This document shows, one piece after another, positions 1 through 64,000 of a DNA stretch of 64,000 nucleotides (position 1 is the first letter of the stretch; each line of letters opens with the position of its first letter). Made by a program: the position numbers and the translations under genes. Origin of the DNA: Chthoniobacterales bacterium (GTDB lineage Bacteria; Verrucomicrobiota; Verrucomicrobiia; Chthoniobacterales; UBA10450); assembly GCA_035274845.1 (NCBI GenBank), contig DATENU010000010.1:124001-188000 (forward strand), in the 5' to 3' direction. The notes beneath the pieces were generated by a model, which was given only the letters and a program-made list of their open reading frames with translations, had not been told where the DNA came from and made no database searches.

Positions 1-530
1 GGCGAAAAAATGGAATCGATCGGGATCAGGCCGATCGGCTGATCGGCGCGCTTGTTTTCATCGCCCGTGGCAAAACCGCGTCCCACGCGCACTTCGAGCT
101 CGGCGTCGAACTTGTGCTTCTTGTCCATCGTGCAGATGAGCTGATCGGGATTCAGAACTTCGTAGCCCTGGACGAGCTGGATATCGCCGGCGGTGACTTC
201 GCCTTCCTTGTTGATCGAGAGGGAGAGCTTGCGCGGCTCGTGTTCGGCGGCCTTGAATTTGATCCGCTTGAGATTGAGGACGATGTCGGTCACGTCCTCG
301 ACCACGCCGGGCAGAGTGGCGAACTCATGTTGCGCGCCGGTGATTTTCACCGCGGTGATGGCAGCGCCTTCCAGCGACGAGAGAAGCACGCGGCGAAGCG
401 AATTGCCGACGGTGTGACCGTAGCCGGCTTCAAAGGGTTCAGCGACAAAACGCGCGTAGGTTTCCGTGGCGCCGTGCTCGTCTTTGACGAGGGTCTTCGG
501 CATTTCAAAACGACCGTAATGAACTGGCAT
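1..530 (-). CDS. rpoA: RNA polymerase subunit alpha (5' part, runs off the window)
   Basis: About 176 N-terminal codons of the RNA polymerase alpha subunit, which dimerises to nucleate assembly of beta and beta' in the cytoplasm. The reverse-strand translation begins MPVHYGRFEMPK and contains the family hallmark GHTVGNSLRRVLLSSL near residue 38, then KITGAQHEF and the beta-rich interaction domain. The C-terminal DNA-binding domain lies outside the window. ATG at 530 was chosen because the alpha fold is already in progress by residue 10; ATG at 503 (MPKTLVK) is an alternative. There is no clear Shine-Dalgarno; a pyrimidine-rich heptamer tract lies just upstream. Unlike the classical alpha operon, no rpsM/rpsK/rpsD gene lies directly upstream. 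The next upstream gene on the strand encodes a TPM-domain protein. Confidence 0.96.
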   Translation of the reverse strand, partial: MPVHYGRFEMPKTLVKDEHGATETYARFVAEPFEAGYGHTVGNSLRRVLLSSLEGAAITAVKITGAQHEFATLPGVVEDVTDIVLNLKRIKFKAAEHEPRKLSLSINKEGEVTAGDIQLVQGYEVLNPDQLICTMDKKHKFDAELEVRVGRGFATGDENKRADQPIGLIPIDSIFS

Positions 531-539
531 GATCTGAAT

Positions 540-618
540 TAAGAAGCAAAAAGGTAAGAAGTAAGAAAATGCTGTAGAAGACACTTCTTCCTTCTTAATT
601 CTGCCTTCTTCCTTTCCT
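540..618. repeat. Heptamer-type tandem tracts upstream of rpoA
   Basis: On the + strand, TAAGAAG-like 7-mers occupy about 540-568. A second tract, CTTCTTC/CTTCTTA/ATTCTGC/CTTCTTC/CTTTCCT, fills 584-618 with an exact 7-base period. They sit in the 331-base gene-free stretch 531-861, directly before the rpoA start on the reverse strand. The remainder of that stretch (about 619-775) shows no gene; from 776 it holds a hairpin cluster. Confidence 0.75.
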
Positions 619-775
619 TCGCGCCGGGTTACCCCTGACGAGTGCGGCCTCGCGTCCAGCGACGGAGACCCAGGGACCAACGGCGCAACTTCAAAAACTC
701 GTTGCGGGACGGGAATGAACACCAGAAACCGGGGTTCGCAAGTCCCTTCTGTGGCGTCCGCCTGCCGGTGACGTT

Positions 776-861
776 GTAGAGTGCGCTGTCACCAGCGCAT
801 CCCAGCCAGTCCGCTGGCGACAGCGGACGCTACAACGCTTCGCATAGCGAAGCGGCTACAG
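776..861. repeat. GTAG-type hairpin cluster
   Basis: Three perfect GC-rich hairpins follow one another: 782-799 (7-bp stem, TCAC loop), 810-827 (7-bp stem, GCGA loop) and 836-854 (CGCTTCGC / GCGAAGCG, 3-base loop). The block is bounded by GTAG at 776 and by its complement CTAC near 856. It resembles the GTAG-flanked hairpins at 2091-2118 and 27923-28006. A degenerate further copy may lie at 751-774. It lies just after the TPM gene stop at 862 and may act as a transcript end, although no U-tract follows. Confidence 0.7.
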
Positions 862-1299
862 TCAGCCCTCTACAATCTCATCCGGCAGCTCGTTCGTCGC
901 CGGGCCGGTTCGCGGGAAATACTTCGCCAGCAATTGGCCGGTTGCCGTGATCGCCTCCACCAGGGCCTCCGTGAAGTCTTCCCGGAGGAAATGCTCCCGC
1001 ATGCGGGCCACCAACTCCTGCCAGAATTGTTCGCCGCATTTCTGATGAACTCCTTCATCGCCGATGACCGCGAACTTCTGGGCTCGAGGCGCGACAAAAA
1101 TCAGGACCGCATTTCGCTCCTTCGTCTTCTGCATCCCCAGCTGCAGAAATTTCTTCCCCGCCCGATCCAGCGTGTCGTCTTCGAATCTGCCCCGCTGCAA
1201 AAACACCCGGATCTGCCCGGAAGTCTTCGCCTCCGCATCCTTGATCGCCCTGGTGATGCGATCGTGTTCGAGCTGCTGGATAAACCGATGAGTTCGCAT
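862..1299 (-). CDS. TPM-domain protein (145 aa), cytosolic-type
   Basis: Short protein almost entirely covered by a TPM (TLP18.3/Psb32/MOLO-1) domain. Visible features are the opening helix HDRITRAIKDAEAKTSGQI, the strand RVFLQRG and the core NAVLIFVAPRAQKFAVIGDEG, followed by FWQELVARMREHF. It has no signal peptide or transmembrane segment, unlike the preceding TPM gene. ATG at 1299 (MRTHRFIQQ) was chosen because the reading frame upstream of it is a low-complexity overlap with the previous gene. It follows the larger TPM gene by 7 bases and forms an operon with it and lemA. TPM proteins are variously reported as acid phosphatases or assembly factors; the substrate here is unknown. Confidence 0.85.
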   Translation of the reverse strand: MRTHRFIQQLEHDRITRAIKDAEAKTSGQIRVFLQRGRFEDDTLDRAGKKFLQLGMQKTKERNAVLIFVAPRAQKFAVIGDEGVHQKCGEQFWQELVARMREHFLREDFTEALVEAITATGQLLAKYFPRTGPATNELPDEIVEG

Positions 1300-1306
1300 G
1301 GTGCAG

Positions 1307-2086
1307 TTACCAGTCCGAACCGGCGCCTCCGCCACCAAAGCTGCCGCCGCCGCCGCTGAATCCGCTAAAGCCGCCCCCGGAAGATGAAGAAGAGCCGCCC
1401 GACCAACCGCCTCCGCTGCCCCAACCACTGCTAATGAACGGTCCGCCGAAGCCGGAATAGCCGTATCCGCCTCGCCGCCGCCCCAGCCTCATGATCGCCA
1501 GGACGATGATCAGCATGATGATGAAGCCAAGTGCACCAGCGCCGTTGGAGGTGGTCGACCGGCTTTTCTCCCGGACGGTCCGGCCATCGCCCTTGTACTC
1601 GCCGAGAATCGCTTTCTGCATCAGGTCAACGCCTTCCTCTAATCCGCCGGCATAATCTCCTGTTCGGAACCGCGGCTTAATGTGCCGCTCCGTGATGTCG
1701 AAGGCAGTGAGATCGGGCAACGCGCCTTCGAGGCCGTAGCCGACCTGGATAAACATCTTGCGATCGTCCACAAAGACGAAAAGCACCGCGCCGTTGCGCT
1801 TGTCCGCCTGTCCGACCTTCCACGTTTCAGCGATGCGACGCGTGTAATCCGCGATGTCCGAATCGGTCTCCATTTTCCGGAAGACCGCCACGAGGACCTG
1901 ATTCGAGGTTTCCCGCTCGAACTGAGCGAGCTTTTCGTTGAGAGCGAGCGCTTTCTCCTTGGAGACGACGTTCGCGTAATCGTTGAAATACCCCGCCGGC
2001 TTCGGGGGCATGACTTCGGCCGCGATGAGCAAACTGGCGCTAAGGACGAGCGCTACGCCAACCGCGAAGATAGGCCGAATATGCAT
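1307..2086 (-). CDS. Secreted/membrane TPM-domain protein, YgcG type (259 aa)
   Basis: Residues 1-22 form a signal peptide (MHIRPIFAVG... ending near LIAAE). A TPM domain follows at about 30-155, with GYFNDYANVVS, SNQVLVAVF, NGAVLFVFVDDRKMFIQVGYGLEG and the conserved GDYAGGLEEGVDLM. A transmembrane helix lies at about 185-200 (GFIIMLIIVLAIM). The C-terminal tail is rich in Gly/Ser/Trp and ends FGGGGAGSDW. This layout is that of YgcG proteins, which regularly sit next to lemA, as here. The protein is probably anchored with the TPM domain outside the cytoplasmic membrane. The gene starts 33 bases after lemA with a hairpin in the gap, then runs almost directly into a second TPM gene. Confidence 0.9.
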   Translation of the reverse strand: MHIRPIFAVGVALVLSASLLIAAEVMPPKPAGYFNDYANVVSKEKALALNEKLAQFERETSNQVLVAVFRKMETDSDIADYTRRIAETWKVGQADKRNGAVLFVFVDDRKMFIQVGYGLEGALPDLTAFDITERHIKPRFRTGDYAGGLEEGVDLMQKAILGEYKGDGRTVREKSRSTTSNGAGALGFIIMLIIVLAIMRLGRRRGGYGYSGFGGPFISSGWGSGGGWSGGSSSSSGGGFSGFSGGGGSFGGGGAGSDW

Positions 2087-2090
2087 CGAT

Positions 2091-2118
2091 GGCGGACGCC
2101 GCCGCGCGGCGTCCCTAC
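2091..2118. repeat. GTAG-type hairpin between lemA and the TPM gene
   Basis: GGACGCCG at 2094-2101 pairs perfectly with CGGCGTCC at 2107-2114 around a 5-base loop. On the reverse strand it is preceded by GTAG (2118-2115). It belongs to the same family as 776-861 and 27923-28006. Lying inside an operon, it could modulate relative expression of the genes on either side. Confidence 0.6.
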
Positions 2119-2119
2119 C

Positions 2120-2758
2120 TTACGGGGTCGCCGCCGGCGATACCGCTGGTGCCGGTTTGTTGAAATCGAATTTCACGTCCGGCGCCTTTTCCGCTCCCGG
2201 GGCGGCATTGAAGAACGGCCGTTCCTTGAAGCCAAACATCTTGTTCAACATGTTGGTCGGAAAAGTCGCGAGGGCCGTGTTGTACTCCTGCACCGCGGTG
2301 TTGAAATTGTTGCGCTCCACCGAAATTCGGTTCTCGGTTCCCTCGAGTTGCTTTTGGAGGTTTTGGAATGCCTCCGTCGCCCGAAGCTGCGGATAATTCT
2401 CGCTCACTACCAGGAGGCGCGATAAAGCCGCGCTCAATTGCCCCTGCGCCTGCTGGAATTTCTCGAGCTCGGCCGCTTCCGTCGGCGCCTTGCTCGGATC
2501 GAGCTTCACCTGGCCAACACTGGCCCGGGCGTTCGTGACCTCCGTCAGGGTCGACTTCTCGAAGTTCGCCGCTCCCTGCACGGTGCTGACCAAATTTGGA
2601 ATCAGGTCGGCCCGCCGTTGATAGACCGACTGCACATCGGCCCACTTCTTGTTCACCGTCTGTTCGAGGGCGACGAGCCGGTTATAGCTCCCGCAGCCGG
2701 AGAGGCTGAAGAACGACGCGAACGCCAACAGTTTGCCGAATTGGAGAAATGTTTTCAT
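2120..2758 (-). CDS. lemA: LemA family lipoprotein (212 aa)
   Basis: Signal sequence MKTFLQFGKLLAFASFFSLSGC ends in a lipobox with Cys22, so this copy is a predicted lipoprotein rather than the usual TM-anchored LemA. The family core is plain: NRLVALEQTVNKKWADVQSVYQ, RRADLIPNLVSTVQG, FEKSTLTEVTNARA, LSRLLVVSENYPQLRATEAF and RISVERNNFNTAVQEYN. These helices build the long LemA bundle. The C-terminal tail is Pro/Ala-rich. It is first in a lemA-TPM-TPM operon, a pairing seen across many bacteria whose biochemical role is still unclear (envelope maintenance is suggested). ATG at 2758 gives the complete signal peptide. Confidence 0.94.
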   Translation of the reverse strand: MKTFLQFGKLLAFASFFSLSGCGSYNRLVALEQTVNKKWADVQSVYQRRADLIPNLVSTVQGAANFEKSTLTEVTNARASVGQVKLDPSKAPTEAAELEKFQQAQGQLSAALSRLLVVSENYPQLRATEAFQNLQKQLEGTENRISVERNNFNTAVQEYNTALATFPTNMLNKMFGFKERPFFNAAPGAEKAPDVKFDFNKPAPAVSPAATP

Positions 2759-2809
2759 AAGCCAGAACGCGCCCTGCGCGGATAAATCGTCGTTAAATGG
2801 CCACGTAAG

Positions 2810-3445
2810 TCAATCCTGCGCAGCCGGTTCAGCCGGTGGTTGCTCGGCTGGGGCAGGCTCGGTTTCTTTTCGCGGGGCCGTCGGCAGGTAACGGGTCCGC
2901 AATTCTTCGGCATTCGGCAACTCGTCGAGATCGCGGAGGCCAAAATGTTCGAGGAAAAACTGGGTGGTTTCGTAGAGAAGCGGGCGTCCCGGAACTTCCG
3001 CGCGGCCGGCAATCTTCACGAGGCCGCGCTCCATCAGGCTCTGGAGGACGCCATCGACGGCCACTCCCCGAACCGCTTCGATGTCGGCGCGGGTGATTGG
3101 TTGCCGGTAGGCGACAATGGCCAGCGTCTCCAGCGAGGGCGGAGTCAGACGCGCCGGTTTGACGGCCGGAAACAATTGCCGAACCCACGACGCATACGCC
3201 GGATCGCTCACGAGCTGCCAGCCCTCTGCTCTTTCCGCCAATTGGAAGGCGCGGCCCTGCTCGATGTAATTGATCTTCAATTCTTCGAGAGCGACGGCTA
3301 CCTGACTTTCGGTGGCTTTCGCGAATTCGTTAGGCAGGAGGTCTTCATCGCTGCCCGCGCCTTTGATGGCGGCGACCAGCTCACGTGTTGTCAGCGGTTT
3401 TTGGGCGGCGAAAAGGAGCGCTTCGATTACCTGGGTGAGACTCAT
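2810..3445 (-). CDS. scpB: Segregation and condensation protein B (211 aa)
   Basis: ScpB is the winged-helix kleisin partner that, with ScpA and SMC, forms the chromosome-condensing complex. Evidence: N-terminal MSLTQVIEALLFAAQKPLTTREL, RAFQLAERAEGWQLVSDP, the very conserved LTPPSLETLAIVAYRQPITR then ADIEAVRGVAVDGVLQ, and GRPLLYETTQFFLEHFGL. Two winged helices span about 1-175, followed by an acidic, Pro-rich tail (EPAPAEQPPAEPAAQD). ATG at 3445 is taken because it opens the family N-terminus; the frame continues upstream into glmM as a shadow. No scpA is in the window. It follows glmM by 23 bases, across a nonamer repeat. Confidence 0.95.
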   Translation of the reverse strand: MSLTQVIEALLFAAQKPLTTRELVAAIKGAGSDEDLLPNEFAKATESQVAVALEELKINYIEQGRAFQLAERAEGWQLVSDPAYASWVRQLFPAVKPARLTPPSLETLAIVAYRQPITRADIEAVRGVAVDGVLQSLMERGLVKIAGRAEVPGRPLLYETTQFFLEHFGLRDLDELPNAEELRTRYLPTAPRKETEPAPAEQPPAEPAAQD

Positions 3446-3446
3446 A

Positions 3447-3473
3447 TGCCGTATATGACCTATAGGACCTATA
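3447..3473 (-). repeat. Nonamer tandem repeat leading into scpB
   Basis: On the reverse strand three 9-mers (TATAGGTCC, TATAGGTCA, TATACGGCA) run from 3473 to 3447. The next unit begins TATG, so the scpB ATG lies in exact 9-base register. The tract overlaps the glmM stop codon. Confidence 0.75.
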
Positions 3474-4860
3474 TTCCTATCGCTTTCTCGATCGCTTCCG
3501 CGATCCGGTTTGCCTGGCGATCTATTTGCTCCGGCTCGCGGCCCTCGATCAACAGCCGGATCTTCGGTTCCGTGCCCGAGTAGCGCAGGAGCACCCGGCC
3601 TTTTCCCGAAAGCTCCTTCTCCGCGTCGCCCACCAGCTTCATCACCGCGGGCAACTCTTCGAGGGGGCGTTTCTCTTTCACCTTCAGGTTCCGCTGCGCC
3701 TGCGGATATTTCTTGAGGCATTGCTTGAGCTCGCTCAACGGCCGGCCCGTCGCCTTCATGATCCGCAATACCTGGAGCGCGCTGATGATCCCATCGCCCG
3801 TGGTAGTGAAATCGCGAAAGATCATGTGGCCGCTTTGTTCGCCACCGAGATTCAAATTCCGCTCCAGCATCTCCTCGATCACGTAACGATCGCCGACCTT
3901 CGCCCGGATCACTTTCCCGCCCCGCGACGTGAGCGCTTCGTCCAATCCGAAATTGCTCATGACCGTGGCAACGAGCGTCTGCTCCCGGAGCCGCCCTGAT
4001 TCCAACAGATCCACCGCGGCGATCGCCAGGATCTCGTCGCCGTCCACCAGCTCGCCCTTCTCGTCGCAGAGCAGGGCCCGGTCGGCATCGCCATCGTGGG
4101 TAATACCGATTTGAGCGCCGCTTTCCCGAACCGCGCGCTGGATTTCAGCGGGGTAGGTGCTGCCGCAATCGGCGTTGATGTTCGTCCCGCTCGGCTCGTC
4201 GTGCACCACCGTCAGGTCGGCGCCCAGCTCGCGCAAAATGCAGGGGGTCGATTTGTAGGCGGCGCCGTTGGCCACATCCACGGCGATCCGCATTTTTTCG
4301 AGCGACATTCCGCGTGGGAAACTTGCCTTGGCAAACTCGACATAACGGCCGAGCGCGTCATCGATTCGCCGGGCCCGCCCGATTTTTCCGGCAGTCGGCC
4401 GAATGGAATCGATCTCGCCGCTGAAGACCAAATCTTCGATCTGCTGCTCGATCTGGTCGTCGAGCTTGTAGCCGTCGTGGCGGAAGAATTTGATGCCGTT
4501 GTCCTCGTAAGGATTATGCGACGCCGAGAGGACGATGCCGGCATCCGCGCGAAGCGAACGCGTGATGTAAGCGACGCCGGGCGTCGGCAGCGGCCCGATC
4601 AGGAGGACGTCTACGCCGAGCGAAGTGATTCCGGCCACGAGAGCGTTTTCCAGCATGTAACCCGAGAGCCGGGTGTCTTTGCCGAGCACGATCTTGGGCC
4701 GCGCCCCGGAAGGATGCTCGCGCGGATTCAGCTTCGTGAAAATGTGGGCGGCGGCGCGACCGAGCTTCAATGCCGTCTCGGCCGTAACCGGCTCGACATT
4801 AGCCACGCCCCGGACGCCATCCGTCCCGAAAATCTTTTTCGCCTGCGCCACGCTGGTCAT
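3469..4860 (-). CDS. glmM: Phosphoglucosamine mutase (463 aa)
   Basis: Converts glucosamine-6-phosphate to glucosamine-1-phosphate on the way to UDP-GlcNAc for peptidoglycan and LPS. The protein opens KKIFGTDGVRGVAN, the GlmM N-terminal signature. It carries the phosphoserine loop GIVLSASHNPYEDNGIKFF with catalytic Ser114, the Mg-binding loop THDGDADR near residue 255, the sugar-binding GGEQSGHMI and the C-terminal phosphate-binding RYSGTEPKIR. Length matches the family (about 445-465). ATG at 4860 fits the usual short N-terminal extension. It lies between an NtrC-type regulator and scpB on the same strand and is probably co-transcribed with scpB. Confidence 0.96.
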   Translation of the reverse strand: MTSVAQAKKIFGTDGVRGVANVEPVTAETALKLGRAAAHIFTKLNPREHPSGARPKIVLGKDTRLSGYMLENALVAGITSLGVDVLLIGPLPTPGVAYITRSLRADAGIVLSASHNPYEDNGIKFFRHDGYKLDDQIEQQIEDLVFSGEIDSIRPTAGKIGRARRIDDALGRYVEFAKASFPRGMSLEKMRIAVDVANGAAYKSTPCILRELGADLTVVHDEPSGTNINADCGSTYPAEIQRAVRESGAQIGITHDGDADRALLCDEKGELVDGDEILAIAAVDLLESGRLREQTLVATVMSNFGLDEALTSRGGKVIRAKVGDRYVIEEMLERNLNLGGEQSGHMIFRDFTTTGDGIISALQVLRIMKATGRPLSELKQCLKKYPQAQRNLKVKEKRPLEELPAVMKLVGDAEKELSGKGRVLLRYSGTEPKIRLLIEGREPEQIDRQANRIAEAIEKAIGI

Positions 4861-4930
4861 TGTAGCGGCGGTCTCTGACCGTCGACAACGTTTATCACAA
4901 GCTTGCCTTCGGCGTCATAAACCGCCGTTT

Positions 4931-6334
4931 TTAAGTGGGCGGTTCGGAAAGCGCCCCTCCTTGTTTCAGGTCGTTAATCTTGCGATGCAAGGTCCGCCGG
5001 CTGATGCCAAGTTTCTGTGCGGCCTTGGTGATGTTGCCATTCGTGGTGGCCAGCGCCTGCATGATGAGACGTTTCTCAGTTTCGTGCAGGTCGAGCGCGC
5101 TCGATTTTTCACCGAACGCTTTGGCCGGCGTAACGCCCCCCGGCAAAGCGGCGCCGGTTGCCGCGCGGACGTTGGACGGAAGATCGCGCACAGTCAGCTT
5201 CGAACCGCGCGCCATCACCACTCCGTGTTCGATCGCGGTCCGGAGCTCCCGGACGTTTCCCGGCCAGCCATAAGTCAGGAGCGCGTTCATGGCATCGGCG
5301 GTAAGTTCGAGGAGCGGTTTCTCGTTCACCTTGCAGAAATGCCGCAAAAAGCTCCGGACCAGCAGCGGAATATCCTCCTTCCGCTCGCGCAACGGCGGCA
5401 TCGTGAGATGGACGACGTTCAGGCGGAAATAGAGATCGTCCCGGAATTTTCCTTCGGCCACAAGCTTCTCGAGGTTCTTGTTTGTCGCCGCGATCAGCCG
5501 GACATCCGCGCGCAAAGTCTGGTTTCCCCCGACCCGTTCGAAGGCGCGTTCTTCGCTGATCACTCGCAGCAATTTCACCTGGGTGCTCGCATCGATCTCC
5601 CCGATCTCGTCGAGGAAAATGGTGCCGCCGTTCGCCTGTTCGAAGCGCCCGATCCGGCGTTCATGCGCGCCGGTAAACGCGCCCCGTTCGTGTCCGAACA
5701 GCTCGCTCTCGAGCAATTGCGGCGAGAGAGCGGCGCAATGCACCGTGACAAACTTCGCCTTGTTTCGCCGGCTCAGGTTATGGATCGCATGCGCCGCCAA
5801 CTCCTTTCCGGTCCCGCTTTCGCCTTCAATCAAAACGTTCGCCGACGAGGGCGCGACTTGCCGGATGGTATCGAGCACTTCATGCAGCACCGGCGATTCG
5901 CCCACGATGTTCTCCAGCCCGTAACGTTCGTCCACCTGCTGCCGCAGCGTCCGGTTCTCCTGCTCCATCCGCCGGCTGGCCAGAGCCCGGGAGATCAGCA
6001 TCTCAACCTTGTCGAGGTTGAGCGGCTTGGTCACGAAATCATAGGCGCCGCGCTTCATCGCCTCGACCGCCGTATCGACCGAGCCGTAGGCCGTCATCAT
6101 GATGCAGATCGGCGGATGCGGCAGCTTCAGGGCCCGCTCGATCAGTGCCATACCGTCATCTCCGCCGAGACGAAGATCGGTGATCATCAGATCAATCGGT
6201 TCGCGCTCGAGCACATCCATCGCCCCGCGAATGTCCTCCGCCACGTAAGTGTCGTATTCGTCCTCGAGCAAACGCCGCAACCCGTCGCGCGTATGCTTCT
6301 CGTCGTCGACGATCAGGATGGTAGGCTGCATCAT
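4931..6334 (-). CDS. Sigma-54-dependent response regulator, NtrC family (467 aa)
   Basis: Three domains are visible. The receiver (about 5-118) has DDE at 10-12, phospho-acceptor Asp53 in LMITDLR and Lys103 in VTKP. The AAA+ domain (about 143-375) has Walker A GESGTGKE at 171-178, the sigma-54 contact loop GAFTGA at 218-223 and Walker B GGTIFLDEIGEI at 236-247. A Fis-type helix-turn-helix lies at about 420-455 (NITKAAQKLGISRRTLHRKI). It should remodel RNA polymerase holding sigma-54 at -12/-24 promoters once phosphorylated. No kinase is adjacent; the NtrB-like kinase at 19259-20491 is one candidate partner. The ATG at 6334 overlaps the stop of the frameshifted hicA reading frame (ATGA), which suggests translational coupling. 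Confidence 0.95.
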   Translation of the reverse strand: MMQPTILIVDDEKHTRDGLRRLLEDEYDTYVAEDIRGAMDVLEREPIDLMITDLRLGGDDGMALIERALKLPHPPICIMMTAYGSVDTAVEAMKRGAYDFVTKPLNLDKVEMLISRALASRRMEQENRTLRQQVDERYGLENIVGESPVLHEVLDTIRQVAPSSANVLIEGESGTGKELAAHAIHNLSRRNKAKFVTVHCAALSPQLLESELFGHERGAFTGAHERRIGRFEQANGGTIFLDEIGEIDASTQVKLLRVISEERAFERVGGNQTLRADVRLIAATNKNLEKLVAEGKFRDDLYFRLNVVHLTMPPLRERKEDIPLLVRSFLRHFCKVNEKPLLELTADAMNALLTYGWPGNVRELRTAIEHGVVMARGSKLTVRDLPSNVRAATGAALPGGVTPAKAFGEKSSALDLHETEKRLIMQALATTNGNITKAAQKLGISRRTLHRKINDLKQGGALSEPPT

Positions 6335-6545
6335 TGGTCCGTCTCAAATATCGCGCGTGGCAATCCGGATTGCCGAATAATCGCAGCTAACGTTCCGCGA
6401 TCGATGCTCCGATGAAGGGGCACTGGAAAGGAAATGCGGTCCTTTCGCATAATCACATGACTTCCCCGCTGCCGAATGTTTCGAAAACCGTTTTCTTCGA
6501 GAGATGGCAGAGTTCGCGGCCGGAAAGGACGCGGAGCTTAGGCAT
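6331..6545 (-). pseudogene. hicA: HicA-type toxin, frameshifted
   Basis: Starting at ATG 6545 the frame reads MPKLRVLSGRELCHLS and then runs into a stop. One base shift near 6498-6503 restores a textbook HicA continuation, EENGFRNIRQRGSHVIMRKD, then ISFPVPLHRSIDRGTL and IIRQSGLPRAIF, ending at TGA 6333-6331. Total length is 215 bases, one short of 72 codons, so a single base is missing. HicA is a small dsRBD-fold mRNA endonuclease; the catalytic His (RGSHVIM) lies after the lesion. The start overlaps the hicB stop by 8 bases and the end overlaps the ntrC-like start, so gene order here is antitoxin first. It may be a true inactivation or a sequencing error in the CTCTC stretch. Confidence 0.85.
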
Positions 6546-6765
6546 GCGACAGCTGCAAGGGTTTTACGCTCACGCGTCGCTGCAATCTTGCTTCGATTTC
6601 CGACTCCTCGGCGCATTCCAACCAAAGCTCCACGGCTTCCTTGATCATCGCCTCGGCGTGTTCGGCTGTTTCGCCTTGCGAAACGATTCCAAGTTCCGGA
6701 CAGGTCGCTACAAACCATCCGTCTTCACCCTTTTCGATTACCGACGTAAGCGGAGGTAGTTCCAC
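6538..6765 (-). CDS. hicB: HicB-type antitoxin (75 aa)
   Basis: Small protein with the HicB partial RNase H fold: LTSVIEKGEDGWFVATCPELGIVSQGETAEHAEAMIKEAVELWL. This is the usual beta-beta-beta-alpha core that plugs HicA. There is no DNA-binding C-terminal domain, so it belongs to the short HicB class. The start is GTG at 6765; an in-frame stop lies four codons upstream and no ATG is available. Its stop overlaps the start of hicA. With hicA frameshifted, the antitoxin may be a relic that can still neutralise related toxins elsewhere in the genome. Confidence 0.88.
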   Translation of the reverse strand: MELPPLTSVIEKGEDGWFVATCPELGIVSQGETAEHAEAMIKEAVELWLECAEESEIEARLQRRVSVKPLQLSHA

Positions 6766-6809
6766 GGATGGAGTCTAATGCAACGGCCAGTGTTCGGCAT
6801 CGGAAAAAT

Positions 6810-8972
<2,163 letters not shown>

Positions 8973-9049
8973 AAGTTGTCTCCGATTGAGTGCGCAAACT
9001 CCCGCTGTACGCGCGCGGGCGCAAATGCCTGGGTGCCCAGGAGCGCGAC

Positions 9050-9625
9050 CTACATCAATCTCAGGACGTTATTGCCCAGCATCGCGCCGTTGTAGACGAA
9101 ATAGAAGACCGCGAAGGCCGAGTGATACCGGACCGACCTGGTGAAGGCGGCGATCAGGCCAAGCGTGATAAACATCGCCATCGAGATGAAGTAGAGCAGG
9201 CCGAGCGAGCGAAAGTGTTCCCAGCCTTTCAGCGACGAATCGATCAGGTCGATGACGAAGTTCCCGGCAATGAGAAGGAAGAATCCGCGCCGATGATTGA
9301 AATAATGCTCGCGCCAGCTCCGGATCGGTTCGCCTTCCTGCTCATTCGGAAAAAGGAGCGCGGAAGCGAGATAGAGATTGATCGGCGCGACCAGGAGCCA
9401 GAGGACGAGGAAGAGCGTCCAATGTTCGACCGTGCGCCAGCGATACTGGACCCACCACGAAATGATGACGGTCATGAGGGTGTTCACCATCCAGAAGGCG
9501 TGGACCCAATAGCCGGGCGTCCGTTTCCAGGTCTGAATTAATTGCCCGAGACCGCCGACCAATCGCGCCACGGCGAGACCGGCCACGATTGAGGTGAGCA
9601 CGCAAACGTATTCGAAGGGGTCCAT
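9050..9625 (-). CDS. Multi-pass membrane protein of unknown function (191 aa)
   Basis: Predicted hydrophobic segments fall at about 7-28 (CVLTSIVAGLAVARLVGGL), 42-60 (AFWMVNTLMTVIISWW), 69-92 (LFLVLWLLVAPINLYLASALLF), 116-130 (FFLLIAGNFVIDLI), 140-160 (LGLLYFISMAMFITLGLI) and 170-186 (AFAVFYFVYNGAML). That gives six likely TM helices with a charged loop around 93-115 (FPNEQEGEPIRSWREHYFNHRRG). I recognise no catalytic motif; proteins of this look are usually annotated as hypothetical membrane proteins. It is divergent from the amidohydrolase gene, with about 105 bases between the starts. Confidence 0.8.
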   Translation of the reverse strand: MDPFEYVCVLTSIVAGLAVARLVGGLGQLIQTWKRTPGYWVHAFWMVNTLMTVIISWWVQYRWRTVEHWTLFLVLWLLVAPINLYLASALLFPNEQEGEPIRSWREHYFNHRRGFFLLIAGNFVIDLIDSSLKGWEHFRSLGLLYFISMAMFITLGLIAAFTRSVRYHSAFAVFYFVYNGAMLGNNVLRLM

Positions 9626-9731
9626 GGCACCTTCGCTTTACCGAAGCGCGCGCCGCCTTGTCGAGGCGCTTCCTATTTCGGCCAGGACTCGATAGAAGGA
9701 TGACCGCCGATTGGCAGCTCGCTCTTTATCT

Positions 9732-11210
9732 ATGAAACGCTTTACTTTTTTTCTCGCCGTCGCAGGTCTCGCTTCCACCGCCTTCGCCACGCCGTCGGGG
9801 ACAATCACCATCCTTAACGGCACCGCGATCGATCCCGGCAGCGGCAAGATAACTCCGAACGCTGTTATCACGATCGAGCGCGATCGCATCACCGCGATCA
9901 AGGAAGGAGACGCCGAGATTCCGAAAAAAGGCGACCGCGTTATCGACGGGAAGGGAAAGTTCATCCTGCCCGGCTACATCGACACCCATGTTCACTTTTT
10001 CCAGTCCGGAGGTCTCTTTACGCGGCCCGACGGCGTCGATCTGAACAATGTCAGGCCCTACAAGGACGAGATCGCAATGATCAAGAAGAACCTGCCCGAC
10101 ACGTTCAAGCGCTACCTGCGGTGCGGGATCACCTCGGTGGTCGATATCGGCGGACCGATCTGGAATTTCGAGATGCGCAAGATCGCGAACTCGACCGAGG
10201 CAGCCCCGCGAGTCGCCGCCGCCGGCCCGCTCATCTCGAGTGTCTCGCGACCCCAGCTTGATCTCGGAGATCCGCCGATCGTCAAAATCGATACCCCTGA
10301 GCAAGGCCGGGAAATGGTGCGCAAGCTGGCCGCGCAGAAACCCGACTACATCAAGATCTGGTACATCGTCTCTTCCACCGCCAGCGCTCCGTCGCCAACT
10401 CCAGGCAGCTCACCCTCACCCGCGACCAGCCAGAGCGACGCCGACCGCGCCGCCGCCGCCGTCTTCCGCCCAATCGTTCATGCCGTGATCGAGGAGAGCC
10501 ATCGGTTAAAGCTTCGAGTCGCCGTTCACGCCACAGAGCTCGAGGCGGCGCGCGCGTCGGTCGAGGAAGGGGCCGATCTTCTCGTCCACAGCGTGACGGA
10601 CAAACCGGTCGACGAAGCGTTCGTCAAACTGGTGAAAGAGAAAGGAACGATCCTCACGCCGACTCTCGTGGTGTTCGAGCGTTATGGCCGGACGTTCTCC
10701 AACAAGCTCGAGCTCACCCCGGAAGAAAAAGCCTGGGGCAACCGGGAAATCATCGCGTCGCTCGACGTCACCAAACTGCCGGCGGACAAAGTTCCGGATC
10801 GGATCAAGAAGGCAACCGAGAATTCGCAACTGGTCCTCGACAACATCCAGAAGACCTACGACGTCGCGCTGAAAAATCTCAAGACCCTCGAGGATGCCGG
10901 CGTCACGATTGCCACCGGCACCGATGCTGGAAACATCGGCACCCTTCACGGCCCGGCGATTTTCCGGGAGTTCCAGCTCATGAAACAAGCCGGCCTCAGC
11001 CCGATGCAAATCCTCCAATGCACGACTGCCAACGCCGCCAAAGTTTTTGGTGGCGACACGGGCCCTCAGATCGGCTCGCTCAAACCCGGCAACTTCGCCG
11101 ATCTCGTCATCCTAAAATCGAATCCCGTCGAAGACATCAAACACGCCTCGGACATTGAGACCGTGATCAAAAACGGCGTTGTCTATCCCGCCGGTTCAAT
11201 CCTGCCGTGA
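9732..11210 (+). CDS. Secreted metal-dependent amidohydrolase (492 aa)
   Basis: Signal peptide MKRFTFFLAVAGLASTAFA. The amidohydrolase fold follows: N-terminal beta-sandwich (ITILNGTAIDPGSGKI), metal motif GYIDTHVHFF (HxH), Lys in DYIKIWYIV at the place of the carbamylated lysine, His in AVHATELEAARASVEEGADLLVHSV, and TGTDAGNIGTLHGPAI with the catalytic Asp. The C-terminal sandwich strands are IGSLKPGNFADLVIL. It resembles imidazolonepropionase-like or Xaa-Pro-dipeptidase-type amidohydrolases of unknown substrate. A Pro/Ser-rich insertion (ASAPSPTPGSSPSPATSQ) near residue 222 is unusual. ATG at 9732 was chosen over an upstream start because it begins the signal peptide. Confidence 0.92.
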   Translation: MKRFTFFLAVAGLASTAFATPSGTITILNGTAIDPGSGKITPNAVITIERDRITAIKEGDAEIPKKGDRVIDGKGKFILPGYIDTHVHFFQSGGLFTRPDGVDLNNVRPYKDEIAMIKKNLPDTFKRYLRCGITSVVDIGGPIWNFEMRKIANSTEAAPRVAAAGPLISSVSRPQLDLGDPPIVKIDTPEQGREMVRKLAAQKPDYIKIWYIVSSTASAPSPTPGSSPSPATSQSDADRAAAAVFRPIVHAVIEESHRLKLRVAVHATELEAARASVEEGADLLVHSVTDKPVDEAFVKLVKEKGTILTPTLVVFERYGRTFSNKLELTPEEKAWGNREIIASLDVTKLPADKVPDRIKKATENSQLVLDNIQKTYDVALKNLKTLEDAGVTIATGTDAGNIGTLHGPAIFREFQLMKQAGLSPMQILQCTTANAAKVFGGDTGPQIGSLKPGNFADLVILKSNPVEDIKHASDIETVIKNGVVYPAGSILP

Positions 11211-11245
11211 AGGAAGGGACCTTTTTTCCTAAGAACGTCATCGAA

Positions 11246-11321
11246 TCTTGACGGCTTAAAGCCGTCAAGATGACTGACCGCGGCAACGCAGGCAGTTGGA
11301 GACGGCCTGCCCTCAGGCCGT
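11246..11321. repeat. Two perfect palindromic hairpins after the amidohydrolase gene
   Basis: 11246-11270 is a 12-bp inverted repeat around one base (TCTTGACGGCTT / AAGCCGTCAAGA). 11302-11321 is an 8-bp stem ACGGCCTG/CAGGCCGT with a CCCT loop. They lie in the 170-base gap between convergent genes (11211-11380), so a bidirectional terminator role is possible. There is no strong U-tract. A looser inverted pair (CGGCAC/GTGCCG) follows near 11353-11370. Confidence 0.65.
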
Positions 11322-11380
11322 TAAGGGAGAACGCCGCCTGGCCCACCGCCTCCGGCACGATGGCGTGCCGGCTCCAGTCC

Positions 11381-11743
11381 TTAAGATCCAACGACAAAGC
11401 TGTTGCCTTCGCTGTCCTTGAAGATCGCGTAGGAACCCCACGGCTCTTTTTTCGGCGGGCCGTTGAACTCCACCCCGCGCGCCTTCATTTCCGCATACGT
11501 CTTGTCGATGTCGTCGCAGGCGTACGACACGTTCATGAAGGTCCCGATCCTCTTCTCCTCGCCGTCAGCGGTGAACAACACCACCCGGGTCTCGGCTTTC
11601 GGCACCCGCAGCTCAATCCAGCGCTGTTTCTCATCGAATGGCTGGTCCGTGATAATCGTGAACCCGAGTTTCTCTGTATAAAAATCCAGCGCCCGGTTCT
11701 GGTCGGCGACTGGGATACTGACGAATTTGATTTGTTTGATCAT
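11381..11743 (-). CDS. VOC-superfamily (glyoxalase/bleomycin-resistance-like) protein (120 aa)
   Basis: Single VOC fold made of two beta-alpha-beta-beta-beta units. Visible are IKFVSIPVADQNRALDFYTEKLGF, WIELRVP and RVVLFTA, then VSYACDDIDKTYAEMKARGVEF, WGSYAIFKDSEGNSFVV. The conserved late Glu/Asp region (DSEGNSF) is the usual second metal-ligand strand. The closest named class is the 'VOC family protein' of the glyoxalase/dioxygenase superfamily; the substrate cannot be told from sequence. It is a single gene, convergent with the amidohydrolase. Confidence 0.88.
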   Translation of the reverse strand: MIKQIKFVSIPVADQNRALDFYTEKLGFTIITDQPFDEKQRWIELRVPKAETRVVLFTADGEEKRIGTFMNVSYACDDIDKTYAEMKARGVEFNGPPKKEPWGSYAIFKDSEGNSFVVGS

Positions 11744-11847
11744 GGCGAGCCGACGTTAAGTCTGGCCCGTCTTGAACGTCCAGCGACAGAGTGCGCTTCC
11801 GGCCAGAAACCGTTGTCCGTTTATCGGTATAGCAGCCGCATTTTCTC

Positions 11848-11882
11848 CTTCTTAATTCTTCCTTCTTCCTTCTTGCTTTCTT
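11848..11882 (+). repeat. CTTCTTN heptamer tract before the HTH gene
   Basis: Five 7-base units (CTTCTTA, ATTCTTC, CTTCTTC, CTTCTTG, CTTTCTT) end two bases before the ATG at 11885. The same type of tract occurs upstream of rpoA at 584-618. No Shine-Dalgarno is visible between tract and start. Confidence 0.8.
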
Positions 11883-11884
11883 CC

Positions 11885-12193
11885 ATGCCCCGCTTCCGCG
11901 AAACCATCCCCATCGACGATTACGTCCTCGATGTTCTGATGCGCGATATCGTCGGGCACGATCGGCAACCGGCCGCGTACCTAGTCTATCTTCATCTCTA
12001 TGGACAGGCCGCTCGCACGAAATGGAGACCGGTCCCCGCCAGTCTGCGAACCCTGGCCGACTCGACCGGCCTTTCCAAGAGCGCGGTCCAAACGGCGCTC
12101 GAGAATTTGCGGCGCCGGCAGTTAATCAAGACGGCGAGCGATCATCCCACGGCCGTTCCGCTGCACCAGGTGCTCCGGCATTGGCGTCGTTGA
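11885..12193 (+). CDS. Small winged helix-turn-helix protein (102 aa)
   Basis: The protein begins MPRFRETIPIDDYVLDVLMRD. A helix-turn-helix at about 58-90 reads SLRTLADSTGLSKSAVQTALENLRRRQLI, with the pattern of GntR/MarR-type or replication-initiator winged helices. The N-terminal half (AAYLVYLHLYGQA) looks like the preceding wHTH helices. It is therefore probably a DNA-binding regulator, with no ligand domain. ATG at 11885 was chosen because the frame upstream is non-coding repeat. The 3' end is convergent with the HAF-repeat gene, 30 bases away. Confidence 0.78.
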   Translation: MPRFRETIPIDDYVLDVLMRDIVGHDRQPAAYLVYLHLYGQAARTKWRPVPASLRTLADSTGLSKSAVQTALENLRRRQLIKTASDHPTAVPLHQVLRHWRR

Positions 12194-12223
12194 AAACGAA
12201 ACTGGCCGGAGTTCCTTCGCGAC

Positions 12224-14128
12224 CTACGGCAGGTGATAAACCTCAATCAACCCGACGCCCGTTGTCCCGGCTGCGCCGCCCACAATGGCGGTGTAATTTC
12301 CGGGAGCGAGCGTTTCGACAATAGCCGATTCGACATCCCGGGACGGAGCGAGATTTGTGGCCACGACTTCCGCTTCGTGAGAAGAGCGCCAGTTATCGTT
12401 CGACGCCATCAAGGCGCCGTTGTCATCGTGCAGCTCGAGGACTGGGTCTGACAAAGCCCCGGTCACACCGAAATTAGTCAAGGCCGGCCCGATGGCGCGA
12501 ATGAGGACTCGCGCGCTTGCGGCTGCGTCACCGGTGACAATCACACCCCCGATCATCACCTGGTCGCCGGTGCCGACGAATCCGCGAGTGCTGATGTTGG
12601 CAAGCCTGGAGCCGGCGCCGACTCCGAGATCATACACCTCGACCAAACCAATGCCGCTAGCGTCACCTCCACCCCGCAACACCGCTGTGTAGCTTCCAGG
12701 ATCAAGGGTGCGAATAATCGCGGATTCCAAATTTCGCGCCGGCTGCAGCGTTGTGGCCGCGATCTCTGCTGCCTGCGTATCCTGCCAATTATCATTCTGC
12801 GTGAGAACAGCGTTGCCTTGATAAAGCTCCAGCGTTGGGTCGGCCAGCACTCCCGCCACCGCGGGCGCGAGCGAAGGACCCAATCCGCGGATGATCACTT
12901 TTCGCGGCTCCGTCCCGGTCACGATGAATCCGCCGATCAACGCATTGTCTCCAGGAAGAACTCGGACGCGGGTGGAGATGTTGGCCAGTTTTGCCGGCTC
13001 GGCCGGGGCGATTGGTTCGAGGCGAAAGGCATGCGTAACGAGGGGAAGCTCACCGGGACCATCCGGGTCGAATTCGCCCCACCCGACGATCTGGCCTTGA
13101 TCGTTGATCGATTGGGCGAAGCGAAGGATCCAGAACGTGCCGGAGGCGTCAGTGAGGGAATTCAAATCCATCATGCCTTCCGTCTCTGTCCACAAAAACG
13201 CGTGGTCGCTGCCCGCTGAATTGCTGTTTCCCACGACCTGGTTGGCTGCATTCACTCCGAACGCCGAACTGAAATCGTTCCCGCCTGCCAAGACTCCGAG
13301 GTCAACAATCGAGGGGGCTGTTCCGGCGGTGCCCGTTTTCCAAAGAACGGCATGCTGGCCTGTCGCGGTCGCGCTTTGGCCGACAATGGCGCCGCCTGCG
13401 TTGATCGCTACCGCCTGACTGGCACCGTTGCCCCCACTCAAGCTGCCCAGGTCGACCATCGATCCGGTCGTTCCGTTAGCTTGGACAGGCCTCCAAAGGA
13501 AAGCGTGATCGCCAGAGGCTCCAACGACTTGACCGTCGTCATTGACGTCGAAAGCGAGCGTGCCAAGTGCGCCAGGCAATCCTCCGAGATCGAGCGCCGA
13601 CCCATTTGTTCCGTTGGCCGTGACTGGAGTCCACAAATAAGCATGGCCGCGGCTGGAACCGACGATCTGGCCAAAGCCGTTGATGTTGCTCGCACTGGCG
13701 CTGTTGCGTTCGCCGGGCAAATCCAGCAGCTCCATCATCGTTCCTTCAGCGCTATTTGGAGTATTCGGATTCCACAAGAAGGCTCGACTTTTGTCGCCGT
13801 CAGTGCTCGATCCCACAATCTGGCCTAACGAGTTAATTGCATTCGCCCGGGCGCCGGGAAGAGTCGGCAGACTGCCGAGATCGATAAGGTTTTCGCTTCC
13901 CGCGGGCGCGCTCGGAAAAAGGAACGCCCGGAAACGAGTGCTGACCTGGCTTACTCCGACCGCCTGACCTGAAGCATTGAGATCAAAGGCCTGGCTGTAA
14001 TTTTCGCCGCCGACTAAATCTCCCAGATCAGTGACCGAATAGCGCGGCGCGGCATAAGTTTTCGGGAGAAAAAAAGCGAGGCAGATGAGTGAAAGAGACC
14101 GGAGAATTCTTGGGAAATGTAGATGCAT
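12224..14128 (-). CDS. Secreted HAF-repeat protein with duplicated C-terminal modules (634 aa)
   Basis: Signal peptide MHLHFPRILRSLSLICLAF... is followed from about 30 to 370 by repeated HAF units. Examples of the pattern are SVTDLGDLVGGENYSQAFDLNASGQAVG and VDLGSLSGGNGASQAVAINAGGAIVG, each with an 'A.DIN..GQVVG...... AFLW' signature. They are predicted to form a beta-propeller-like or solenoid surface. The C-terminal 250 residues hold two tandem copies of a module beginning LANISTR, with VIIRGLGPS or VLIRAIGPAL, NDNW, and ending GVGLVEVYDL/GVGLIEVYHL. This module is common on verrucomicrobial surface proteins. There is no catalytic motif; a structural or adhesive role is an inference. Confidence 0.85.
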   Translation of the reverse strand: MHLHFPRILRSLSLICLAFFLPKTYAAPRYSVTDLGDLVGGENYSQAFDLNASGQAVGVSQVSTRFRAFLFPSAPAGSENLIDLGSLPTLPGARANAINSLGQIVGSSTDGDKSRAFLWNPNTPNSAEGTMMELLDLPGERNSASASNINGFGQIVGSSRGHAYLWTPVTANGTNGSALDLGGLPGALGTLAFDVNDDGQVVGASGDHAFLWRPVQANGTTGSMVDLGSLSGGNGASQAVAINAGGAIVGQSATATGQHAVLWKTGTAGTAPSIVDLGVLAGGNDFSSAFGVNAANQVVGNSNSAGSDHAFLWTETEGMMDLNSLTDASGTFWILRFAQSINDQGQIVGWGEFDPDGPGELPLVTHAFRLEPIAPAEPAKLANISTRVRVLPGDNALIGGFIVTGTEPRKVIIRGLGPSLAPAVAGVLADPTLELYQGNAVLTQNDNWQDTQAAEIAATTLQPARNLESAIIRTLDPGSYTAVLRGGGDASGIGLVEVYDLGVGAGSRLANISTRGFVGTGDQVMIGGVIVTGDAAASARVLIRAIGPALTNFGVTGALSDPVLELHDDNGALMASNDNWRSSHEAEVVATNLAPSRDVESAIVETLAPGNYTAIVGGAAGTTGVGLIEVYHLP

Positions 14129-14224
14129 GGAAAGAAATTTGGTGGGTGACGGAGGGGGACATTAACGGGAGCCTATTGTCGCGCGATGCGGAAAAAGTAA
14201 CGCCGCTGTTACCCTACCGCGAAT

Positions 14225-14287
14225 GGAGGGCGGAGCTCTGCGACGCCCCGCCGGCCGTACCCAAAGCCTCGCGGAGCTCAGCCCTCC
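14225..14287. repeat. Inverted repeat with 19-base arms
   Basis: The left arm 14225-14243 and right arm 14269-14287 share GGAGGGC-x-GAGCTC-x-GCGA with two mismatches around a 25-base GC-rich loop. It sits 3 bases beyond the MFS stop and in the gap before the HAF gene start, where it could end MFS transcription. The rest of the 14129-14290 gap shows nothing further. Confidence 0.7.
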
Positions 14288-14290
14288 AAT

Positions 14291-15616
14291 TTAAGCAGAG
14301 CGCGCGGCAGCCAGCTGGGCTTCGCGTCTTCGTATCACGTTGAGCGTGACCATGGCAGCGAGGGCACAGATCAGGGCGCCGATTGCCATGGTAGAAGGCG
14401 TGCCCAGGAAGTCGGCCATGACACCCGCTTGCAGGCTTCCGAGCGGGATCATGCCGCCGAAGATGAGCGTCCAGATCCCCATGACGCGGCCGCGCATTTC
14501 ATCGGGGACAATGAATTGCAGGACGGTGTTGGAAGTGGAGAAGTAAAGCACGATTCCGAACGCGACGATCGCGAGGAGCGCAACCCCGATATACAGGTTC
14601 TTGTTTAAGGCGAAGAGCATGAGCGTGATGGAGAAAATCCAGACGCCCCCAAGCGCCATTTTTCGCGTCGGGATAATGTGGCCGGCGCTCGCGACCGTGA
14701 GCGCCCCGGCCAGCGCGCCCACCCCGCTTCCCGCCATAAGCAGGCCGTAGCCGTTGGCGCCGAGATGCAAGACGTCGTGAGCGAAAGCCGGCATGAGGAC
14801 GGAATAAGACCAGCCAAAAATTCCGACGACAGCGAAGAGGGAAAGAATCGTGAGCACGCGCGCGTGCGACCAGACATAACGAAAACCCTCGAGCGCCTGG
14901 CCGAGCGGACCGGAGTCGCTCTCGATCCGCGCGGTCTTCTTCGGCAACCGCATCAGGAGAAGTCCGGCAATGACGGGGATGAAGCTGATGCCATCGACGA
15001 AAAAGCAGGCGGCGATACCAATGTGCGCCATGAGCAAGCCGGCAATGGACGGACCCACGATCCGGGCGCAGTTGAACGCGGAACTATTCAGCGAAATAGC
15101 GTTCATCAAATCCTCGTGGCTGGTCATCTCGATGACGAACGATTGGCGCGCCGGCATGTCGAACGCCATCGTGATTCCGCCGAGGATCGCGAGCACGATG
15201 ATGTGCCACGGTTGCACGACCTTGCTCCAGACGAGCGCGGCCATCGCCAGGGAAAGCAGCATCGAACAAATCTGGGTAACGACGACGACGGACCGCTTCG
15301 GATAACGATCGGCCACCCAGCCGCCCCAGGTCGCGAAGAAGAGCATTGGTGCCGAGGCCGCCGCCGCCACGACACCGAGCAGCGCCTTTGATCCCGTCAG
15401 CTGATAAACCAGCCAGCCTTGCGCGGTCGTCGTCATCCAGGTCCCGGTGAATGAAATGAGCTGGCCCGAGAAAAAGAGGCGGAAATTGCGATGTTTGAGC
15501 GCCGAGAATGTCTTCCGAAGCGAGATGCCACCGGTCGCCACCCGACGGGGTCTTCCCGTCATGTCTTCCGGGACTTTTGCGGTCGTGGAATGGTGTGGAT
15601 CGAGAGTGGAAGGCAT
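14291..15616 (-). CDS. MFS transporter, EntS/MFS_3 type (441 aa)
   Basis: Twelve-helix major facilitator. The N-terminal cytoplasmic lead-in LRKTFSALKHRNFRLFFSGQLISFTGTWM and then TTAQGWLVYQLTG is the classical MFS_3 opening. The loop 2-3 motif appears as WGGWVADRYPKRSVV. Later helices include LLSLAMAALVWSKVV, GLLMAGSGVGALAGALTVASAG and IPLGSLQAGVMADFLG. Close families export siderophores or hydrophobic drugs from the inner membrane; the substrate here is unknown. ATG at 15616 (MPSTLDPHHS) gives a plausible 40-residue cytoplasmic lead; the longer upstream frame is compositionally non-coding. It is divergent from the NmrA-like gene. Confidence 0.9.
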   Translation of the reverse strand: MPSTLDPHHSTTAKVPEDMTGRPRRVATGGISLRKTFSALKHRNFRLFFSGQLISFTGTWMTTTAQGWLVYQLTGSKALLGVVAAAASAPMLFFATWGGWVADRYPKRSVVVVTQICSMLLSLAMAALVWSKVVQPWHIIVLAILGGITMAFDMPARQSFVIEMTSHEDLMNAISLNSSAFNCARIVGPSIAGLLMAHIGIAACFFVDGISFIPVIAGLLLMRLPKKTARIESDSGPLGQALEGFRYVWSHARVLTILSLFAVVGIFGWSYSVLMPAFAHDVLHLGANGYGLLMAGSGVGALAGALTVASAGHIIPTRKMALGGVWIFSITLMLFALNKNLYIGVALLAIVAFGIVLYFSTSNTVLQFIVPDEMRGRVMGIWTLIFGGMIPLGSLQAGVMADFLGTPSTMAIGALICALAAMVTLNVIRRREAQLAAARSA

Positions 15617-15686
15617 TTGGCGAGGGTCGAATCGGGAATCTAGCAGCGAAGTTAGATCTCCCAAACCTGCGGCCGGACGGTTATGA

Positions 15687-16448
15687 ATGCGGGAGATGTT
15701 GCGGATTTTTCTCCTGATTCTAATTCCGTACGCGTTGGTGCTGTCGGCGTTACTGTGGCGACGAGCACCCATACGTCGCGAAAGGAAAGCAGCAGCCCAC
15801 GCCGCGAGCGATCCGATGCGGCTGCTGGTAATCGGGGCCACGGGAGGGACGGGGCGGGAACTTGTCCAGCAAGCCCTCGCCCAGGGACATCTGGTGACCG
15901 CGTTCGTTCGTAATCCCGCCAAACTGCAGATCGAACATCCCAACCTCCGAGTGGCGAAAGGCGATGTGCTCGATTACGCCACGGTGGAATCGGCCATGCG
16001 CGGGCAGGATGCGGTCCTCTCCGCCCTGGGACATCTGCCATTCCCCTTTCCGACCAAAATTCAATCGGAGGGAATGCGCAATATTCTCAAGGCAATGGCA
16101 GCGTGCGATGTACCGCGGCTGATCTGCGAGACGGCACTTGGTATCGGGAACAGCGTGGGCCGTTACGGGTTGCCGTACGATTTCCTGGTCGTGCCGCTGA
16201 TTCTGCCTTTTTATTTTTGGGACAAGGTCCGGCAGGAAGATCTGATTTTCGAGAGCGACCGGGACTGGGTCATCGTAAGACCCGGAGTTCTGACGAATGG
16301 GCCCGCACGGGGCAGTTATCAGCACGGACCTCATGCCGGCAATTACTTCTGGCCCCGTCTAATCCGGCGGGCCGACGTCGCTGACTTCATGCTGAAGCAG
16401 TTGAAGGACGATACCTATTTGGGGCTGGCCCCGGGCATTACTTCCTAG
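15687..16448 (+). CDS. NAD(P)-binding NmrA/atypical-SDR protein with N-terminal membrane anchor (253 aa)
   Basis: A short TM helix at 5-24 (LRIFLLILIPYALVLSALLW) precedes a Rossmann domain that starts MRLLVIGATGGTGRELVQQAL, with the glycine-rich GATGGTGRE. Next come TAFVRNP, VAKGDVLD, DAVLSALG and later DWVIVRPGVLTNG. There is no YxxxK of classical SDRs, which points to the atypical NmrA/NAD(P)-binding class (flavin-reductase or epimerase-like). The membrane anchor is uncommon for this family. ATG at 15687 is used; ATG at 15696 is possible. Nothing in the neighbourhood suggests a substrate. Confidence 0.85.
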   Translation: MREMLRIFLLILIPYALVLSALLWRRAPIRRERKAAAHAASDPMRLLVIGATGGTGRELVQQALAQGHLVTAFVRNPAKLQIEHPNLRVAKGDVLDYATVESAMRGQDAVLSALGHLPFPFPTKIQSEGMRNILKAMAACDVPRLICETALGIGNSVGRYGLPYDFLVVPLILPFYFWDKVRQEDLIFESDRDWVIVRPGVLTNGPARGSYQHGPHAGNYFWPRLIRRADVADFMLKQLKDDTYLGLAPGITS

Positions 16449-16499
16449 TCACGGCGCGAAAAATAACCGGCTTGGCGCGGGAGCAGCTTTCTCCCAGGC

Positions 16500-17366
16500 A
16501 TGCGCTCGTTTGGTTCGTGCCTCACTCCCCGAAAGACGGGAGCGGTGTTTTGCTGCGCGGTCGCAATCTTTTTTCTGCTCCTGCCGGACGCTCAAGCCCG
16601 GACCCCGCGGCCTCGCAAGCGCTCAACGGTGCCAGTCGTCCTCCAACCCTTCTCGCTCGTCCATAAAGTCGTCCACGCGGTCGCTGCGCCGGTCGTCCAC
16701 AATACGCACCGGGTGCTGGTCGCCGCAGCCGCGGCTCCGATAAAGGTCGCTTATTATGCCCCGCGGCGAATGAAACCGCGCGTGCCCCGGGCGCAGCAAG
16801 TCGACGATCTGGACGAAGAATCGATCACGCCAATCCGCGCAGCGTATCGGCCATCTGTCGAGGTCCGCAGGGCCCAAAATGATGATGACGAAGAGAATCA
16901 GGAGGAGAGCGGGCGAATCGAACGGCGCGGCGACCGCCCCATGGTGGCGGGAAGCCGGGCGGTATTGCGGAACGGAGTCGCTTATGCGCCGGCCCGCGCG
17001 CCGCAGAGCGTGAAGAATGCGATTTGGGCCGCGAATTCCATTCGCCGCAAACCCTATGTCTGGGGCGGCGGACACGGGTCGTTCAACGACCGCGGCTACG
17101 ATTGCTCCGGAACGGTCTCGTATGCCCTTCATGGCGCCGGGATCCTGAATTCGCCATTACCCTCAAGTGACCTCATGCGTTACGGCGAGCGCGGCCGGGG
17201 ACGTTGGGTGACGATCTATTCACGCAATGGCCATACCTTTGCCGTCATCGCCGGGCTTCGTCTCGACACAACTGACCTCGGGCGCGGCGGCGACGTCGGT
17301 CCCCGCTGGTACGATTATGGGCGCGATACCGGCGGGTACGTCGCCCGGCATCCGGTCGGAATGTAG
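16500..17366 (+). CDS. NlpC/P60-like secreted peptidase (288 aa)
   Basis: Signal segment at 15-34 (AVFCCAVAIFFLLLPDAQA). A long variable Arg/Pro/Asp-rich middle region runs at about 35-165, followed by a C-terminal domain with YVWGGGH and GYDCSGTVSYALHGAGIL, where Cys202 is the predicted nucleophile. The likely general base is His245 in NGHTFAVIAG. In the family this Cys/His pair hydrolyses D-gamma-glutamyl-diaminopimelate bonds of murein stem peptides. The domain lacks an obvious third polar residue, and the tail DVGPRWYDYGRDTGGYVARHP is typical of 'peptidoglycan endopeptidase-like' proteins in this group. It lies 51 bases downstream of the NmrA-like gene on the same strand. Confidence 0.8.
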   Translation: MRSFGSCLTPRKTGAVFCCAVAIFFLLLPDAQARTPRPRKRSTVPVVLQPFSLVHKVVHAVAAPVVHNTHRVLVAAAAAPIKVAYYAPRRMKPRVPRAQQVDDLDEESITPIRAAYRPSVEVRRAQNDDDEENQEESGRIERRGDRPMVAGSRAVLRNGVAYAPARAPQSVKNAIWAANSIRRKPYVWGGGHGSFNDRGYDCSGTVSYALHGAGILNSPLPSSDLMRYGERGRGRWVTIYSRNGHTFAVIAGLRLDTTDLGRGGDVGPRWYDYGRDTGGYVARHPVGM

Positions 17367-17371
17367 GGAAA

Positions 17372-17450
17372 GACCGCGGATAACGCGGATGACTCGGATT
17401 CCTGAGTACAGTAATCATCTCCATCCGTGAAATCCGCGTAATCCGCGGTC
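17372..17450. repeat. Dispersed inverted repeat ('CCGCGGATnACGCGGAT' family), copy 1
   Basis: Arms 17372-17390 and 17432-17450 are 19 bases with one mismatch. With weaker pairing they extend to about 28 bases (…CGGAT…CGGAT). A second copy lies at 28474-28541. When translated it yields the characteristic ADYADFTD-like peptide. It fills most of the gap 17367-17509 between the NlpC/P60-like and head-GIN genes. Confidence 0.85.
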
Positions 17451-17509
17451 AAATTTCCCCAGATTTCTGAATCCAAAGAGCCGGGGTCCCGCATCCCACT
17501 ACCAAAGCG

Positions 17510-18181
17510 ATGAATCCTATGAGCACTATCATCATCCGGCCATTTGCAGCCTTGAAGCTGCTGACGTTCGCCGCCCTTTGCCTCGGCGGTTGCCACTGGT
17601 CCGGCATCCGGGGCAACGGCCACATTGTTACCGAAGACCGGCCCGTCCAGGAGTTTACGAGCGTGGAGGCGGAAGGCGCCTTCGACATTCAATGGGTTTC
17701 CGGTCCCGCGAGCTGCTCCATCAGGACGGACGACAATCTGCTGAAGCACGTCGAGACGAGCATGAGTGGGAAGAAACTGAGGCTCGAATGGCACGGCCAA
17801 CTGCATCCGACCCACGGCATGAAGGTAAGGCTCTCCAGCGGCGGGTTGAGCGGCGCGCGCCTGACCGGAGCGGTTCGTCTCACTGCAACCAGACTTTCCG
17901 GCAACGGCTTTTACCTTGATGGGACCGGGGCGACGCGGGTCACCGTGGACGGAGCCGTCAATGAATTGCTGGCGACCTTGACCGGCGCGAGCAAACTCGA
18001 TGCGGAAGCGCTTCAGGTAAAAGTCGCGGAGCTCTCCATCTCCGGGGCCGGGAAAGCCGAAGTCTCGGCGAGCGAGGCCTTGAAAGTGGCCATTTCTGGC
18101 GCGGGGAAGGTCACCTACAACGGCAACCCGACCATCGAACGCCATATCAGCGGCGCGGGTTCGATCCGGAAACGCGATTAA
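17510..18181 (+). CDS. Head-GIN/DUF2807 lipoprotein (223 aa)
   Basis: Signal sequence with lipobox LGGC (Cys28), so predicted as a lipoprotein. The domain starts GNGHIVTEDRPVQEFTSVEAEGAFDIQW, as DUF2807 ('putative auto-transporter adhesin, head GIN') does. It continues as a right-handed beta-helix with short periodic strands such as LSGARLTGAVRLTATRLSG, LLATLTGASKLDAEAL and ELSISGAGKAEVSASEAL, closing with NGNPTIERHISGAGSIRK. Repeats of 'SGAG' form the turns. Related by fold to the DUF4097 proteins at 35476 and 62572. The function is not established. Confidence 0.88.
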   Translation: MNPMSTIIIRPFAALKLLTFAALCLGGCHWSGIRGNGHIVTEDRPVQEFTSVEAEGAFDIQWVSGPASCSIRTDDNLLKHVETSMSGKKLRLEWHGQLHPTHGMKVRLSSGGLSGARLTGAVRLTATRLSGNGFYLDGTGATRVTVDGAVNELLATLTGASKLDAEALQVKVAELSISGAGKAEVSASEALKVAISGAGKVTYNGNPTIERHISGAGSIRKRD

Positions 18182-18185
18182 AAGA

Positions 18186-18213
18186 GTTGAGAGTTTGCAG
18201 TTGAGAGTTGAGA
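18186..18213 (+). repeat. GTTGAGA heptamer tract before the cupin gene
   Basis: Four 7-base units: GTTGAGA, GTTTGCA, GTTGAGA, GTTGAGA. It starts 4 bases after the head-GIN stop and ends 12 bases before the cupin ATG. Confidence 0.8.
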
Positions 18214-18225
18214 GAATGCGGCAGC

Positions 18226-18621
18226 ATGAGTGGTGCTGCTGAAGACAAGTCGCCGGCCGGTTTTTCCTACAACACCCGGCTGAACATTCTCCATCAGCCG
18301 CTCGAAGTGGTTGACGTTGCTGGTCTCGTCGAGGCCTGCACGGATAAGTGGTACAACCAGACGCTGTGCAAAGTAGACGAATCCGTGGTGCGCCTCGGCG
18401 TTGTCCAGGGCGAGTATCACTGGCACAAGCACGATAACGAAGATGAATTCTTCTACGTCGTGAGCGGCCGGTTTCTGATCGACCTCGAGGGGAGCACCAT
18501 CGATCTCACCCCAGGCAAGGCGGTTGTAATTCCCAAGGGTGTGATGCATCGGCCCCGCGCGCCGGAGCGAACCGTTATCCTGATGGTCGAGCGCGCCGGT
18601 ATCATACCGACGGGGACATGA
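18226..18621 (+). CDS. Cupin-domain protein (131 aa)
   Basis: Single cupin barrel. Motif 1 is HWHKHDNEDEFFYVVSG with two His and a Glu as metal ligands. Motif 2 is GKAVVIPKGVMHRP with the third His. The upstream part FSYNTRLNILHQPLEVVDVAGLV is typical of small soluble 'cupin domain-containing' proteins; the enzyme activity is unknown. ATG at 18226 is preferred to an upstream TTG because the intervening sequence is heptamer repeat. The TGA overlaps the ATG of the next gene (ATGA), so the two are translationally coupled. Confidence 0.85.
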   Translation: MSGAAEDKSPAGFSYNTRLNILHQPLEVVDVAGLVEACTDKWYNQTLCKVDESVVRLGVVQGEYHWHKHDNEDEFFYVVSGRFLIDLEGSTIDLTPGKAVVIPKGVMHRPRAPERTVILMVERAGIIPTGT

Positions 18622-19262
18622 GGGCGCGTTTTCTCGCGGCCGCATTCATTGCCGCCGCGATCTGCCCTGTCCTTCTCGCAGCCGAACCGGAGGCGACTCC
18701 CGGCGAATGGAAATTCATTTCCAACAAAGACGGGGTCGCGCTCTACCGGAGACAGCGTCCGTTATCGTACGAATCGAGAGCGATCGGCGAGATCGCGGCG
18801 AGCACCGACCTCGTCCATGCCGTCCTCGAGGACATCGAATCGTACACCAGCTTCATGCCTTACACCGTGGAATGCCGGGTGCTGAAGCGGGACGGCGATT
18901 CCGTGATTGGTTATCAGCGCATTTCCGCGCCGATGACGAGCGACCGCGATTACACAATCCGGGTGCATAACAGCTCGAAGAAGGTCGAAGGCGGCACGAC
19001 CTACCTGAGTCGGTGGACGACCGACAACGCCGCCGGCCCGCCGGAAAAGCGCGGAGTTATTCGCGTGAATTTGTGCGAAGGCAGCTGGCTCCTCGAACCA
19101 ATCGCACCCGACCGTACCCGGGCTACGTACCTCATCTACACCGACAGCGGCGGATGGATCCCAAAGTTCATCAAGGAAAGCGGCAGCCAGATCGGCATCC
19201 GGAAATTGTTCGCCGCCATCCGGAAACAAGTTACGAATCCGAAATACGCGAAGAAGAATTAA
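18618..19262 (+). CDS. START/SRPBCC-like secreted protein (214 aa)
   Basis: Signal peptide MRARFLAAAFIAAAICPVLLAA. The mature part reads WKFISNKDGVALYRRQ, AIGEIAASTDLVHAVLEDIESYTSFMPYTVECRVL, GYQRISAPMTSDRDYTIRVH, SWLLEPIAPDRTRATYLIYTDSGGWIPKFIKES. This matches START-domain (lipid-binding helix-grip) proteins of the bacterial SRPBCC class, with the conserved DRDY and GGxIP. It may bind a hydrophobic ligand in the periplasm. It starts inside the cupin stop codon, and its 3' end overlaps the stop of the convergent kinase gene by 4 bases. Confidence 0.88.
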   Translation: MRARFLAAAFIAAAICPVLLAAEPEATPGEWKFISNKDGVALYRRQRPLSYESRAIGEIAASTDLVHAVLEDIESYTSFMPYTVECRVLKRDGDSVIGYQRISAPMTSDRDYTIRVHNSSKKVEGGTTYLSRWTTDNAAGPPEKRGVIRVNLCEGSWLLEPIAPDRTRATYLIYTDSGGWIPKFIKESGSQIGIRKLFAAIRKQVTNPKYAKKN

Positions 19263-20491
19263 GCGGGATTTGACGGATTTGCTTCGGTCGCCGCTTCGCT
19301 GTGCGAAGCGCCTGCCTCCAGCATCCGCACCCGCTTGTCCAAATAGGGCAAACGAATCGTCAACGTCAGGCCCTTGCCTTCATTGCTTTCGATCGCCATT
19401 TCGCCGCCGTGTTCGCGCACGATCCGGCGAACAATGAGAAGCCCGAGACCGGACCCAGTACTCTTCGTGGTGAAGTATGGCTCGAAGACGCGGCTCAAAC
19501 TTTCGGCGGACATCCCGCCGCCCGTATCGGTGAAGCTAATATTGACGTGGGTCGCGTCCAGGTCGGTGCGAATGCGCAGAATGCCGCGGCGCTTCATCGC
19601 TTCGAAGCTGTTCTTGATGACGTTGTAAAACGCCTGCTTCATCTGGTCGCGGTCGAGTTCGATGAGCGGAAGATCGGGACGCAGCTCCGGTTCCACCACG
19701 ATGTCCCGGTCCGCGATTTCCGGGCCGAAGAAGCGAAGCGCTTCGTCCACGATCGAGTTCACGTTCTCGGGGTGAAGCGCCGGCTTTGACGGGCGAATGG
19801 CCTGGAGGAACTGCGTGACGATCGAATCGAGCCGGGTGATTTCAGCCCGGGAAATTGCGATCGCTTCCTCCAGCTCCTCTTTCACCTTGCCGTCGAGCTT
19901 GCGCACCTTGCGCTCCATCAACTGCAAATGGATGTGAAGCGAATTGAGCGGATTGCCGATCTCGTGGGCGACACCGGCGGCCAGCAGAGTCAGCGCATTG
20001 AACCGCTCCGACTCGATGGTCTTTTCCGTCGAGCGCCGGCTCTCCGTGATATCGCGGAGGATGATCGCGTGCCCGACCGGCTCCGCCTTATGGCCGGGAT
20101 CATCGACCCCGGCGACAGCCTCCCGGCGCTCAATCAGCAGCGGCACGATGTAAAAATTCAGGAAGCGATTGGCCGGATAAAAAATCTCAATGTCCCGGCT
20201 AACGGCGCCCGGCGATTGCGAAAGCGATTTCCAATCGAGGCCGCGCACCTTTTCATCGAGACGCTTGCCGATCGAGTTTTCTCCCTCGAGCCCAAAGAGC
20301 ACGCAGGCTGCGTCATTCAGGTAGGTGATCCGCCCTTTCGCGTCGGTGACGATGATCCCTTCCTGGATCGCGTTGAAAACGGTCTCGATGAGCCCCTTCT
20401 CCTGCGCGAGCTGGAGCAGATAATTCTGGACGTCTTCCGGTCCAATGCGCCCGAGGCGTTCGATGAGCTTGTCGAGAAAGCCGGACTTCAT
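19259..20491 (-). CDS. NtrB-like PAS histidine kinase, soluble (410 aa)
   Basis: Layout: short N-terminal helix, PAS domain at about 33-150 (VFNAIQEGIIVTDAKGRITYLNDAACVLFG), HisKA with phospho-acceptor His176 (LLAAGVAHEIGNPLNSL), and HATPase_c at about 275-385 (N box QAFYNVIKNSFEA, G1 DTGGGM, G2 GSGLGLLIV). There is no TM helix, so it senses in the cytoplasm, as NtrB does. The H-box type AHEIGNPL is the one found in kinases that pair with NtrC-type regulators. The only NtrC-type regulator in the window is at 4931-6334. Both flanking genes are unrelated. The stop TAA shares TTAA with the convergent gene. Confidence 0.92.
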   Translation of the reverse strand: MKSGFLDKLIERLGRIGPEDVQNYLLQLAQEKGLIETVFNAIQEGIIVTDAKGRITYLNDAACVLFGLEGENSIGKRLDEKVRGLDWKSLSQSPGAVSRDIEIFYPANRFLNFYIVPLLIERREAVAGVDDPGHKAEPVGHAIILRDITESRRSTEKTIESERFNALTLLAAGVAHEIGNPLNSLHIHLQLMERKVRKLDGKVKEELEEAIAISRAEITRLDSIVTQFLQAIRPSKPALHPENVNSIVDEALRFFGPEIADRDIVVEPELRPDLPLIELDRDQMKQAFYNVIKNSFEAMKRRGILRIRTDLDATHVNISFTDTGGGMSAESLSRVFEPYFTTKSTGSGLGLLIVRRIVREHGGEMAIESNEGKGLTLTIRLPYLDKRVRMLEAGASHSEAATEANPSNPA

Positions 20492-20523
20492 CGCGCCATT
20501 GTAGGGCGATCAATCCACACCCG

Positions 20524-20946
20524 CTAGTGTCTGGCGAGCGGCCCGGCCTGCTCCGCCTTAACGCGCCGCTTCATATCGCGGTAGGCAGTCTCGATCAGCT
20601 TCCTCAGCGCCGCGGTATTGACGTCACGCTCCGGGCTAAGTTTCACATGGCGCATGAACCTGCCGGTGCCTTCGAGGAGACTTTTCGGATCGGAAAGCTC
20701 GGCGCCTCGGAAAAAGCCGGCGTTCACGTGCGCTTTGAAGGCGTTGACGTAGCCAAAGGCCGCGTCGCCGACGCACGCCGTCGGATGGCCATCATGCAAT
20801 AACTCCCGGACATCCTCTCCGCAGCCGCGCATCATCTCAAACCAGCGCCGTGCGATCGCCCCCAATTCATCCGGGTGCTCCTTCATCCAGGCCTCGATCG
20901 CCGGATCTCGCCCGACGGCAGTCGGGAAGCGCATGAGCTGGCTCAT
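20524..20946 (-). CDS. DUF1801 domain protein (140 aa)
   Basis: Visible family features: the N-terminal helices (PAIEAWMKEHPDELGAIARRWFEMMRGC), the strand/turn VRELLHDGHPTACVGDAAFGYVNAFKAHVNAGFFRGAELSDP and the closing helices GTGRFMRHVKL...LRKLIETAYRDM. This matches DUF1801 (YdhG-like, frataxin-like fold), a family without firmly assigned function. ATG at 20946 was chosen because it begins a plausible N-terminus; codons further upstream overlap the neighbouring gene. It lies between the kinase and a membrane-anchored gene on the same strand. Confidence 0.82.
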   Translation of the reverse strand: MSQLMRFPTAVGRDPAIEAWMKEHPDELGAIARRWFEMMRGCGEDVRELLHDGHPTACVGDAAFGYVNAFKAHVNAGFFRGAELSDPKSLLEGTGRFMRHVKLSPERDVNTAALRKLIETAYRDMKRRVKAEQAGPLARH

Positions 20947-20989
20947 CGCGGTTTCATTCCAGCCCGGATGTTGAAGATTTCTCGCCGGT

Positions 20990-21571
20990 TCATTTCGTGG
21001 CCAGCTTTTCGAGCGCGCGCTCATATTCCTGGACCAAGGTTTCTTCCATTGGCACGACGTCGTTCAAATACATCCAGAGCGAGCGATTCAGATCACGTTT
21101 GTACTCGAGGCTTCCGTGGTCGCCGCGTGGCTGCCGCATGACCGCAATATAGCCGGAGTTAAGTTTATCCAGACCGTCCTGCGCGCGGTAAATATCCGAT
21201 AGGAGGATCACTTCGGACGGAGCGAAATCAACCAGGGTGCCGCTGGCCGAGAAACTGCGCCAGGCGGCGTCGCGCAACGGAGCGGGATGCAGCCCGGTGT
21301 CGAAGGCGCCGCCGGGTTCCGCACTGCCGGTGTCGGTCAGACGTTTGTACTCCGTCTGCAATTTTCGGTGATGAGCGAGAAAGGGCTCCGAGAGCAACAG
21401 ATCCCGATTGGCCCGAATCTCGTTCGCCAGCGTTGAACGGGCTTCCGCCACGCGGATGAACCGACCCTGTTTGTCCCGCCATTCGTTCACCGCCAGAGCG
21501 AGCAAGATGCTCAGGACAATGAAAACAGATTCGAACAGGGCGCGTGGCAGCCATCGTGCGGTTCGGCTCAT
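20990..21571 (-). CDS. Membrane-anchored protein of unknown function (193 aa)
   Basis: A single N-terminal TM helix (WLPRALFESVFIVLSILLALAVNEWRD, about 6-32) is followed by an alpha-helical extracytoplasmic part rich in Arg/Glu: ARSTLANEIRANRDLLLSEPFL, HHRKLQTEYKRLTD and a C-terminal helix EETLVQEYERALEKLATK. The segment ESVFIVLSILLALAVNEWRD is typical of a recurring bacterial family annotated only as hypothetical, with the conserved 'A.NEW' at the membrane exit. ATG at 21571 gives a short cytoplasmic start before the helix. It stands 44 bases upstream of the DUF1801 gene and 85 bases after pnp. Confidence 0.78.
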   Translation of the reverse strand: MSRTARWLPRALFESVFIVLSILLALAVNEWRDKQGRFIRVAEARSTLANEIRANRDLLLSEPFLAHHRKLQTEYKRLTDTGSAEPGGAFDTGLHPAPLRDAAWRSFSASGTLVDFAPSEVILLSDIYRAQDGLDKLNSGYIAVMRQPRGDHGSLEYKRDLNRSLWMYLNDVVPMEETLVQEYERALEKLATK

Positions 21572-21656
21572 GATTATTGCAAAAAGATCACGACCCGATC
21601 CGAACGACAAGCTGAAGCAGAGCGCCGCTCTGCGAGCTACGCTCCCTTGGATTCGA

Positions 21657-23825
21657 TTACCGCCTCGGCTGGCGCTCTTCGACGCGATCCGGCTCCGTGG
21701 TCTGGCCGGCTTCGGCGGCGGCGCGTTCCTTGAGCGCGGCTTTGCGACTCAATTTCACGCGGCCCTTGTCGTCGATGCCGATGCACTTCACCCAGATCAT
21801 TTCGCCCATCTTGGCGACGTCTTCCGTGCGGTTGACGCGGAAATCGGCCAGCTCGGATATGTGGACGAGTCCGTCCTTGCCCGGGAACACTTCGACGAAG
21901 GCGCCGAAATCTTTGATCGAAACGACGCGACCATGATAGGTCTGGCCGACTTCGATCTCGCGCGACATGCCGCCGATGATTTCTTTTGCCCGCGCCATGC
22001 TCTCCGGACTGGTGGCGTAGATGTGGACCGAACCATCGTCTTCGATATTAATCTCCGCGCCGGTCTCGGCCACGATGCCTTTGATCGTTTTGCCGCCGGG
22101 TCCGATGAGCGCGCCGATCTTATCGGGATTAATCTTGATCGTCTCGATGCGGGGCGCGTACTTGCTCAAATCAGGCCGCGGCTGATCGATCGTTTGCGAC
22201 ATGATCCCGAGAATTTTATCGCGCGCTTCTTTCGCGCGGAAGGTCGCTTCGGCCATGATCTTGTGGCTCACGCCGGGCAATTTCAGGTCGAGCTGGAATC
22301 CGGTGATGCCGGCAGACGTGCCGCAAAGTTTGTAGTCCATGTCGCCGAAGTGATCTTCGGAACCGATGATGTCGGTGAGCAACTCGTAGCGTTTCATCTG
22401 GCCGTCGTCGGCCTTTTCGGTGACGAGCCCGACTGAAATTCCGGCGACCGGGGTCTTGATCGGGACGCCGGCATCCATGAGGGCGAGCATTCCGCCGCAG
22501 ACACTGGCCATCGAGGTCGAGCCGTTCGATTCCATGACTTCGCTCGAAATGCGGATCGCGTAACGGAAATTATCGGAGCTGGGCACGACAGGTTCCAGCG
22601 AACGTTCCGCCAGGGCGCCATGGCCGATCTCGCGACGGCTCGCGCCGCCGGTCCGGCCGGTTTCGCCGACGCTAAAGGGCGGGAAATTGTAATGGAGCAG
22701 GAAACTCTTCGAGGTTTCGCCGCCGCCGTAAGCATCGATGTTTTGCGCTTCTTCGATCGGCGCCAGGGTAACGAGAGCGAGCGCCTGGGTTTCGCCCCGC
22801 TGGAAAATCGCGGAGCCGTGGGTGCGCGGGAGAACGCCGACTTCGCAACTGATCGGACGCAAATCCTGGTAGCCGCGGCCATCCATGCGCTTCTGCTTGT
22901 CGAGCACGCTGATCCGGAACGCTTTCTTCTGGACGTAATCGAACGCCTGCGAGATCGCGAACTTATCGGCCTCGGGATATTTCTCGAGGATCGCGGTCTT
23001 CACTTCTTCCTTGAGCGCGTTGACCGCCTTGGTCCGCTCGACTTTGGTCGGCGTGTAAAGCGCGCCTTCGATTTTGTCGCCCGCCACCTGGTAGGCGACC
23101 TCGAGAAGGTTCTGATCCACGGTCATCAACGGCATCTCGCGTTTCGGCTTCCCGACTTTCGCCGCGAGCTCTTTCTGGATCCGGATCATCTCGCGCGCAT
23201 GTCCGTGCGCGAAATCGAGCGCCTTCACAAAATCCTCTTCCGGCACTTCCTGGGCGGCGCCTTCGATCATGATGACGTCGTTTTCCGTGCCGACATAGAC
23301 GAGATCGAGATCGCTCTGGTCGCGTTCATCATGCGTCGGGTTGGCGATGAACTGCCCATCGACCCGTCCGACCCGCACCGCGCCGATCGGTCCGGCAAAC
23401 GGAATGTCGGAAACAGTCAGCGCGGCAGAGGCGCCGTTAATCGCGAGAATATCAGGATCGTTCTGGCCGTCGGCGCTCAGCAGGATCGAGATGATCTGGG
23501 TGTCGTAGAGATAACCGGCCGGAAAGAGGGGCCGAAGGGGACGATCCGTCATCCGCGACGTGAGCGTTTCCTTCTCGGAAGGCCGTCCTTCGCGTTTGAA
23601 ATAACCGCCGGGAAATTTTCCGACCGCCGCCGCCTTTTCGCGATAATCGACGGTGAGCGGAAACCAATCCTGGCCTTCCTTGATTTGAGTGGCCGAAACG
23701 GCGCTGGCGAGCACCATGGTGTCGCCGGTGGAGACGATGACTGCGCCGTCGGCGAGTTTGGCGATTTTGCCGGTTTCGATTGATATCTGCGTGGACCCTA
23801 TCTGGGCCGTGACCTTGTGTTGCAT
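21657..23825 (-). CDS. pnp: Polyribonucleotide nucleotidyltransferase / PNPase (722 aa)
   Basis: 3'-5' phosphorolytic exoribonuclease of the mRNA decay machinery. Order of domains: RNase PH 1 (about 1-220, with [28 protein letters not shown]), a helical linker, RNase PH 2 (about 310-545, [14 protein letters not shown], catalytic [12 protein letters not shown]), a KH domain ([15 protein letters not shown]) and an S1 domain ([35 protein letters not shown]). Length is as expected. It lies downstream of rpsO on the same strand, the classical rpsO-pnp order. The 231-base gap before the start contains an 8-bp hairpin, a possible leader element. The C-terminus is short and charged (EERQPRR). Confidence 0.97.
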
Positions 23826-23901
23826 AACGAGACTACTTTCTGGAATTTGGCTAATCCCAGGCCGGTCACCCTGATTGTAGGTTTTAAGTCCGAATCAGAA
23901 T

Positions 23902-23920
23902 CGCAAGTTGGAAACTTGCG
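23902..23920. other. Hairpin in the rpsO-pnp spacer
   Basis: CGCAAGTT and AACTTGCG form a perfect 8-bp stem with a 3-base loop. It is 77 bases upstream of the pnp start. In enterobacteria the pnp leader folds into a stem cut by RNase III for autoregulation. This stem is much shorter and could equally be a dispersed repeat. The rest of the 23826-24056 spacer shows no gene. Confidence 0.5.
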
Positions 23921-24056
23921 CCACAATTTCGAAACTAAAACCTCTAATCAAAGTGGAACATCGGCCTGAGCGCCGGTTTACTTTCTGTTTAACGAATCGT
24001 TCCGCCAAAAAGCCCGAACGAAAGACGGAGCGCGACCAAAAGACGAACCCGCGCGG

Positions 24057-24320
24057 TTATTTCCGCAGGTTGAGCTTCTCGAGCAGGTTTTTATACCGCT
24101 CGGACTCCGACTTGCTCAAATAATCGAGCAAGCTCCGGCGCATCGCCACCATTTTGAGGAGGCCGCGGCGCGACGAATGATCTTTGGCGTGACTCTTGAG
24201 GTGGTCGGTCAGCTGCGAGATCCGGCGGGTCAGAAGCGCAACTTGCACATCCGCGCTGCCGGTGTCTTTCTCGTGGAGCTGGAACTCCTTCATGTCCATC
24301 GTGTCACTGCTTTCTGCCAT
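24057..24320 (-). CDS. rpsO: Ribosomal protein S15 (87 aa)
   Basis: Small-subunit protein that binds the 16S rRNA three-way junction early in 30S assembly. Conserved sequence: [51 protein letters not shown], including the invariant GS..VQ, HxxDxxSRRGL and RR.LLxYL. ATG at 24320 gives the family length. It is the first gene of the rpsO-pnp unit, preceded by a plausible promoter. Confidence 0.97.
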
Positions 24321-24332
24321 AAACGAGCCGGT

Positions 24333-24360
24333 ATTGTAGGTGAAGAATCCACCTTCGCAA
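24333..24360 (-). promoter_or_regulatory. Candidate sigma-70 type promoter of rpsO
   Basis: On the reverse strand TTGCGA (24360-24355) and TACAAT (24338-24333) are separated by 16 bases. The -10 ends 12 bases before the rpsO ATG, so the leader would be very short. Matches are 4/6 and 5/6 to consensus. A flanking CCTTCGC/GCGAAGG inverted pair overlaps the -35. Confidence 0.4.
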
Positions 24361-24403
24361 GTGCTATGGCGAAGGGGGGTCTCCTCCCCGGGGCGGAGCG
24401 CCT

Positions 24404-24940
24404 CTAATGGCCTTTGCCGTGGCCTTTCGAGTGGAAATTGCCGTTCGACTTCGGCCCCTTCATCTGGCCATGACTGTTTCCCGGGCCGGTATCGTCATCG
24501 AAAAACCTCTCTTCCTTGTTTTTCTTCACCTTTTTTACCTTCCCGTTGTTATGCCTCATGGCCTTGTCCGTGTGCCGGGCCTGGCTCACGACGGGGCCAA
24601 GCTTGACGTTGTTTTGCTTCGCGATCCAACCCCAGCCGTGGCCGCTGGCCTTGAGCGCGGCGATTTCGTCAAAGGTCTTCCCCGTGGCCGACGCCAGGGA
24701 ATTCGCGATAAACAATCCGCCGTAGCCCAGACGCGTCCGGTCGCGTTGCGCCTCGAGGTTAGCGATCGGCACCCCCGTATCTCGGGAGATTGCCGCCAGA
24801 ACCTGTTCGTGCTCGCCGGGTGTCGCGCCCCAGCTATCGTAATCGTTCGCCGTCCTTTCCAGGATGGTAACGCCCTGCGCCCTCGCGATGGCCGCGCCGA
24901 AAAACAGGAGCGCCATCACAATCAAACCCTGCTTCTTCAT
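24404..24940 (-). CDS. Small secreted protein with an unrecognised domain, paralogue 1 (178 aa)
   Basis: Signal peptide [23 protein letters not shown]. The middle, about residues 65-125, carries the block [20 protein letters not shown], then [19 protein letters not shown] and VKLGPV. The same pattern (G..FGDLY.AHALA, FD.IVALK.SGQSW..IA) occurs in the gene just upstream. The tail is lysine- then Gly/His-rich ([11 protein letters not shown], ending SKGHGKGH). I recognise no family. The conserved 'F(D)xI.ALK.SG..W..IA' looks like a short helical module. ATG at 24940 opens the signal peptide; a longer upstream frame is unlikely. Confidence 0.75.
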
Positions 24941-25044
24941 ACTATGGAATCGAAACAGGCAGGGCGATTGACCCTGCGGGCGCGACAATCTCCTGGACCG
25001 AAAATCCAGGCCGGCCCAGGCAACCACCCGGATTTTCCCGGGCG

Positions 25045-25527
25045 CTATTTTCTCTTCATCTCCTCGAGCAGCTCCTTGGATCCCTTCAGCCTTACCTTAT
25101 GGGCCCCCGCGATTTGGGCCCAGCTTTGGCCGCTCTTCTTCAAGGCGACGATGGCGTCGAATTTCTTGCGCGTGGAGAGGGCAAGCGCATGGGCGACATA
25201 AAGATCGCCAAAGGTAAGGCCAGTCCGCGTCTTTTGTTGTTCGAGGGTGGTCCCGGCCACGTCGGTGTTGATGGTGATGATGCTCAGCGTGCGCTGCTTG
25301 TTTTTGCGAGCACTGGCATTGATATCCTCGATTAATTTGGCGATGGCCGCGGCGTCATTCTCACCGCCTGGCCGGCTGCTGGCCTGGCTCTTCGATCCCC
25401 GAACGTTTTCCTGGCGCTCCGCGAAACGTTGGAGCGCGTTTTCTCGCTCCGGTTCCGCCCCATCCGCAGCTGGGACCAGCGCTGACGTTAGCAATGTCGT
25501 CAGCAGCATGACGACCAGTCTTTTCAT
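25045..25527 (-). CDS. Small secreted protein with an unrecognised domain, paralogue 2 (160 aa)
   Basis: Signal peptide MKRLVVMLLTTLLTSALVPAADG. A polar linker (ENALQRFAERQENVRGSKSQ) is followed by LIEDINASARKNKQRTLS and then the module shared with the downstream gene, TGLTFGDLYVAHALALSTRK, FDAIVALKKSGQSWAQIAG. It ends at KRK without the His-rich tail. The two genes are 104 bases apart on the same strand and are clearly ancient tandem duplicates. The gap 24941-25044 holds small GC hairpins (GCAGGG/CCCTGC, CCTGGA/TCCAGG, CCCGG/CCGGG). Confidence 0.75.
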   Translation of the reverse strand: MKRLVVMLLTTLLTSALVPAADGAEPERENALQRFAERQENVRGSKSQASSRPGGENDAAAIAKLIEDINASARKNKQRTLSIITINTDVAGTTLEQQKTRTGLTFGDLYVAHALALSTRKKFDAIVALKKSGQSWAQIAGAHKVRLKGSKELLEEMKRK

Positions 25528-25593
25528 AGAGTCCGGAGCGAAGTTGACACAAGCTTGGACAACACGCGAGCCCTCTCGCTCGACCAGACGCAA

Positions 25594-26334
25594 CTATCCC
25601 GGCACGCTCTCCGAAACGCGGCCGCGCGTCCTGGTTTCACGTTTTCCATCGTACCAAATATCGAGCTTATCGCGAGAGCGCATGCCCCGTATCCCACCCG
25701 CAAGCAAGGCGAACGATCGCCCCAGGAAATACCGGCCGGAATACATGCGCAGCTTGCGGCCCGAAGTCACGATCGGCCGGCGGAGTAACTTGAAGGAGCC
25801 GCGTTTCTTTAAGGCCCGAGTGAAAAAGACTTCTTCGCCGGCGAAGAATTGTTCATCGAATCCGCCAATGGCTTCAAAATTTCGACGGGTCGTAAACAGG
25901 AACGCGCCCGCGCCCAATCTCGCCAGGGTGAAATAAAAGAATGAGAAAATTTGGACGAAGAGGCGGCCCCACCGGGGGACGTAACCCTCGGGGACAACAC
26001 GCGCGCCACCACCCACGCAGCCTGCGGTCAGGGCGTCCAAAGCGTCCGTGACGTGCTCGGGGGAAATCAGGGTATCGGCATCAACAAAGAAGAGAACGTC
26101 GCCTCGCGACGCGCGGGCGCCCGCGTTCCGGACGGCGGCGATCTGTCGATAGTTAACTGGAACCACAACGGCCCCGGCAGCCCTGGCGACCTCGGCGGTA
26201 GCGTCCGTCGAGGCATCATCCGCGACGATGATTTCGAATGGCTGCCCCGAAGCCTCCGCCGCCGCTCGAATCGAGCTCAGGGAGCCAGGAAGCTCGTGCT
26301 CCTCATTGTGCGCCGGAACGATGAACGAGAGCAT
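25594..26334 (-). CDS. Family 2 glycosyltransferase (246 aa)
   Basis: GT-A fold: LSFIVPAHNEEHELPGSLSSI, FEIIVADDASTDATAEVARAAG, VNYRQIAAVRNAGARASRGDVLFFVDADT (DAD metal motif), then GGGARVVPEGYVPRWG and a hydrophobic stretch IFSFFYFTLARLGAGAFLF that suggests membrane association. The acceptor loop contains FDEQFFAGEEVFFTRALKKRG, which supplies the ED-like acid of the family. It resembles dolichol-phosphate-mannose-synthase-like GT2 enzymes. ATG at 26334 is preferred; the frame upstream runs through heptamer repeats (NLESRISNLESR) and is not real protein. Confidence 0.9.
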   Translation of the reverse strand: MLSFIVPAHNEEHELPGSLSSIRAAAEASGQPFEIIVADDASTDATAEVARAAGAVVVPVNYRQIAAVRNAGARASRGDVLFFVDADTLISPEHVTDALDALTAGCVGGGARVVPEGYVPRWGRLFVQIFSFFYFTLARLGAGAFLFTTRRNFEAIGGFDEQFFAGEEVFFTRALKKRGSFKLLRRPIVTSGRKLRMYSGRYFLGRSFALLAGGIRGMRSRDKLDIWYDGKRETRTRGRVSESVPG

Positions 26335-26336
26335 GA

Positions 26337-26423
<87 letters not shown>

Positions 26424-26461
26424 ATAGCTGAGGCGCGGGAGCGCCTATCTCGCATCTCCTA

Positions 26462-26803
26462 TCACGCATCCCGAATCTTTTCTTTATCCAGCGCGATATA
26501 TTCGTCCCGCGGCGGACTGAACGTATCGAGCACGGTCGTTTTCTCGAGCGTCTCGACGCCGTGGGGAACGTTCCCCGCCACATAGAACGATTCGCCAGCC
26601 CGCAGCTCCTGGGTAACGCCGCCGGCATTCACCTTCATCCGGCCCGCGATGATGTGCATGATCTGTTCCTGAGGATGTTTGTGCTCGGGCATGACGCTGC
26701 CCGCCTCCAGTTCGGCGATCATCTGATACATCGTCGTGCCGTGCGTGACCGTGCGCCGCCTGATACCCGGCGCCAACTCGATCCAGGGTTTTTCGTTTGT
26801 CAT
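26462..26803 (-). CDS. Cupin-domain protein (113 aa)
   Basis: Single cupin with the metal pattern in MPEHKHPQEQIMHIIAGRMKV (two His, a Gln/Glu and the following His) and the second motif GESFYVAGNVPHGVETLEKT. N-terminal WIELAPGIRRRTVTHGTTMYQMIAELE. Small proteins of this type are annotated as cupins of unknown reaction; pectin-degradation (KdgF-like) cupins are among the nearest by motif. ATG at 26803 was chosen as the only good start. It lies upstream of the glycosyltransferase on the same strand, across the heptamer array. Confidence 0.85.
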   Translation of the reverse strand: MTNEKPWIELAPGIRRRTVTHGTTMYQMIAELEAGSVMPEHKHPQEQIMHIIAGRMKVNAGGVTQELRAGESFYVAGNVPHGVETLEKTTVLDTFSPPRDEYIALDKEKIRDA

Positions 26804-26865
26804 AACCCAGCAACGAAGCGGAGCCCTTCCGAATGTCGAAGGAAAAGTCGCAGCCGCCGGGACGG

Positions 26866-27864
26866 TTATTGCAGGGTCGACCGCGGAATAGCAGGGGCGG
26901 CTTCGATTTTCGACATCTCGACCCGGACATAATTCAGGATCACCGGCGAAAGAATCATCCCGGGCACGCCCATCAGCTTCTCGCCAATAATCAATCCGAT
27001 GAGGGTGAGCCAGATCGGGTTCCGGATCCGGGCGCCGATGATCTTGCTGTTCAGGAAATATTCCAGTTTGTGGACGACCACCAGAAAGATGAGCGCGAAA
27101 ATCGCCAGCTTACCCGAGACCTGGAAAGCAACGAAAACGATGACGGTGTTGCTGACTACATTGCCGACGATCGGGAACAATCCGCAGAGGAAAGTGAGGC
27201 CGACGACGACCGGAGCATAGGGAAGTCCCACCACGAAAACAAAGATCGCGGTCAGGACGGTGTTGATCGCGGAGATCGTCATCTGGGCGCCGATCACCGT
27301 GGAAAAGCTGCGGTAGAACTCGGCGAAACGCTCGGCGATTTCGTCGCAGCAAACCGAGTAAAGGTTGTTCTGGAGCCGGTTCGATCCGCGGGAGAGATCG
27401 ATCCGGCCGTTGAAGAAAATGCTGACCGCGCAAACGATCGCGATGATAATAAAGACGAGCGTGGTCGAAGCGTGCCGGGCGAAATTGGCGAAATCGCCGA
27501 GGTATTTGGCCTGGTCCTTGATCGTGGTCATCGCGGTCGCCTTGAGTCCCTCGAAATCCTCGAACGGCAGATTGAAGTTGTGGTCTTCAGCCCAGGCGAT
27601 GGCGGAAGGGACGGCGTTATCGGCAATCTTCGGCAGGGCATTGATGGCGGCGCGCACGAAATGGCCGGCGACGTAGCCGATCACCGCCCAGATCAGGATA
27701 AAGATCACGAGCACCACCCATTTGTTGGGAATGAAACGGCCGAGCCTGGTCAGGACAAAATAGGAAAAAAGGAGCGCGAGAAACGGGGCCCCGAGCTGAA
27801 GAAAGCCGATGAGAACCAGGGTCAGCGCCAAGATGACATAGGACCAACGCCGCTGTTTCGTCAT
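26866..27864 (-). CDS. AI-2E (PerM/TqsA-like) family transporter (332 aa)
   Basis: Eight hydrophobic helices in the pattern of this family: two N-terminal pairs (SYVILALTLVLIGFLQLGAPFLALLFSYFV and WVVLVIFILIWAVIGYVAGHFV), a long amphipathic region around 80-180, then ISAINTVLTAIFVFVVGLPYAPVVVGLTFLCGLFPIVGN, FALIFLVVVHKLEYFLNSKIIG and the conserved closing GVPGMILSPVILNYVRVEM. The FPIVGN and 'PIWLTLIGLIIG' stretches are family hallmarks. The substrate (autoinducer-2, sodium or other) is not inferable. ATG 27864 is taken; a TTG 9 bases upstream is possible. Confidence 0.9.
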   Translation of the reverse strand: MTKQRRWSYVILALTLVLIGFLQLGAPFLALLFSYFVLTRLGRFIPNKWVVLVIFILIWAVIGYVAGHFVRAAINALPKIADNAVPSAIAWAEDHNFNLPFEDFEGLKATAMTTIKDQAKYLGDFANFARHASTTLVFIIIAIVCAVSIFFNGRIDLSRGSNRLQNNLYSVCCDEIAERFAEFYRSFSTVIGAQMTISAINTVLTAIFVFVVGLPYAPVVVGLTFLCGLFPIVGNVVSNTVIVFVAFQVSGKLAIFALIFLVVVHKLEYFLNSKIIGARIRNPIWLTLIGLIIGEKLMGVPGMILSPVILNYVRVEMSKIEAAPAIPRSTLQ

Positions 27865-27922
27865 GCCCTCCAAGGTGCGTGGGGGGCGTTTGTTCGTCCA
27901 GTAAACTCTCCGGAGGTCTTCC

Positions 27923-28006
27923 GTAGCCGCGTCCCTGTGGGACGCGTGAGATCGACATCGCCACCAATCAAACGCGCGCTAACGTCGCCCACAGGGCGAC
28001 GGCTAC
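27923..28006. repeat. GTAG-flanked two-hairpin element (84 bp)
   Basis: GTAGCCG at 27923-27929 and CGGCTAC at 28000-28006 form terminal inverted repeats. Inside are two perfect hairpins: CGCGTCCC/GGGACGCG with a TGT loop and GTCGCCC/GGGCGAC with an ACA loop. The loops are complementary to each other. It extends into the last codons of the acetyltransferase gene. Same family as 776-861 and 2091-2118. Confidence 0.75.
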
Positions 28007-28473
28007 AAAGGAACCGCATATTCGAGCAGCGGCAATTCCCGGCGTTCGCCTTCGATTTGGGTGACGCTTGTCCCCGTCCATATCGCTCCCATTCGGCGAT
28101 AAAATCCCTCCGCGTTCGGATCGGCCTCGATCCTAATTGAATCGAACCCGAGATTCGTGGCCTGGGCCGCGGCGTGTTCGAACAAGGCGCGGCCGATTCC
28201 GCGTTTCATGGCGCTGGGCAGAATCCAAAGATGGTCGAAATGAAGCCCGTCATCTTCGGTAGTGAGAACATAGAATCCAACGGGACGATCACCATCGATC
28301 GCGCAATAGCTGATGTTTTTCGCGATGAATTCGGGGCGCATCGTCAGGATATCGCGCCAGGCTGTGATCCAACTTTCCGGATACCCCCAATGTCGCTTCG
28401 CGGCGTGTGCGATTTCGGTCAGCGCCTCGGCATCTTCCGGTTTCGCTCGGACGATTTGAATCACGGACTTCAT
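28003..28473 (-). CDS. GNAT family N-acetyltransferase (156 aa)
   Basis: Acetyl-CoA-dependent transferase fold. Visible features: strand 1 IQIVRAKPEDAEALTEIAHAAKRHW, GFYVLTTEDDGLHFDHLWILPSAMKRGIGRALFEHAAA with the acetyl-CoA pyrophosphate loop (KRGIGRAL, Q/RxxGxG/A type), and the last strands FDSIRIEADPNAEGFYRRMGAIWTG. The acceptor is unknown. The N-terminus at ATG 28473 is only one base from a dispersed inverted repeat. The last two codons lie inside the GTAG hairpin element. Confidence 0.9.
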   Translation of the reverse strand: MKSVIQIVRAKPEDAEALTEIAHAAKRHWGYPESWITAWRDILTMRPEFIAKNISYCAIDGDRPVGFYVLTTEDDGLHFDHLWILPSAMKRGIGRALFEHAAAQATNLGFDSIRIEADPNAEGFYRRMGAIWTGTSVTQIEGERRELPLLEYAVPL

Positions 28474-28541
28474 TAACCGCGGATGACGCGGATTGCTCGG
28501 ATATTCTATCTCATCCGCGCCATCCGTGTAATCCGCGGTTA
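28474..28541. repeat. Dispersed inverted repeat ('CCGCGGATnACGCGGAT' family), copy 2
   Basis: Left arm TAACCGCGGATGACGCGGAT starting at 28474 mirrors the right arm ending at 28541 (…GTGTAATCCGCGGTTA). Homologous to 17372-17450. It lies directly upstream of the acetyltransferase start, in the divergent gap before the VWA gene. Confidence 0.85.
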
Positions 28542-28613
28542 GAAGCTCCCCATTTCGCTACGCATCTCCTTCAGCGCGCTGACATTTCTTTTACAAACTT
28601 CGCACCGCGCTCT

Positions 28614-28638
28614 GACACGGAATTTCGAGTTCCGTGTC
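28614..28638. repeat. Hairpin upstream of the VWA gene
   Basis: GACACGGAA (28614-28622) and TTCCGTGTC (28630-28638) form a perfect 9-bp inverted repeat around a 7-base loop, 11 bases before the VWA start codon. It could be an operator, an mRNA leader stem, or another dispersed palindrome. Confidence 0.6.
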
Positions 28639-28649
28639 TAACTGAGCAT

Positions 28650-29978
28650 ATGAACAAAATAGCGTTAGGCAGCTTCGCGGCATTCCTCGGCCAGGTCGTC
28701 ATTGCTTCCGCCGATCCCGAGGTCACGCTGCGGGTGACGCCGGACCGCGAATGGATCTATCGGTCCGGAACGCGCGATGTGATCGTGCAGGTCGAGATCG
28801 AAGCGCGCAAAAGCGACGACACGCGGCGCTCGCCGATGAATCTCGCGGTCGTCCTGGACCGGAGCGGTTCCATGGAAGGCGCCAAGATCGAGAAAGCGCG
28901 CCAGGCCGCGGCGATGGCGGTCGATAAACTGGCTGACGACGACATCTTTTCGCTGGTCACCTACGACACCGAAACCGATTTGCTCATTCCGCCTGAACGC
29001 GTCGGCAACCGGGATCACCGCGAAGATCTGAAGGCCCGCATTCATCGCATTCAGCCGGGGGGCAGCACCGCCCTGCATGCCGGAGTCGTGCTGGGCGCCA
29101 AACAGGTGCGCCGCTTTTTTGACAAGGAACGCGTGAATCGCGTGATCCTGCTCTCCGATGGCCTGGCGAATGTCGGGCCGAGCACTCCTTCGGACCTGTC
29201 CCGTCTCGGCCACGATCTGCGTGGGGACGGAATTGCGGTCAGCACAGTGGGCCTCGGCGACGATTACAACGAGGACCTTATGACCGCGCTGGCCGAGTCC
29301 AGCAACGCCAATTATTATTATGTGAAGGACGCCGAGAAATTGCCGTCCGTCTTCGCGCAGGAACTGGGCGCGGCGCGTTCGCTCCTGGCCCGAAGCATCG
29401 TCATTCGCATCCGGACGCCGGAAGGCGTGCGCCTGAAGGAAATCATCGGACGGCCTGAAATCGAATGCCACGATCGGGTGGCTGAGATCAAAATGCCGGA
29501 GCTGTTCGGTTCGGAGCAACGGCGGTTCCTGGTCCGTTGCGAGGTGACCGGCGATCCCGCGGAAGCGATCGACGCGGCCACGGTGGAACTAAACTACGCC
29601 AACCTGGCCGGGAACCAGGCGCCCCTCCAACGGCAGGCGGCAAAAATTTCGCTGACCGACGACCAAAAGAAATCGGACGCAAGCGTCCGGGCCGAGGTCG
29701 TGCGGGAACATAGCGTCGTGCAGAACCGGCTCGCCAAGGAGATGGCGGTGAAGCTGGCGGATGAGGGCAAGACAAAGGACGCGGTGGCGTTGCTTCGCCA
29801 ACAGGCGGCCAAGAACGCCGCCGCGCCCCCGGCGATTCAGGTGCCCGGGGTAAAGGAAGAGAACCAGAGCCTCGAGGCGGCCGCTTCGGAAATTGATTCC
29901 CGGGGCCGGCTCGAGAAGGCCCGGCGCAAGGCGATGCAATTCGAAAATTACGCAGACAAATATCAGAAAACCCGCTAA
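28650..29978 (+). CDS. Secreted VWA-domain protein (442 aa)
   Basis: Signal peptide MNKIALGSFAAFLGQVVIASA. A short beta domain (VTLRVTPDREWIYRSGTRDVIVQVEIEA) precedes a von Willebrand factor A domain at about 65-235 with a complete metal-ion site: LDRSGSMEG (DxSxS), PGGSTALHAG (Thr) and LLSDGLANVG (Asp). C-terminal strands and a helical charged region follow (VQNRLAKEMAVKLADEGKTKDAVALLRQQAAKN). VWA proteins of this build (YfbK-like) mediate Mg2+-dependent protein contacts in the periplasm; the partner is unknown. It precedes a histidine kinase/regulator pair on the same strand by 162 bases, so it could be a signal-interaction protein. Confidence 0.9.
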   Translation: MNKIALGSFAAFLGQVVIASADPEVTLRVTPDREWIYRSGTRDVIVQVEIEARKSDDTRRSPMNLAVVLDRSGSMEGAKIEKARQAAAMAVDKLADDDIFSLVTYDTETDLLIPPERVGNRDHREDLKARIHRIQPGGSTALHAGVVLGAKQVRRFFDKERVNRVILLSDGLANVGPSTPSDLSRLGHDLRGDGIAVSTVGLGDDYNEDLMTALAESSNANYYYVKDAEKLPSVFAQELGAARSLLARSIVIRIRTPEGVRLKEIIGRPEIECHDRVAEIKMPELFGSEQRRFLVRCEVTGDPAEAIDAATVELNYANLAGNQAPLQRQAAKISLTDDQKKSDASVRAEVVREHSVVQNRLAKEMAVKLADEGKTKDAVALLRQQAAKNAAAPPAIQVPGVKEENQSLEAAASEIDSRGRLEKARRKAMQFENYADKYQKTR

Positions 29979-30140
29979 CTGGCATGCGCGCCACGTCCTG
30001 CGGACCGTGCGAGGGAAAAGTTCGATGGCAATCTTGTCGATCTGTCATCGGCGGCCTTCCCTCGGCGGGTCCGCGGGGTGGGCGGCGGCCTGCAGGCGGC
30101 TGTGCAGCGGACCAGAACATGATAGCCTGCGCTTCGCCTC

Positions 30141-31973
30141 GTGAAACGAAGCATCTGGATATTTCTCCTCGCCATCGTCCTGCCGAGTATCGCGCTCGGC
30201 TGGCTGGCGTTGCGGAGTGCGAACCAGCAGCAGATCATCCTGGAACGCCGCACCGCGCAGCTTTATCAAAAGGAGACCGATGCCGTCGCAACCGCGGCGC
30301 GGGGCTTGATCGACGAGGAGCGACGCGCATTTTCCGAGCGCGTGCGCCAGTTGCTCGCGACAGCATCGGCTCCAGAGCTGGCTCGTAATTTCGCAGGGAA
30401 GTTCAAAGGCGTCTGGCCTCGCGCGGCGATCGGGTTTGCGCTGAGTGCGGATGGAGATCTCATCTCACCTTCCGCAGACGAAGCGAGCGGTGACGCTGAG
30501 CGTCAGAAATTCCTCCTTAACAATAGTGCGTTCCTCTCGGGGAGAGTGCCCGGGACGGTTTACTCCGTGCCCGAAGAACTAAACCCGCTGGATCAGAGGC
30601 GAAAAATCAAAACCGAAGCCGACAAGCTCGCCGCCGCAAGGGAGCTAGCCGCGCAAAAATCAGCGGCGACCCAACGGCAAACCACGGTCTCTCCTCCGGC
30701 CGCACCAGCACCGACCATGAAGGATGAAAATAAGCTGGCCCTAAGGCGGAACGTCGCGCCGCAACAGGTGCTCAAGGAAGATTTGCCGGCAGTGTCGCAG
30801 CTTGTCCCGGCGACAGCGGACTTCAAGGCTCTCACCTCCGATCGGCCCGAGGGCGTCGTCACGCGTTTCATGCAGGACCGGCTCGAGATTCTCTTTTGGC
30901 TGCGACCGCCCGAAGCGCCCGGGATGGTTTTCGGCTGTCTCGTCGGGGCCGAGGCCTTGAACGATATCTGGCGGGATGCGTTGCCCGATAATCCCGCGCC
31001 CGATTATGTCCTCGCGCTCCTGAACGACAAAACCCGCCCGGTCGCCACCCAGCCGGCCAACGTGACGGGACGCGATTGGCGCCGCCCGTTTGTCGCTTCC
31101 GAAATAGGCGAGGCGCTGCCGCACTGGGAAGCGGCGCTCTATCTTGTGCGCCCGGAACAATTGCAGGAAAACGCCCGCCGGGTTCGGCGCAATCTCCTGC
31201 TTCTGGTGGCGGCGGCCCTGGCGGCCATCGGCTTTGGCGGCTGGGCCGTCTTCGCGGACGCGCGGCGACAACTTGCGCTCGCCCAAAAGAAAACCGATTT
31301 CGTTTCCAATGTCTCGCATGAGCTCAAGACCCCGCTGACGTCGATCCGGATGTTTGCCGAAATGATGCAAAGCGGGAACGCCTCCGCGGAAAAACGTCCC
31401 CAGTATCTCAGGATCATTGTGGCCGAAGCCGAACGGCTCACCCGTTTGATTAACAACGTGCTCGATTTCGCGCGCCTCGAGCGAAAGCAGAAGCGTTACG
31501 ATTTTCGTCCGCTCGATTTGCACGCCGTCCTGGTCCGAACCTGGGAGGGACAGGAACTCCATCTGCGCGAGCAGGGATTCACCACGCGATGGCAGGCCGC
31601 GCCACCCCCTTATCCCGTTCGCGGCGATGAGGACGCGCTTGCCCAGATTCTCGTAAACCTCCTGTCGAACGCAGAGAAATACAGCGGCGAACAGAAAGAG
31701 GTCGAGGTCCACAGTTACCTGGCGCAGAATTCCGTTCACGTGAGTGTGCTCGATCGTGGTTCCGGCGTTCCTCCTGGCGAAGAAACGAAAATCTTCGAGG
31801 CGTTTTATCGGGCGCACGATTCGCTCGCGAGCGGGATCCAGGGTTCCGGCCTTGGCCTGACGCTCGCCCAGCGGCTGGCGAAGGAACACGGCGGCGAGAT
31901 CACCTACCAGGCGCGGGAGGGCGGCGGGAGTAACGTCACTCTGCGTCTTCCCTTGAACACGGAGGAAACATGA
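30141..31973 (+). CDS. Membrane sensor histidine kinase (610 aa)
   Basis: TM1 at about 5-24 (IWIFLLAIVLPSIALGWLAL), a large periplasmic part (about 28-350) with an Ala/Pro linker around 175-200, then TM2 (NLLLLVAAALAAIGFGGWAV). HisKA has His393 in FVSNVSHELKTPLTSIRMFAEMM. HATPase_c has the N box LAQILVNLLSNAEKY, G1 DRGSGVPPGEE, the F box FYRAH and G2 GSGLGLTLAQRLAKEHGG. The start is GTG at 30141, directly after an in-frame gap; no ATG is better. The TGA overlaps the ATG of the response regulator (ATGA). The sensed signal is unknown; the large periplasmic domain shows no named motif. Confidence 0.93.
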   Translation: MKRSIWIFLLAIVLPSIALGWLALRSANQQQIILERRTAQLYQKETDAVATAARGLIDEERRAFSERVRQLLATASAPELARNFAGKFKGVWPRAAIGFALSADGDLISPSADEASGDAERQKFLLNNSAFLSGRVPGTVYSVPEELNPLDQRRKIKTEADKLAAARELAAQKSAATQRQTTVSPPAAPAPTMKDENKLALRRNVAPQQVLKEDLPAVSQLVPATADFKALTSDRPEGVVTRFMQDRLEILFWLRPPEAPGMVFGCLVGAEALNDIWRDALPDNPAPDYVLALLNDKTRPVATQPANVTGRDWRRPFVASEIGEALPHWEAALYLVRPEQLQENARRVRRNLLLLVAAALAAIGFGGWAVFADARRQLALAQKKTDFVSNVSHELKTPLTSIRMFAEMMQSGNASAEKRPQYLRIIVAEAERLTRLINNVLDFARLERKQKRYDFRPLDLHAVLVRTWEGQELHLREQGFTTRWQAAPPPYPVRGDEDALAQILVNLLSNAEKYSGEQKEVEVHSYLAQNSVHVSVLDRGSGVPPGEETKIFEAFYRAHDSLASGIQGSGLGLTLAQRLAKEHGGEITYQAREGGGSNVTLRLPLNTEET

Positions 31974-32662
31974 AAAAGCGAGTGCTCGTGGTTGAGGATG
32001 ATGCCCACATTCGGCTCGGGCTTTGCGATGCCCTGCGCGCGGAAGGGTACGACGTCACGGAGTGCGGCGACGGCGCGCAGGCCGGCCCATTGATCAAACA
32101 AACCAAACCCGACCTGATCATTCTCGACATCATGTTGCCGGGGAAAAGCGGGTTCGAATTGTGCCGCGAAATTAGGACCGCGAAGGACCGTGTCCCGATC
32201 CTGATGCTCTCGGCCAAGGGCCAGGAGATCGACAAGGTGGTCGGCCTGGAGCTGGGCGCGGACGATTACGTGACCAAACCGTTCAGCCTCCGCGAGCTGC
32301 TGGCGCGGGTGCAGGCGCTCCTCCGCCGGGCCCAGGCCGGAGGAGCGGCGAGCGAACTGCCCATGGAGATTGCATTCGGCAAGGTGCGGATCGATTGCAA
32401 AGCTTTGCGTGGGAAACGGGGGAAACAGTCGATCGAGCTGACTCCGCGCGAACTCAAAGTGCTGTCGGTGCTTTATCGCGAACGTGGAAACGCGGTTTCG
32501 CGCGAAGCGCTTCTAAACGAAGTCTGGGGCGTCGATTACTTCGGCACAACGCGCACCCTGGATCAATTAATCGCGAAGCTCCGGCAAAAAATCGAAGACG
32601 TCCCCGGCGAGCCGCGTCATCTGATGACGGTGCACACGCTCGGATATCGCTTGGAAGTTTGA
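31970..32662 (+). CDS. OmpR/PhoB-type response regulator (230 aa)
   Basis: Receiver domain with EDD at 9-11, phospho-acceptor Asp53 (LIILDIMLPG), Thr/Ser and Lys103 (VTKPFSLRELLARV). A winged-helix transcription activation domain follows at about 130-228 (IELTPRELKVLSVLYRERGNAVSREALLNEVWG, TLDQLIAKLRQKIED, HLMTVHTLGYRLEV). It is coupled to the kinase gene by a 4-base overlap, so it is its cognate regulator. The downstream toxin-antitoxin genes begin immediately after the stop. Confidence 0.95.
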   Translation: MKKRVLVVEDDAHIRLGLCDALRAEGYDVTECGDGAQAGPLIKQTKPDLIILDIMLPGKSGFELCREIRTAKDRVPILMLSAKGQEIDKVVGLELGADDYVTKPFSLRELLARVQALLRRAQAGGAASELPMEIAFGKVRIDCKALRGKRGKQSIELTPRELKVLSVLYRERGNAVSREALLNEVWGVDYFGTTRTLDQLIAKLRQKIEDVPGEPRHLMTVHTLGYRLEV

Positions 32663-33442
32663 GTGCCCGAGTCCGCCTTGGTTAGCGGAATTCCGCACCC
32701 AAGACAAGCATTGCGATCTGGCCCGGGACCGGCTTCATTAGCGCTGGTGCAGGCGAGTAACTCCAACCTCCTTAACGCCGGCCTCTACACGGTCCCAGAG
32801 GCGGCGCGCCTGACCAGGATCAGCACCGGAAAAATCCGACGATGGTTGAAGGGCTACGATTTCAAAAGCGGCGAGCGCGTGCATCATTCCGAGGCGGTCT
32901 GGCAGGGCGAACTCAGACCGATCGAGAATAAGTTGGCCCTCAGCTTTCGCGACCTCCTTGAGCTCCGCTTTGTCGATGCATTCATTCGCGCGGGCGTGAG
33001 CTGGCGAACGATGCGCCGCGCCCACGGGAAAGCGCAGAATCAATTGCGCACCACCCATCCGTTTTGCTCCAATCGCATTTTTACGGATGGCAGAAGTATT
33101 CTCCTGCGACAGGGCGAGGAGGATTGTGACGAAGCTCTCGTTGACTTGGTAAACGATCAGGTCGAATTCGCCCGGATTGTGGCGCCGTTTCAGAAAGAAC
33201 TCGAGTTCACCGGAGCGGACGTCGTCTGGTGGCCGCTGGGAAAAGATCGGCAAATCGTCATCGATCCAAGGCGTAATTTCGGGCAACCGACTGTGATGAA
33301 GTCCGGCGTGCCAACGGCAATATTGGCCCGAAGCGCAAAGGCGAATTCCTCCCAGGCAATCGTTGCGCGTTGGTATGAAGTCCATCCCAACGAAGTCCGC
33401 GACGCGGTGGAGTTCGAAGAATCGCTCGCAAAAGCGGCGTGA
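32663..33442 (+). CDS. DUF433-type antitoxin with N-terminal HTH (about 259 aa)
   Basis: N-terminal MerR-like helix-turn-helix (GLYTVPEAARLTRISTGKIRRWLKGYDF), a helical middle with LSFRDLLELRFVDAFIRAGVSWRTMRRAHGKA, and a C-terminal DUF433 winged helix (IDPRRNFGQPTVMKSGVPTAILARSA...WYEVHPNEVRDAVEFEESL). DUF433 proteins pair with PIN-like DUF5615 toxins as VapB45-type antitoxins and autoregulate. The next gene overlaps by 4 bases (GTGA) and is such a toxin. The start is uncertain: GTG 32663 abuts the regulator stop; GTG 32747 is an alternative. No good ATG exists before the HTH. Confidence 0.82.
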   Translation: MPESALVSGIPHPRQALRSGPGPASLALVQASNSNLLNAGLYTVPEAARLTRISTGKIRRWLKGYDFKSGERVHHSEAVWQGELRPIENKLALSFRDLLELRFVDAFIRAGVSWRTMRRAHGKAQNQLRTTHPFCSNRIFTDGRSILLRQGEEDCDEALVDLVNDQVEFARIVAPFQKELEFTGADVVWWPLGKDRQIVIDPRRNFGQPTVMKSGVPTAILARSAKANSSQAIVARWYEVHPNEVRDAVEFEESLAKAA

Positions 33443-33822
33443 GATTCTTTTTCGACAACAATCTTTCCACCAAACTCGCCAGGAGCGTGCACGTGCTCAT
33501 CGCGCCTGAGCATCAAATCGTCCATTTGAAGGACAGATTTGCTGCGAATACGCCGGATGAAACCTGGATGAGCGCTTTGGCCGGGGAGCCTGATTGGACC
33601 ATTGTCTCGGCCGATCTCCGAATCCGGAAGAATCCCCATGAGGTGGAAGCATGGAAAGCCGCCGGCCATACTACTTTTTTCCTGAAGGACAGATGGATTG
33701 AGATGGATTTCTGGACCCAGGCTTGGAAGCTCGTGAAATGCTTCCCTGATCTCATGGCGCAGGCGAAAGCAGCGAAACCGGGCAAAGTATTTGTTGTGAC
33801 GGTAAACGGAAAGATCAGCTAA
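33439..33822 (+). CDS. PIN-like (DUF5615/VapC45-type) toxin (127 aa)
   Basis: PIN-like ribonuclease fold: MRFFFDNNLSTKLARSV with the first acidic pair, LIAPEHQIVHLKDRFAANTPDETWMSALAG with Asp/Glu, DWTIVSADLRIRKNP with the last Asp. The rest reads WKLVKCFPDLMAQAKAAKPGKVFVV. These positions match the DUF5615/Mut7-C branch. It would cut RNA unless bound by the DUF433 partner. The start codon is GTG at 33439 inside the antitoxin stop. The module is bordered by a transposase fragment, which suggests horizontal acquisition. Confidence 0.82.
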   Translation: MRFFFDNNLSTKLARSVHVLIAPEHQIVHLKDRFAANTPDETWMSALAGEPDWTIVSADLRIRKNPHEVEAWKAAGHTTFFLKDRWIEMDFWTQAWKLVKCFPDLMAQAKAAKPGKVFVVTVNGKIS

Positions 33823-33829
33823 CCACTTC

Positions 33830-33997
33830 CTACTCGGCGCCAACCGTCAGCTTTCGATGAAGCATCTCGACGCCTATTTGGATGAGCTTGAGCATCGGTT
33901 TAACAATCGAGAGAACAAATTCCTGTTCCGCGATACGCTCCTGAAATTAGTGAAGGCTGAGAAGTTGCCATACGCGGAATTAACGAAGGCCGCTTAA
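33830..33997 (+). pseudogene. C-terminal fragment of an IS1595-family transposase
   Basis: The frame LLGANRQLSMKHLDAYLDELEH followed by RFNNRENKFLFRDTLLKLV and AEKLPYAELTKAA-stop is the typical C-terminus of IS1595/ISXO2-like transposases, with the 'HL..Y..E..FR(F/Y)N.R.N...FRDTLL..' pattern. Only about 55 codons remain, with an internal ATG at 33857. The DDE core and terminal repeats are absent. The remnant abuts the PIN-like toxin stop on one side, and its stop overlaps the convergent membrane-protein gene by three bases. Confidence 0.8.
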
Positions 33998-35163
33998 CCT
34001 TGATCTTCATCTTCAAGCCGCTTTGCTATTGCCCTAGCAATCTTCACCTTAGAAAACAGCTCTTCCACTCTAGGGTATGTTTCGGGCGGCTTGCCTAATT
34101 CATAAGGCAGCATTTCTCCGACCCCGATATGTCGGTTGTGATAATCGTCCTTTAACTGCTTCAATTCTCTAATCGACGCGCACGTTTCGGCAACCGATAT
34201 AAGGCGCTGACCCCAATTGGTAATTGTTTCCTGCGAAAGCGACGCAGTGCTGTATTCAAAGCTCTGTAACATTTCCTCGCCTTCGGTTATCAGTTTTCTC
34301 AATTTATTGTACGCCAGGTTTACCGAGCGGATTCCATGGTGTCCTATGCCGTGGTTTCTAAGGACGATTCCCATCACCATCATGGGACTTGGAATCGGAG
34401 TTGTTGGCGTTGCCCTACCGCGTTCTTTAGGCCATTGCTCGGCCAGAAGTAGATAATCCCCACTCATAACCAATTGCAGGCTTCGGTGAGTCGCCGCTTT
34501 GACAAAATCGAGCCATTCACCTTGAGAAACGTGATTATCCAGCCCGTAAAAGGGGTGCTGGTAGCCATGTCCCACTAAAATCTCGCAGACCGCCTTTACC
34601 GCTTCATCGTCGTCTAATTGGTCAGCACCAGCCTGACAGATTGCGTTGAAAGACCAAAGCTCCTTGGCTCCGGTACCGTCGTCTCTGAGTAATTTTGCTG
34701 CCTCTCTAGCGCAGTCGTCGATTTTCTTGAGCCGGGAGTGGGAGGATGCCGAGTGTCCAATTGCAGACTGCCAGGGACCAGGGGCGTCAAGTATGCTGGG
34801 CGTTGCAACAGGATCAGACAACGCTTCTCTGTTCGCGGCCATTAGTTCTTTTCGACGTTCTTCGGTCAGAACAGGGAAGTTGTCCGGATGCGCGCGGAGA
34901 GCCGCATAGCCAATCCAAATGGCTCCCGCCAAGAATAAAATTATCTGCAAGACCGGTGATTGCATCACATCAACAACAAATTTCCAGACCGGACCCATTT
35001 TGCTCACCTTTGCGAAGATGGAGGCGACGCTGTCGAACTTGTCGCTAAGATAAAATATTGCGAGAAAGGCAAAGACAATCCGTCCCCCGCGAGTGCGCTT
35101 AATAAATATAGGCGAAAGGGCGTCTTTGATGTGAGCCCATATCTCCCAGAGAATTTTCGACAT
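33994..35163 (-). CDS. Membrane protein of unknown function, AT-richer than its surroundings (389 aa)
   Basis: Two TM helices lie at about 27-45 (GRIVFAFLAIFYLSDKF) and 70-88 (VLQIILFLAGAIWIGYAAL), then a soluble cytoplasmic part of about 290 residues with LKKIDDCAREAAKLLRDD, AVKAVCEILVGHGYQHPFYGLDNH, MMVMGIVLRNHGIGHHGIRS and YNKLRKLITEGEEMLQSF. I recognise no family. Codon use is visibly less GC-biased than in neighbours. With the transposase fragment next door, this suggests a recent acquisition. It could be a defence or signalling protein, but no catalytic motif is seen. Confidence 0.75.
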   Translation of the reverse strand: MSKILWEIWAHIKDALSPIFIKRTRGGRIVFAFLAIFYLSDKFDSVASIFAKVSKMGPVWKFVVDVMQSPVLQIILFLAGAIWIGYAALRAHPDNFPVLTEERRKELMAANREALSDPVATPSILDAPGPWQSAIGHSASSHSRLKKIDDCAREAAKLLRDDGTGAKELWSFNAICQAGADQLDDDEAVKAVCEILVGHGYQHPFYGLDNHVSQGEWLDFVKAATHRSLQLVMSGDYLLLAEQWPKERGRATPTTPIPSPMMVMGIVLRNHGIGHHGIRSVNLAYNKLRKLITEGEEMLQSFEYSTASLSQETITNWGQRLISVAETCASIRELKQLKDDYHNRHIGVGEMLPYELGKPPETYPRVEELFSKVKIARAIAKRLEDEDQG

Positions 35164-35261
35164 ATCTCTATCCCAATCCTTTCACTATTAGGGAATAGAT
35201 GTGAACAACTATCACCGATGAGAATCGTCTCATTCGTGCGGGTTGGGTCAAAGGGATAATC

Positions 35262-35369
35262 ATGGCAAAGAAAGCGTTTCGAAAATGGGACGGTGAAATC
35301 CCGACGACGGGAAAAAAGAGCGCCGAGTTACGCAGCTCGATAATCCATAAACCGCTGTCCGATAGGTAG
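35262..35369 (+). CDS. Candidate small ORF (35 aa)
   Basis: MAKKAFRKWDGEIPTTGKKS and ELRSSIIHKPLSDR-stop, with an AGGGA Shine-Dalgarno 6-7 bases upstream of the ATG. Basic, no hydrophobic stretch. It occupies the 312-base gap between the membrane protein and the DUF4097 gene; the remainder of that gap (35164-35261, 35370-35475) shows no further gene. Evidence is only the ORF and its ribosome binding site. Confidence 0.3.
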   Translation: MAKKAFRKWDGEIPTTGKKSAELRSSIIHKPLSDR

Positions 35370-35475
35370 AAAGAACTTACGTTTAGGGCGTGGCATAGGG
35401 CATGCAAAGGGGGTTCGGTTGAAGTCCGAATTCCGATGTGAATCGCCGATTTCTCAACTCAACCACACTAGCCCT

Positions 35476-36471
35476 ATGATCATTCGCATCCTGTTCCTGC
35501 TCGTTCTCGGCGCCACCGCCGTCTTCGCCTCGTCGGAAGAAAATGTCAGCCAATCGCTCGATGGCGCGCCCGGGGGCCGACTTATTGTCGATGTCGATTT
35601 CGGAACCATCGATGTTGCCGCCGGCGCGGACGACAAAATAACCGTGGCCGCCCATCGGAAGATCGATTCCGACAACGAAGCGCAGGAAAAGGAATATCTC
35701 GCCTCCGCTCCGGTGACGGTGAGCAAAGAAGGCAACACCATCACGGTGCGGGCCCGCCGGCAGGGTAAGGACAAGAACCTAAACTGGTCGGGGCGCTGCA
35801 GTATGGACGCGCGTTACACCGTTCGGGTGCCGAAAAGTTTTAACTCAGAACTGCGCACCGGCGGCGGAACGATCATGGTGGCCGAAATCGCCGGCACCAT
35901 GAGCGCCGACACGAGCGGCGGGAAACTGAAGTTCACCCACCTGAAAGGCCCGACCGGCGCGACGACGAGCGGCGGCAGCATCGAGCTGAACGGATGCGAT
36001 GGCCCTCTTAAAGTGGACACCAGCGGCGGCCGGATCGAAGCGGTCGAGGGGAGCGGTTCCCTCGAGGCGCGGACCTCCGGCGGATCCATCGTGGTCCGGA
36101 ATTTCGCCGGCGACGCGAAGGTGGAAACGAGCGGCGGCCGGCTCGCCTTCGAAAACATCAACGGCAAAATCTTTGGGCGCACCTCCGGCGGATCGATTAG
36201 CGCAAAATTGAAGTCGCCTGTGCCCGGTGACGTGAACCTGGAAACCTCGGCGGGCAGCATCGACGTCATGGTTCCTCTCGATGCCGGTCTCGATGTGGAA
36301 GCGGAAACAAGCTCGGGGCGCGTGACCAGCGACCTGCCCTTTACCGGCACCCGGACGGATCGCGATTCCATGAAAGGAAAAATAAACGGTGGAGGGAAAT
36401 CGCTGGTGCTCCGTTCGGGCGCGGGCAGCATCTCGATAAAACCTTCTTCATCCGAAGTCGCGGCGAAATAG
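35476..36471 (+). CDS. DUF4097 beta-repeat protein, first of the permease cluster (331 aa)
   Basis: Signal peptide [19 protein letters not shown]. The mature part starts [28 protein letters not shown] and runs into periodic strands with TSGG turns every 20-24 residues ([64 protein letters not shown]). This is the right-handed beta-helix typical of DUF4097 'adhesin' domains. The predicted location is periplasm or cell surface. ATG at 35476 is preferred to an upstream TTG. It is 11 bases before the first ADOP permease, with a GGAGG site in that spacer, so the two are probably co-translated in one operon. Confidence 0.9.
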
Positions 36472-36482
36472 ACGGAGGCGCC

Positions 36483-38900
36483 ATGAACGACCTCCGCTTC
36501 GCGCTTCGCCAGCTCCGGAAGACGCCGGGGTTCACTTTCATCGCGGTCCTCACCCTGGCGCTCGGCATCGGGGCGAACACCGCGATCTTTAGTGTCATTT
36601 ACGCGGTCCTGCTCCAGCCGCTTCCGTATCCGCAGGGCGATCGCATCGTCATCCTGACGGAGACGGACCAGAACCAGCCGCAGATTTCCGTGGCGTGGCC
36701 GGATTATGTCGATTGGAAGCGGGACCAGACGGTTTTCGACTCACTGGGCGTCTCGCGACGTGAGTCCTATAATATGAGCGGGCTGGAAGGCCGCGCGCCG
36801 GAACAGGTCTCCGGTGCTCTGGTTACGGCCAGTTTTTTCAAAGTCATCGGACTCTCGCCGCAGCTCGGCCGCGTCTACACCGAGGAAGAGGATCGCGTTG
36901 GCGGACCCACCGTCTGTGTGATCAGCGACAAACTTTGGTCCCGCGTCTTCAACCGCGATCCGAACATCCTCGGCAAATCGGTCAACTTTGGTAACCAGCC
37001 CTACACGGTTATCGGCGTGATGCCGCCGCAGATGTTTTCGCCGCGAACCGTGGAAGTCTGGTTCCCGCTGACCCGCCGGACCGACCACGAGATGTGGCAA
37101 ACGCGGGACAATCACCCCGGGCTGTTCGGTTGGGCGCGATTGAAGGAAGGCGTGACCGCTGAGAAAGCGCTCGCGCAGATGAAGGAATTGGCCGCGCGAC
37201 TCTCCCAGCAATATCCGAAGTCGAACACGAGCGTGAGCGTAACGGTGACGCCGTTACTCGAAAACCAGGTGGGAGATTATCGCGGCAGCCTGAGCCTGTT
37301 GCTTGGCGCGGTAGCGCTGGTCCTTTTGATCGCGTGCGCCAACCTGGCGAATCTGCTCGCGGCGCGGGGCGCGGCGCGCGCGCGAGAGTTCGCAGTCCGC
37401 GCGGCGGTGGGCGCATCACGCTGGCAAATTATCCGGCAATTGTTGATCGAAAGCCTGGCGCTCGCGCTGGTCGGCGGGGGGCTGGGGTTATGTCTCGCGG
37501 CCTGGGGCCGGGATTTGTTGGTGGCGCTGGCGCCGCCGGGAGTGCCGCGCTTCCAAAACATCGCGCTCAACAGCTGGGTCCTCGTTTTCAGCCTCGCCTT
37601 GTCGTTCGTGACCAGCGTGCTCTTCGGGCTCTGGCCCGCTTTGCATACCTCCCGCGCCGACATTCAGCTCGCCCTGAAATCGGGCGGCCACGGCAGCTCG
37701 GAAACGGCCGGCGCGAAACGTTCGCGTGACCTGCTCGTCATCGCGGAAGTCGCGCTCACCCTGATTCTATTGAGCACCGCCGGCCTGGTCCTGAAGAGCT
37801 TCGCGAATGCGCGCAACGTCGGGCTCGGGTTCGATCCGCAGCTGCTTCTCTCCGCGCGAGTCGATCTGCCGGAGCCAAGTTATTCGGACGAAAACAAGGT
37901 TTGGAATTTTCAGCAGGCGCTGCTGGAGAAATTATCGGCACTCCCCGGGGTCCAAAACGCAGCCATCGCTTCGAACCCGCCGCTCATGACCGGCTGGCAA
38001 ACGTCGTTCGTGCCGGAGGGAATGCAGGAACCGGAACCCGGCAAGTTCCCGTCGGCCGAAATGGCGGTGGTAACGGAAGGCTATTTCCAAACGATCAAGA
38101 CGCCGCTGCTCCGCGGGCGCGCGTTCGAGGCGATGGACAAGAAAGGCTCGCCGCCGGTGATCATCGTTTCGCAGCTCTTCGTCGATCGCTATTTCCAGGG
38201 GCAGGACCCGATCGGCAAACACATCCGGATGCACACCGGGGAGAAAGGTGAGAACGAGGACCGGATGATCGTGGGGGTGGTGCCTCACCTGAAGGTTTAC
38301 GGATTCGAGGAGACGGTGATCCTGCCGCAGGCGTATTTGCCGGCGAAACAGATTTCGGCGAACGGGATGGTTGTTCTCCTGCGAACGACGCTCAACCCGA
38401 AGTCGCTCGAGAAACCAGTGCGCGACATCGTGGCGTCGCTCGACGCCTCGCAGCCGGCGTTTGATTTCAAGACGATGCGGGAACGCGTCGAGGAAACGTG
38501 GGCGACGCCACGGCTGATGAGTTTTCTCCTGGCCTGCTTTGCAATTCTTGCCCTCACCCTCGCGATCGTCGGCCTCTACGGCGTGATGGCGTACAACGGT
38601 CTCCGGCGGATGCGCGAGATCGGCGTGCGGCTCGCGCTCGGAGCGATGCCCTCGCAAATCCGGATGATGATGCTGGGGCAGGGAATGCGGCTGCTCATCG
38701 TGGGTCTGGTCGTCGGCTTTGTCGGGGCGGTCGCGTTCTCGCGCGTGATTCGGAGCCTGCTCTTCGGGGTGAACGCGAACGATCCTCTGATCTACGCGGT
38801 CGTCACCTTTGTGCTGATCGTAGCCGCCATCGTCGCCTGCTGGCTGCCGGCCCGCCGGGCCTCCCGCGTTAATCCAATCGTCACTCTGCGCGCTGAATAA
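36483..38900 (+). CDS. ADOP-type duplicated orphan ABC permease 1 (805 aa)
   Basis: Layout of the TIGR03434 ADOP family: N-terminal amphipathic [17 protein letters not shown]1 (about 17-45, [20 protein letters not shown]); a MacB-type periplasmic domain (about 50-245); three FtsX helices from about 270 to 400; then a second TM/periplasmic/FtsX set (about 415-805). Both FtsX modules keep the coupling-loop signature ([13 protein letters not shown] and [12 protein letters not shown]). The C-terminus is [18 protein letters not shown]. In known FtsX/MacB permeases this loop contacts an ATPase; no ATPase gene is adjacent. Family members are 'orphan' by that definition, and their substrate is unknown. 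A good GGAGG precedes ATG 36483. Confidence 0.92.
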
Positions 38901-38916
38901 ACAAAAACGGGAAGCG

Positions 38917-38992
38917 GTGACGAGTGACATGTGACCAGTGATGTGATGAACGGCGATCGAAAATCGAAATTCGAAAATCGGAAATTTTCATG
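38917..38992 (+). repeat. Two phased heptamer tracts upstream of permease 2
   Basis: GTGACGA, GTGACAT, GTGACCA, GTGATGT, GATGAAC fill 38917-38951. Then CGAAAAT, CGAAATT, CGAAAAT, CGGAAAT and TTTCATG fill 38958-38992. The last unit contains the permease-2 ATG, so the start codon is in 7-base register. No Shine-Dalgarno is seen. Confidence 0.9.
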
Positions 38993-41395
38993 AATCTCCG
39001 CTACGCCGTTCGTCAGCTTCGGAAATCGCCGGGATTTACCCTGGTCGCGGTGCTCACCCTCGCGCTCGGCATCGGCGCCAACACCGCCATCTTCACGGTC
39101 GTCAACGCGGTCCTGCTTTCGCCCCTGCCGTATCCGGACGCCGACCGGCTGGTGACGGTCACTTCGCGCAATCCCCAGGAAAATCTGAAAGGCATCGGGT
39201 TCGCTCCTGCCGGCTTCCGCGACGTCGAAAAGCAGGCGACCTCGTTCGAAGCCCTCGGCGGGTCCCGTTACAACTACGATAACCTGACCGGGATCGAAAA
39301 ACCGACGTCCCTCAGCAGCGGACTGGTCACGCAGGATTACTTCAAGGCACTTGGCGAAAAGGCGCTGATTGGCCGGACCTTCACGAGCGAAGACGCAGCC
39401 GGCGGCGCAAAATCGACGGTCGTCCTGAGCTACGACCTCTGGCAGAAACAATTCGGCGGCCGGCGCGAAGTCGTCGGTCAGTCGGTTACCCTCAACGATG
39501 TGCCGACCGAGGTAATCGGCGTCATGCCGCGTACCTTCAAGGACCCGTTCGGGGTCGCCTCGCTCTGGCGGATTTTTCCCAATGAAGGCGGGGAGAACGC
39601 GGTCGCGAACGCGCGTTTCTGGTGGGTGATGGGAAAATTGAAGCCGGGAATTTCCAACACGACCGCCCAGGCAGAGATGTCGACGATCGCCGCGCGCCTG
39701 GCCCAGAACGATCCGAAATTCTACAAAGGCTGGGATTTCGCGATCAGCCCGCTGCGCGATGACGTCATCGGCAGTTATCGGGAAGGTTTGCTGCTGGTGG
39801 TGGGTGCGTCCTTGCTCGTTCTTCTCATTACCTGCGCGAATGTCGCCGGGCTTCAGTTCGTCCGCGCGTCCACGCGGCAGCGGGAAGTCGCCATTCGCCT
39901 CGCGCTCGGGGCAAGCCGGTCCGCGATCGCGCGGGGTCACCTGCTTGAGTCGCTTCTGCTCGTGACGATGGGGGGAATCGGCGGCGTCCTCGTCGGGAGT
40001 TGGGGATTGGATCTGCTGCTGGCCTCGCTCTCCCGCGATTGGATTCCCCGCGGCGACGAGATCGCCCTGAACACGACCGTGCTCGCGGTTACCGGTTTGA
40101 CGGCGCTGATCACCGGCATCGCTTTCGGTCTGTTTCCGGCGCTCTCCGCAACGCGTGTCGAAGCGATCGATTCTTTGCGCGAAGGCAGCAAAGGATCCTC
40201 CGGTTTGCAGTCGGTTCGGCTCCGCGGCGCGCTTGTCGTCGGACAGATCGCGCTGACTCTGGTCCTGCTCGTTTGCGCGGGGCTCGTCTGGAAAAGTTTC
40301 GGCGCCATTGTTCGGGTCAATCCCGGCATCCAGATCGAGAACACGCTCAGCATGGTGCTGACGCTTTCGCCGACTCGTTACGATACCGGCCCGAAGCGGA
40401 CCGATTACTATCACCAGGTCCTCGAACGGATCGGCGCGGTGCCGGGAGTAGAATCGGTCGGATTGACCCAGACGATGCCGTTCACGTGGGGAATCCCGGC
40501 GACTTTCTCGATCTCCGGGGTGCCGGACGACAGCGCGAAACTGCCGCCCGCGTTCTACGACTCTGTGAGCACGTCCTATTTCGCGACGATGCACATTCCA
40601 CTGATCGCGGGACGCTTGTTCACCGAACAGGACAACGACAACGCGCCGAAAGTTATCGTTCTGAGTCACTCGACGGCCCGGAAATTTTTCCCGAACGAGG
40701 ATCCCATCGGAAAACGGTTGATCCTGCCGCCGAGCCGGCAGCAACCGAATCCGACCGCGCTCGAAGTGATCGGCGTGGTCGGCGACGTCCCGCGGAATGG
40801 TTTGAACGCGGTCACGCCTTATCAAGCTTATGCGACCCTGAACCAGCGGGGCATTCCGTTCGCCACCCTGCTGGTTCGGTCGCCGCTTCCAGTTGAGACG
40901 CTCTCCCAAACGATCCAGCGCACGATTTGGGAATTCAATCCCGAGCAAACGATCTCGAACGTGGCGCCAGTGAAGTCGCTCGTGAAATCGAGCCTCACTC
41001 AGCCGCAACTTTATCTCACGCTCTTCAGCCTCTTCGCGGTCCTGGCGTTGCTGCTCGCGGCTATTGGCCTTTACGGCCTCATCGCCTACAGCGTCGCGCA
41101 ACGCACCCGCGAGTTCGGCATTCGCTACGCGCTGGGCGCGCAGGTGCGCGACGTTTTGCGGCTCGTGCTCGGGCAGGGCGCGCGTCTGACCGCTCTCGGG
41201 CTCGTGATCGGTTTGCTCGCGGCCGCCGCGGTCGCGCGTTTGATGGAAACGCTCCTCTTTCGAACGAAAGCCTACGATCCGATTGTTTTCGCCGGCGTGG
41301 CTGTCGTTCTCGCCCTTATTGGCCTGCTCGCCGCGCTCCTCCCGGCGCTCCGCGCCACCAAGGCGGACCCGGTGGCGGCCCTCCGGGCCGAATGA
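38990..41395 (+). CDS. ADOP-type duplicated orphan ABC permease 2 (801 aa)
   Basis: Starts [16 protein letters not shown], one residue shorter at the front than permease 1. The periplasmic domain has its own loop content (RNPQENLKGIGFAPAGFRDVEKQ). The first coupling loop reads RQREVAIRLALGASRSAI. The second is RTREFGIRYALGAQVRDVL, followed by SLLFRTKAYD-type linker residues and the LRAE end. No Walker A or B is present. The TGA overlaps the dipeptidase ATG (ATGA), so permease 2 and the dipeptidase are translationally coupled. Confidence 0.92.
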   Translation: MNLRYAVRQLRKSPGFTLVAVLTLALGIGANTAIFTVVNAVLLSPLPYPDADRLVTVTSRNPQENLKGIGFAPAGFRDVEKQATSFEALGGSRYNYDNLTGIEKPTSLSSGLVTQDYFKALGEKALIGRTFTSEDAAGGAKSTVVLSYDLWQKQFGGRREVVGQSVTLNDVPTEVIGVMPRTFKDPFGVASLWRIFPNEGGENAVANARFWWVMGKLKPGISNTTAQAEMSTIAARLAQNDPKFYKGWDFAISPLRDDVIGSYREGLLLVVGASLLVLLITCANVAGLQFVRASTRQREVAIRLALGASRSAIARGHLLESLLLVTMGGIGGVLVGSWGLDLLLASLSRDWIPRGDEIALNTTVLAVTGLTALITGIAFGLFPALSATRVEAIDSLREGSKGSSGLQSVRLRGALVVGQIALTLVLLVCAGLVWKSFGAIVRVNPGIQIENTLSMVLTLSPTRYDTGPKRTDYYHQVLERIGAVPGVESVGLTQTMPFTWGIPATFSISGVPDDSAKLPPAFYDSVSTSYFATMHIPLIAGRLFTEQDNDNAPKVIVLSHSTARKFFPNEDPIGKRLILPPSRQQPNPTALEVIGVVGDVPRNGLNAVTPYQAYATLNQRGIPFATLLVRSPLPVETLSQTIQRTIWEFNPEQTISNVAPVKSLVKSSLTQPQLYLTLFSLFAVLALLLAAIGLYGLIAYSVAQRTREFGIRYALGAQVRDVLRLVLGQGARLTALGLVIGLLAAAAVARLMETLLFRTKAYDPIVFAGVAVVLALIGLLAALLPALRATKADPVAALRAE

Positions 41396-42525
41396 ACGCC
41401 ATGGTGACACGTCGTGAATTTACGAGGTCTTTGGGCGGCGCCGCAGCCATCGCTGCGCTCACGCCCATTTTGACCTGGGCGGCGGACGACGCGAAAATAT
41501 CGGCGGAGGCCGCGAAGATTTATCGCGATTCCTTCATTCTCGACGGGAACGCGCTGGCCTCGATCGGCTGGCTGCTCACCCGGCCGAACCAGGAGGAGAT
41601 CACGAAGGGAATCCGCGACTCCGGGATTACCGCGGTCAAGGCGACGCTCGGCGGCGCCATGGGCGATTTCGCCAGCACCGTGGCCGATATCGCCAAGGCG
41701 GACCAGCTCATGGAGAAGCGGCCCGAGCTCTTTCTCAAAGTGCGCATCGCCGCCGATTTCGATCGGGCGCGTTCCGAGAAAAAACTCGGCGTCATCTATT
41801 CGTTCGAATCCGCCGCCATGCTCGAGGACAAGATCGAGCGGATCGAAACTTTTCGCGGACTCGGCGTGCGAGTGATGCAGCTCAATTACAATCGGCGCAC
41901 GCCGTTTGGAGTCGGTTGCCTCGACGGCGAGACGGATGGGCTGACCGACCTCGGCCGGCAGGCGATCGCGAAGATGAATGAGCTTGGCGTCGCGCTGGAC
42001 CTAAGCCATTCCAACACCCAAACGACGGCCGACGGCATCGCCGCTTCGAGCAAGCCGCCGCTGATCACCCACGCCGGTTGCCGCGCCATTTATCAGCATC
42101 CGCGAAACAAGGAGGACCGGGAGCTCAAGGCGCTCGCGGACAAGGGAGGCGTCGTGGGCATTTACATGCTGCCCTACATCACGGCTTCGCCGAAGCAGCC
42201 CATGCGCGACGATTACCTCCAACACCTGGAGCACGCCCTCAAGGTTTGCGGCGAGGACCATGTCGGGATCGGAAGTGACGTTTCCTTCTTCGAAGTCGGC
42301 GAGAGCGACCTGGCGGAGATGAAGAAGGACACCGAAAAGCGGAAGGCGGATGGGATCGCCGCTCCGGGCGAAGATCGGCCGACCTACATCCCGGACCTCA
42401 ACACGCCGCGGAAAATGGAGCTGATTGCCGACGCGCTCCTGAAACGCGGCCACAAGACCGCGGCCGTAGAAAAAATTCTCGGCGCCAATTTCAAACGAGC
42501 TTTTGGGGACATATGGACCACCTGA
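41392..42525 (+). CDS. Tat-exported M19-type dipeptidase, variant metal site (377 aa)
   Basis: Twin-arginine motif TRREFTRSLGG precedes a hydrophobic segment (AAAIAALTPILTWAA), so export folded through Tat is predicted. The TIM-barrel of renal/membrane dipeptidases (peptidase M19) follows. The family motif D-G-H-N-D is D-G-N-A-L here (residues 51-55), so both ligands of the HxD pair are missing. Glu139 (YSFESAAM), His206 (LDLSHSN) and His227 (LITHAGCRA) are retained, as are LTDLGRQAIAKMNELGV and GIGSDVSF. Activity is therefore in doubt, or relies on a single metal. It sits between permeases 2 and 3; spacing downstream is 41 bases. ATG at 41392 is used; ATG 41401 is possible. Confidence 0.88.
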   Translation: MNAMVTRREFTRSLGGAAAIAALTPILTWAADDAKISAEAAKIYRDSFILDGNALASIGWLLTRPNQEEITKGIRDSGITAVKATLGGAMGDFASTVADIAKADQLMEKRPELFLKVRIAADFDRARSEKKLGVIYSFESAAMLEDKIERIETFRGLGVRVMQLNYNRRTPFGVGCLDGETDGLTDLGRQAIAKMNELGVALDLSHSNTQTTADGIAASSKPPLITHAGCRAIYQHPRNKEDRELKALADKGGVVGIYMLPYITASPKQPMRDDYLQHLEHALKVCGEDHVGIGSDVSFFEVGESDLAEMKKDTEKRKADGIAAPGEDRPTYIPDLNTPRKMELIADALLKRGHKTAAVEKILGANFKRAFGDIWTT

Positions 42526-42534
42526 TCTGCCAAT

Positions 42535-42569
42535 CGAAATTCGAAAATTGAAAATCGAAAATTAATATG
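42535..42569 (+). repeat. CGAAAAT-type heptamer tract before permease 3
   Basis: CGAAATT, CGAAAAT, TGAAAAT, CGAAAAT, TAATATG: five exact 7-base units, the last holding the ATG of permease 3. Confidence 0.9.
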
Positions 42570-44990
42570 CACGACCTTCGCTTCGCCTTCCGCCAACTCC
42601 GGAAATCGCCCGGCTTCACCATCATCGCGGTGCTCACCCTTGCGCTCGGCATCGGTGCGAACTCCGCCATCTTCAGCGTGGTTAACCACGTTCTGCTTCG
42701 GCCGCTGCCGTATCCACAACCGGAGCGGCTCGTTTATCTGAACGAAGTGATCAACGGCACCGACACGTCGATCGCGCTGCCGGATTACGTCGACTGGCGT
42801 AACGACAGCAAGTCATTTGAGCATCTCGCGATGAGCCGGTTGGAGTCGCGCAACATCGGCGGCCTTGCCGGCGGGCAACCGGAGCGAATCTCCGTCGCGT
42901 ACGTGACCGCCAATTTTTTCAGCGTAATCGGTCTGCAGCCGCAGCTCGGCCGGACCTTTACCGAAGATGAAGACAAGCCCGGTGCACCGCCGCTCGCGAT
43001 TATCAGCGATCGGATCTGGGACCGCGTCTTTCATCGCGACCCGAAAATCGTTGGGCAGCCGATGGAATTTCACGGCACCCCGGTCACGGTCATTGGCGTT
43101 ATGCCGCGCGAGATGGATTCGCCGCACGGTGTTGACGCGTGGTTCGCGGTGATGCGCCGCGCGGCGAATCCCGGGTGGCAGAACCGGGCCAATCACCCAA
43201 TGTTCTTCGGCTGGGGCCGGCTCAAGCAGGGCGTGACAGTCGAACAGGCGCGGAGCGAGATAAAAGCAATCTCCGCCCGTCTCGAAAAAGTTTATCCGGC
43301 CACCAACACCGGTGTGGGAGCAAACGTCCGTCCGCTCCTCGACAATCTTCTCGGCAATTACCGAACGAGCCTCGCCCTGCTTTTGGGCGCGGTTGCGGTG
43401 GTTTTGCTCATCGCCTGCGCGAACTTAGCGAATCTCCTGGCCGTGCGTGGGGCCGCACGCGCCCGGGAGTTTGCGGTTCGCGCAGCGATGGGTGCCGGGC
43501 GCGGCCAGATCGTGCGCCAGCTATTGCTCGAGAGCTTTGTCATTTCCACAATCGGCGGCGCGCTCGGATTGATCTTCGCCACCTGGGGACGAGACGCTCT
43601 CGTCGCTTTCGCTCCGGCTGGCGCGCCGCGCTTCGAAGGGATCGGATTCGACTGGCGGGTGTTGGCGTTCACTTTTCTCCTGGCGACATTAACCACGATT
43701 TTGTTCGGACTCTGGCCCGCCTGGCAGGCGGCGCGGACCGACATCAACACCGCGCTCCAAGCCGGCTCGCATGGAAGCTCGGAAACGAAATCTGCGCGCC
43801 GGAGCCGCGACTGGCTCGTGGTCGTCGAGGTGGCGTTGACGTTGTTGCTCCTGACCGCGGCTGGCCTTGTCCTCAAGAGCTTTGCGAAAATGCAGTCGAC
43901 GCGGCTCGGCTTCGATCCGCAGGACATGCTCACGGTTCGAATCGAAATGCCGTTCACAAAATATACGGAGCTGCAGCCGATCTTAAATTTCACGAACAGT
44001 TTGCTCGGCGAAGTCCGCAAGCTGCCGGGAGTGCAAAGGGCGGCCCTCTCTGCAAACCCGCCGATGCTCAGCGGTTGGCAGCTCAGTTTCATGCCGGAAG
44101 GCGCACCGCCGACCGATCCCAGCCAGCAACCGTCGGCCGATTATGAAGTCGTGCAGGGCGATTATTTCGCCACCCTCAAAATAAACCTGATTCGCGGACG
44201 AACCTTCGACGAACGCGATCGCGTCGATTCGCCGCCGGTTGTCATTATCGACCAGTTACTGGCCGACACGACATTCAAGGGCCAGGATCCGATCGGGAAG
44301 CGGCTGATGGTTGATACGGAATCGGATGTGGTCGAAGGCGGTCAGCGGCTTTACGAGATCGTCGGCGTTGTGCCACATCTGAAGATGCGCGGCTACGACG
44401 ACGCAATGCCGACCCCGGCGTTTTTCTTTCCGGAAACACAGATTGGCCGCACGAATCTTACTCTGCTCGTCCGGGGCTCCGGCAACGTGAAGCGCCTCGA
44501 GAAACCGATTCGCGATATCGTCGCCCGGCTCGATCCAACTCAGCCAGTCTTCGATGTCCGTTCGATGGAAGAACGCGTGGCCGAAACATGGGCGACGCAA
44601 CGGCTGCTCTCGTTCCTGCTCACGATCTTCGCGGGGCTTGCGTTACTCCTCGCTGCCGTCGGGTTGTATGGGGTGCTGGCTTACAGCGCGACGCGGAGAC
44701 TGCGAGAAATCGCGGTGCGGCTCGCGCTTGGAGCGCGCCCCGCGCACATCCGTGGGTTAGTCATGGGCCACGGGCTGCGGCTGTTTGGCATCGGCATCGT
44801 CGTTGGCGCCCTCGCTGTCCTTGCGTCCGCCAGCGTCATTCGCAGCTTTCTCTTCGGCGTTTCGCCGCTGGATGCGCAGACCTACCTGATGGTCGGCCTG
44901 ATCCTTTCCGTCGTCACCATCCTGGCCGCGTGGCTCCCCGCCCGCCGCGCCTGCCGGGTCAACCCCATTGTCGCTCTTCGAGCGGAATAA
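42567..44990 (+). CDS. ADOP-type duplicated orphan ABC permease 3 (807 aa)
   Basis: Starts [17 protein letters not shown]. By eye it is the closest paralogue of permease 1: shared [14 protein letters not shown], the loop before the first FtsX helices ([27 protein letters not shown]) and the late [20 protein letters not shown]. The second coupling loop is [18 protein letters not shown]. It ends [16 protein letters not shown]. Only two bases separate it from permease 4, whose initiation must depend on reinitiation or coupling. Confidence 0.92.
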
Positions 44991-44992
44991 TT

Positions 44993-47407
44993 ATGACCAC
45001 CCTGATTTACGATCTTCGCTACGGCGTCCGGATGCTGCTGAAAAATCCGGGCTTCACTTTGGCCGCGCTCATTACTCTTGCGCTCGGCATCGCCAGCTCG
45101 ACTGCCATCTTCAGTGTGATCGACGGCGTGCTTCTCCATCCGTTGCCGTATCCCGATTCGGAAAAAATCCTGGTCCTCGATCCAACCCAGCGCAGCACCG
45201 GCACGCCGGGCGGCGCGTTTGCGCCGGCCAATTACATCGATTACGCCGCGCAGAATGACGTGTTCACCCAGGTCTCGGCTTCGCGTGGCGAGCAATTCAG
45301 CCTGAGCGATGGCGACCGGCCGGAACGCGTGCGCGGCACGATGGCGACGTCGAACCTCTTCCCGCTCTTCGGCGTTTCGCCGATCCTCGGCCGCACCCTG
45401 CTGCCGTCGGATGAACAGCCGGGACACAGCCACGTCGTCGTCCTCAGCTCGGAACTTTGGGCGCGGCGTTACGGCTCCGATCGCAACATCATTGGCCGTG
45501 AAATCTCGCTCAACGACGAGCCGCACACGGTCGTCGGCATCATGCCGCCGAATTATCTGCCGGACGGCTACGGCGAACTCTGGGTGCCATCCGCCTTCGG
45601 CATCCCGACAAATTCTCTCCGCCCGAATGTCGACCCGCGCCCGATCCGCGGCAGCAATTACCTCGACGTCTTCGCGCGCTTGAAGCCCGGCGTCACCCTC
45701 GAGAAAGCGCGCGCCGAGATGGACGCGATCAGCCGCCGGCTCGAGCAGCAATACCAAAACGACAACCAGGATGTCGGCATTCGCGTCACGCCGTTGCACG
45801 AGGATGTCGTCGGCGGAATTCGTCCCGTGCTCCTCCTTCTCTTCGCGGCGGTCGGCTTCCTCCTTTTCATCGGCTGCGCGAATGTCGCGAACCTTTTGCT
45901 GGCGCGCGCCGCCACCCGCTCGCGCGAGATCTCCATCCGGGCCGCGATGGGAGCCAGCCGGTCGCGCCTGATCCGGCAATTGCTCACCGAGAGCGTGCTC
46001 CTCGCGGTCATCGGGGGAGCGATCGGCGCGGTGCTCGCCGCGTGGGCGATCCCGTTGCTGATGGCGATGGCGCCGCCGGCATTGCGCAATTTCAAGGAGA
46101 TCGGTCTCAATGGCCCGGTCCTGGCCTTCAGTCTGGTGGTGTCGGTTGTGACCGGCATCCTGTTCGGGCTCGCCCCTGCGATCACCTCCGCTTCGGGCAA
46201 CCCGGCCGAGTCCTTGAAACAGGGTGAGCGCGGCAGCACGGCCGGCGGAAGCAGACGGCGCGCGTTCCTCATTGCGACGGAAGTGGGCCTGTCGCTCGTT
46301 CTCCTGATCGGCGCCGGGCTCATGATCAAGAGCTTCGCCAACCTGACGAAGGTCGCGCCCGGATTTGATCCCGACCGTCTCCTGGTCTTCACGATCGGCG
46401 CCTCGGCGAAGGCGAATGACGATCAACAGGTCCAATTTTATCAGCAGATTCTGCAACAGACCGCGACCGTTCCAGGGGTCGAGCACGTCGCCGCCGTGAG
46501 CCGGCTTCCATTCTCGGGCGGAAACAGTTCCCGCACTTTCAACCGGCCCGGCAGCACAAAACAGGACAACGCCGACATCCGGGTAGCGACGGCGGATTAT
46601 TTCCAGACCATGGGCATGCCCCTCGTCCGCGGCCGCAATTTCAACGAGCACGACACGAAGGACTCGACCCGCGTCGCGATCATCAACGAACAATGCGCCA
46701 AGGACGTTTTCCCCGGCGAAGATCCGATCGGCCAATACGTCGAGAACTACGGGCCGAAAAACGAAAAGCTTCAGGTCGTGGGCGTGGTGGGCAATGTCCG
46801 CCATCTTGCCCTCGAAACCGCGCCTCGGCCTGAACTTTACCAGCCGCTCGGCCAGGGATTATGGCCCTCCGTTTTCATCGCCGTCCGGACCACGCCGGAA
46901 AATTCGCTGACGCTCCTGCCGGCCGTGCAGCAGGCGGTCTGGAGCGTGAACAAGTCGGTGCCGCTCGGTAATCCGCGGACGATGAACGACATCATCGCGC
47001 GAACGTTGCTCCAGAAAAAATTCACGATGATGTTGCTCAGCATTTTCGCGGGAGCAGCGCTGATCCTGGCCGCGGTCGGTTTGTATGGCGTGATTTCGTA
47101 TTCGGTCGCTCAACGGACGCGAGAGCTTGGAATCCGGATCGCGCTCGGCGCGCAACGGAGCGATGTCCTGCGGTTGATCCTGCGCCAGGGCATGACGCTG
47201 GTGGCCGCCGGCGTCATCTTCGGAGTCGCGGCCTCGCTTGGCCTGACGAGACTCATCGCCTCATTGCTCTACGGAATTAGCGCGAGCGATCCGATTACGT
47301 TTGTCCTTCTCTCGCTCGCCCTGACCCTGGTCGCCTTTGTGGCCTGCTGGTTGCCCGCCCGCCGGGCCAGCGCCGTCGATCCCATCGTCGCCCTCCACGC
47401 CGAATGA
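44993..47407 (+). CDS. ADOP-type duplicated orphan ABC permease 4 (804 aa)
   Basis: Starts MTTLIYDLRYGVRMLLKNPGF, four residues longer at the front than the others. TM1 reads AALITLALGIASSTAIFSVI. The first coupling loop is ATRSREISIRAAMGASRSRL and the second RTRELGIRIALGAQRSDVL. Its C-terminus is DPIVALHAE, with His instead of Arg in the otherwise LR(A/T)E ending. ATG at 44993 is preferred although the frame is open for 405 bases upstream; that part overlaps permease 3 and is a shadow. The periplasmic domain shows no special insert. Confidence 0.9.
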   Translation: MTTLIYDLRYGVRMLLKNPGFTLAALITLALGIASSTAIFSVIDGVLLHPLPYPDSEKILVLDPTQRSTGTPGGAFAPANYIDYAAQNDVFTQVSASRGEQFSLSDGDRPERVRGTMATSNLFPLFGVSPILGRTLLPSDEQPGHSHVVVLSSELWARRYGSDRNIIGREISLNDEPHTVVGIMPPNYLPDGYGELWVPSAFGIPTNSLRPNVDPRPIRGSNYLDVFARLKPGVTLEKARAEMDAISRRLEQQYQNDNQDVGIRVTPLHEDVVGGIRPVLLLLFAAVGFLLFIGCANVANLLLARAATRSREISIRAAMGASRSRLIRQLLTESVLLAVIGGAIGAVLAAWAIPLLMAMAPPALRNFKEIGLNGPVLAFSLVVSVVTGILFGLAPAITSASGNPAESLKQGERGSTAGGSRRRAFLIATEVGLSLVLLIGAGLMIKSFANLTKVAPGFDPDRLLVFTIGASAKANDDQQVQFYQQILQQTATVPGVEHVAAVSRLPFSGGNSSRTFNRPGSTKQDNADIRVATADYFQTMGMPLVRGRNFNEHDTKDSTRVAIINEQCAKDVFPGEDPIGQYVENYGPKNEKLQVVGVVGNVRHLALETAPRPELYQPLGQGLWPSVFIAVRTTPENSLTLLPAVQQAVWSVNKSVPLGNPRTMNDIIARTLLQKKFTMMLLSIFAGAALILAAVGLYGVISYSVAQRTRELGIRIALGAQRSDVLRLILRQGMTLVAAGVIFGVAASLGLTRLIASLLYGISASDPITFVLLSLALTLVAFVACWLPARRASAVDPIVALHAE

Positions 47408-47415
47408 AAGGGGAA

Positions 47416-47450
47416 GTGACATGTGACGAGTGACAAGTGACGAGATGATG
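47416..47450 (+). repeat. GTGACNN heptamer tract before permease 5
   Basis: GTGACAT, GTGACGA, GTGACAA, GTGACGA, GATGATG: five 7-base units with the start codon(s) ATG 47445/47448 inside the last one. Confidence 0.9.
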
Positions 47451-49901
47451 AACGACTTACGATTTGCTTTCCGCCAGCTTTGGAAATCGCCGGGCTTCGC
47501 CATTGTGGCGATCGCCACGCTCGCGCTCGGCATCGGCGCGAACACCGCCATCTTTTCGGTAATCGAAAGCGCGCTCCTGCGTCCCTTGCCTTTTCCGAAT
47601 GCAGACCGGCTCGTCCGCGTCTACGAAACGTTCGACGAGAACGGGGCGCGAAGTAATGCGCTGAACCTGGCCGAGAAAACCGTGCAGCAATGGCGCGAAT
47701 ACGGCCGCGATATCTTTGAGGGAATCGGTGTCGCCACCGGCGCCAGCGTGACTGTCTCGAATGCCGGGGAGCCTACCCAAAGTTTCCCGGCGGCCCGGAT
47801 CAGCTCGAACTTCCTGACGGTCCTCGGTTTCCAGCCCGCTCGCGGACGCAATTTCACTGAGGCCGAAGATCAGCCGGGCGGTCCGCGCCTTGTCATCGTC
47901 GGTTACGATTTCTGGCAACGGAATCTTGGCGGGCGCGAAGATGTTATCGGACTGAAGCTCAAGCTCGACGACGCGCCTTACACAGTCGTCGGCGTGATGC
48001 CGAAGACCTTCCGCCATCCGTACCGCGCCCAATTCTGGCTCCCGATTGGGTTGAGCTTTGCGGCCAATTCGCAATCGAACCACTATCTCTATGGCGTCGC
48101 CCGCTTGCGTCCGGGAATTTCGCTCGAGCAGGCGGATGCGGCCGGCCGTCGCATGTGCGCCGCAATCAACCAGGCCGCGCCCGACAAGAACAACGCCTTG
48201 CGCGCTTACCTGATCCCGCTGCGCGACAGCTTTGTCATGAACCTGCGTCCGAAGCTTCTTTTGATCGCGGGCGCCGGACTCTGCGCGTTGCTCGTGGCCG
48301 CGGCGAACTTCGCCGGATTAATGCTCGCCCGGGTGGTTGAACGGGACGGCGAGATGGCGTTGCGCTCCGCGATCGGAGCGACGCGCGGCCGGCTTATTCG
48401 CCAGGGTGTGATGCAGGCGCTGGTACTGGCCGCTTTCGGTACGCTTGTTGGATTACTTATCGCCGGTTGGCTCACGCCTGCACTCGTCGCCCTTAGCCCT
48501 GAGGGCACGGACGCCACCGGCAGCGCGATCCGCGAATTTGATTACGGGGTGCGGCTCGATTGGCCGGTCTTCGCTTTCGCAACCGGCGCGATGTTCCTGA
48601 TTGGCGTCGGCTTTGGGTTGCTGCCGGCGTGGCGCGCCTCGCGCGCGGATTTGCGAAGCGCGCTCGGCGGCATCGGCCGCGGCGCGACCCTCGATCGCGG
48701 GACCAAACGATTGCTCGGCGGACTCATCGTGCTCGAAATCGCGATCGCCGCCGTGTTGCTCATGGGCAGCCTGAGCTTGACGCAATATTTCCGCAAAGTT
48801 GTCCACGAACCGTGGGGCTTCGCCACCGATCGTCGCATTGTCTTCAACTCGATGCTGTCGGAACGGCTTTTTGACTCCGCCGACTCCCGCATGCGGACGA
48901 TCGAGAAGACCGTCGCCGAATTACGAAATCTCCCGGGCGTTCGATCGGCAGCGGTGACGGCGCCTTCCCCGATGGAAGCGGCCCGCGATTTGATGAGCTG
49001 TGTTCCGGAAGGAAGTCAGCCGCCGGAGCCGCGCGGGATTTACCTCGCCTACATGCGCGGAGCCGGCCCCGGGTATTTCTCGACGGTGGGACAACGGCTG
49101 GTGCGCGGCCGCGAATTCGCCGAGACCGACACCGCGGACGCGCCGCAGGTGTGCATCGTGAACGAAGCGTTCGCGCGCCGTTTTTGGCCCGGCCAGGATC
49201 CCCTGGGAAAACGGGTCAAGCATGGACGGCTCGATAATCCAAGGCCGTGGTACACGGTCGTCGGCGTCGTTGCCGACACAAAAGCCATCGTCGATCCGCA
49301 TGATGGGGAAGTGGTCGGGACCGTGGCGATCCCGTTGTCCCGCTGGCTGACGATCGGCGGCGACGAAATGACTTACGTCGTCGAAAGCGCCGGCGAACCG
49401 AAGGCCTTGGAAGGCTCTTTGCGGACTGCGCTAACCCGCGCCGACCCACGCCTCGCGGCCTACGCCATGATTTCCCTCGAAGCCGCGGCGGCGGAGACAT
49501 GGGTCACGGAGCGATTTCTTTTCGTTCTCGTCGCGCTTTTCGGCGTCCTGGGATTACTGCTCGCTTGTATTGGGGTTTACGGTTTGCTCGCTCTGCAAGT
49601 GGCGCGGCGGACACGCGAGTTCGGCGTTCGGTTCGCTTTGGGAGCAACCACGTCCGCCATCATTCGTTTGGTCGCGAGTCAGGGCGCACGGCTTCTCGCC
49701 ATTGGATTTGTTGCTGGCGGTATCGCGGCCTGGGCCACGTCTCGCGTCGCGCAACATGAATGGCCCGAGATTCCATCAGCCAACTTTCTGATCTGGCTCG
49801 GCGCCGCGGCTGTTCTCTCCGCCGGCGTCGCCCTCGCCTCCTGGCTTCCCGCGCGCCGCGCCTCTCGAGTCGACCCCGTCATCGCTCTTCGCGCCGAATG
49901 A
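47448..49901 (+). CDS. ADOP-type duplicated orphan ABC permease 5 (817 aa)
   Basis: Starts [17 protein letters not shown] at the second of two adjacent ATGs. Its first FtsX half is the most diverged of the set: AAANFAGLMLARVVERDGEM and then ALRSAIGATRGRLI replace the usual C-A-N-x-A-N and REFA-V-R pattern. The second is standard (RRTREFGVRFALGA). It is about ten residues longer than most of the set. The C-terminal end is RVDPVIALRAE. This gene may have a different partner contact on its N-terminal half. Confidence 0.91.
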   Translation: MNDLRFAFRQLWKSPGFAIVAIATLALGIGANTAIFSVIESALLRPLPFPNADRLVRVYETFDENGARSNALNLAEKTVQQWREYGRDIFEGIGVATGASVTVSNAGEPTQSFPAARISSNFLTVLGFQPARGRNFTEAEDQPGGPRLVIVGYDFWQRNLGGREDVIGLKLKLDDAPYTVVGVMPKTFRHPYRAQFWLPIGLSFAANSQSNHYLYGVARLRPGISLEQADAAGRRMCAAINQAAPDKNNALRAYLIPLRDSFVMNLRPKLLLIAGAGLCALLVAAANFAGLMLARVVERDGEMALRSAIGATRGRLIRQGVMQALVLAAFGTLVGLLIAGWLTPALVALSPEGTDATGSAIREFDYGVRLDWPVFAFATGAMFLIGVGFGLLPAWRASRADLRSALGGIGRGATLDRGTKRLLGGLIVLEIAIAAVLLMGSLSLTQYFRKVVHEPWGFATDRRIVFNSMLSERLFDSADSRMRTIEKTVAELRNLPGVRSAAVTAPSPMEAARDLMSCVPEGSQPPEPRGIYLAYMRGAGPGYFSTVGQRLVRGREFAETDTADAPQVCIVNEAFARRFWPGQDPLGKRVKHGRLDNPRPWYTVVGVVADTKAIVDPHDGEVVGTVAIPLSRWLTIGGDEMTYVVESAGEPKALEGSLRTALTRADPRLAAYAMISLEAAAAETWVTERFLFVLVALFGVLGLLLACIGVYGLLALQVARRTREFGVRFALGATTSAIIRLVASQGARLLAIGFVAGGIAAWATSRVAQHEWPEIPSANFLIWLGAAAVLSAGVALASWLPARRASRVDPVIALRAE

Positions 49902-49912
49902 ATTCCGCCAAT

Positions 49913-49926
49913 CGAAAATACCCATG
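49913..49926 (+). repeat. Minimal heptamer pair before permease 6
   Basis: One CGAAAAT unit followed by ACCCATG, so the ATG at 49924 keeps the same 7-base phase as in the longer tracts. It is the shortest member of the series. Confidence 0.6.
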
Positions 49927-52347
49927 AACGACCTACGCTTTGCTTTCCGACAGCTTTTGAAATCGCCGGGCTTTACGTTCGTGGCTGTTCTGACGCTCGC
50001 GCTCGGGATCGGAGTGAACAGCGCGATTTTCACGGTTGTTAACGCGGTCTTTCTGGAACGTTTGCCCTATCGGGACGCCAACCGCATCGCAGTCATCTGG
50101 GAGACAAACGTGAAACGCCCGGGCGTCTCGAATGTCGTCGGGCCGGCGAATTTCATTCGTTGGAAGGAACGCGCCACTTCGTTCGAAAGCATGGCGGCTT
50201 ACGCGGAGACACGCGCGAACCTGACCGACGGGAGCAACCCGGAGGAACTGATCGCGCAAAACGTCACCGCGGAATATTTCTCCGTGATCGGCGTTGGCCC
50301 GATTCTCGGACGCGCTTTCACGGCAGAGGAAAGCGCAGACCCGAAAGCGTCGGTCGTCATCCTGAGTTACGAACTTTGGCAGCGGCGTTTCGCGTCCGAC
50401 CAATCGATCATCGGGCGCATCATTCAGTTGCAGGGAAAACCGCAAACAGTGATCGGCGTGATGCCGCCTGCGGTGCGTCTCTATTTGAAGGCCGGTTCGC
50501 TCGTGAATAAGCCGGTCGACTTTTGGTGGCCCTACGTTCTCGGACCGGAGGCCCGCCAGGCGCAAGGCCGTTACCTTACCGTCATCGGCCGGCTGAAGCC
50601 CGGCGTAACCGTCGAGAGCGCGCGCAACGAAATGCGTTCGATCTACTCCAGCGTCACCCAGGAATTGCCCGAGTTCGACACGGGTTGGAGCACGAAAGTG
50701 GTGCCGCTTCGCCAGGAATTATCAGGAGAAATCCGTCCGGCCCTGCTGGTTTTGTCCGGCGCCGTCGCGTTCGTGCTTCTTATCGCCTGCGCGAACGTGG
50801 CCAACCTTCTTCTCGCGCGCGGCGCCGCTCGCAAACACGAGCTCGCGGTTCGATCCGCCCTCGGCGCGACCCGCGGGCAGATCGTCAAACAACTGCTGAC
50901 GGAAAGTTTGTTGCTCGGAATTTTCGGGGGACTCGTCAGCTTGCTGGTCGCGCAATGGAGCCTTGCCCTGCTCGAAACCCTGAGCCCGATCGATCTCACG
51001 GCAATCGGTCATCTCTCGCTCAGCTACCCGGTCCTCGCGTTTACGGGCGCGATCTCCATTGCGACCGCGGTGGGCTGCGGCTTCGCCTCGGCGCTGGAAG
51101 GATCGCGCGCCGATGTTCAGCAGGCCCTTACCCAGGGCGGACGCCAGATCGGCGGCGGCTTGCGCCATCGACAATTGCGCCACGCTTTTGTGATCGCCGA
51201 GATCGCGCTCGCGGTCGTGCTGTTGATCGGCGCCGGTCTCATGCTCCGCAGTTTCGCCTCGATGCGCCAGGTCGATCCCGGTTTCGATCCGGCCAACGTC
51301 CTCACCATGCGGATGCAATTGCCCCGCGCGAAATATCCGGATGACGGCGCGCGGATCCGCTTCTTTCGCGAGCTGACTGCGCGCGTCGCCACTCTTCCCG
51401 GAGTGCAATCCGTGGGCGCGATCAGCTATCTCCCGATGGCTGGTCTCGGCGCCGGGACGGATTTCACGATTGAAGGCGAACCGCCGCCCGCTCCGGGCCA
51501 GGGCAAAACAATCGACGTCACGGTTTGCGACAACGGTTTCTTTCGCACTCTCAAGATTCCACTCATCCGCGGCCGCTTTTTTACCGAGGAGGAAATGCAG
51601 GAGAAACGCGACGTCGTCATCGTGAATGACGCGTTCGCCCAACAATATTTCGGAAACCAGGACCCGATCGGGAAACGCGTCACGATCAACATGCTGGAGA
51701 AGAACGTGCCGACGGAAATCATCGGCGTGGTCGGCAACACCCACGCGGTTGATCTCGCTTCGTCGGCAAAACCGTTCGGTTATTGGCCCCATCCACAGCT
51801 CGCTTACAGCCTGATGACACTGACTGTCCGCACAGCGGGCAATCCGCTCGGGCTTGCTCAACCAGTCGAAGCGCAGGTCCATGCCATGGACAAAGACCAG
51901 CCGGTTTCTGAAGTGCGGACGATGGAGCAGTGGGTCGCGAAATCGATGGCGCAGATTCGCTTTAGCTCGTCTCTGCTGATGGCGTTTGCCGGGCTCGCGC
52001 TCCTCCTGGCGGCGGTTGGAATTTATGGCGTGATGTCGTATGCGGTCAGCCAGCGAACGTCCGAGATCGGCGTCCGCCTCGCCGTGGGCGCCGAAGGAAA
52101 AGACATCCTGCGAATGATCGTCTGGGACGGCACGCGGCTCGCCGCGATTGGCCTCACCATCGGCTTGATCCTCGCCGTCGCCCTGAGCCGCACCATCAAC
52201 AGCCTGCTCTTCCAAACCGCTTCCGCCGATCCGCTCACTTTCGCCGCGGTCGTGACGGTCCTGGGCGCATTCGCGCTCCTGGCCAGCTATCTCCCAGCCC
52301 GCCGCGCCGCCCGCGTCGACCCGCTCCTCGCTCTCCGCGCCCAATGA
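49924..52347 (+). CDS. ADOP-type duplicated orphan ABC permease 6 (807 aa)
   Basis: Starts [17 protein letters not shown]. The periplasmic part contains a distinct loop VKRPGVSNVVGPANFIRWKE. Coupling loops are ARKHELAVRSALGATRGQIV and QRTSEIGVRLAVGAEGKDIL; the second has Val in place of Leu and an acidic Glu after the Gly-Ala. The terminal residues are LLALRAQ rather than LRAE. It is 22 bases after permease 5. Confidence 0.91.
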   Translation: MNDLRFAFRQLLKSPGFTFVAVLTLALGIGVNSAIFTVVNAVFLERLPYRDANRIAVIWETNVKRPGVSNVVGPANFIRWKERATSFESMAAYAETRANLTDGSNPEELIAQNVTAEYFSVIGVGPILGRAFTAEESADPKASVVILSYELWQRRFASDQSIIGRIIQLQGKPQTVIGVMPPAVRLYLKAGSLVNKPVDFWWPYVLGPEARQAQGRYLTVIGRLKPGVTVESARNEMRSIYSSVTQELPEFDTGWSTKVVPLRQELSGEIRPALLVLSGAVAFVLLIACANVANLLLARGAARKHELAVRSALGATRGQIVKQLLTESLLLGIFGGLVSLLVAQWSLALLETLSPIDLTAIGHLSLSYPVLAFTGAISIATAVGCGFASALEGSRADVQQALTQGGRQIGGGLRHRQLRHAFVIAEIALAVVLLIGAGLMLRSFASMRQVDPGFDPANVLTMRMQLPRAKYPDDGARIRFFRELTARVATLPGVQSVGAISYLPMAGLGAGTDFTIEGEPPPAPGQGKTIDVTVCDNGFFRTLKIPLIRGRFFTEEEMQEKRDVVIVNDAFAQQYFGNQDPIGKRVTINMLEKNVPTEIIGVVGNTHAVDLASSAKPFGYWPHPQLAYSLMTLTVRTAGNPLGLAQPVEAQVHAMDKDQPVSEVRTMEQWVAKSMAQIRFSSSLLMAFAGLALLLAAVGIYGVMSYAVSQRTSEIGVRLAVGAEGKDILRMIVWDGTRLAAIGLTIGLILAVALSRTINSLLFQTASADPLTFAAVVTVLGAFALLASYLPARRAARVDPLLALRAQ

Positions 52348-52358
52348 ACTTCTCCAAT

Positions 52359-52393
52359 CGAAAATCGAAATTCCAAAATCGAAAATTCTTATG
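52359..52393 (+). repeat. CGAAAAT-type heptamer tract before permease 7
   Basis: CGAAAAT, CGAAATT, CCAAAAT, CGAAAAT, TCTTATG: five units, with the ATG at 52391 in register. Confidence 0.9.
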
Positions 52394-54814
52394 ATCGATC
52401 TCCGCTTCGCTCTCCGCCAACTCCTGAAGTCTCCCGCGTTCACGCTTCTTGCCGTAGTCACCCTCGCGCTCGGCATCGGGATGAACACCGCCATCTTTAG
52501 TCTAATCAACGACCTGTTCCTGAAAGGCCTGCCGTTTCAGGACCCAGATCGTCTCGTGGTTCTCGAGGCCGAAGCGAAGGAGCGAAATCTCTCGCAATTG
52601 CCAATGAGCGTCCCGCGTTTTTGGCATTTCCGCGATGGACAAACCATCTTCACCAGCTTCGCGGCGGACACGGGCACAGGCTACATCCTCACCGGCATAG
52701 GCGATCCGATTCAATTGTTCGGCGCCAATACGACCGCGAACTATTTCGATACCCTCGGCATTCACCCGATCATGGGCCGGACTTTTCTCCCCGAGGAAGA
52801 AATGAAAGCCGACGTCGCGCTCGTCACCCAGAATTTCTGGCGGAAATATTTGAACTCCGATCCGCAGGCGGTCGGGCGCAACATCAATCTGAACGGCGTC
52901 GCCACGACGGTCATCGGTGTGCTCCCGAATCTTCCGGTCGCCTGGTTCGGACGCGACGCCGCCGTCTTCACCGCCAAACCGTTCCAGCTGCCAGGCTTGA
53001 CCCAGGAACGGCTGATGCGCGGCGTAAGTTTTCTGCGCGTGGTCGGTCGCCTCAAGCCGGGAGTAACGGCGGATCAGGCCGTCGGCCCTCTCCAGATTCT
53101 GCAAAAGAGTTATCGGGAAGCCCGGCCGGAAGCGGCAGATAACAGCTGGTCGCCGGTGGTTAAGACCGCCGCGGAGGATGCGACTGGCAATTTACGCCAG
53201 CCTTTTTTCGTTTTGCTCGGTGCCGTCGGGTTCGTTTTGCTGATCGCCTGCAGCAATGTCGCCAATCTACTGCTCGTTAGGTTCACTGGCCGCCGTCGTG
53301 AGATTGCGTTACGGATGGCCCTGGGCGCGTCGCGCGGCAGCGTCGTCCGCCTTTTCGTTTTTGAGAGCGTCCTCGTCAGTTTGATCGCGGGCGTCGTCGG
53401 CACCTGTCTCGCGCTTTGGGTTGTTTCGGTAATTCCAAAACTCGCCGGGCGTAATTTCCCGCTCGAGGCCAGCCTGTCGTTGAATACGCCGGTCCTGCTC
53501 TTCACGCTCGGTCTCTCGCTCCTCACGGGGTTCGCCATGGGTCTCTATCCGGCCTGGCAAAGTTCCCGCGCCGATTTGGTCGATGGCTTGAAGGATGGCG
53601 GGCGGGCCATGACCGGCAGTCGCGGCCAACAACGATTTCGTCGCGGCCTCGTCGCGGTGCAGGTGGGATTGTCGGTTGTGCTTCTCGCCGGCGCGTCGCT
53701 ACTGATCGCGAGTTTCGTGCGCCTTAGCCAGCAGGCGTCAGGAATTAATCCGGAACGCCTTTGGGTCGGCTTCATCGGCCTTCCGCCGGGGCAATATCCC
53801 GATCCCGCCGCCAAGGCTCTCTTTGTCGATCGCCTTCTGGCGGAATTGAAAAACTCGCCTGGAATCGAGCTAGCTTCAGCCGGCGATGGAGTGCCGCTCG
53901 GCGGCGGCCAGTCTCGTTCGCCCTACGCGCGGGTGGATGGCAACCCGGTGGCGGTCAATCAACGTCCGCTGGGCCTGACCCGCAGCGTGTCGCCGGGATT
54001 CATGAAAACGTTTGGGATTCCGTTGCTCGCGGGCCGCGATTTCGACGAGCGCGATGGATTCGACAAACCAAACGTGGTCATCCTGAGCAAGTCGACCGTG
54101 CAGAAATTGTATCCGGGCGGCGAAGATCCGATCGGGAAACAGATATTCTTCGGCACCGACAACAACACCGGTCTGCCGGCTGAAGTGATCGGCATTGTGG
54201 GCGACGTGCGCTCGATTCGTTTGGAACAGGCGAACGACATTGAGTTTTACCGGCCCTGGCCGCAACGCTCGAATCAATTCCTGGCAGTCACGGTCAAGAC
54301 GGCGTTCAAGCCGGAGGCAGCGACCAGTACGGTTAAGAATGCCCTGGCGAAAGTCGATCCGGCGTTGCCGATCATTCAGCCGCAGACCATGAACGAGATT
54401 ATCGGCCAGTCATTAATCCAACAGCGGTTAATGATGACTCTTCTCGGTGTGTTCGCGGCCATCGCATTGGTCCTGGCGATGGTCGGGATTTATGGCGCGG
54501 TCGCTTACACGGTCGAGCAACGGACGGGCGAGATCGGGGTGCGGATGGCGCTTGGCGCGCAGACTGCGGATGTTCTGCGACTGGTCGTCAGGCAGGGCAT
54601 GAGTCCGGTAGTCATCGGGCTGGTCCTGGGTGTGGGCGCGGCTCTTGGCCTGGGCCGATTGATCACCGCGCAACTCTACGAAGTTTCGGCCCACAATCCC
54701 GTCCTGCTTGGCGCAACCTCAGCCGTGCTCGCCCTCGTGGCGCTCCTGGCCTGCCTGATTCCCGCCCGCCGCGCCAGTCTCGTGAACCCAATCGAAGCTC
54801 TGCGCACCGAATGA
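52391..54814 (+). CDS. ADOP-type duplicated orphan ABC permease 7 (807 aa)
   Basis: Starts [17 protein letters not shown]. It shares with permease 8 the first-half loop (CSNVANLLLVRFTGRRREIALRMALGA type) and the second periplasmic entry (SAGDGVPLGGGQSRSP and SPGFMKTFGIPLLAGRDF), so the two form a pair. The second coupling loop is QRTGEIGVRMALGAQTADVL. It ends ASLVNPIEALRTE. The gap to permease 8 is 62 bases and holds two heptamer types. Confidence 0.92.
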   Translation: MIDLRFALRQLLKSPAFTLLAVVTLALGIGMNTAIFSLINDLFLKGLPFQDPDRLVVLEAEAKERNLSQLPMSVPRFWHFRDGQTIFTSFAADTGTGYILTGIGDPIQLFGANTTANYFDTLGIHPIMGRTFLPEEEMKADVALVTQNFWRKYLNSDPQAVGRNINLNGVATTVIGVLPNLPVAWFGRDAAVFTAKPFQLPGLTQERLMRGVSFLRVVGRLKPGVTADQAVGPLQILQKSYREARPEAADNSWSPVVKTAAEDATGNLRQPFFVLLGAVGFVLLIACSNVANLLLVRFTGRRREIALRMALGASRGSVVRLFVFESVLVSLIAGVVGTCLALWVVSVIPKLAGRNFPLEASLSLNTPVLLFTLGLSLLTGFAMGLYPAWQSSRADLVDGLKDGGRAMTGSRGQQRFRRGLVAVQVGLSVVLLAGASLLIASFVRLSQQASGINPERLWVGFIGLPPGQYPDPAAKALFVDRLLAELKNSPGIELASAGDGVPLGGGQSRSPYARVDGNPVAVNQRPLGLTRSVSPGFMKTFGIPLLAGRDFDERDGFDKPNVVILSKSTVQKLYPGGEDPIGKQIFFGTDNNTGLPAEVIGIVGDVRSIRLEQANDIEFYRPWPQRSNQFLAVTVKTAFKPEAATSTVKNALAKVDPALPIIQPQTMNEIIGQSLIQQRLMMTLLGVFAAIALVLAMVGIYGAVAYTVEQRTGEIGVRMALGAQTADVLRLVVRQGMSPVVIGLVLGVGAALGLGRLITAQLYEVSAHNPVLLGATSAVLALVALLACLIPARRASLVNPIEALRTE

Positions 54815-54821
54815 AGAAGAA

Positions 54822-54879
54822 GTGACATGTGACGAGATGAACCAATTGAATCGAAAACCGAAAATCGAAAATTCCCATG
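54822..54879 (+). repeat. Mixed heptamer tracts before permease 8
   Basis: GTGACAT, GTGACGA, GATGAAC (54822-54842) then CGAAAAC, CGAAAAT, CGAAAAT, TCCCATG (54852-54879). The second block has the permease-8 ATG in register. Confidence 0.85.
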
Positions 54880-57291
54880 AAAGACTTCCGCTACGCTCTG
54901 CGCCAGCTGCTTCGCCAGCCTGGTTTCACCATTATCGCCGTCGTCGCGCTCGCGCTCGGGATTGGCGCGAACACCGTCCTCTTTTCCGCGATCAACACCC
55001 TCTTTCTGCGCCCGCTCTCCTATCCGGAGCCGCAGCAGCTCGTCCGCGTCTGGGGTTCATTCCCGGAACGCGGGCTCGATCGCGCGAATGTTTCCTGGCC
55101 GCGTTTCCAGGCCTGGCGCGATCAACAGCAGAGCTTCACGGAGTTTTCCGCGCAGTCGTTTACCGGTTTCACCATGACCGGCCGGGGCGAACCGCAGAAC
55201 GTCAACGGCGTTCGGATCACTGAGAATTTTTTCCGCGCGCTCGGACTCCAGCCGCTTTTTGGCCGCATGTTCACGCCGGAGGAAGACAAGCCCGGTGGTG
55301 CGAATGTAGCGGTTCTTACCCATTCGTTCTGGCAAAAACAATTCGGCGGGGACCAAAACATCCTCGGGCAATCAGTCACGCTCAACGGAGTGCCCTACAC
55401 CGTCATCGGCATTCTGCCGGCCTCGCTGAAGTTTCCGTTTATTCAAACCCACATTTTTATCCCGCGCGTGTTTGACCAGGAGGGAATACCGGCCGACATC
55501 CGAGACCGCGGCACCGGTTATCTCACGATTCTCGCCCGAATGAAGCCGGGAGTGACCAAGGAGCAGGCCGAGCAACAGATGCGGATCGTCGATCACCGTT
55601 ACCAAACGGCGCAGCCGGACAAGGTGGACGCCAAGGCCGGGATGAGCGTGGTCTCGCTGCATGAAGATCTCGTTGGCCGCCAGCGTCCGATGTTGCTTAC
55701 CCTTTTCGCCGCGGTTGGCTGCGTTTTGCTGGTCGGTTGCGCCAACGTCGCGAATCTGATGCTGGCCCGGTTCATGGGTCGCCGGAAAGAGATCGCCATC
55801 CGGACCGCGCTTGGCGCGACCCGGGCGCGCATCATCTTCCAATTCCTGGCGGAAAGCATTCTAACCGCCGCAATCGCGGGCGTCCTGGGAGTCTTGCTCT
55901 CAATCTGGGGACTCGATCTCCTGAAAAAGGTCGTGGAAGACTTCCTGCCTCGGGCTCGTGAGATCTCGCTCGACGTCAACGTGCTCCTGTTTGCGATCGG
56001 CCTTTCGCTCATCACCGGCATCATCCTCGGCCTGGTCCCGGCGCTCCACGCGTCGCGAAGCGATCCGATCGATTCGCTGAAGGATTCCTCGCGCGGCAGC
56101 ACCGGACGCCAGGCAGGGCGCTTGCGCGCCGGATTGCTCATCGCCGAAGTCGCTCTCTCGCTCGTCCTCGTCGTCGGCGCGGTCTTGCTGGTCGACAGTT
56201 TCCGGCGTCTGCAAAACGTCGATCCCGGTTTTCGCGCCCAGGGAGTGACGACCTTCTTCGTCGGTTTGCCGCCCGGCTCTTATCCGGATGAGGAACGCCA
56301 GGCCTTGTTCTTCCAAAACGCGATCGACAAGATCAAGGCGCTCCCCGGCATCACAAACGCCTCCGCCGGCTCGAATCTTCCCGCCTCCGATAACGGCAAC
56401 ACGCGGTCGCCCGCCGCGGTGGAAGGCCGGCCGGTGCCAGCGGTGAGCGATCGACCTCTCGCGGTGCGCTCCACCACCAGCCCCGGCTTTTTCGAAACCC
56501 TCGGGATTCCGATCAAACAAGGCCGCGACTTCACCTGGCAGGATCGCCCGAACGCTCCGCTCGTCGTGATCATCAACGAAACGATGGCGAAGAAATTGTT
56601 CCCCGGCGAAAACCCCATCGGCCGGCGTTTGATTACCGGGATCGCTTCGATCCCGCGCGAGATCGTCGGCGTCTCCGGCGACGTGCGGGCGGAGAACCTA
56701 TCCCTGCCGCCGGGACTGGAAATGTATTATCCGGCCGCCCAAATCGACGGCGCGTTCCTCAGCGTGATCGTGCGGAGCGAACGTCCGGCTTCGAGCCTGC
56801 GCTCGGAGTTGATCGGGGCCGTTCATTCGCTCGATCCGGGATTGCCGATCGACCAGGTCCAATCCTACACTGAACTGCTTTCCAATGCTTCGGCCGATCG
56901 CCGGCTGATGATGTATCTCCTCGGCGGATTCGCCGGCCTCGCGCTGGCTCTCGCCGGGATGGGAATTTATAGCGTCATCGCCTATGGCGTGGCCCAGCGG
57001 ACAAACGAATTTGGAATTCGTTTCGCGCTCGGCGCCGCAACCCGCGACGTGATTGGGCTGGTGATGAAGGAGGGCCTGCGCCTCTCGATCGTTGGACTGG
57101 TCGTCGGCGTTGGACTTTCGCTGGCCGTCACCCGGTTGATGCAGCGGCTCCTTTTTGAGGTAAGCCCGCGCGATCCGTGGCTCTACGGCGGCGTGGCGCT
57201 TTTCATCTGCGCCGTCGCCGCGCTCGCTTGTCTGGTTCCGGCGATGCGCGCGACGCGGATCGATCCGATGCAGGCGCTGAGGACAGAGTGA
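54877..57291 (+). CDS. ADOP-type duplicated orphan ABC permease 8 (804 aa)
   Basis: Starts MKDFRYALRQLLRQPGF. It pairs with permease 7 by the loop GCANVANLMLARFMGRRKEI and AIRTALGATRARII, and by the second-domain segment SAGSNLPASDNGNTRSP and SPGFFETLGIPIKQGRDF. The second coupling loop is QRTNEFGIRFALGAATRDVI. It ends RIDPMQALRTE. A charged basic stretch lies at the first membrane interface (KKVVEDFLPRAREI). Confidence 0.92.
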   Translation: MKDFRYALRQLLRQPGFTIIAVVALALGIGANTVLFSAINTLFLRPLSYPEPQQLVRVWGSFPERGLDRANVSWPRFQAWRDQQQSFTEFSAQSFTGFTMTGRGEPQNVNGVRITENFFRALGLQPLFGRMFTPEEDKPGGANVAVLTHSFWQKQFGGDQNILGQSVTLNGVPYTVIGILPASLKFPFIQTHIFIPRVFDQEGIPADIRDRGTGYLTILARMKPGVTKEQAEQQMRIVDHRYQTAQPDKVDAKAGMSVVSLHEDLVGRQRPMLLTLFAAVGCVLLVGCANVANLMLARFMGRRKEIAIRTALGATRARIIFQFLAESILTAAIAGVLGVLLSIWGLDLLKKVVEDFLPRAREISLDVNVLLFAIGLSLITGIILGLVPALHASRSDPIDSLKDSSRGSTGRQAGRLRAGLLIAEVALSLVLVVGAVLLVDSFRRLQNVDPGFRAQGVTTFFVGLPPGSYPDEERQALFFQNAIDKIKALPGITNASAGSNLPASDNGNTRSPAAVEGRPVPAVSDRPLAVRSTTSPGFFETLGIPIKQGRDFTWQDRPNAPLVVIINETMAKKLFPGENPIGRRLITGIASIPREIVGVSGDVRAENLSLPPGLEMYYPAAQIDGAFLSVIVRSERPASSLRSELIGAVHSLDPGLPIDQVQSYTELLSNASADRRLMMYLLGGFAGLALALAGMGIYSVIAYGVAQRTNEFGIRFALGAATRDVIGLVMKEGLRLSIVGLVVGVGLSLAVTRLMQRLLFEVSPRDPWLYGGVALFICAVAALACLVPAMRATRIDPMQALRTE

Positions 57292-57296
57292 AGAGA

Positions 57297-57317
57297 GTGA
57301 CGTGTGACGAGTGACCT
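57297..57317 (+). repeat. GTGACNN heptamers before permease 9
   Basis: GTGACGT, GTGACGA, GTGACCT. The next seven bases, GAGGAAA, continue the 7-base phase and offer a Shine-Dalgarno 9 bases before the ATG at 57333. Confidence 0.85.
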
Positions 57318-57332
57318 GAGGAAAGACCTTCC

Positions 57333-59933
57333 ATGATCCAGGATTTTCGTTTCGCGTTTCGTCAGCTTTGGAAAACGCCCGGATTTACGATCGCGGCCAT
57401 CGCCGTGCTCGCGCTCGGAATTGGCGCCAACAGCGCGGTCTTTAGCCTTGTCCACACGATTCTGTTCGCGTCGCCAGGTTATGCGCGCCCCGCGGAAGTG
57501 CTGAAGATCTACTCGCAGGATAAGACAAACCCGAACAGTTTCCGCGCGTTTTCCTATCCCAATTTCCTCGATATCAGGCAGGACAGGACGGCTTTCAACG
57601 ACGTGCTGGCCTACCAGATGGTGAAAATCGGGATTGGCGACAAGGGCGACACCCGTCGCGCCATCGGGAATGTGGTGAGCTCAAACTTCTTCTCCGTCCT
57701 GGGGGTGGCTCCCGTGCTTGGCCGCGCGTTTTTGCCGGAGGAAGAAACGCCGGGCCGCGGCACGCGAGTCGCCGTAGTGAGCTATAACTATTGGAAAAAG
57801 CACGGCGGAAATCCTGCCATTCTCGGATCGCAGATCACGCTGAACGGCCGCCCCTTCACGGTCGTAGGCGTCGCGCCGGAGGGTTTCACCGGCACGATGC
57901 ACCTCTTTGGAACCGAGGTGTGGTTGCCGCTCGGCGCCCGCGAAGATGCCATGAAAGCCTTCGAAGCGGCTGATAGGACCGCGTTCGGTGACCGGGCCGG
58001 CCGGCATTTGATGCTGGTCGGGCGATTGAAGCCGGGCGTAACCAAAAAAGCGGCGGAGGCGGTGCTTAAAGGCATCGCCATGAATCTCGAGCAGGCCTTC
58101 CCAGTCGAGCAGAGAGATCAAACATTTATCGCGGGCCCCTTGCCGCGCTTCAGCACAAGCAACACCCCGTATGGAGAGATCCAGGTCTTCTCCGCGCTCG
58201 CCGCCCTCCTCTTCGGTATGTCGGCAGTCGTGCTCCTGGTCGCTTCGCTCAATCTCGCCAACATGCTCCTCGCTCGGGGCACAGCGCGCCGGAAGGAGAT
58301 TGCTATTCGTCTCGCGCTGGGCGCCGGTCGCGGTCGGATCGTTCGCCAGTTGCTCACCGAAGGACTCGTCCTCGCGGTGCTCGGTGGCGCCGCCGGGATT
58401 ATCCTCGCGCTCTGGTCGTCGGACCTGCTGGTCGCGTCGCTGGGTCAAATCCTGCCGATTGATCTGATCTGGTTCGGCGGTCCAAATCCAATGCTCGTCG
58501 CCGCGACTCTGGTGTTCTCCGTCATTGGAACAGTCTGCTTCTCGTTAGGGCCGGCGCTGAAACTGTCCCGCGCCGCCCTGCTCGACGACCTGAAAGAACA
58601 TGCGGGCGAAGACGTGGTCGTGCGCCGCTGGAAATTTCTGCCGCGCAATCCGCTTGTCGTAGTCCAGTTCGCTGTTTCGCTCGCGCTGGTCACGGCCGCG
58701 GCGCTTTTCATTCGCGGCGCCGGAAAGGCCGTCAATATCGACACCGGCCTGAAGATGGAGCGCACATTCCTGGTCGAAGTCGATGCGAGCCTCGGCGGAT
58801 ATGGTCGAGCGCGTGCCCAGGAGCTTTATCGGACGGTCGAAGAGAAGTTGTCGGCGCTGCCCGGCGTGGAAAGCGCCAGCATTTCCGCGACGATGCCGTT
58901 TGGCATGTTTTCGGCCGGCAGGCGCGTGCAACGGGCGGGTTTTCAACCGCCCCCGGATGCAAAACCTGCTCCCGCAGCTGATGGGCTGGCAGATGACGCC
59001 GGGTGGTCCAGGTGGGCCAGCGTGGGCGCGAACTATTTCAAGACGGCCGGCTTGCCTCTGCTGCGCGGCCGCATCTTCACCACCGCCGAGGCGACGCAGT
59101 CCGGCGGACCAGCGGTCGCGATTACAGATGAGACCCTCGCAAAAAAGCTCTGGCCCGAAGGTGATGCTTTGGGCCAGCGACTGCAAATCGCACGAGAGAA
59201 TGGGCCGAAAGCGGAAGAGGACGGCCGGAGCGGAGCCAGTGCTGCGGAGGCGAAAGGTGACATCGCGCCCGGTGATAGCCTAGAAGTGATCGGCATCGTG
59301 CCGCACACGCCCGACGCCTTCACCGATACAGAGTCGGTGAATTGGATATACGTTCCGTTCTCGCGCTCGTTCCAGAGTGACATCTACTTCCTGGTAAAAT
59401 TTTCGCCGCTTCCGCGCGGAGGCGAAGCGGACGCCGCGGCTCTGTTGCGCCGCACCATCGCCTCGGTCGATTCCGCACTGCCGATCCTCTCAATCCAGAC
59501 ATTCGAGCAGCTCCTCGAAGGCCATTTGCAGCTCTGGCTTATTAAAGCTGGGGCGGCGGTGTTTTCCGTCTTCGGCGCCCTCGCGCTCGGGCTCGCGGTC
59601 GTCGGCTTGTATGGGGTGAAAGCGTACTCCGTCGCGCGCCGCACACGTGAAATCGGCATTCGTATGGCGCTCGGCGCCCAACCCGCCACGGTGCAGCGCA
59701 TGATTTTGCGGGAAGGATCCGTCATGCTGGCGACCGGACTGGTGCTCGGGCTGCTGCTCGCGCTCGTGACCGGACAAATCGTGGGCAGTTTGCTCTACCA
59801 GGTCAGTTCGCTTGACCCGCTTGCGTTCACCGTTGCGCCAATGGTCCTGACGCTCGCCGGCTTGATCGCGACATGGCTGCCCGCGCGCCGCGCCACCAAG
59901 ATCGATCCGATGACAGCATTACGGACGGAGTGA
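57333..59933 (+). CDS. ADOP-type permease 9, long form (866 aa)
   Basis: Starts MIQDFRFAFRQLWKTPGF. Together with permease 10 it forms a second pair: shared FRAFSYP, RLKPGVTKKAAE or analogous, LLVASLNLANMLLARGTARRKEIAIRLALGAGRGRIV and YSVARRTREIGIRMALGAQPATV. It is about 60 residues longer than the others. The extra length lies mainly in the first periplasmic domain and in a charged insert in the second (GPKAEEDGRSGASAAEAKGD). It ends TKIDPMTALRTE. A GAGGAAA Shine-Dalgarno is present. Confidence 0.92.
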   Translation: MIQDFRFAFRQLWKTPGFTIAAIAVLALGIGANSAVFSLVHTILFASPGYARPAEVLKIYSQDKTNPNSFRAFSYPNFLDIRQDRTAFNDVLAYQMVKIGIGDKGDTRRAIGNVVSSNFFSVLGVAPVLGRAFLPEEETPGRGTRVAVVSYNYWKKHGGNPAILGSQITLNGRPFTVVGVAPEGFTGTMHLFGTEVWLPLGAREDAMKAFEAADRTAFGDRAGRHLMLVGRLKPGVTKKAAEAVLKGIAMNLEQAFPVEQRDQTFIAGPLPRFSTSNTPYGEIQVFSALAALLFGMSAVVLLVASLNLANMLLARGTARRKEIAIRLALGAGRGRIVRQLLTEGLVLAVLGGAAGIILALWSSDLLVASLGQILPIDLIWFGGPNPMLVAATLVFSVIGTVCFSLGPALKLSRAALLDDLKEHAGEDVVVRRWKFLPRNPLVVVQFAVSLALVTAAALFIRGAGKAVNIDTGLKMERTFLVEVDASLGGYGRARAQELYRTVEEKLSALPGVESASISATMPFGMFSAGRRVQRAGFQPPPDAKPAPAADGLADDAGWSRWASVGANYFKTAGLPLLRGRIFTTAEATQSGGPAVAITDETLAKKLWPEGDALGQRLQIARENGPKAEEDGRSGASAAEAKGDIAPGDSLEVIGIVPHTPDAFTDTESVNWIYVPFSRSFQSDIYFLVKFSPLPRGGEADAAALLRRTIASVDSALPILSIQTFEQLLEGHLQLWLIKAGAAVFSVFGALALGLAVVGLYGVKAYSVARRTREIGIRMALGAQPATVQRMILREGSVMLATGLVLGLLLALVTGQIVGSLLYQVSSLDPLAFTVAPMVLTLAGLIATWLPARRATKIDPMTALRTE

Positions 59934-59938
59934 AGAAA

Positions 59939-59959
59939 GTGACATGTGACGAGTGACGT
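59939..59959 (+). repeat. GTGACNN heptamers before permease 10
   Basis: GTGACAT, GTGACGA, GTGACGT, then GAGGAGA as a Shine-Dalgarno in the same 7-base phase, upstream of ATG 59972. Near-identical to the spacer before permease 9. Confidence 0.85.
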
Positions 59960-59971
59960 GAGGAGAGAGCA

Positions 59972-62533
59972 ATGATTAACGATTTCCGCTTCGCATTTCG
60001 ACAGCTCTGGAAAGCGCCGGGGTTTACCATCGCAGCCGTCATCGTGCTCGCGCTCGGGATTGGGGTAAACACGGCGATCTTTAGCCTGGTTAACGTCATG
60101 GTGTTGCAGCCGCCGCCCTACCAGCGGCCGGCCGAGGTCGTGCAGCTCTTTTCCCAGGACAAGAAGGACCCGAAAAACTTCCGCGCCTTTTCCTATCCGA
60201 CCTACCGCGATATTCGCGATCAGAACACGGTCTTCTCGGGCTTGCTGGCGCATGACGAAAGCGTCGTGGGGATCGGGGAAAAGGGAAACTTTCGCCGCGC
60301 GGTGGTCGACATCGTCAGCTCGAATTACTTCTCGGTCCTGGGCGTGATGCCGGCCTACGGACGTTCGTTTCTTCCCGAAGAAGAGAAACCCGGCGTGGGG
60401 ACGCGCGTCGCGGTGGTGAGTTACAGCTATTGGCAAAAACGTGGGCGCGATCCTTCGCTGCTCGGGAGCGCGCTGCTGATCAACGGCCAGGCCTACAATG
60501 TAATCGGGATCATGCCGGAAGGATTTACCGGGACAGAGAGCGTCTTTTCCCGGGAAGCGTGGCTGCCTCTCGGAGTCTATGACGAGATCATGAGTGCTCA
60601 GGGGGCCGCACGAAGCAGCTCTTTGAGCGACCGCGGGAGCGAACGCCTGATGATTATCGGCCGGTTCAAACCGGGAGTCACGGCCGAGACAGCCCTGCCG
60701 GCTTTGAAAGGTCTCGCCAACAATCTCGAGGCGGCATTTCCCGTCGAACAAAAAGATCAGACTTTTCTTAGCGCGCCGCTCAACAAATTCGCCACGAGCA
60801 CCGCTCCTTCCGAAAACGATCCGGTCCCCACCATCGGCGCCCTGCTCGTCGCGATGGCGGGCGTGGTCCTGCTCGTCGCCTGTTTAAACCTGGCCAACAT
60901 GCTGCTCGCGCGCGGGACAGCGCGCCGGAAAGAAATCGCGGTCCGTCTCGCGCTCGGCGGAAGCCGCGCCCGCATCGTCAGGCAACTTCTCACGGAGGGG
61001 TTTGTGCTCGCGCTGCTCGGAGGGGCGGGTGGGTTGCTCCTCGGCCTTTGGTCATCCGACCTGCTCGTTGCTTCGCTGAGCAGGATTTTGCCCATGGACG
61101 TCGTCTGGTTGAGCGGATCCGACCCGATGGTTCTGGCCGCGACCCTCGGCTTCTGCTTTGTGGGAACAATCTGTTTTGCGCTCGGCCCGGCGTTGAGCCT
61201 TTCGCGCGCTGCGGTCATCGAAGATTTGAAACAACAAGCTGGCGAAGACGCGTTCCGGCCACGCTGGAAATTTCTGCCGCGCAATCCGCTGGTCGTGGTG
61301 CAGATCGCCTTTTCTCTTGCCCTGCTCACGGCCGCCGCTCTCTTCGTTCGAGGCGCTGCGAGCGCGGCTGCGGTTGAGACAGGGTTTAAGGCGAAGAATG
61401 TTTTCCTGGTCGAACTCGATGCGAGCCTCAGCGGCTTCGATCAAAAGCGCGCCCTCGATCTCTACCGAATGGTCGGCGAAAGATTTGCCGCGTTGCCCGG
61501 AGTGCAGCACGCCGGTGTCTCGGCCACGGTTCCGTTTGGAATCAACACGGTCCGGCGCAGCGTGCTTCGCGCAGGTCTTTCGCCCGCTCCCGAGAACAAA
61601 CCGGCCACCGCAGCTGAAGGACGAACCTTTAGCCCATTCTGGAACAGCGTGGGCGCGGATTATTTCGCGGCCGTCGGATTGCCGTTGCTTCGTGGCCGGG
61701 CTTTTACCGTTGCGGAGGTCACCGAAACCGGCGGACCGGCGGTGGCAGTCATTGACGAAGTCCTGGCGAAAAAATTGTGGCCCGATGGTAATGCCCTGGG
61801 GCAAAGCATCCAGTTCCCGGTGCGGGAAGGCGCTGCGCCGGAAAAAACCGAGGAGAACAGCGGCCAGATCAAGCGGGGCGAGCCGATCCGAATCATCGGC
61901 ATTGTGCCGGCGATCAAGAACCGGTTGTTCGAAAAGGAGCCACTTGGTTCTCTCTATTTGCCTTTTGCGCGCGGCTTTCAAAGCGACGCGTTCTTCTACG
62001 TGAAATTTGCCTCGCTCGGCAGCGAATCAGCCACGGCGGACCTTCTGCGCCGCACGGTGCAAAACGTCGACCCGCTCCTTCCGGTTTTGGAACTGCGGAC
62101 GTTTGAAAAACACATGGATGGCAATCCGCAGCTCTGGATTGTCCGCGCCGGGGCCGCGTTGTTTTCTATTTTCGGCGCCCTGGCCCTCGGCCTGGCGGTG
62201 GTAGGCGTCTATGGCGTGAAAGCGTATTCCGTGGCGCGGCGCACGCGTGAGATCGGCATCCGAATGGCGCTCGGCGCCCAAGGCAAGACGGTGCAGTGGA
62301 TGATCCTGCGCGAAGGCTTCGTCATGGTCGCGGCGGGCGTTGTTCTTGGATTTCTCCTCGCGCTCGGCACCGGAAAAATCGTCAGCGCCATTCTTTTCCA
62401 GGTCAGCTCGACTGATCCTTTCGCTTTAATAATCGCCCCCGCGGTCCTGATGGCCGCGGCTTTGCTCGCCACGTGGCTGCCCGCGCGGCGCGCCACCAAA
62501 ATTAGCCCCATGGCAGCACTGAGAACGGAATGA
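59972..62533 (+). CDS. ADOP-type permease 10, long form (853 aa)
   Basis: Starts MINDFRFAFRQLWKAPGF. Paralogue of permease 9 (see its shared loops: LLVACLNLANMLLARGTARR and [36 protein letters not shown]). The charged insert in the second periplasmic domain is shorter and different (PVREGAAPEKTEENSGQI). The conserved QDKKDPKNFRAFSYP segment matches permease 9's QDKTNPNSFRAFSYP. It ends TKISPMAALRTE. It is followed 38 bases later by the second DUF4097 gene. Confidence 0.92.
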   Translation: MINDFRFAFRQLWKAPGFTIAAVIVLALGIGVNTAIFSLVNVMVLQPPPYQRPAEVVQLFSQDKKDPKNFRAFSYPTYRDIRDQNTVFSGLLAHDESVVGIGEKGNFRRAVVDIVSSNYFSVLGVMPAYGRSFLPEEEKPGVGTRVAVVSYSYWQKRGRDPSLLGSALLINGQAYNVIGIMPEGFTGTESVFSREAWLPLGVYDEIMSAQGAARSSSLSDRGSERLMIIGRFKPGVTAETALPALKGLANNLEAAFPVEQKDQTFLSAPLNKFATSTAPSENDPVPTIGALLVAMAGVVLLVACLNLANMLLARGTARRKEIAVRLALGGSRARIVRQLLTEGFVLALLGGAGGLLLGLWSSDLLVASLSRILPMDVVWLSGSDPMVLAATLGFCFVGTICFALGPALSLSRAAVIEDLKQQAGEDAFRPRWKFLPRNPLVVVQIAFSLALLTAAALFVRGAASAAAVETGFKAKNVFLVELDASLSGFDQKRALDLYRMVGERFAALPGVQHAGVSATVPFGINTVRRSVLRAGLSPAPENKPATAAEGRTFSPFWNSVGADYFAAVGLPLLRGRAFTVAEVTETGGPAVAVIDEVLAKKLWPDGNALGQSIQFPVREGAAPEKTEENSGQIKRGEPIRIIGIVPAIKNRLFEKEPLGSLYLPFARGFQSDAFFYVKFASLGSESATADLLRRTVQNVDPLLPVLELRTFEKHMDGNPQLWIVRAGAALFSIFGALALGLAVVGVYGVKAYSVARRTREIGIRMALGAQGKTVQWMILREGFVMVAAGVVLGFLLALGTGKIVSAILFQVSSTDPFALIIAPAVLMAAALLATWLPARRATKISPMAALRTE

Positions 62534-62539
62534 AGGAAG

Positions 62540-62574
62540 GTGACAAGTGACCTGTGAAGAGTGACAAGATCATG
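62540..62574 (+). repeat. GTGACNN heptamer tract before the second DUF4097 gene
   Basis: GTGACAA, GTGACCT, GTGAAGA, GTGACAA, GATCATG. The ATG at 62572 lies in register in the last unit. Confidence 0.9.
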
Positions 62575-63651
62575 AAAACGAAATCGCACCCAACCATTCC
62601 CTTAATCCCTCGTTCCCAAACTTTGTTTGGGAACACACTTGTCACGGCAACTTTGTTGCCCCCGCAGCGAAACAGAGTTTCCAAGACAATGGCAGTCCCA
62701 AACACAGTTTGGGAACGAGGAGTCCTGGCACTTTTGCTCATACTCCTCTCGCTGGCCCTCCCCACTGCTCAGGCCGCCCCCGGGACGCGCGACGAGATCG
62801 AACAAACATTCCACGTTAAACCCGGCGGCGCTCTGAAAATCGACGCCGACCTGGGCAACGTCGAAATAACCACGTCAGAATCGGATACGGTCCGGATCGA
62901 GTTCGTCCGCGAATTCAAAGTCCCAACCATACAGGAAGCGAACGAGCTGCGGCAGAAGGTGCAGGTGGAGATGGGACAGCACGAGACCACCGATAACCCG
63001 CAAAATTCGGTTAACCTGAACGTTCGCTATACCGGCAGTCGGCACGGCCGCGAACGCGACAAAGTCCGGCTTGATTTTCGGATCGCGATGCCGCGGAAGT
63101 TCAATCTCGAGATGCGCACGGTCGGGAGCGCGAAGATCGGTGACATCGAGGGTTGGGTGAAAGCGCGAGTGAACGGCGGTAGTTTGCAGCTGGGCAAAGT
63201 GGGGGAACGCCTTTCCGCGCGGGCGAATGGCGGGAGCGTCAGCACGGGAGATGTGGGCGAGCTGGATGTCGAAAGTCGCGGCGGTTCGGTTTCGGCCGGA
63301 CGCGTAAGTGGCAAAGTCCGGGCCGTCGCGGAAGGCGGCAGCGTTTCGATTACCGAGGCACTCGATGCCGTTGACGCCCGGGCGGCAGGCGGGTCTGTCG
63401 CGGTTTACATTTCGAAACAACCGGGATCCGACTCGCGCTTGATCGCGGAGGCAGGCAACGTCGATTTGCGGTTGCCGGCCGCGATCGCGATCTCACTCAA
63501 TGCCGAGTGCAGCGCTGGACGCATCAACAGCGATTTTGCCGTCTCGGGAATTGTTCATACGAGCGAGACCCGGCTCACGGGCGACATCAACGGTGGTGGC
63601 CCGGCCGTCCTCGTTCGGGCTTCGGCTGGCAATATCAACCTGCGAAAGTAA
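62572..63651 (+). CDS. DUF4097 beta-repeat protein, second copy, with repeat-derived N-terminus (359 aa from ATG 62572)
   Basis: A hydrophobic signal segment VLALLLILLSLALPTAQA lies about 50 residues after ATG 62572, which is too deep for a normal signal peptide. The sequence between is encoded by the hairpin element 62608-62720. A start at ATG 62689 (MAVPNTVWERG) gives a regular signal peptide and is more plausible in vivo. The mature part has the DUF4097 start (FHVKPGGALKIDADLGNVEITTSESDTVRIEF) and beta-helix periods with NGGS/RGGS/EGGS turns (VNGGSLQL, ANGGSVST, RGGSVSAG, EGGSVSIT, AGGSVAVY). It is the counterpart of the gene at 35476, placed after ten permeases. Confidence 0.88.
   Translation: MKTKSHPTIPLIPRSQTLFGNTLVTATLLPPQRNRVSKTMAVPNTVWERGVLALLLILLSLALPTAQAAPGTRDEIEQTFHVKPGGALKIDADLGNVEITTSESDTVRIEFVREFKVPTIQEANELRQKVQVEMGQHETTDNPQNSVNLNVRYTGSRHGRERDKVRLDFRIAMPRKFNLEMRTVGSAKIGDIEGWVKARVNGGSLQLGKVGERLSARANGGSVSTGDVGELDVESRGGSVSAGRVSGKVRAVAEGGSVSITEALDAVDARAAGGSVAVYISKQPGSDSRLIAEAGNVDLRLPAAIAISLNAECSAGRINSDFAVSGIVHTSETRLTGDINGGGPAVLVRASAGNINLRK
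62608..62720. mobile_element. Hairpin-array repeat element (113 bp), MITE-like
   Basis: Bounded by a 25-base inverted repeat with one mismatch (CCTCGTTCCCAAAC... at both ends). Inside are four consecutive hairpins with 3-base loops: 62613-62633 (9-bp stem, TTT), 62646-62660 (GGCAAC/GTTGCC, TTT), 62669-62681 (GAAAC/GTTTC, AGA) and about 62696-62714 (TCCCAAAC/GTTTGGGA, ACA). The reading frame of the DUF4097 gene passes through it unbroken. Elements of this look, giving 'SQTLFGN' and 'NTVWERG' peptides, recur in other bacterial genomes; that is recollection, not a search. Confidence 0.8.
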
Positions 63652-63695
63652 CGCGATTCTATAGTTGCCTTACCCTCCGAATGAGCTCCGCCATT

Positions 63696-63730
63696 CGAAA
63701 ATCGAAAATCGAAAATCGGAAATTCCCATG
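63696..63730 (+). repeat. CGAAAAT-type heptamer tract before permease 11
   Basis: CGAAAAT three times, CGGAAAT, TCCCATG. The ATG at 63728 is in register. The 76-base gap before it (63652-63727) holds nothing else recognisable. Confidence 0.9.
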
Positions 63731-64000
63731 AGCGATCTTCGTTACGCCTTTCGTCAACTACGCAGAGCTCCCGGATTCACCGCGACGGCGCTCGCGACGA
63801 TCGCGATCTGCCTCGGCGCGAACCTGGCGATCTTCGCTGTGGTCAATTCCATCCTTCTCCAGCCGCTCCCGTTTCCGAATGCCGATCGGCTCGTCTCGAT
63901 TTACAACACCTATCCGAACGCCGGCGTGGAAAACGACGGATGCTCGCTCACGAATTACTACGAACGTCGCGGCAACATTCCCGCCTTCTCCAGCCTTTCG
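63728..64000 (+). CDS. ADOP-type permease 11 (5' part, runs off the window)
   Basis: The 91 codons read MSDLRYAFRQLRRAPGFTAT, then ALATIAICLGANLAIFAVVN and SILLQPLPFPNADRLVSIYN. This is the amphipathic N-terminus, TM1 and entry to the MacB-type periplasmic domain of the family. TM1 is a little more diverged (IAICLGANLAIFAV instead of [14 protein letters not shown]). It shows that the array continues beyond the window. Confidence 0.9.
   Translation, partial: MSDLRYAFRQLRRAPGFTATALATIAICLGANLAIFAVVNSILLQPLPFPNADRLVSIYNTYPNAGVENDGCSLTNYYERRGNIPAFSSLS

What the first reader, a model, noticed from the sequence alone, without database searches (positions are those of the whole stretch)
35476..64000. 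28-kb tandem array of eleven ADOP-type permeases with no ATPase
Ten complete and one truncated duplicated FtsX/MacB-like permeases stand on one strand, broken only by two DUF4097 genes and a dipeptidase, with gaps from -4 to 89 bases. No Walker A/B gene is present anywhere in 64 kb. Both FtsX modules in most copies keep the R-E-x-x-x-R-x-A-x-G-A coupling-loop signature, which in MacB/LolCDE-type transporters docks on the ATPase. So these are likely real transporters or mechanotransmission devices sharing an ATPase encoded elsewhere. Each polypeptide has two FtsX modules, enough for a complete transmembrane dimer. One operon of this size would commit much membrane capacity to an unknown substrate set.
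Basis: partly seen in the sequence, partly recalled or inferred. Interest (0 to 1): 0.8.

Follow-up and report, generated by a model that had tools for sequence, protein, structure and literature searches.

The report
Permease library sharing one distant ATPase
A soil bacterium carries a 51-kb row of nineteen duplicated membrane permeases with no energy-supplying partner beside them, and comparison across hundreds of genomes indicates that these long-orphaned "ADOP" permeases are ABC exporters that draw on one conserved ATPase module encoded elsewhere in the genome.

Summary
The array is real and larger than reported: 19 complete ADOP permeases (TIGR03434) on one strand over 50.7 kb, of which the window holds ten and the start of an eleventh, plus two DUF4097 genes and an M19 dipeptidase. 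No ABC ATPase lies in it or beside it. ADOP is a known family of unknown function, named for lacking an ATPase. What is new is a candidate partner. In this genome seven other ADOPs sit in a second cluster: response regulator, kinase, adaptor, ATPase ATP1, ADOPs, ATPase ATP2, ADOPs. Across 289 genomes of the phylum, ADOPs above cut-off and ATP1 orthologs occur in exactly the same 19. ATP1 heads a run of 22 ADOPs in one complete genome. In one Bryobacteraceae genome the adaptor-ATP1-ATP2-two-component module stands with no ADOP nearby, while at least 60 ADOPs lie elsewhere. The array's ATPase-docking helix is the most conserved 13-residue stretch of the proteins, the genes are under purifying selection, and array lineages interleave with ATPase-linked lineages in the tree. 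Best reading: pseudo-dimeric MacB/YbbP-like (type VII) ABC exporters energised in trans by a shared ATPase module. Binding and transport are untested; substrates are unknown.

The parts
35476..36471 (+). DUF4097 (Toastrack, LiaG-like) protein with N-terminal signal-like segment; first gene of the array, conserved in that place in five congeners
   Evidence: PF13349 41.9 bits; ortholog heads the array in G002, G003, G005, G006, G007; ATG start
36483..38900 (+). ADOP 1 (C10:160483)
   Evidence: TIGR03434 947 bits; dN/dS 0.10-0.13 to congeners
38990..41395 (+). ADOP 2 (C10:162990)
   Evidence: TIGR03434 881 bits; dN/dS 0.10-0.12
41392..42525 (+). M19 membrane dipeptidase-family enzyme
   Evidence: PF01244 227 bits; 4-base overlap with ADOP 2; no full-length ortholog found in the five congener arrays
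42567..44990 (+). ADOP 3 (C10:166567)
   Evidence: TIGR03434 937 bits
44993..47407 (+). ADOP 4 (ORF C10:168588)
   Evidence: TIGR03434 976 bits; ATG at 44993
47448..49901 (+). ADOP 5 (ORF C10:171430)
   Evidence: TIGR03434 767 bits; dN/dS 0.10-0.11
49924..52347 (+). ADOP 6 (C10:173924)
   Evidence: TIGR03434 958 bits
52391..54814 (+). ADOP 7 (C10:176391)
   Evidence: TIGR03434 863 bits; nearest far relative in an ATP1-headed operon of G010
54877..57291 (+). ADOP 8 (C10:178877), the one modelled by AlphaFold2: 8 TM helices, coupling helices at residues 303-311 and 709-717
   Evidence: TIGR03434 950 bits; model pLDDT 82.5, pTM 0.71; best PDB match YbbP, then MacB
57333..59933 (+). ADOP 9 (C10:181333)
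   Evidence: TIGR03434 740 bits; groups with an ATP1-headed ADOP of G037
59972..62533 (+). ADOP 10 (C10:183972)
   Evidence: TIGR03434 758 bits
62572..63651 (+). second DUF4097 (Toastrack) protein
   Evidence: PF13349 23.9 bits, cut-off 22.9
63728..64000 (+). ADOP 11, cut by the window edge; complete in the genome (ORF C10:187665-190154). ADOPs 12-19 follow up to C10:210213, outside the window
   Evidence: TIGR03434 768 bits for ADOP 11 and 764-1038 for ADOPs 12-19
30141..32662 (+). Histidine kinase and OmpR-type response regulator upstream; possible regulator of the array (directly upstream of it in congener G006, not seen upstream in G005)
   Evidence: Pfam; G006_C10 and G005_C27 maps

Best explanation
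Each ADOP is a single-chain pseudo-dimer of a MacB-type (type VII) ABC permease: eight TM helices, two MacB-like periplasmic domains, and two cytoplasmic coupling helices. The array is a library of 19 such permeases, with different periplasmic parts and presumably different substrates, and no motor of its own. The motor is supplied in trans by a conserved module encoded once elsewhere (here C24:197067-199181 and 182362-183105): adaptor (MFP), ATPase ATP1 and a second ATPase ATP2, next to an NtrC-type two-component system. Two ATPase subunits would dock on the two coupling helices, close on ATP, zip up the helix bundle and drive a periplasmic stroke that pushes substrate through the adaptor toward an outer-membrane channel, as in MacAB-TolC. 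Shown: gene content, fold prediction, coupling-helix conservation, purifying selection, exact ATP1/ADOP co-occurrence, and ATP1-headed arrays in relatives. Inferred: ATP1 (with or without ATP2) physically energises the array's permeases; export rather than another mechanical task; an ATP1-ATP2 heterodimer; substrates; role of the DUF4097 proteins.
For: (a) Same genome: seven ADOPs above cut-off lie in a cluster with RR, HK, MFP, ATP1 and ATP2. (b) Profile over 289 genomes: ADOP over cut-off in 19, ATP1 ortholog (71-100% id, E<=1.6e-104) in the same 19 and in none of 270 others, where the best ATPase is 53% identical; Fisher 10^-29, and within one family 15/15 versus 0/10, p = 3e-7. (c) One motor, many permeases: complete genome G117 has a run of 22 ADOPs (29 on one strand in 131 kb) headed by ATP1, with no other ABC ATPase inside. 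In a Bryobacteraceae genome MFP-ATP1-ATP2-RR-HK stands with no ADOP within the 20.7 kb fetched, while at least 60 ADOPs lie on other contigs and ATP1 is single. (d) In the ATPase-less array the C-module coupling helix is the most conserved of 726 thirteen-residue windows (entropy 0.62 versus mean 1.86 bits); 10 of 47 invariant columns lie in or at the two coupling segments. (e) dN/dS of array members 0.08-0.18, like ATPase-linked ones 0.06-0.20. (f) Array and ATPase-linked ADOPs interleave in the tree: 16 label changes for the array, at least 11 forced by starred branches. (g) Model: two MacB units in tandem, best PDB match YbbP; sequence profile hits MacB at 2.5e-40.
Against: No binding or transport data. 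Co-occurrence is partly linkage, because ATP1 usually sits next to some ADOPs, and the 19 positive genomes fall in only three families. Genome G012 (87% complete) has ADOPs but no ATP1 ortholog above 49% identity. Other MacB/LolD-type ATPases exist in the genome, three of them without an adjacent permease found, and could serve instead. The Bryobacteraceae genomes are fragmented MAGs of unstated completeness.
Confidence: 0.72

Rival explanations
1. The array's permeases are energised promiscuously by other MacB/LolD-type ATPases of the genome (LolD-like C11:283253, C14:27007, C15:144281, or the MacB-like ones), and ATP1/ATP2 serve only their neighbours.
For: Three LolD-like ATPases have no FtsX permease found beside them; all ATPases of this superfamily dock on similar coupling helices (PMC5985334).
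Against: These ATPases score best as LolD, and a LolC/E-type permease that needs such an ATPase exists elsewhere in the genome. MacB-superfamily ATPases other than ATP1 occur in genomes without ADOPs, whereas ATP1 tracks ADOPs exactly. Array lineages have sister lineages inside ATP1-headed operons.
Confidence: 0.13
2. The array's ADOPs work without any ATPase, as sensors, scaffolds or envelope parts that kept the permease fold.
For: Family name and original description (ADOP, 'orphan'; from memory); no ATPase within or near the array; DUF4097/Toastrack genes, a stress-sensing domain, lie in the array (PMC11237479).
Against: The ATPase-docking helix is the most conserved part of the array proteins, which an ATPase-free protein would have no clear reason to keep; relatives are ATPase-linked.
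Confidence: 0.1
3. The array is a decaying or silent tandem expansion.
For: Copy number varies from about 6 to 19 among congeners and a few congener copies are split or truncated.
Against: All 19 are full-length open frames above the family cut-off; dN/dS about 0.1 for orthologs at dS about 1; deep, separate lineages shared among congeners.
Confidence: 0.03

Closest known systems
ADOP family duplicated permease (NCBIfam TIGR03434)
   Same: All 19 array proteins match the full model above its curated cut-off; double permease; large paralogous family; no ATPase beside the array.
   Different: A conserved ATPase/adaptor/two-component module is shown to go with the family; ATPase-linked members exist in the same genome and heads of arrays elsewhere carry ATP1.
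E. coli YbbP of YbbAP-TesA (type VII ABC, PDB 9GE6)
   Same: Single chain with two FtsX modules, two periplasmic domains and two coupling helices; best fold match over the full length; separate ATPase gene.
   Different: YbbP has two extra linking TM helices (PMC12646458) that the ADOP model lacks (8 TM); YbbA is encoded next to its one permease.
MacAB-TolC
   Same: Permease fold and topology, coupling-helix motif, MacB-like periplasmic domain; the ADOP cluster also has an MFP adaptor (TIGR01730 over cut-off).
   Different: MacB carries its ATPase on the same chain and works as a homodimer; ADOP is a fused pseudo-dimer with a separate ATPase.
Darobactin exporter DarBCD and similar two-permease operons in Bacteroidota and Gammaproteobacteria
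   Same: ATP1 and ATP2 score best against DarD; order adaptor, ATPase, double permease(s), often with a two-component system.
   Different: All scores are below the equivalog cut-offs (ATP1 250 of 375; adaptor 82 of 450); one or two permeases per operon, not libraries.
Shared-ATPase importers (MsmK, FhuC, MceG)
   Same: One ATPase gene energises several separately encoded permeases (PMC4519317, PMC10147376, PMC9947336).
   Different: Those are importers with few permeases; here a type VII export-like family with up to dozens of permeases per ATPase.

Membership tests
ADOP (TIGR03434) | Full-length match above curated cut-off | tested here: met
   All 19 array members, 740-1038 bits versus 622.3
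ADOP (TIGR03434) | Internal duplication: two FtsX and two MacB_PCD stretches | tested here: met
   Two stretches of each in the members scanned; two hits for most genes genome-wide
ADOP (TIGR03434) | No associated ATP-binding gene (trait recalled from the family's original description) | tested here: inconclusive
   Met for the array; not met for seven ADOPs on C24 and for ATP1-headed clusters elsewhere, so the trait does not hold for the whole family
Type VII ABC superfamily (MacB/LolCDE/FtsEX/YbbAP) | 4-TM unit with large periplasmic domain between TM1 and TM2 and coupling helix between TM2 and TM3 | tested here: met
   AlphaFold2 model, Foldseek to YbbP/MacB/LolCDE, profile to MacB 2.5e-40
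Type VII ABC superfamily (MacB/LolCDE/FtsEX/YbbAP) | Works in complex with ATPase subunits | not testable with these tools
   No multi-chain folding or biochemistry; indirect support only
MacB proper | ATPase fused at the N-terminus of the permease | tested here: not met
   No ABC_tran in the array or its permeases; PRK10535 (MacB) scores 84-154 of 966
YbbP-type fused permease | Two TM helices linking the two halves | tested here: not met
   Model goes from the first half's last TM (367-393) through a short helix to TM1' (411-446) with no extra TM pair
Dar exporter | Equivalog scores for DarB/DarC/DarD | tested here: not met
   DarB at most 55 of 700 for ADOPs; DarC 82 of 450; DarD 250 of 375

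The most novel reading that the evidence does not exclude
A one-to-many type VII ABC system: a single ATPase pair (ATP1, plus ATP2 with a conserved His in place of the D-loop Asp) and one adaptor energise a library of 20 to over 60 interchangeable pseudo-dimeric permeases scattered over the genome, with permease genes moving freely between ATPase-linked and orphan positions.
Probability: 0.5. Interest if true: 0.82.

Novelty: new variant of a known kind. Interest (0 to 1): 0.62.

Why it matters
ADOPs are among the larger gene families of some soil Acidobacteriota (41 in this 4.5-Mb genome, at least 60 in two Bryobacteraceae), yet they have stood as orphans of unknown function; the open-access library searched holds one paper that names the family, only as a gene count. 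Naming a single conserved ATPase/adaptor module that tracks the family gives a direct test: one gene to delete, one protein to pull down. If the sharing is real, it is the type VII counterpart of shared-ATPase importers and would mean that a large share of the export capacity of these soil bacteria hangs on one motor.

Tried and rejected
ATPase beyond the window: no ABC ATPase up to C10:219295, which is MlaF-like on the other strand. Fresh tandem duplication: rejected, only three sister neighbour pairs. Assembly artefact: rejected, array with the same lead gene in five congeners. ATPases upstream of the congener arrays: the one in G005 has its own single FtsX permease by eye; the similar one in G007 was not read. 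Literature on ADOP function: nothing found; the Solibacter paralog paper (PMC3174227) does not treat these permeases in the passages found. Promoter scan: uninformative, counts at or below shuffles.

Full report
OBSERVATION. The window is contig C10:124001-188000 of a 4.54-Mb, 24-contig genome assembly; the closest named relatives of its ATPase are mostly Acidobacteriota, so it is most likely an acidobacterium. It continues past the window to C10:210213: 19 complete permeases in 50.7 kb. All 19 are ADOP family members above the TIGR03434 cut-off. No ABC ATPase occurs in the window, in the rest of the array, or within 9 kb of its end; the next one is MlaF-like and on the other strand.

WHAT THE PROTEINS ARE. 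A model of ADOP 8 (pLDDT 82.5, pTM 0.71) has two consecutive MacB-like units: TM1, periplasmic domain, TM2, coupling helix, TM3, TM4, short terminal helix, then the same again, without linking TM helices. The best solved match over the whole length is E. coli YbbP, then MacB and LolCDE; the sequence profile hits MacB at 2.5e-40. In MacB the major coupling helix lies between TM2 and TM3 and contacts the ATPase, and a C-terminal minor helix does so too (PMC5985334). In the 19 array proteins the C-module coupling helix is the most conserved 13-residue stretch of the whole protein (mean entropy 0.62 bits, protein mean 1.86, lowest of 726 windows); the N-module helix is well above average (59th lowest of 726). 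The seven ATPase-linked ADOPs show the same pattern. Ten of 47 invariant columns in a 19-member alignment fall in or at the two coupling segments.

WHERE THE ATPASE IS. The genome holds 41 ADOP-type double permeases: 19 in the array, 7 in a cluster on C24, 15 dispersed, two of the dispersed ones behind PadR genes. The C24 cluster reads: NtrC-type response regulator, kinase, RND-type adaptor, ATP1, two ADOPs, an alpha/beta hydrolase, three ADOPs, ATP2, two ADOPs, a protein with a weak LiaG (DUF4097-type) match. ATP1 and ATP2 are MacB-superfamily ATPases, best scored as DarD-like but below that equivalog's cut-off. ATP1 is 95-97% identical among congeners. ATP2 orthologs carry His where ATP1 has the D-loop Asp (NLHS against NLDS; SLHT in one) in every ATP2 read except an Ignavibacteria relative, which has Asn; the other motifs are intact. 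That asymmetry would suit a heterodimer, which is inference.

DO THEY BELONG TOGETHER? In 289 genomes of the phylum, ADOP above cut-off occurs in 19 and an ATP1 ortholog in the same 19; in all 270 others the best ATPase is at most 53% identical. Within one family the split is 15/15 against 0/10, so it is not simply a phylum-level marker, although three families hold all positives. Among the 20 nearest relatives one genome (G012, 87% complete) has ADOPs without an ATP1 ortholog. The order RR-HK-adaptor-ATP1-ADOPs recurs, wholly or in part, in other families and in a MAG labelled Opitutia. In complete genome G117 a run of 22 ADOPs (29 on the same strand in 131 kb) is headed by that module with no other ABC ATPase inside. 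In Bryobacteraceae MAG LS_FP_2_bin.112 (G305) the module adaptor-ATP1-ATP2-RR-HK has no ADOP anywhere in the 20.7 kb fetched; at least 60 ADOPs were scored on other contigs, and ATP1 is single-copy. That is the arrangement a trans-acting shared ATPase predicts.

IS THE ARRAY IN USE? Orthologs of array members in congeners show dN/dS of 0.08-0.18, the range of ATPase-linked members (0.06-0.20). The array is led by the same DUF4097 gene in five congeners, with about 6 to 13 ADOPs, and no ATPase was found between its genes there. In a tree with ADOPs from ATP1-headed operons of other genomes, the array label needs 16 changes, at least 11 forced by well-supported branches; array lineages 181333, 176391, 178877, 187665/190198, 195143, 202543/205083 and 207760 each group with an ATP1-linked ADOP from another genome. 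Array genes are therefore relatives of ATPase-linked genes many times over, not one separate ATPase-free branch. This tree was built by a short search, with several long branches flagged.

MECHANISM. The best-supported account: ADOPs are single-chain pseudo-dimers that recruit ATPase subunits from a shared pool, ATP1 with or without ATP2, through their two coupling helices, and work by MacB-type mechanotransmission, probably with the shared adaptor. YbbAP supplies the precedent for a fused pseudo-dimer with two separate ATPase subunits (PMC12646458); MsmK, FhuC and MceG for one ATPase serving several permeases (PMC4519317, PMC10147376, PMC9947336; titles and abstracts seen, the rest from general knowledge). 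Toastrack/DUF4097 domains have been linked to envelope-stress operons, two-component systems and ABC permeases, and HAAS-PadR modules to an FtsX/MacB_PCD protein (PMC11237479), so a regulatory role in envelope stress is plausible but untested. Substrates are unknown.

LIMITS. No complex could be modelled and nothing is biochemical. The profile is partly linkage, since ATP1 usually neighbours some ADOPs. Three LolD-like ATPases of this genome have no permease found beside them and remain alternative motors. Several comparison genomes are fragmented MAGs, and the ADOP searches score a limited number of candidates per genome, so counts there are lower bounds. The claim that the family was defined as ATPase-less rests on recall of its description; the tool shows only its name.

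VERDICT. New variant of a known kind, interest 0.62.

Noticed in passing
C24:182362-183105 (L009:12362-13105) and orthologs: ATP2 orthologs read have His (Asn in one distant relative) in place of the D-loop Asp while Walker A, signature and Walker B motifs are intact, hinting at an asymmetric ATP1-ATP2 pair.
   Followed up: partly
   Followed up: partly
L131 (Opitutia MAG), L072 (Lysobacteraceae MAG), L073 (Gemmatimonadetes MAG): ATP1-type modules at 72-82% identity in contigs assigned to other groups; horizontal transfer or misbinning.
   Followed up: no
window 32663-33822: A DUF433 gene overlapping a short gene that looks like a DUF5615-type PIN partner (toxin-antitoxin-like pair; the second by eye only) between the two-component genes and the array; in congener G006 the two-component genes lead straight into the array.
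   Followed up: no
window 33994-35163, - strand: 389-aa reading frame next to the array head with no Pfam match.
   Followed up: no
L019:6446-9450, L013:13692-16686, L024:7456-10080: Dispersed ADOPs with about 80-residue N-terminal extensions, two of them directly behind PadR genes; likely the HAAS-PadR arrangement described in PMC11237479.
   Followed up: partly
G007:C18, G006:C10, G002:C1 arrays (L151-L156): A few split or truncated ADOP frames in congener arrays, either gene decay or assembly errors.
   Followed up: no

Follow-up and report, generated by a model that had tools for sequence, protein, structure and literature searches.

Half of the metal site that defines M19 dipeptidases is absent from P0001, a protein of 377 residues encoded at 41392..42525 on the forward strand of the window (the whole stretch of 64,000 nucleotides analysed), and this loss is a trait of a large and widespread group of proteins, not of P0001 alone. 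Considering the residues that its closest relatives keep, we hold with moderate confidence that P0001 is a Tat-exported hydrolase of the amidohydrolase fold, derived from M19 dipeptidases, that uses one metal ion instead of two.

Family, export signal and metal site of P0001

Re-reading the sequence reproduced the open reading frame, its coordinates and the residues named in the initial annotation. Membership of the M19 family was borne out by a Pfam profile search, in which P0001 scored 228.7 bits for PF01244 (Peptidase_M19), where the cut-off is 26, and by a barrel fold of the renal-dipeptidase type. The NCBIfam search returned no family for P0001, the viral contigs searched held no relative, and the phage search gave 11 weak partial matches and nothing more. 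Translation may begin at the ATG at 41392, which overlaps the TGA stop (41393-41395) of the upstream permease 2 gene, or, more likely, at 41401. As regards the proposed translational coupling, the first Met of the homologues aligns with Met4 of P0001, so this alternative start, 5 nt past the permease stop, may hold. The residues encoded at 41401..41490 (+) form a twin-arginine-type signal, MVTRREF followed by a hydrophobic stretch. The TRREF (RRxF) motif agrees with the Tat export originally proposed, and an Arg-Arg-x-hydrophobic pattern recurs in 46 of the 47 members of the clade described below whose N-terminus is readable. Judging from this signal, P0001 is predicted to reach the periplasm via Tat.

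The first barrel strand (residues 50-56 of the model) carries D51-G52-N53-A54-L55 (41542..41556, +) in place of D-G-H-x-D, so that sequence, alignment and model all display the reported change of D-G-H-N-D to D-G-N-A-L. When P0001 was aligned with human renal dipeptidase, Asn53, Leu55 and Tyr166 (41887..41889, +) took the places of His20, Asp22 and His152, which have no counterpart, whereas Glu139 (41806..41808, +), His206 (42007..42009, +), His227 (42070..42072, +), Arg238 (42103..42105, +) and Asp296 (42277..42279, +) paired with Glu125, His198, His219, Arg230 and Asp288, in keeping with the earlier statement that Glu139, His206 and His227 are retained. Measured against a membrane dipeptidase, P0001 therefore has the bridging Glu, the two metal His and the equivalents of Arg230 and Asp288, but neither HxD nor His152. 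Another HxD pair filling the site had been named as the finding that would overturn this picture; a pattern search of the full protein detected neither HxD nor HxH, and its complete set of histidines is 206, 227, 236, 278, 281, 290 and 354. Chance or a sequencing error behind the missing HxD was excluded, the substitution being fixed across the clade.

The predicted fold of P0001 (pLDDT 90.5; model without metal) was matched best by 2i5g_A (Z 42.8, 322 residues, 2.3 Å), and the fold-search lists contained no better match outside the amidohydrolase kin. The binuclear M19 dipeptidases share this fold at Z ~40 (human DPEP1, 1itq_A, 40.1; Sco3058, 3id7); of their active-site residues, it is likewise Glu125, His198, His219, Arg230 and Asp288 that P0001 possesses, and His20, Asp22 and His152 that it does not. 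Entry 2i5g, an 'amidohydrolase' from Pseudomonas aeruginosa released in 2006, which we take to be the product of PA5396, is the solved structure nearest to P0001 in sequence (phmmer 2.1e-50) as well as in fold. Like P0001, it lacks HxD and keeps the Tyr, both His, the Arg and the Asp. Unlike P0001, it has Leu, Asn and Gln at positions 53, 83 and 139, and it therefore represents a second, Gln-bearing type of HxD-less protein. Literature searches on 2i5g and PA5396 turned up no function paper, a search on PvdM did not help with P0001, and one on M19 pseudoenzymes found nothing. In GliJ, the laboratory mutants D38N (5lx7) and D38H (5lx4), altered at what alignment places as the HxD Asp, still fold and crystallise, to judge from the titles of these entries, though these are point mutants of a two-metal enzyme and as such unlike P0001.

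Two groups of HxD-less relatives

The initial annotation had treated the motif change as a peculiarity of this gene. This view does not survive a wider comparison, as the loss is common to a large group and a further HxD-less paralogue is encoded elsewhere in the same genome. Our alignment comprised 122 rows, namely 130 aligned rows less the duplicates L005, L034, L006, L035, L036 and L037, both frames of L096, which is broken, and a fragment of L100, with P0001 added. The 80 named loci, the best 80 among 133 that were confirmed, were picked via two short patterns at about residues 154-162 and 284-291, so invariance in those two segments is partly a matter of choice; positions 53, 83, 139 and 166 played no part in the selection. 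Among the 122 rows, 48 from at least three phyla form a clade with the signature Asn53/Lys83/Glu139/Tyr166 (N/K/E/Y; SH-aLRT support 99 in both trees). Asn53 is present in 47 of 47 readable rows, while Lys83, Glu139 and Tyr166, as well as His206, His227, Arg238 and Asp296, are each found in 48 of 48. Invariance of this kind marks a functional site, not one in decay. Since the signature tracks a single branch of the tree, the co-occurrence of its residues counts as one event.

The second HxD-less group (46 rows) keeps the two metal His and has Gln for Glu139 in 46/46, which indicates that the ligand set of the M19 fold can erode further, possibly to none. An independent sample (n=61) was drawn from the matches listed. 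It contained 12 further N/K/E/Y proteins and no protein with HxD, and the signature, Lys83 included, reappeared in all 12 complete rows with Glu139. Six of the listed rows pair Arg83 with Gln139, and one, with an unreadable N-terminus, combines Arg83 with Glu139; a strict charge pairing of Lys83 and Glu139 was discarded on account of these rows. In the best tree from a smaller set, 80 of the 122 rows after removal of long-branch rows and near-copies, the Gln139 rows are paraphyletic. Because the surrounding lineages have Gln at 139, Glu139 was perhaps regained in the N/K/E/Y clade; we dropped this as a firm claim, a single Gln clade not being rejected (p-AU 0.382, 80-row tree).

Public records label the HxD-less relatives 'membrane dipeptidase'. 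With half of the defining metal site missing, many of these genes are probably mislabelled, in our sample across two orders of Pseudomonadota and in scattered cases elsewhere. Within one fold, the same site occurs naturally in three states, HxD/Glu, Asn/Lys/Glu and Leu/Asn/Gln, which gives direct experimental access to the way in which a hydrolase with two metals loses one of them.

Possible functions of the remaining half-site

Of the roles suggested at the outset, that of a single-metal enzyme best fits the conserved residues and has a precedent in the same fold; the number of metals, the catalysis and the parts played by Asn53 and Lys83 are what we infer. The precedent is the E. coli-type N-acetylglucosamine-6-phosphate deacetylase NagA, an enzyme not known to be exported, which shares the superfamily fold of P0001 (1ymy_A, Z 15.5) but is distant in sequence (15% over 248 residues) and acts on a different substrate. 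According to PMC6016474, QxN has replaced the HxH metal motif on the first strand of E. coli-type NagA, an active enzyme with a single metal; the V. cholerae enzyme likewise has QxN for HxH and one metal; and in a mycobacterial NagA a QxN mutant is active with a 7-fold higher Km, whereas an AxA mutant is not active. The site of P0001 resembles this arrangement, with a polar non-ligand, Asn53, in the first-strand motif and the other half-site retained. In the reading that we prefer, one metal would be coordinated in the remaining half-site by Glu139, His206 and His227; Asp296 would serve as general base, and Arg238 would bind a carboxylate group on the substrate. The vacated half-site would be filled by Asn53 and by Lys83 (41638..41640, +; second strand, residues 81-85 of the model), which are invariant in the N/K/E/Y clade only, the Lys83 ammonium perhaps balancing Glu139. 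Because Tyr166 replaces the dipeptidase His near the scissile bond, an ordinary dipeptide is an improbable substrate. A bolder version, which we regard as rather unlikely, has Lys83, with Asn53, replacing the first metal ion in both place and charge opposite Glu139; the centre would then consist of one metal and one ammonium, Glu139 might have been regained together with the Lys, and the Gln-type sister would represent a charge-neutral intermediate.

Three histidines of membrane dipeptidase are reportedly essential, and the loss of the His152 equivalent from P0001 was counted against an active single-metal enzyme, as was the further erosion of the ligands in the Gln-bearing sister group. P0001 could instead be a metal-free pseudoenzyme, a periplasmic binding protein whose Arg238 and His-pair pocket would accept a small carboxylate. 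The equivalents of His20, Asp22 and His152 are all gone, the sister group lacks the Glu as well, and the family includes an inactive-looking member with a broken site, human dipeptidase 3 (DPEP3, 6vgo). Yet DPEP3 is the mirror image of P0001: it retains HxD and has Y, L and N at the places of His198, Arg230 and Asp288, having lost exactly the residues that P0001 retains. With His206, His227 and Glu139 of the metal site, the base Asp296 and Arg238 also unchanged in 48/48 clade members, we consider a pseudoenzyme unlikely, if worth keeping in mind.

Slightly less probable again is a metal-dependent enzyme of another chemistry or substrate class (deacylase, lactonase or lyase) acting in a catabolic pathway rather than in peptide breakdown. 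Gln-type relatives do occur in catabolic operons: in Paraburkholderia they neighbour serine hydroxymethyltransferase, NADH:flavin oxidoreductase, an Fe-S protein, electron-transfer flavoproteins and an aromatic-ring dioxygenase, in 10 loci they adjoin an amidohydrolase, and a Sinorhizobium relative adjoins an ABC transporter. The N/K/E/Y clade, however, has gene clusters common to close relatives only and no shared partner beyond them; context cannot provide the substrate, and we gave up deriving it from neighbouring genes. A dipeptidase that is still binuclear, its second metal bound by other residues such as Asn53 and a carbamylated Lys83, is highly improbable: neither residue varies in the clade, and they sit on strands one and two of the barrel, but P0001 has no HxD or HxH to offer, and in the amidohydrolase fold carbamylated Lys ligands are known from another strand.

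The ADOP permease context

The gene for P0001 lies between those for permease 2 (38990..41395, +; TIGR03434, 881.3 bits, cut-off 622.3) and permease 3 (42567..44990, +; TIGR03434, 937.1 bits), two ADOP permeases that we regard as context and not as partners. The initial annotation had raised the option of a binding protein acting together with the permeases and had suggested looking for ADOPs beside homologues with D-G-N. ADOP-like open reading frames were found near 0 of 47 N/K/E/Y clade relatives (33 of them flanked on each side by at least 2.5 kb) and near 2 of 93 HxD-less relatives overall. Across seven congeneric genomes, the equivalent array stretches held an M19 gene in 0/7, and the slot after permease 2 was occupied by another ADOP in 4/7. 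A functional part of the array is thus the least credible reading of P0001, the gene's overlap or near-contact with the permease 2 stop and its 41-nt spacer to permease 3 being outweighed by these neighbourhoods, which speak against the partnership. For the host genome, this removes a false lead, as P0001 gives no clue to ADOP permease function. The gene stands in the permease row through a chance of local gene order; it would be a lone passenger, either acquired or fortuitously retained in a rearranged array, that does not act with the permeases and yet may share a transcript with permease 2.

Metal-site residues and fold

The open frame at 41392-42525 (+) encodes a protein of 377 residues that scores 228.7 bits against the Peptidase_M19 profile PF01244. 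At residues 51-55, where binuclear M19 dipeptidases have D-G-H-x-D, it reads D-G-N-A-L. Reading the residues and aligning them with solved M19 enzymes confirmed the initial annotation, which had described D-G-N-A-L in place of D-G-H-N-D with Glu139, His206 and His227 retained, and we found no other HxD pair that might occupy the site, neither HxD nor HxH occurring anywhere in the 377 residues. In human renal dipeptidase (DPEP1), the first metal is held by His20, Asp22 and Glu125 and the second by Glu125, His198 and His219, while Asp288 serves as the base, Arg230 receives the substrate carboxylate and His152 lies near the bond. When this numbering is carried over by aligning solved structures with a canonical relative, His20, Asp22, Glu125 and His152 correspond to Asn53, Leu55, Glu139 and Tyr166, and His198, His219, Arg230 and Asp288 to His206, His227, Arg238 and Asp296. 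Half of the metal site is therefore lost, whereas its second half remains intact, as do the base and the arginine.

An AlphaFold2 model built on a 43-row alignment (A2) reached a pLDDT of 90.5 and a pTM of 0.87, with low confidence for residues 1-33, and places Asn53 on strand 50-56 and Lys83 on strand 81-85. The closest solved fold is that of the Pseudomonas aeruginosa 'amidohydrolase' 2i5g_A (Z 42.8, 322 residues, 2.3 Å), followed by DPEP1, GliJ, Sco3058 and others at Z about 40, with NagA and other amidohydrolases trailing at Z 16 and below; Foldseek was also used to list fold matches. Like the window protein, 2i5g has no HxD, being the only one without it among the six first strands read (2i5g, 3id7, 9h0b, 1itq, 6vgo and 5lx0; 16 solved sequences matched), but in the profile alignment it carries Leu, Asn, Gln and Tyr in place of Asn53, Lys83, Glu139 and Tyr166.

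A clade of HxD-less relatives

Relatives were collected by a scan of 84,980 named genomes, keeping the best 80 of 133 confirmed, and 122 different rows were classified, comprising these proteins, loci from kin of the host genome and plasmid records. All 26 HxD rows have Glu at the 139 place and His152. The clade of the window protein accounts for 48 rows, itself included, with Glu139, Lys83 and Tyr166 in every one and Asn53 in 47 of the 47 readable. A further 46 HxD-less rows (Q-type) invariably carry Gln139 and never Lys83, having Asn83 in 28, and Tyr (40 rows) or His (6 rows) at position 166. Left over are L023, an HxD-type locus with a missing N-terminus, and one odd row, L013. His206, His227, Arg238 and Asp296 are kept in all three groups (48/48 clade, 46/46 Q-type and 26/26 HxD rows). 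The Asn/Lys/Glu clade, mostly from Pseudomonadota but also from Acidobacteriota and Verrucomicrobiota, has an SH-aLRT support of 99 in both trees; since the signature is confined to one branch, it represents one event, whatever its row count. In the best trees the Gln rows are paraphyletic, so that Glu139 of the clade would be regained; a single Gln clade imposed as a constraint was not rejected (p-AU 0.382).

An independent sample, not chosen by pattern, was drawn from order-level sets around one Stenotrophomonas and one Sphingomonas genome, in which 54 of 299 and 81 of 296 genomes, respectively, had a match at E <= 1e-30 (9 of 229 in the class-level set around the Stenotrophomonas genome). 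Among the matches listed from the two order sets, 61 of 70 frames were new: 12 had the Asn53/Lys83/Glu139/Tyr166 signature, 47 had Gln139, one was odd and one, L213, combined Arg83 and Glu139 with an unreadable N-terminus, and none of the 61 had His53. Arg83 also occurred in six Gln139 rows among the matches listed, which opposes a strict Lys-Glu charge pairing between positions 83 and 139. The window protein is ordinary in number, one of many HxD-less relatives, and unusual as a variant of the site for which we found no published study in open-access papers.

Three further loci were observed. The host genome encodes a second HxD-less M19 protein (L036 8383-9522, on contig G000:C15) with a Tat-type N-terminus, whose D-G-Q and Gln139 place it in the Gln type, yet it keeps His at the His152 place. 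In Candidatus Udaeobacter (L096 5755-6928), a relative split over two frames aligns Asp at the Asn53 and Thr at the Glu139 place, which may reflect gene decay or a faulty assembly. A record titled Bacillus subtilis SK7B5 (L125) holds a Q-type protein grouping with Tahibacter and a moss-associated Verrucomicrobia row, and its title may be wrong.

Proposed working and precedent

Loss of a first-strand metal motif has a precedent in NagA. According to one study (PMC6016474), the E. coli and V. cholerae enzymes carry a single metal and have QxN instead of HxH; when QxN was introduced into a mycobacterial two-metal NagA, the enzyme remained active with its Km raised 7-fold, whereas AxA left no activity. 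In the window protein it is Asn53 that replaces the His of HxD. By this analogy, the window protein is probably a mononuclear metal enzyme, in which Glu139, His206 and His227 would bind one metal, Asp296 would act as the base, Arg238 would bind a carboxylate, and Asn53 and Lys83 would occupy the vacated half of the site. Loss of the His152 counterpart argues against ordinary dipeptidase activity.

For the Q-type relatives, gene context suggests catabolic hydrolases. On a Paraburkholderia sp. PGU19 plasmid (L045 6671-16951), a Q-type gene shares an operon with genes for serine hydroxymethyltransferase, an NADH:flavin oxidoreductase, an Fe-S protein, two electron-transfer flavoproteins and a ring dioxygenase. 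We take this operon to be a dimethylglycine/glycine betaine catabolic set, and it is a good lead toward the substrate of the Q-type. At L044 and nine other Q-type loci, nine of these ten being among the matches listed, a second amidohydrolase adjoins the M19 gene in most and lies three genes away in one.

Gene start, permease array and origin

The initial annotation had the gene translationally coupled to permease 2. ATG 41392 indeed overlaps the permease 2 stop (TGA 41393-41395), but MVTRREF from Met4 (ATG 41401) lines up with homologue N-termini, and translation may therefore begin 5 nt after that stop. The RR-x-hydrophobic motif, found in 46 of 47 clade members with a readable N-terminus (48 in the clade), marks the product as putatively Tat-exported.

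NCBIfam TIGR03434 identifies the genes on either side as ADOP permeases, with 881.3 and 937.1 bits against a cut-off of 622.3. With a search profile built from five window ADOPs, we counted 10 complete ADOPs and the beginning of an eleventh in the window; the same-strand array runs for some 50 kb from 36483 to 64000 and on to about G000:C10:210210 (L142 and L143), totaling about 19. To see whether homologues with D-G-N sit beside such permeases, a check proposed in the initial annotation, we looked for ADOP-like frames in the fetched flanks: there were none for the 47 relatives in the clade (in 33 of which the flanks reached at least 2.5 kb on either side), and 2 of 93 HxD-less relatives (74 so covered) had one.

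ADOP order varies among congeneric genomes, and none of the seven that were compared has an M19 gene in the equivalent stretch. In L144, L145, L149 and L150, the gene immediately after permease 2 is an ADOP that the window lacks at this place, with permease 3 next in two; L148 has permease 1, the same extra ADOP and permease 3, in L147 permease 3 comes after permease 1, and in L146 permease 3 is present but 1 and 2 do not precede it. The extra ADOP (72-75% identical) corresponds to two tandem copies later in the host array (L142:666-3152 and 3166-5619). The M19 gene therefore occupies one position in an array undergoing rearrangement.

Each of the seven congeners has a single M19 match, of the HxD type; in the phylum set, 2 of 288 genomes contain a relative at E <= 1e-60; and in the tree the window protein, together with a Spartobacteria protein (70-71%), groups with Xanthomonadales-type proteins. 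From these comparisons, the gene was likely acquired by transfer.

DUF4097 (toastrack) proteins are encoded before the array (35419-36471) and inside it, between ADOPs 10 and 11 (62554-63651). The 41-nt A+T-rich spacer at 42526-42566 (CCAATCGAAATTCGAAAATTG...) is a copy of a dispersed intergenic repeat; 18 further genomic sites are related to it, several of which lie between ADOPs.
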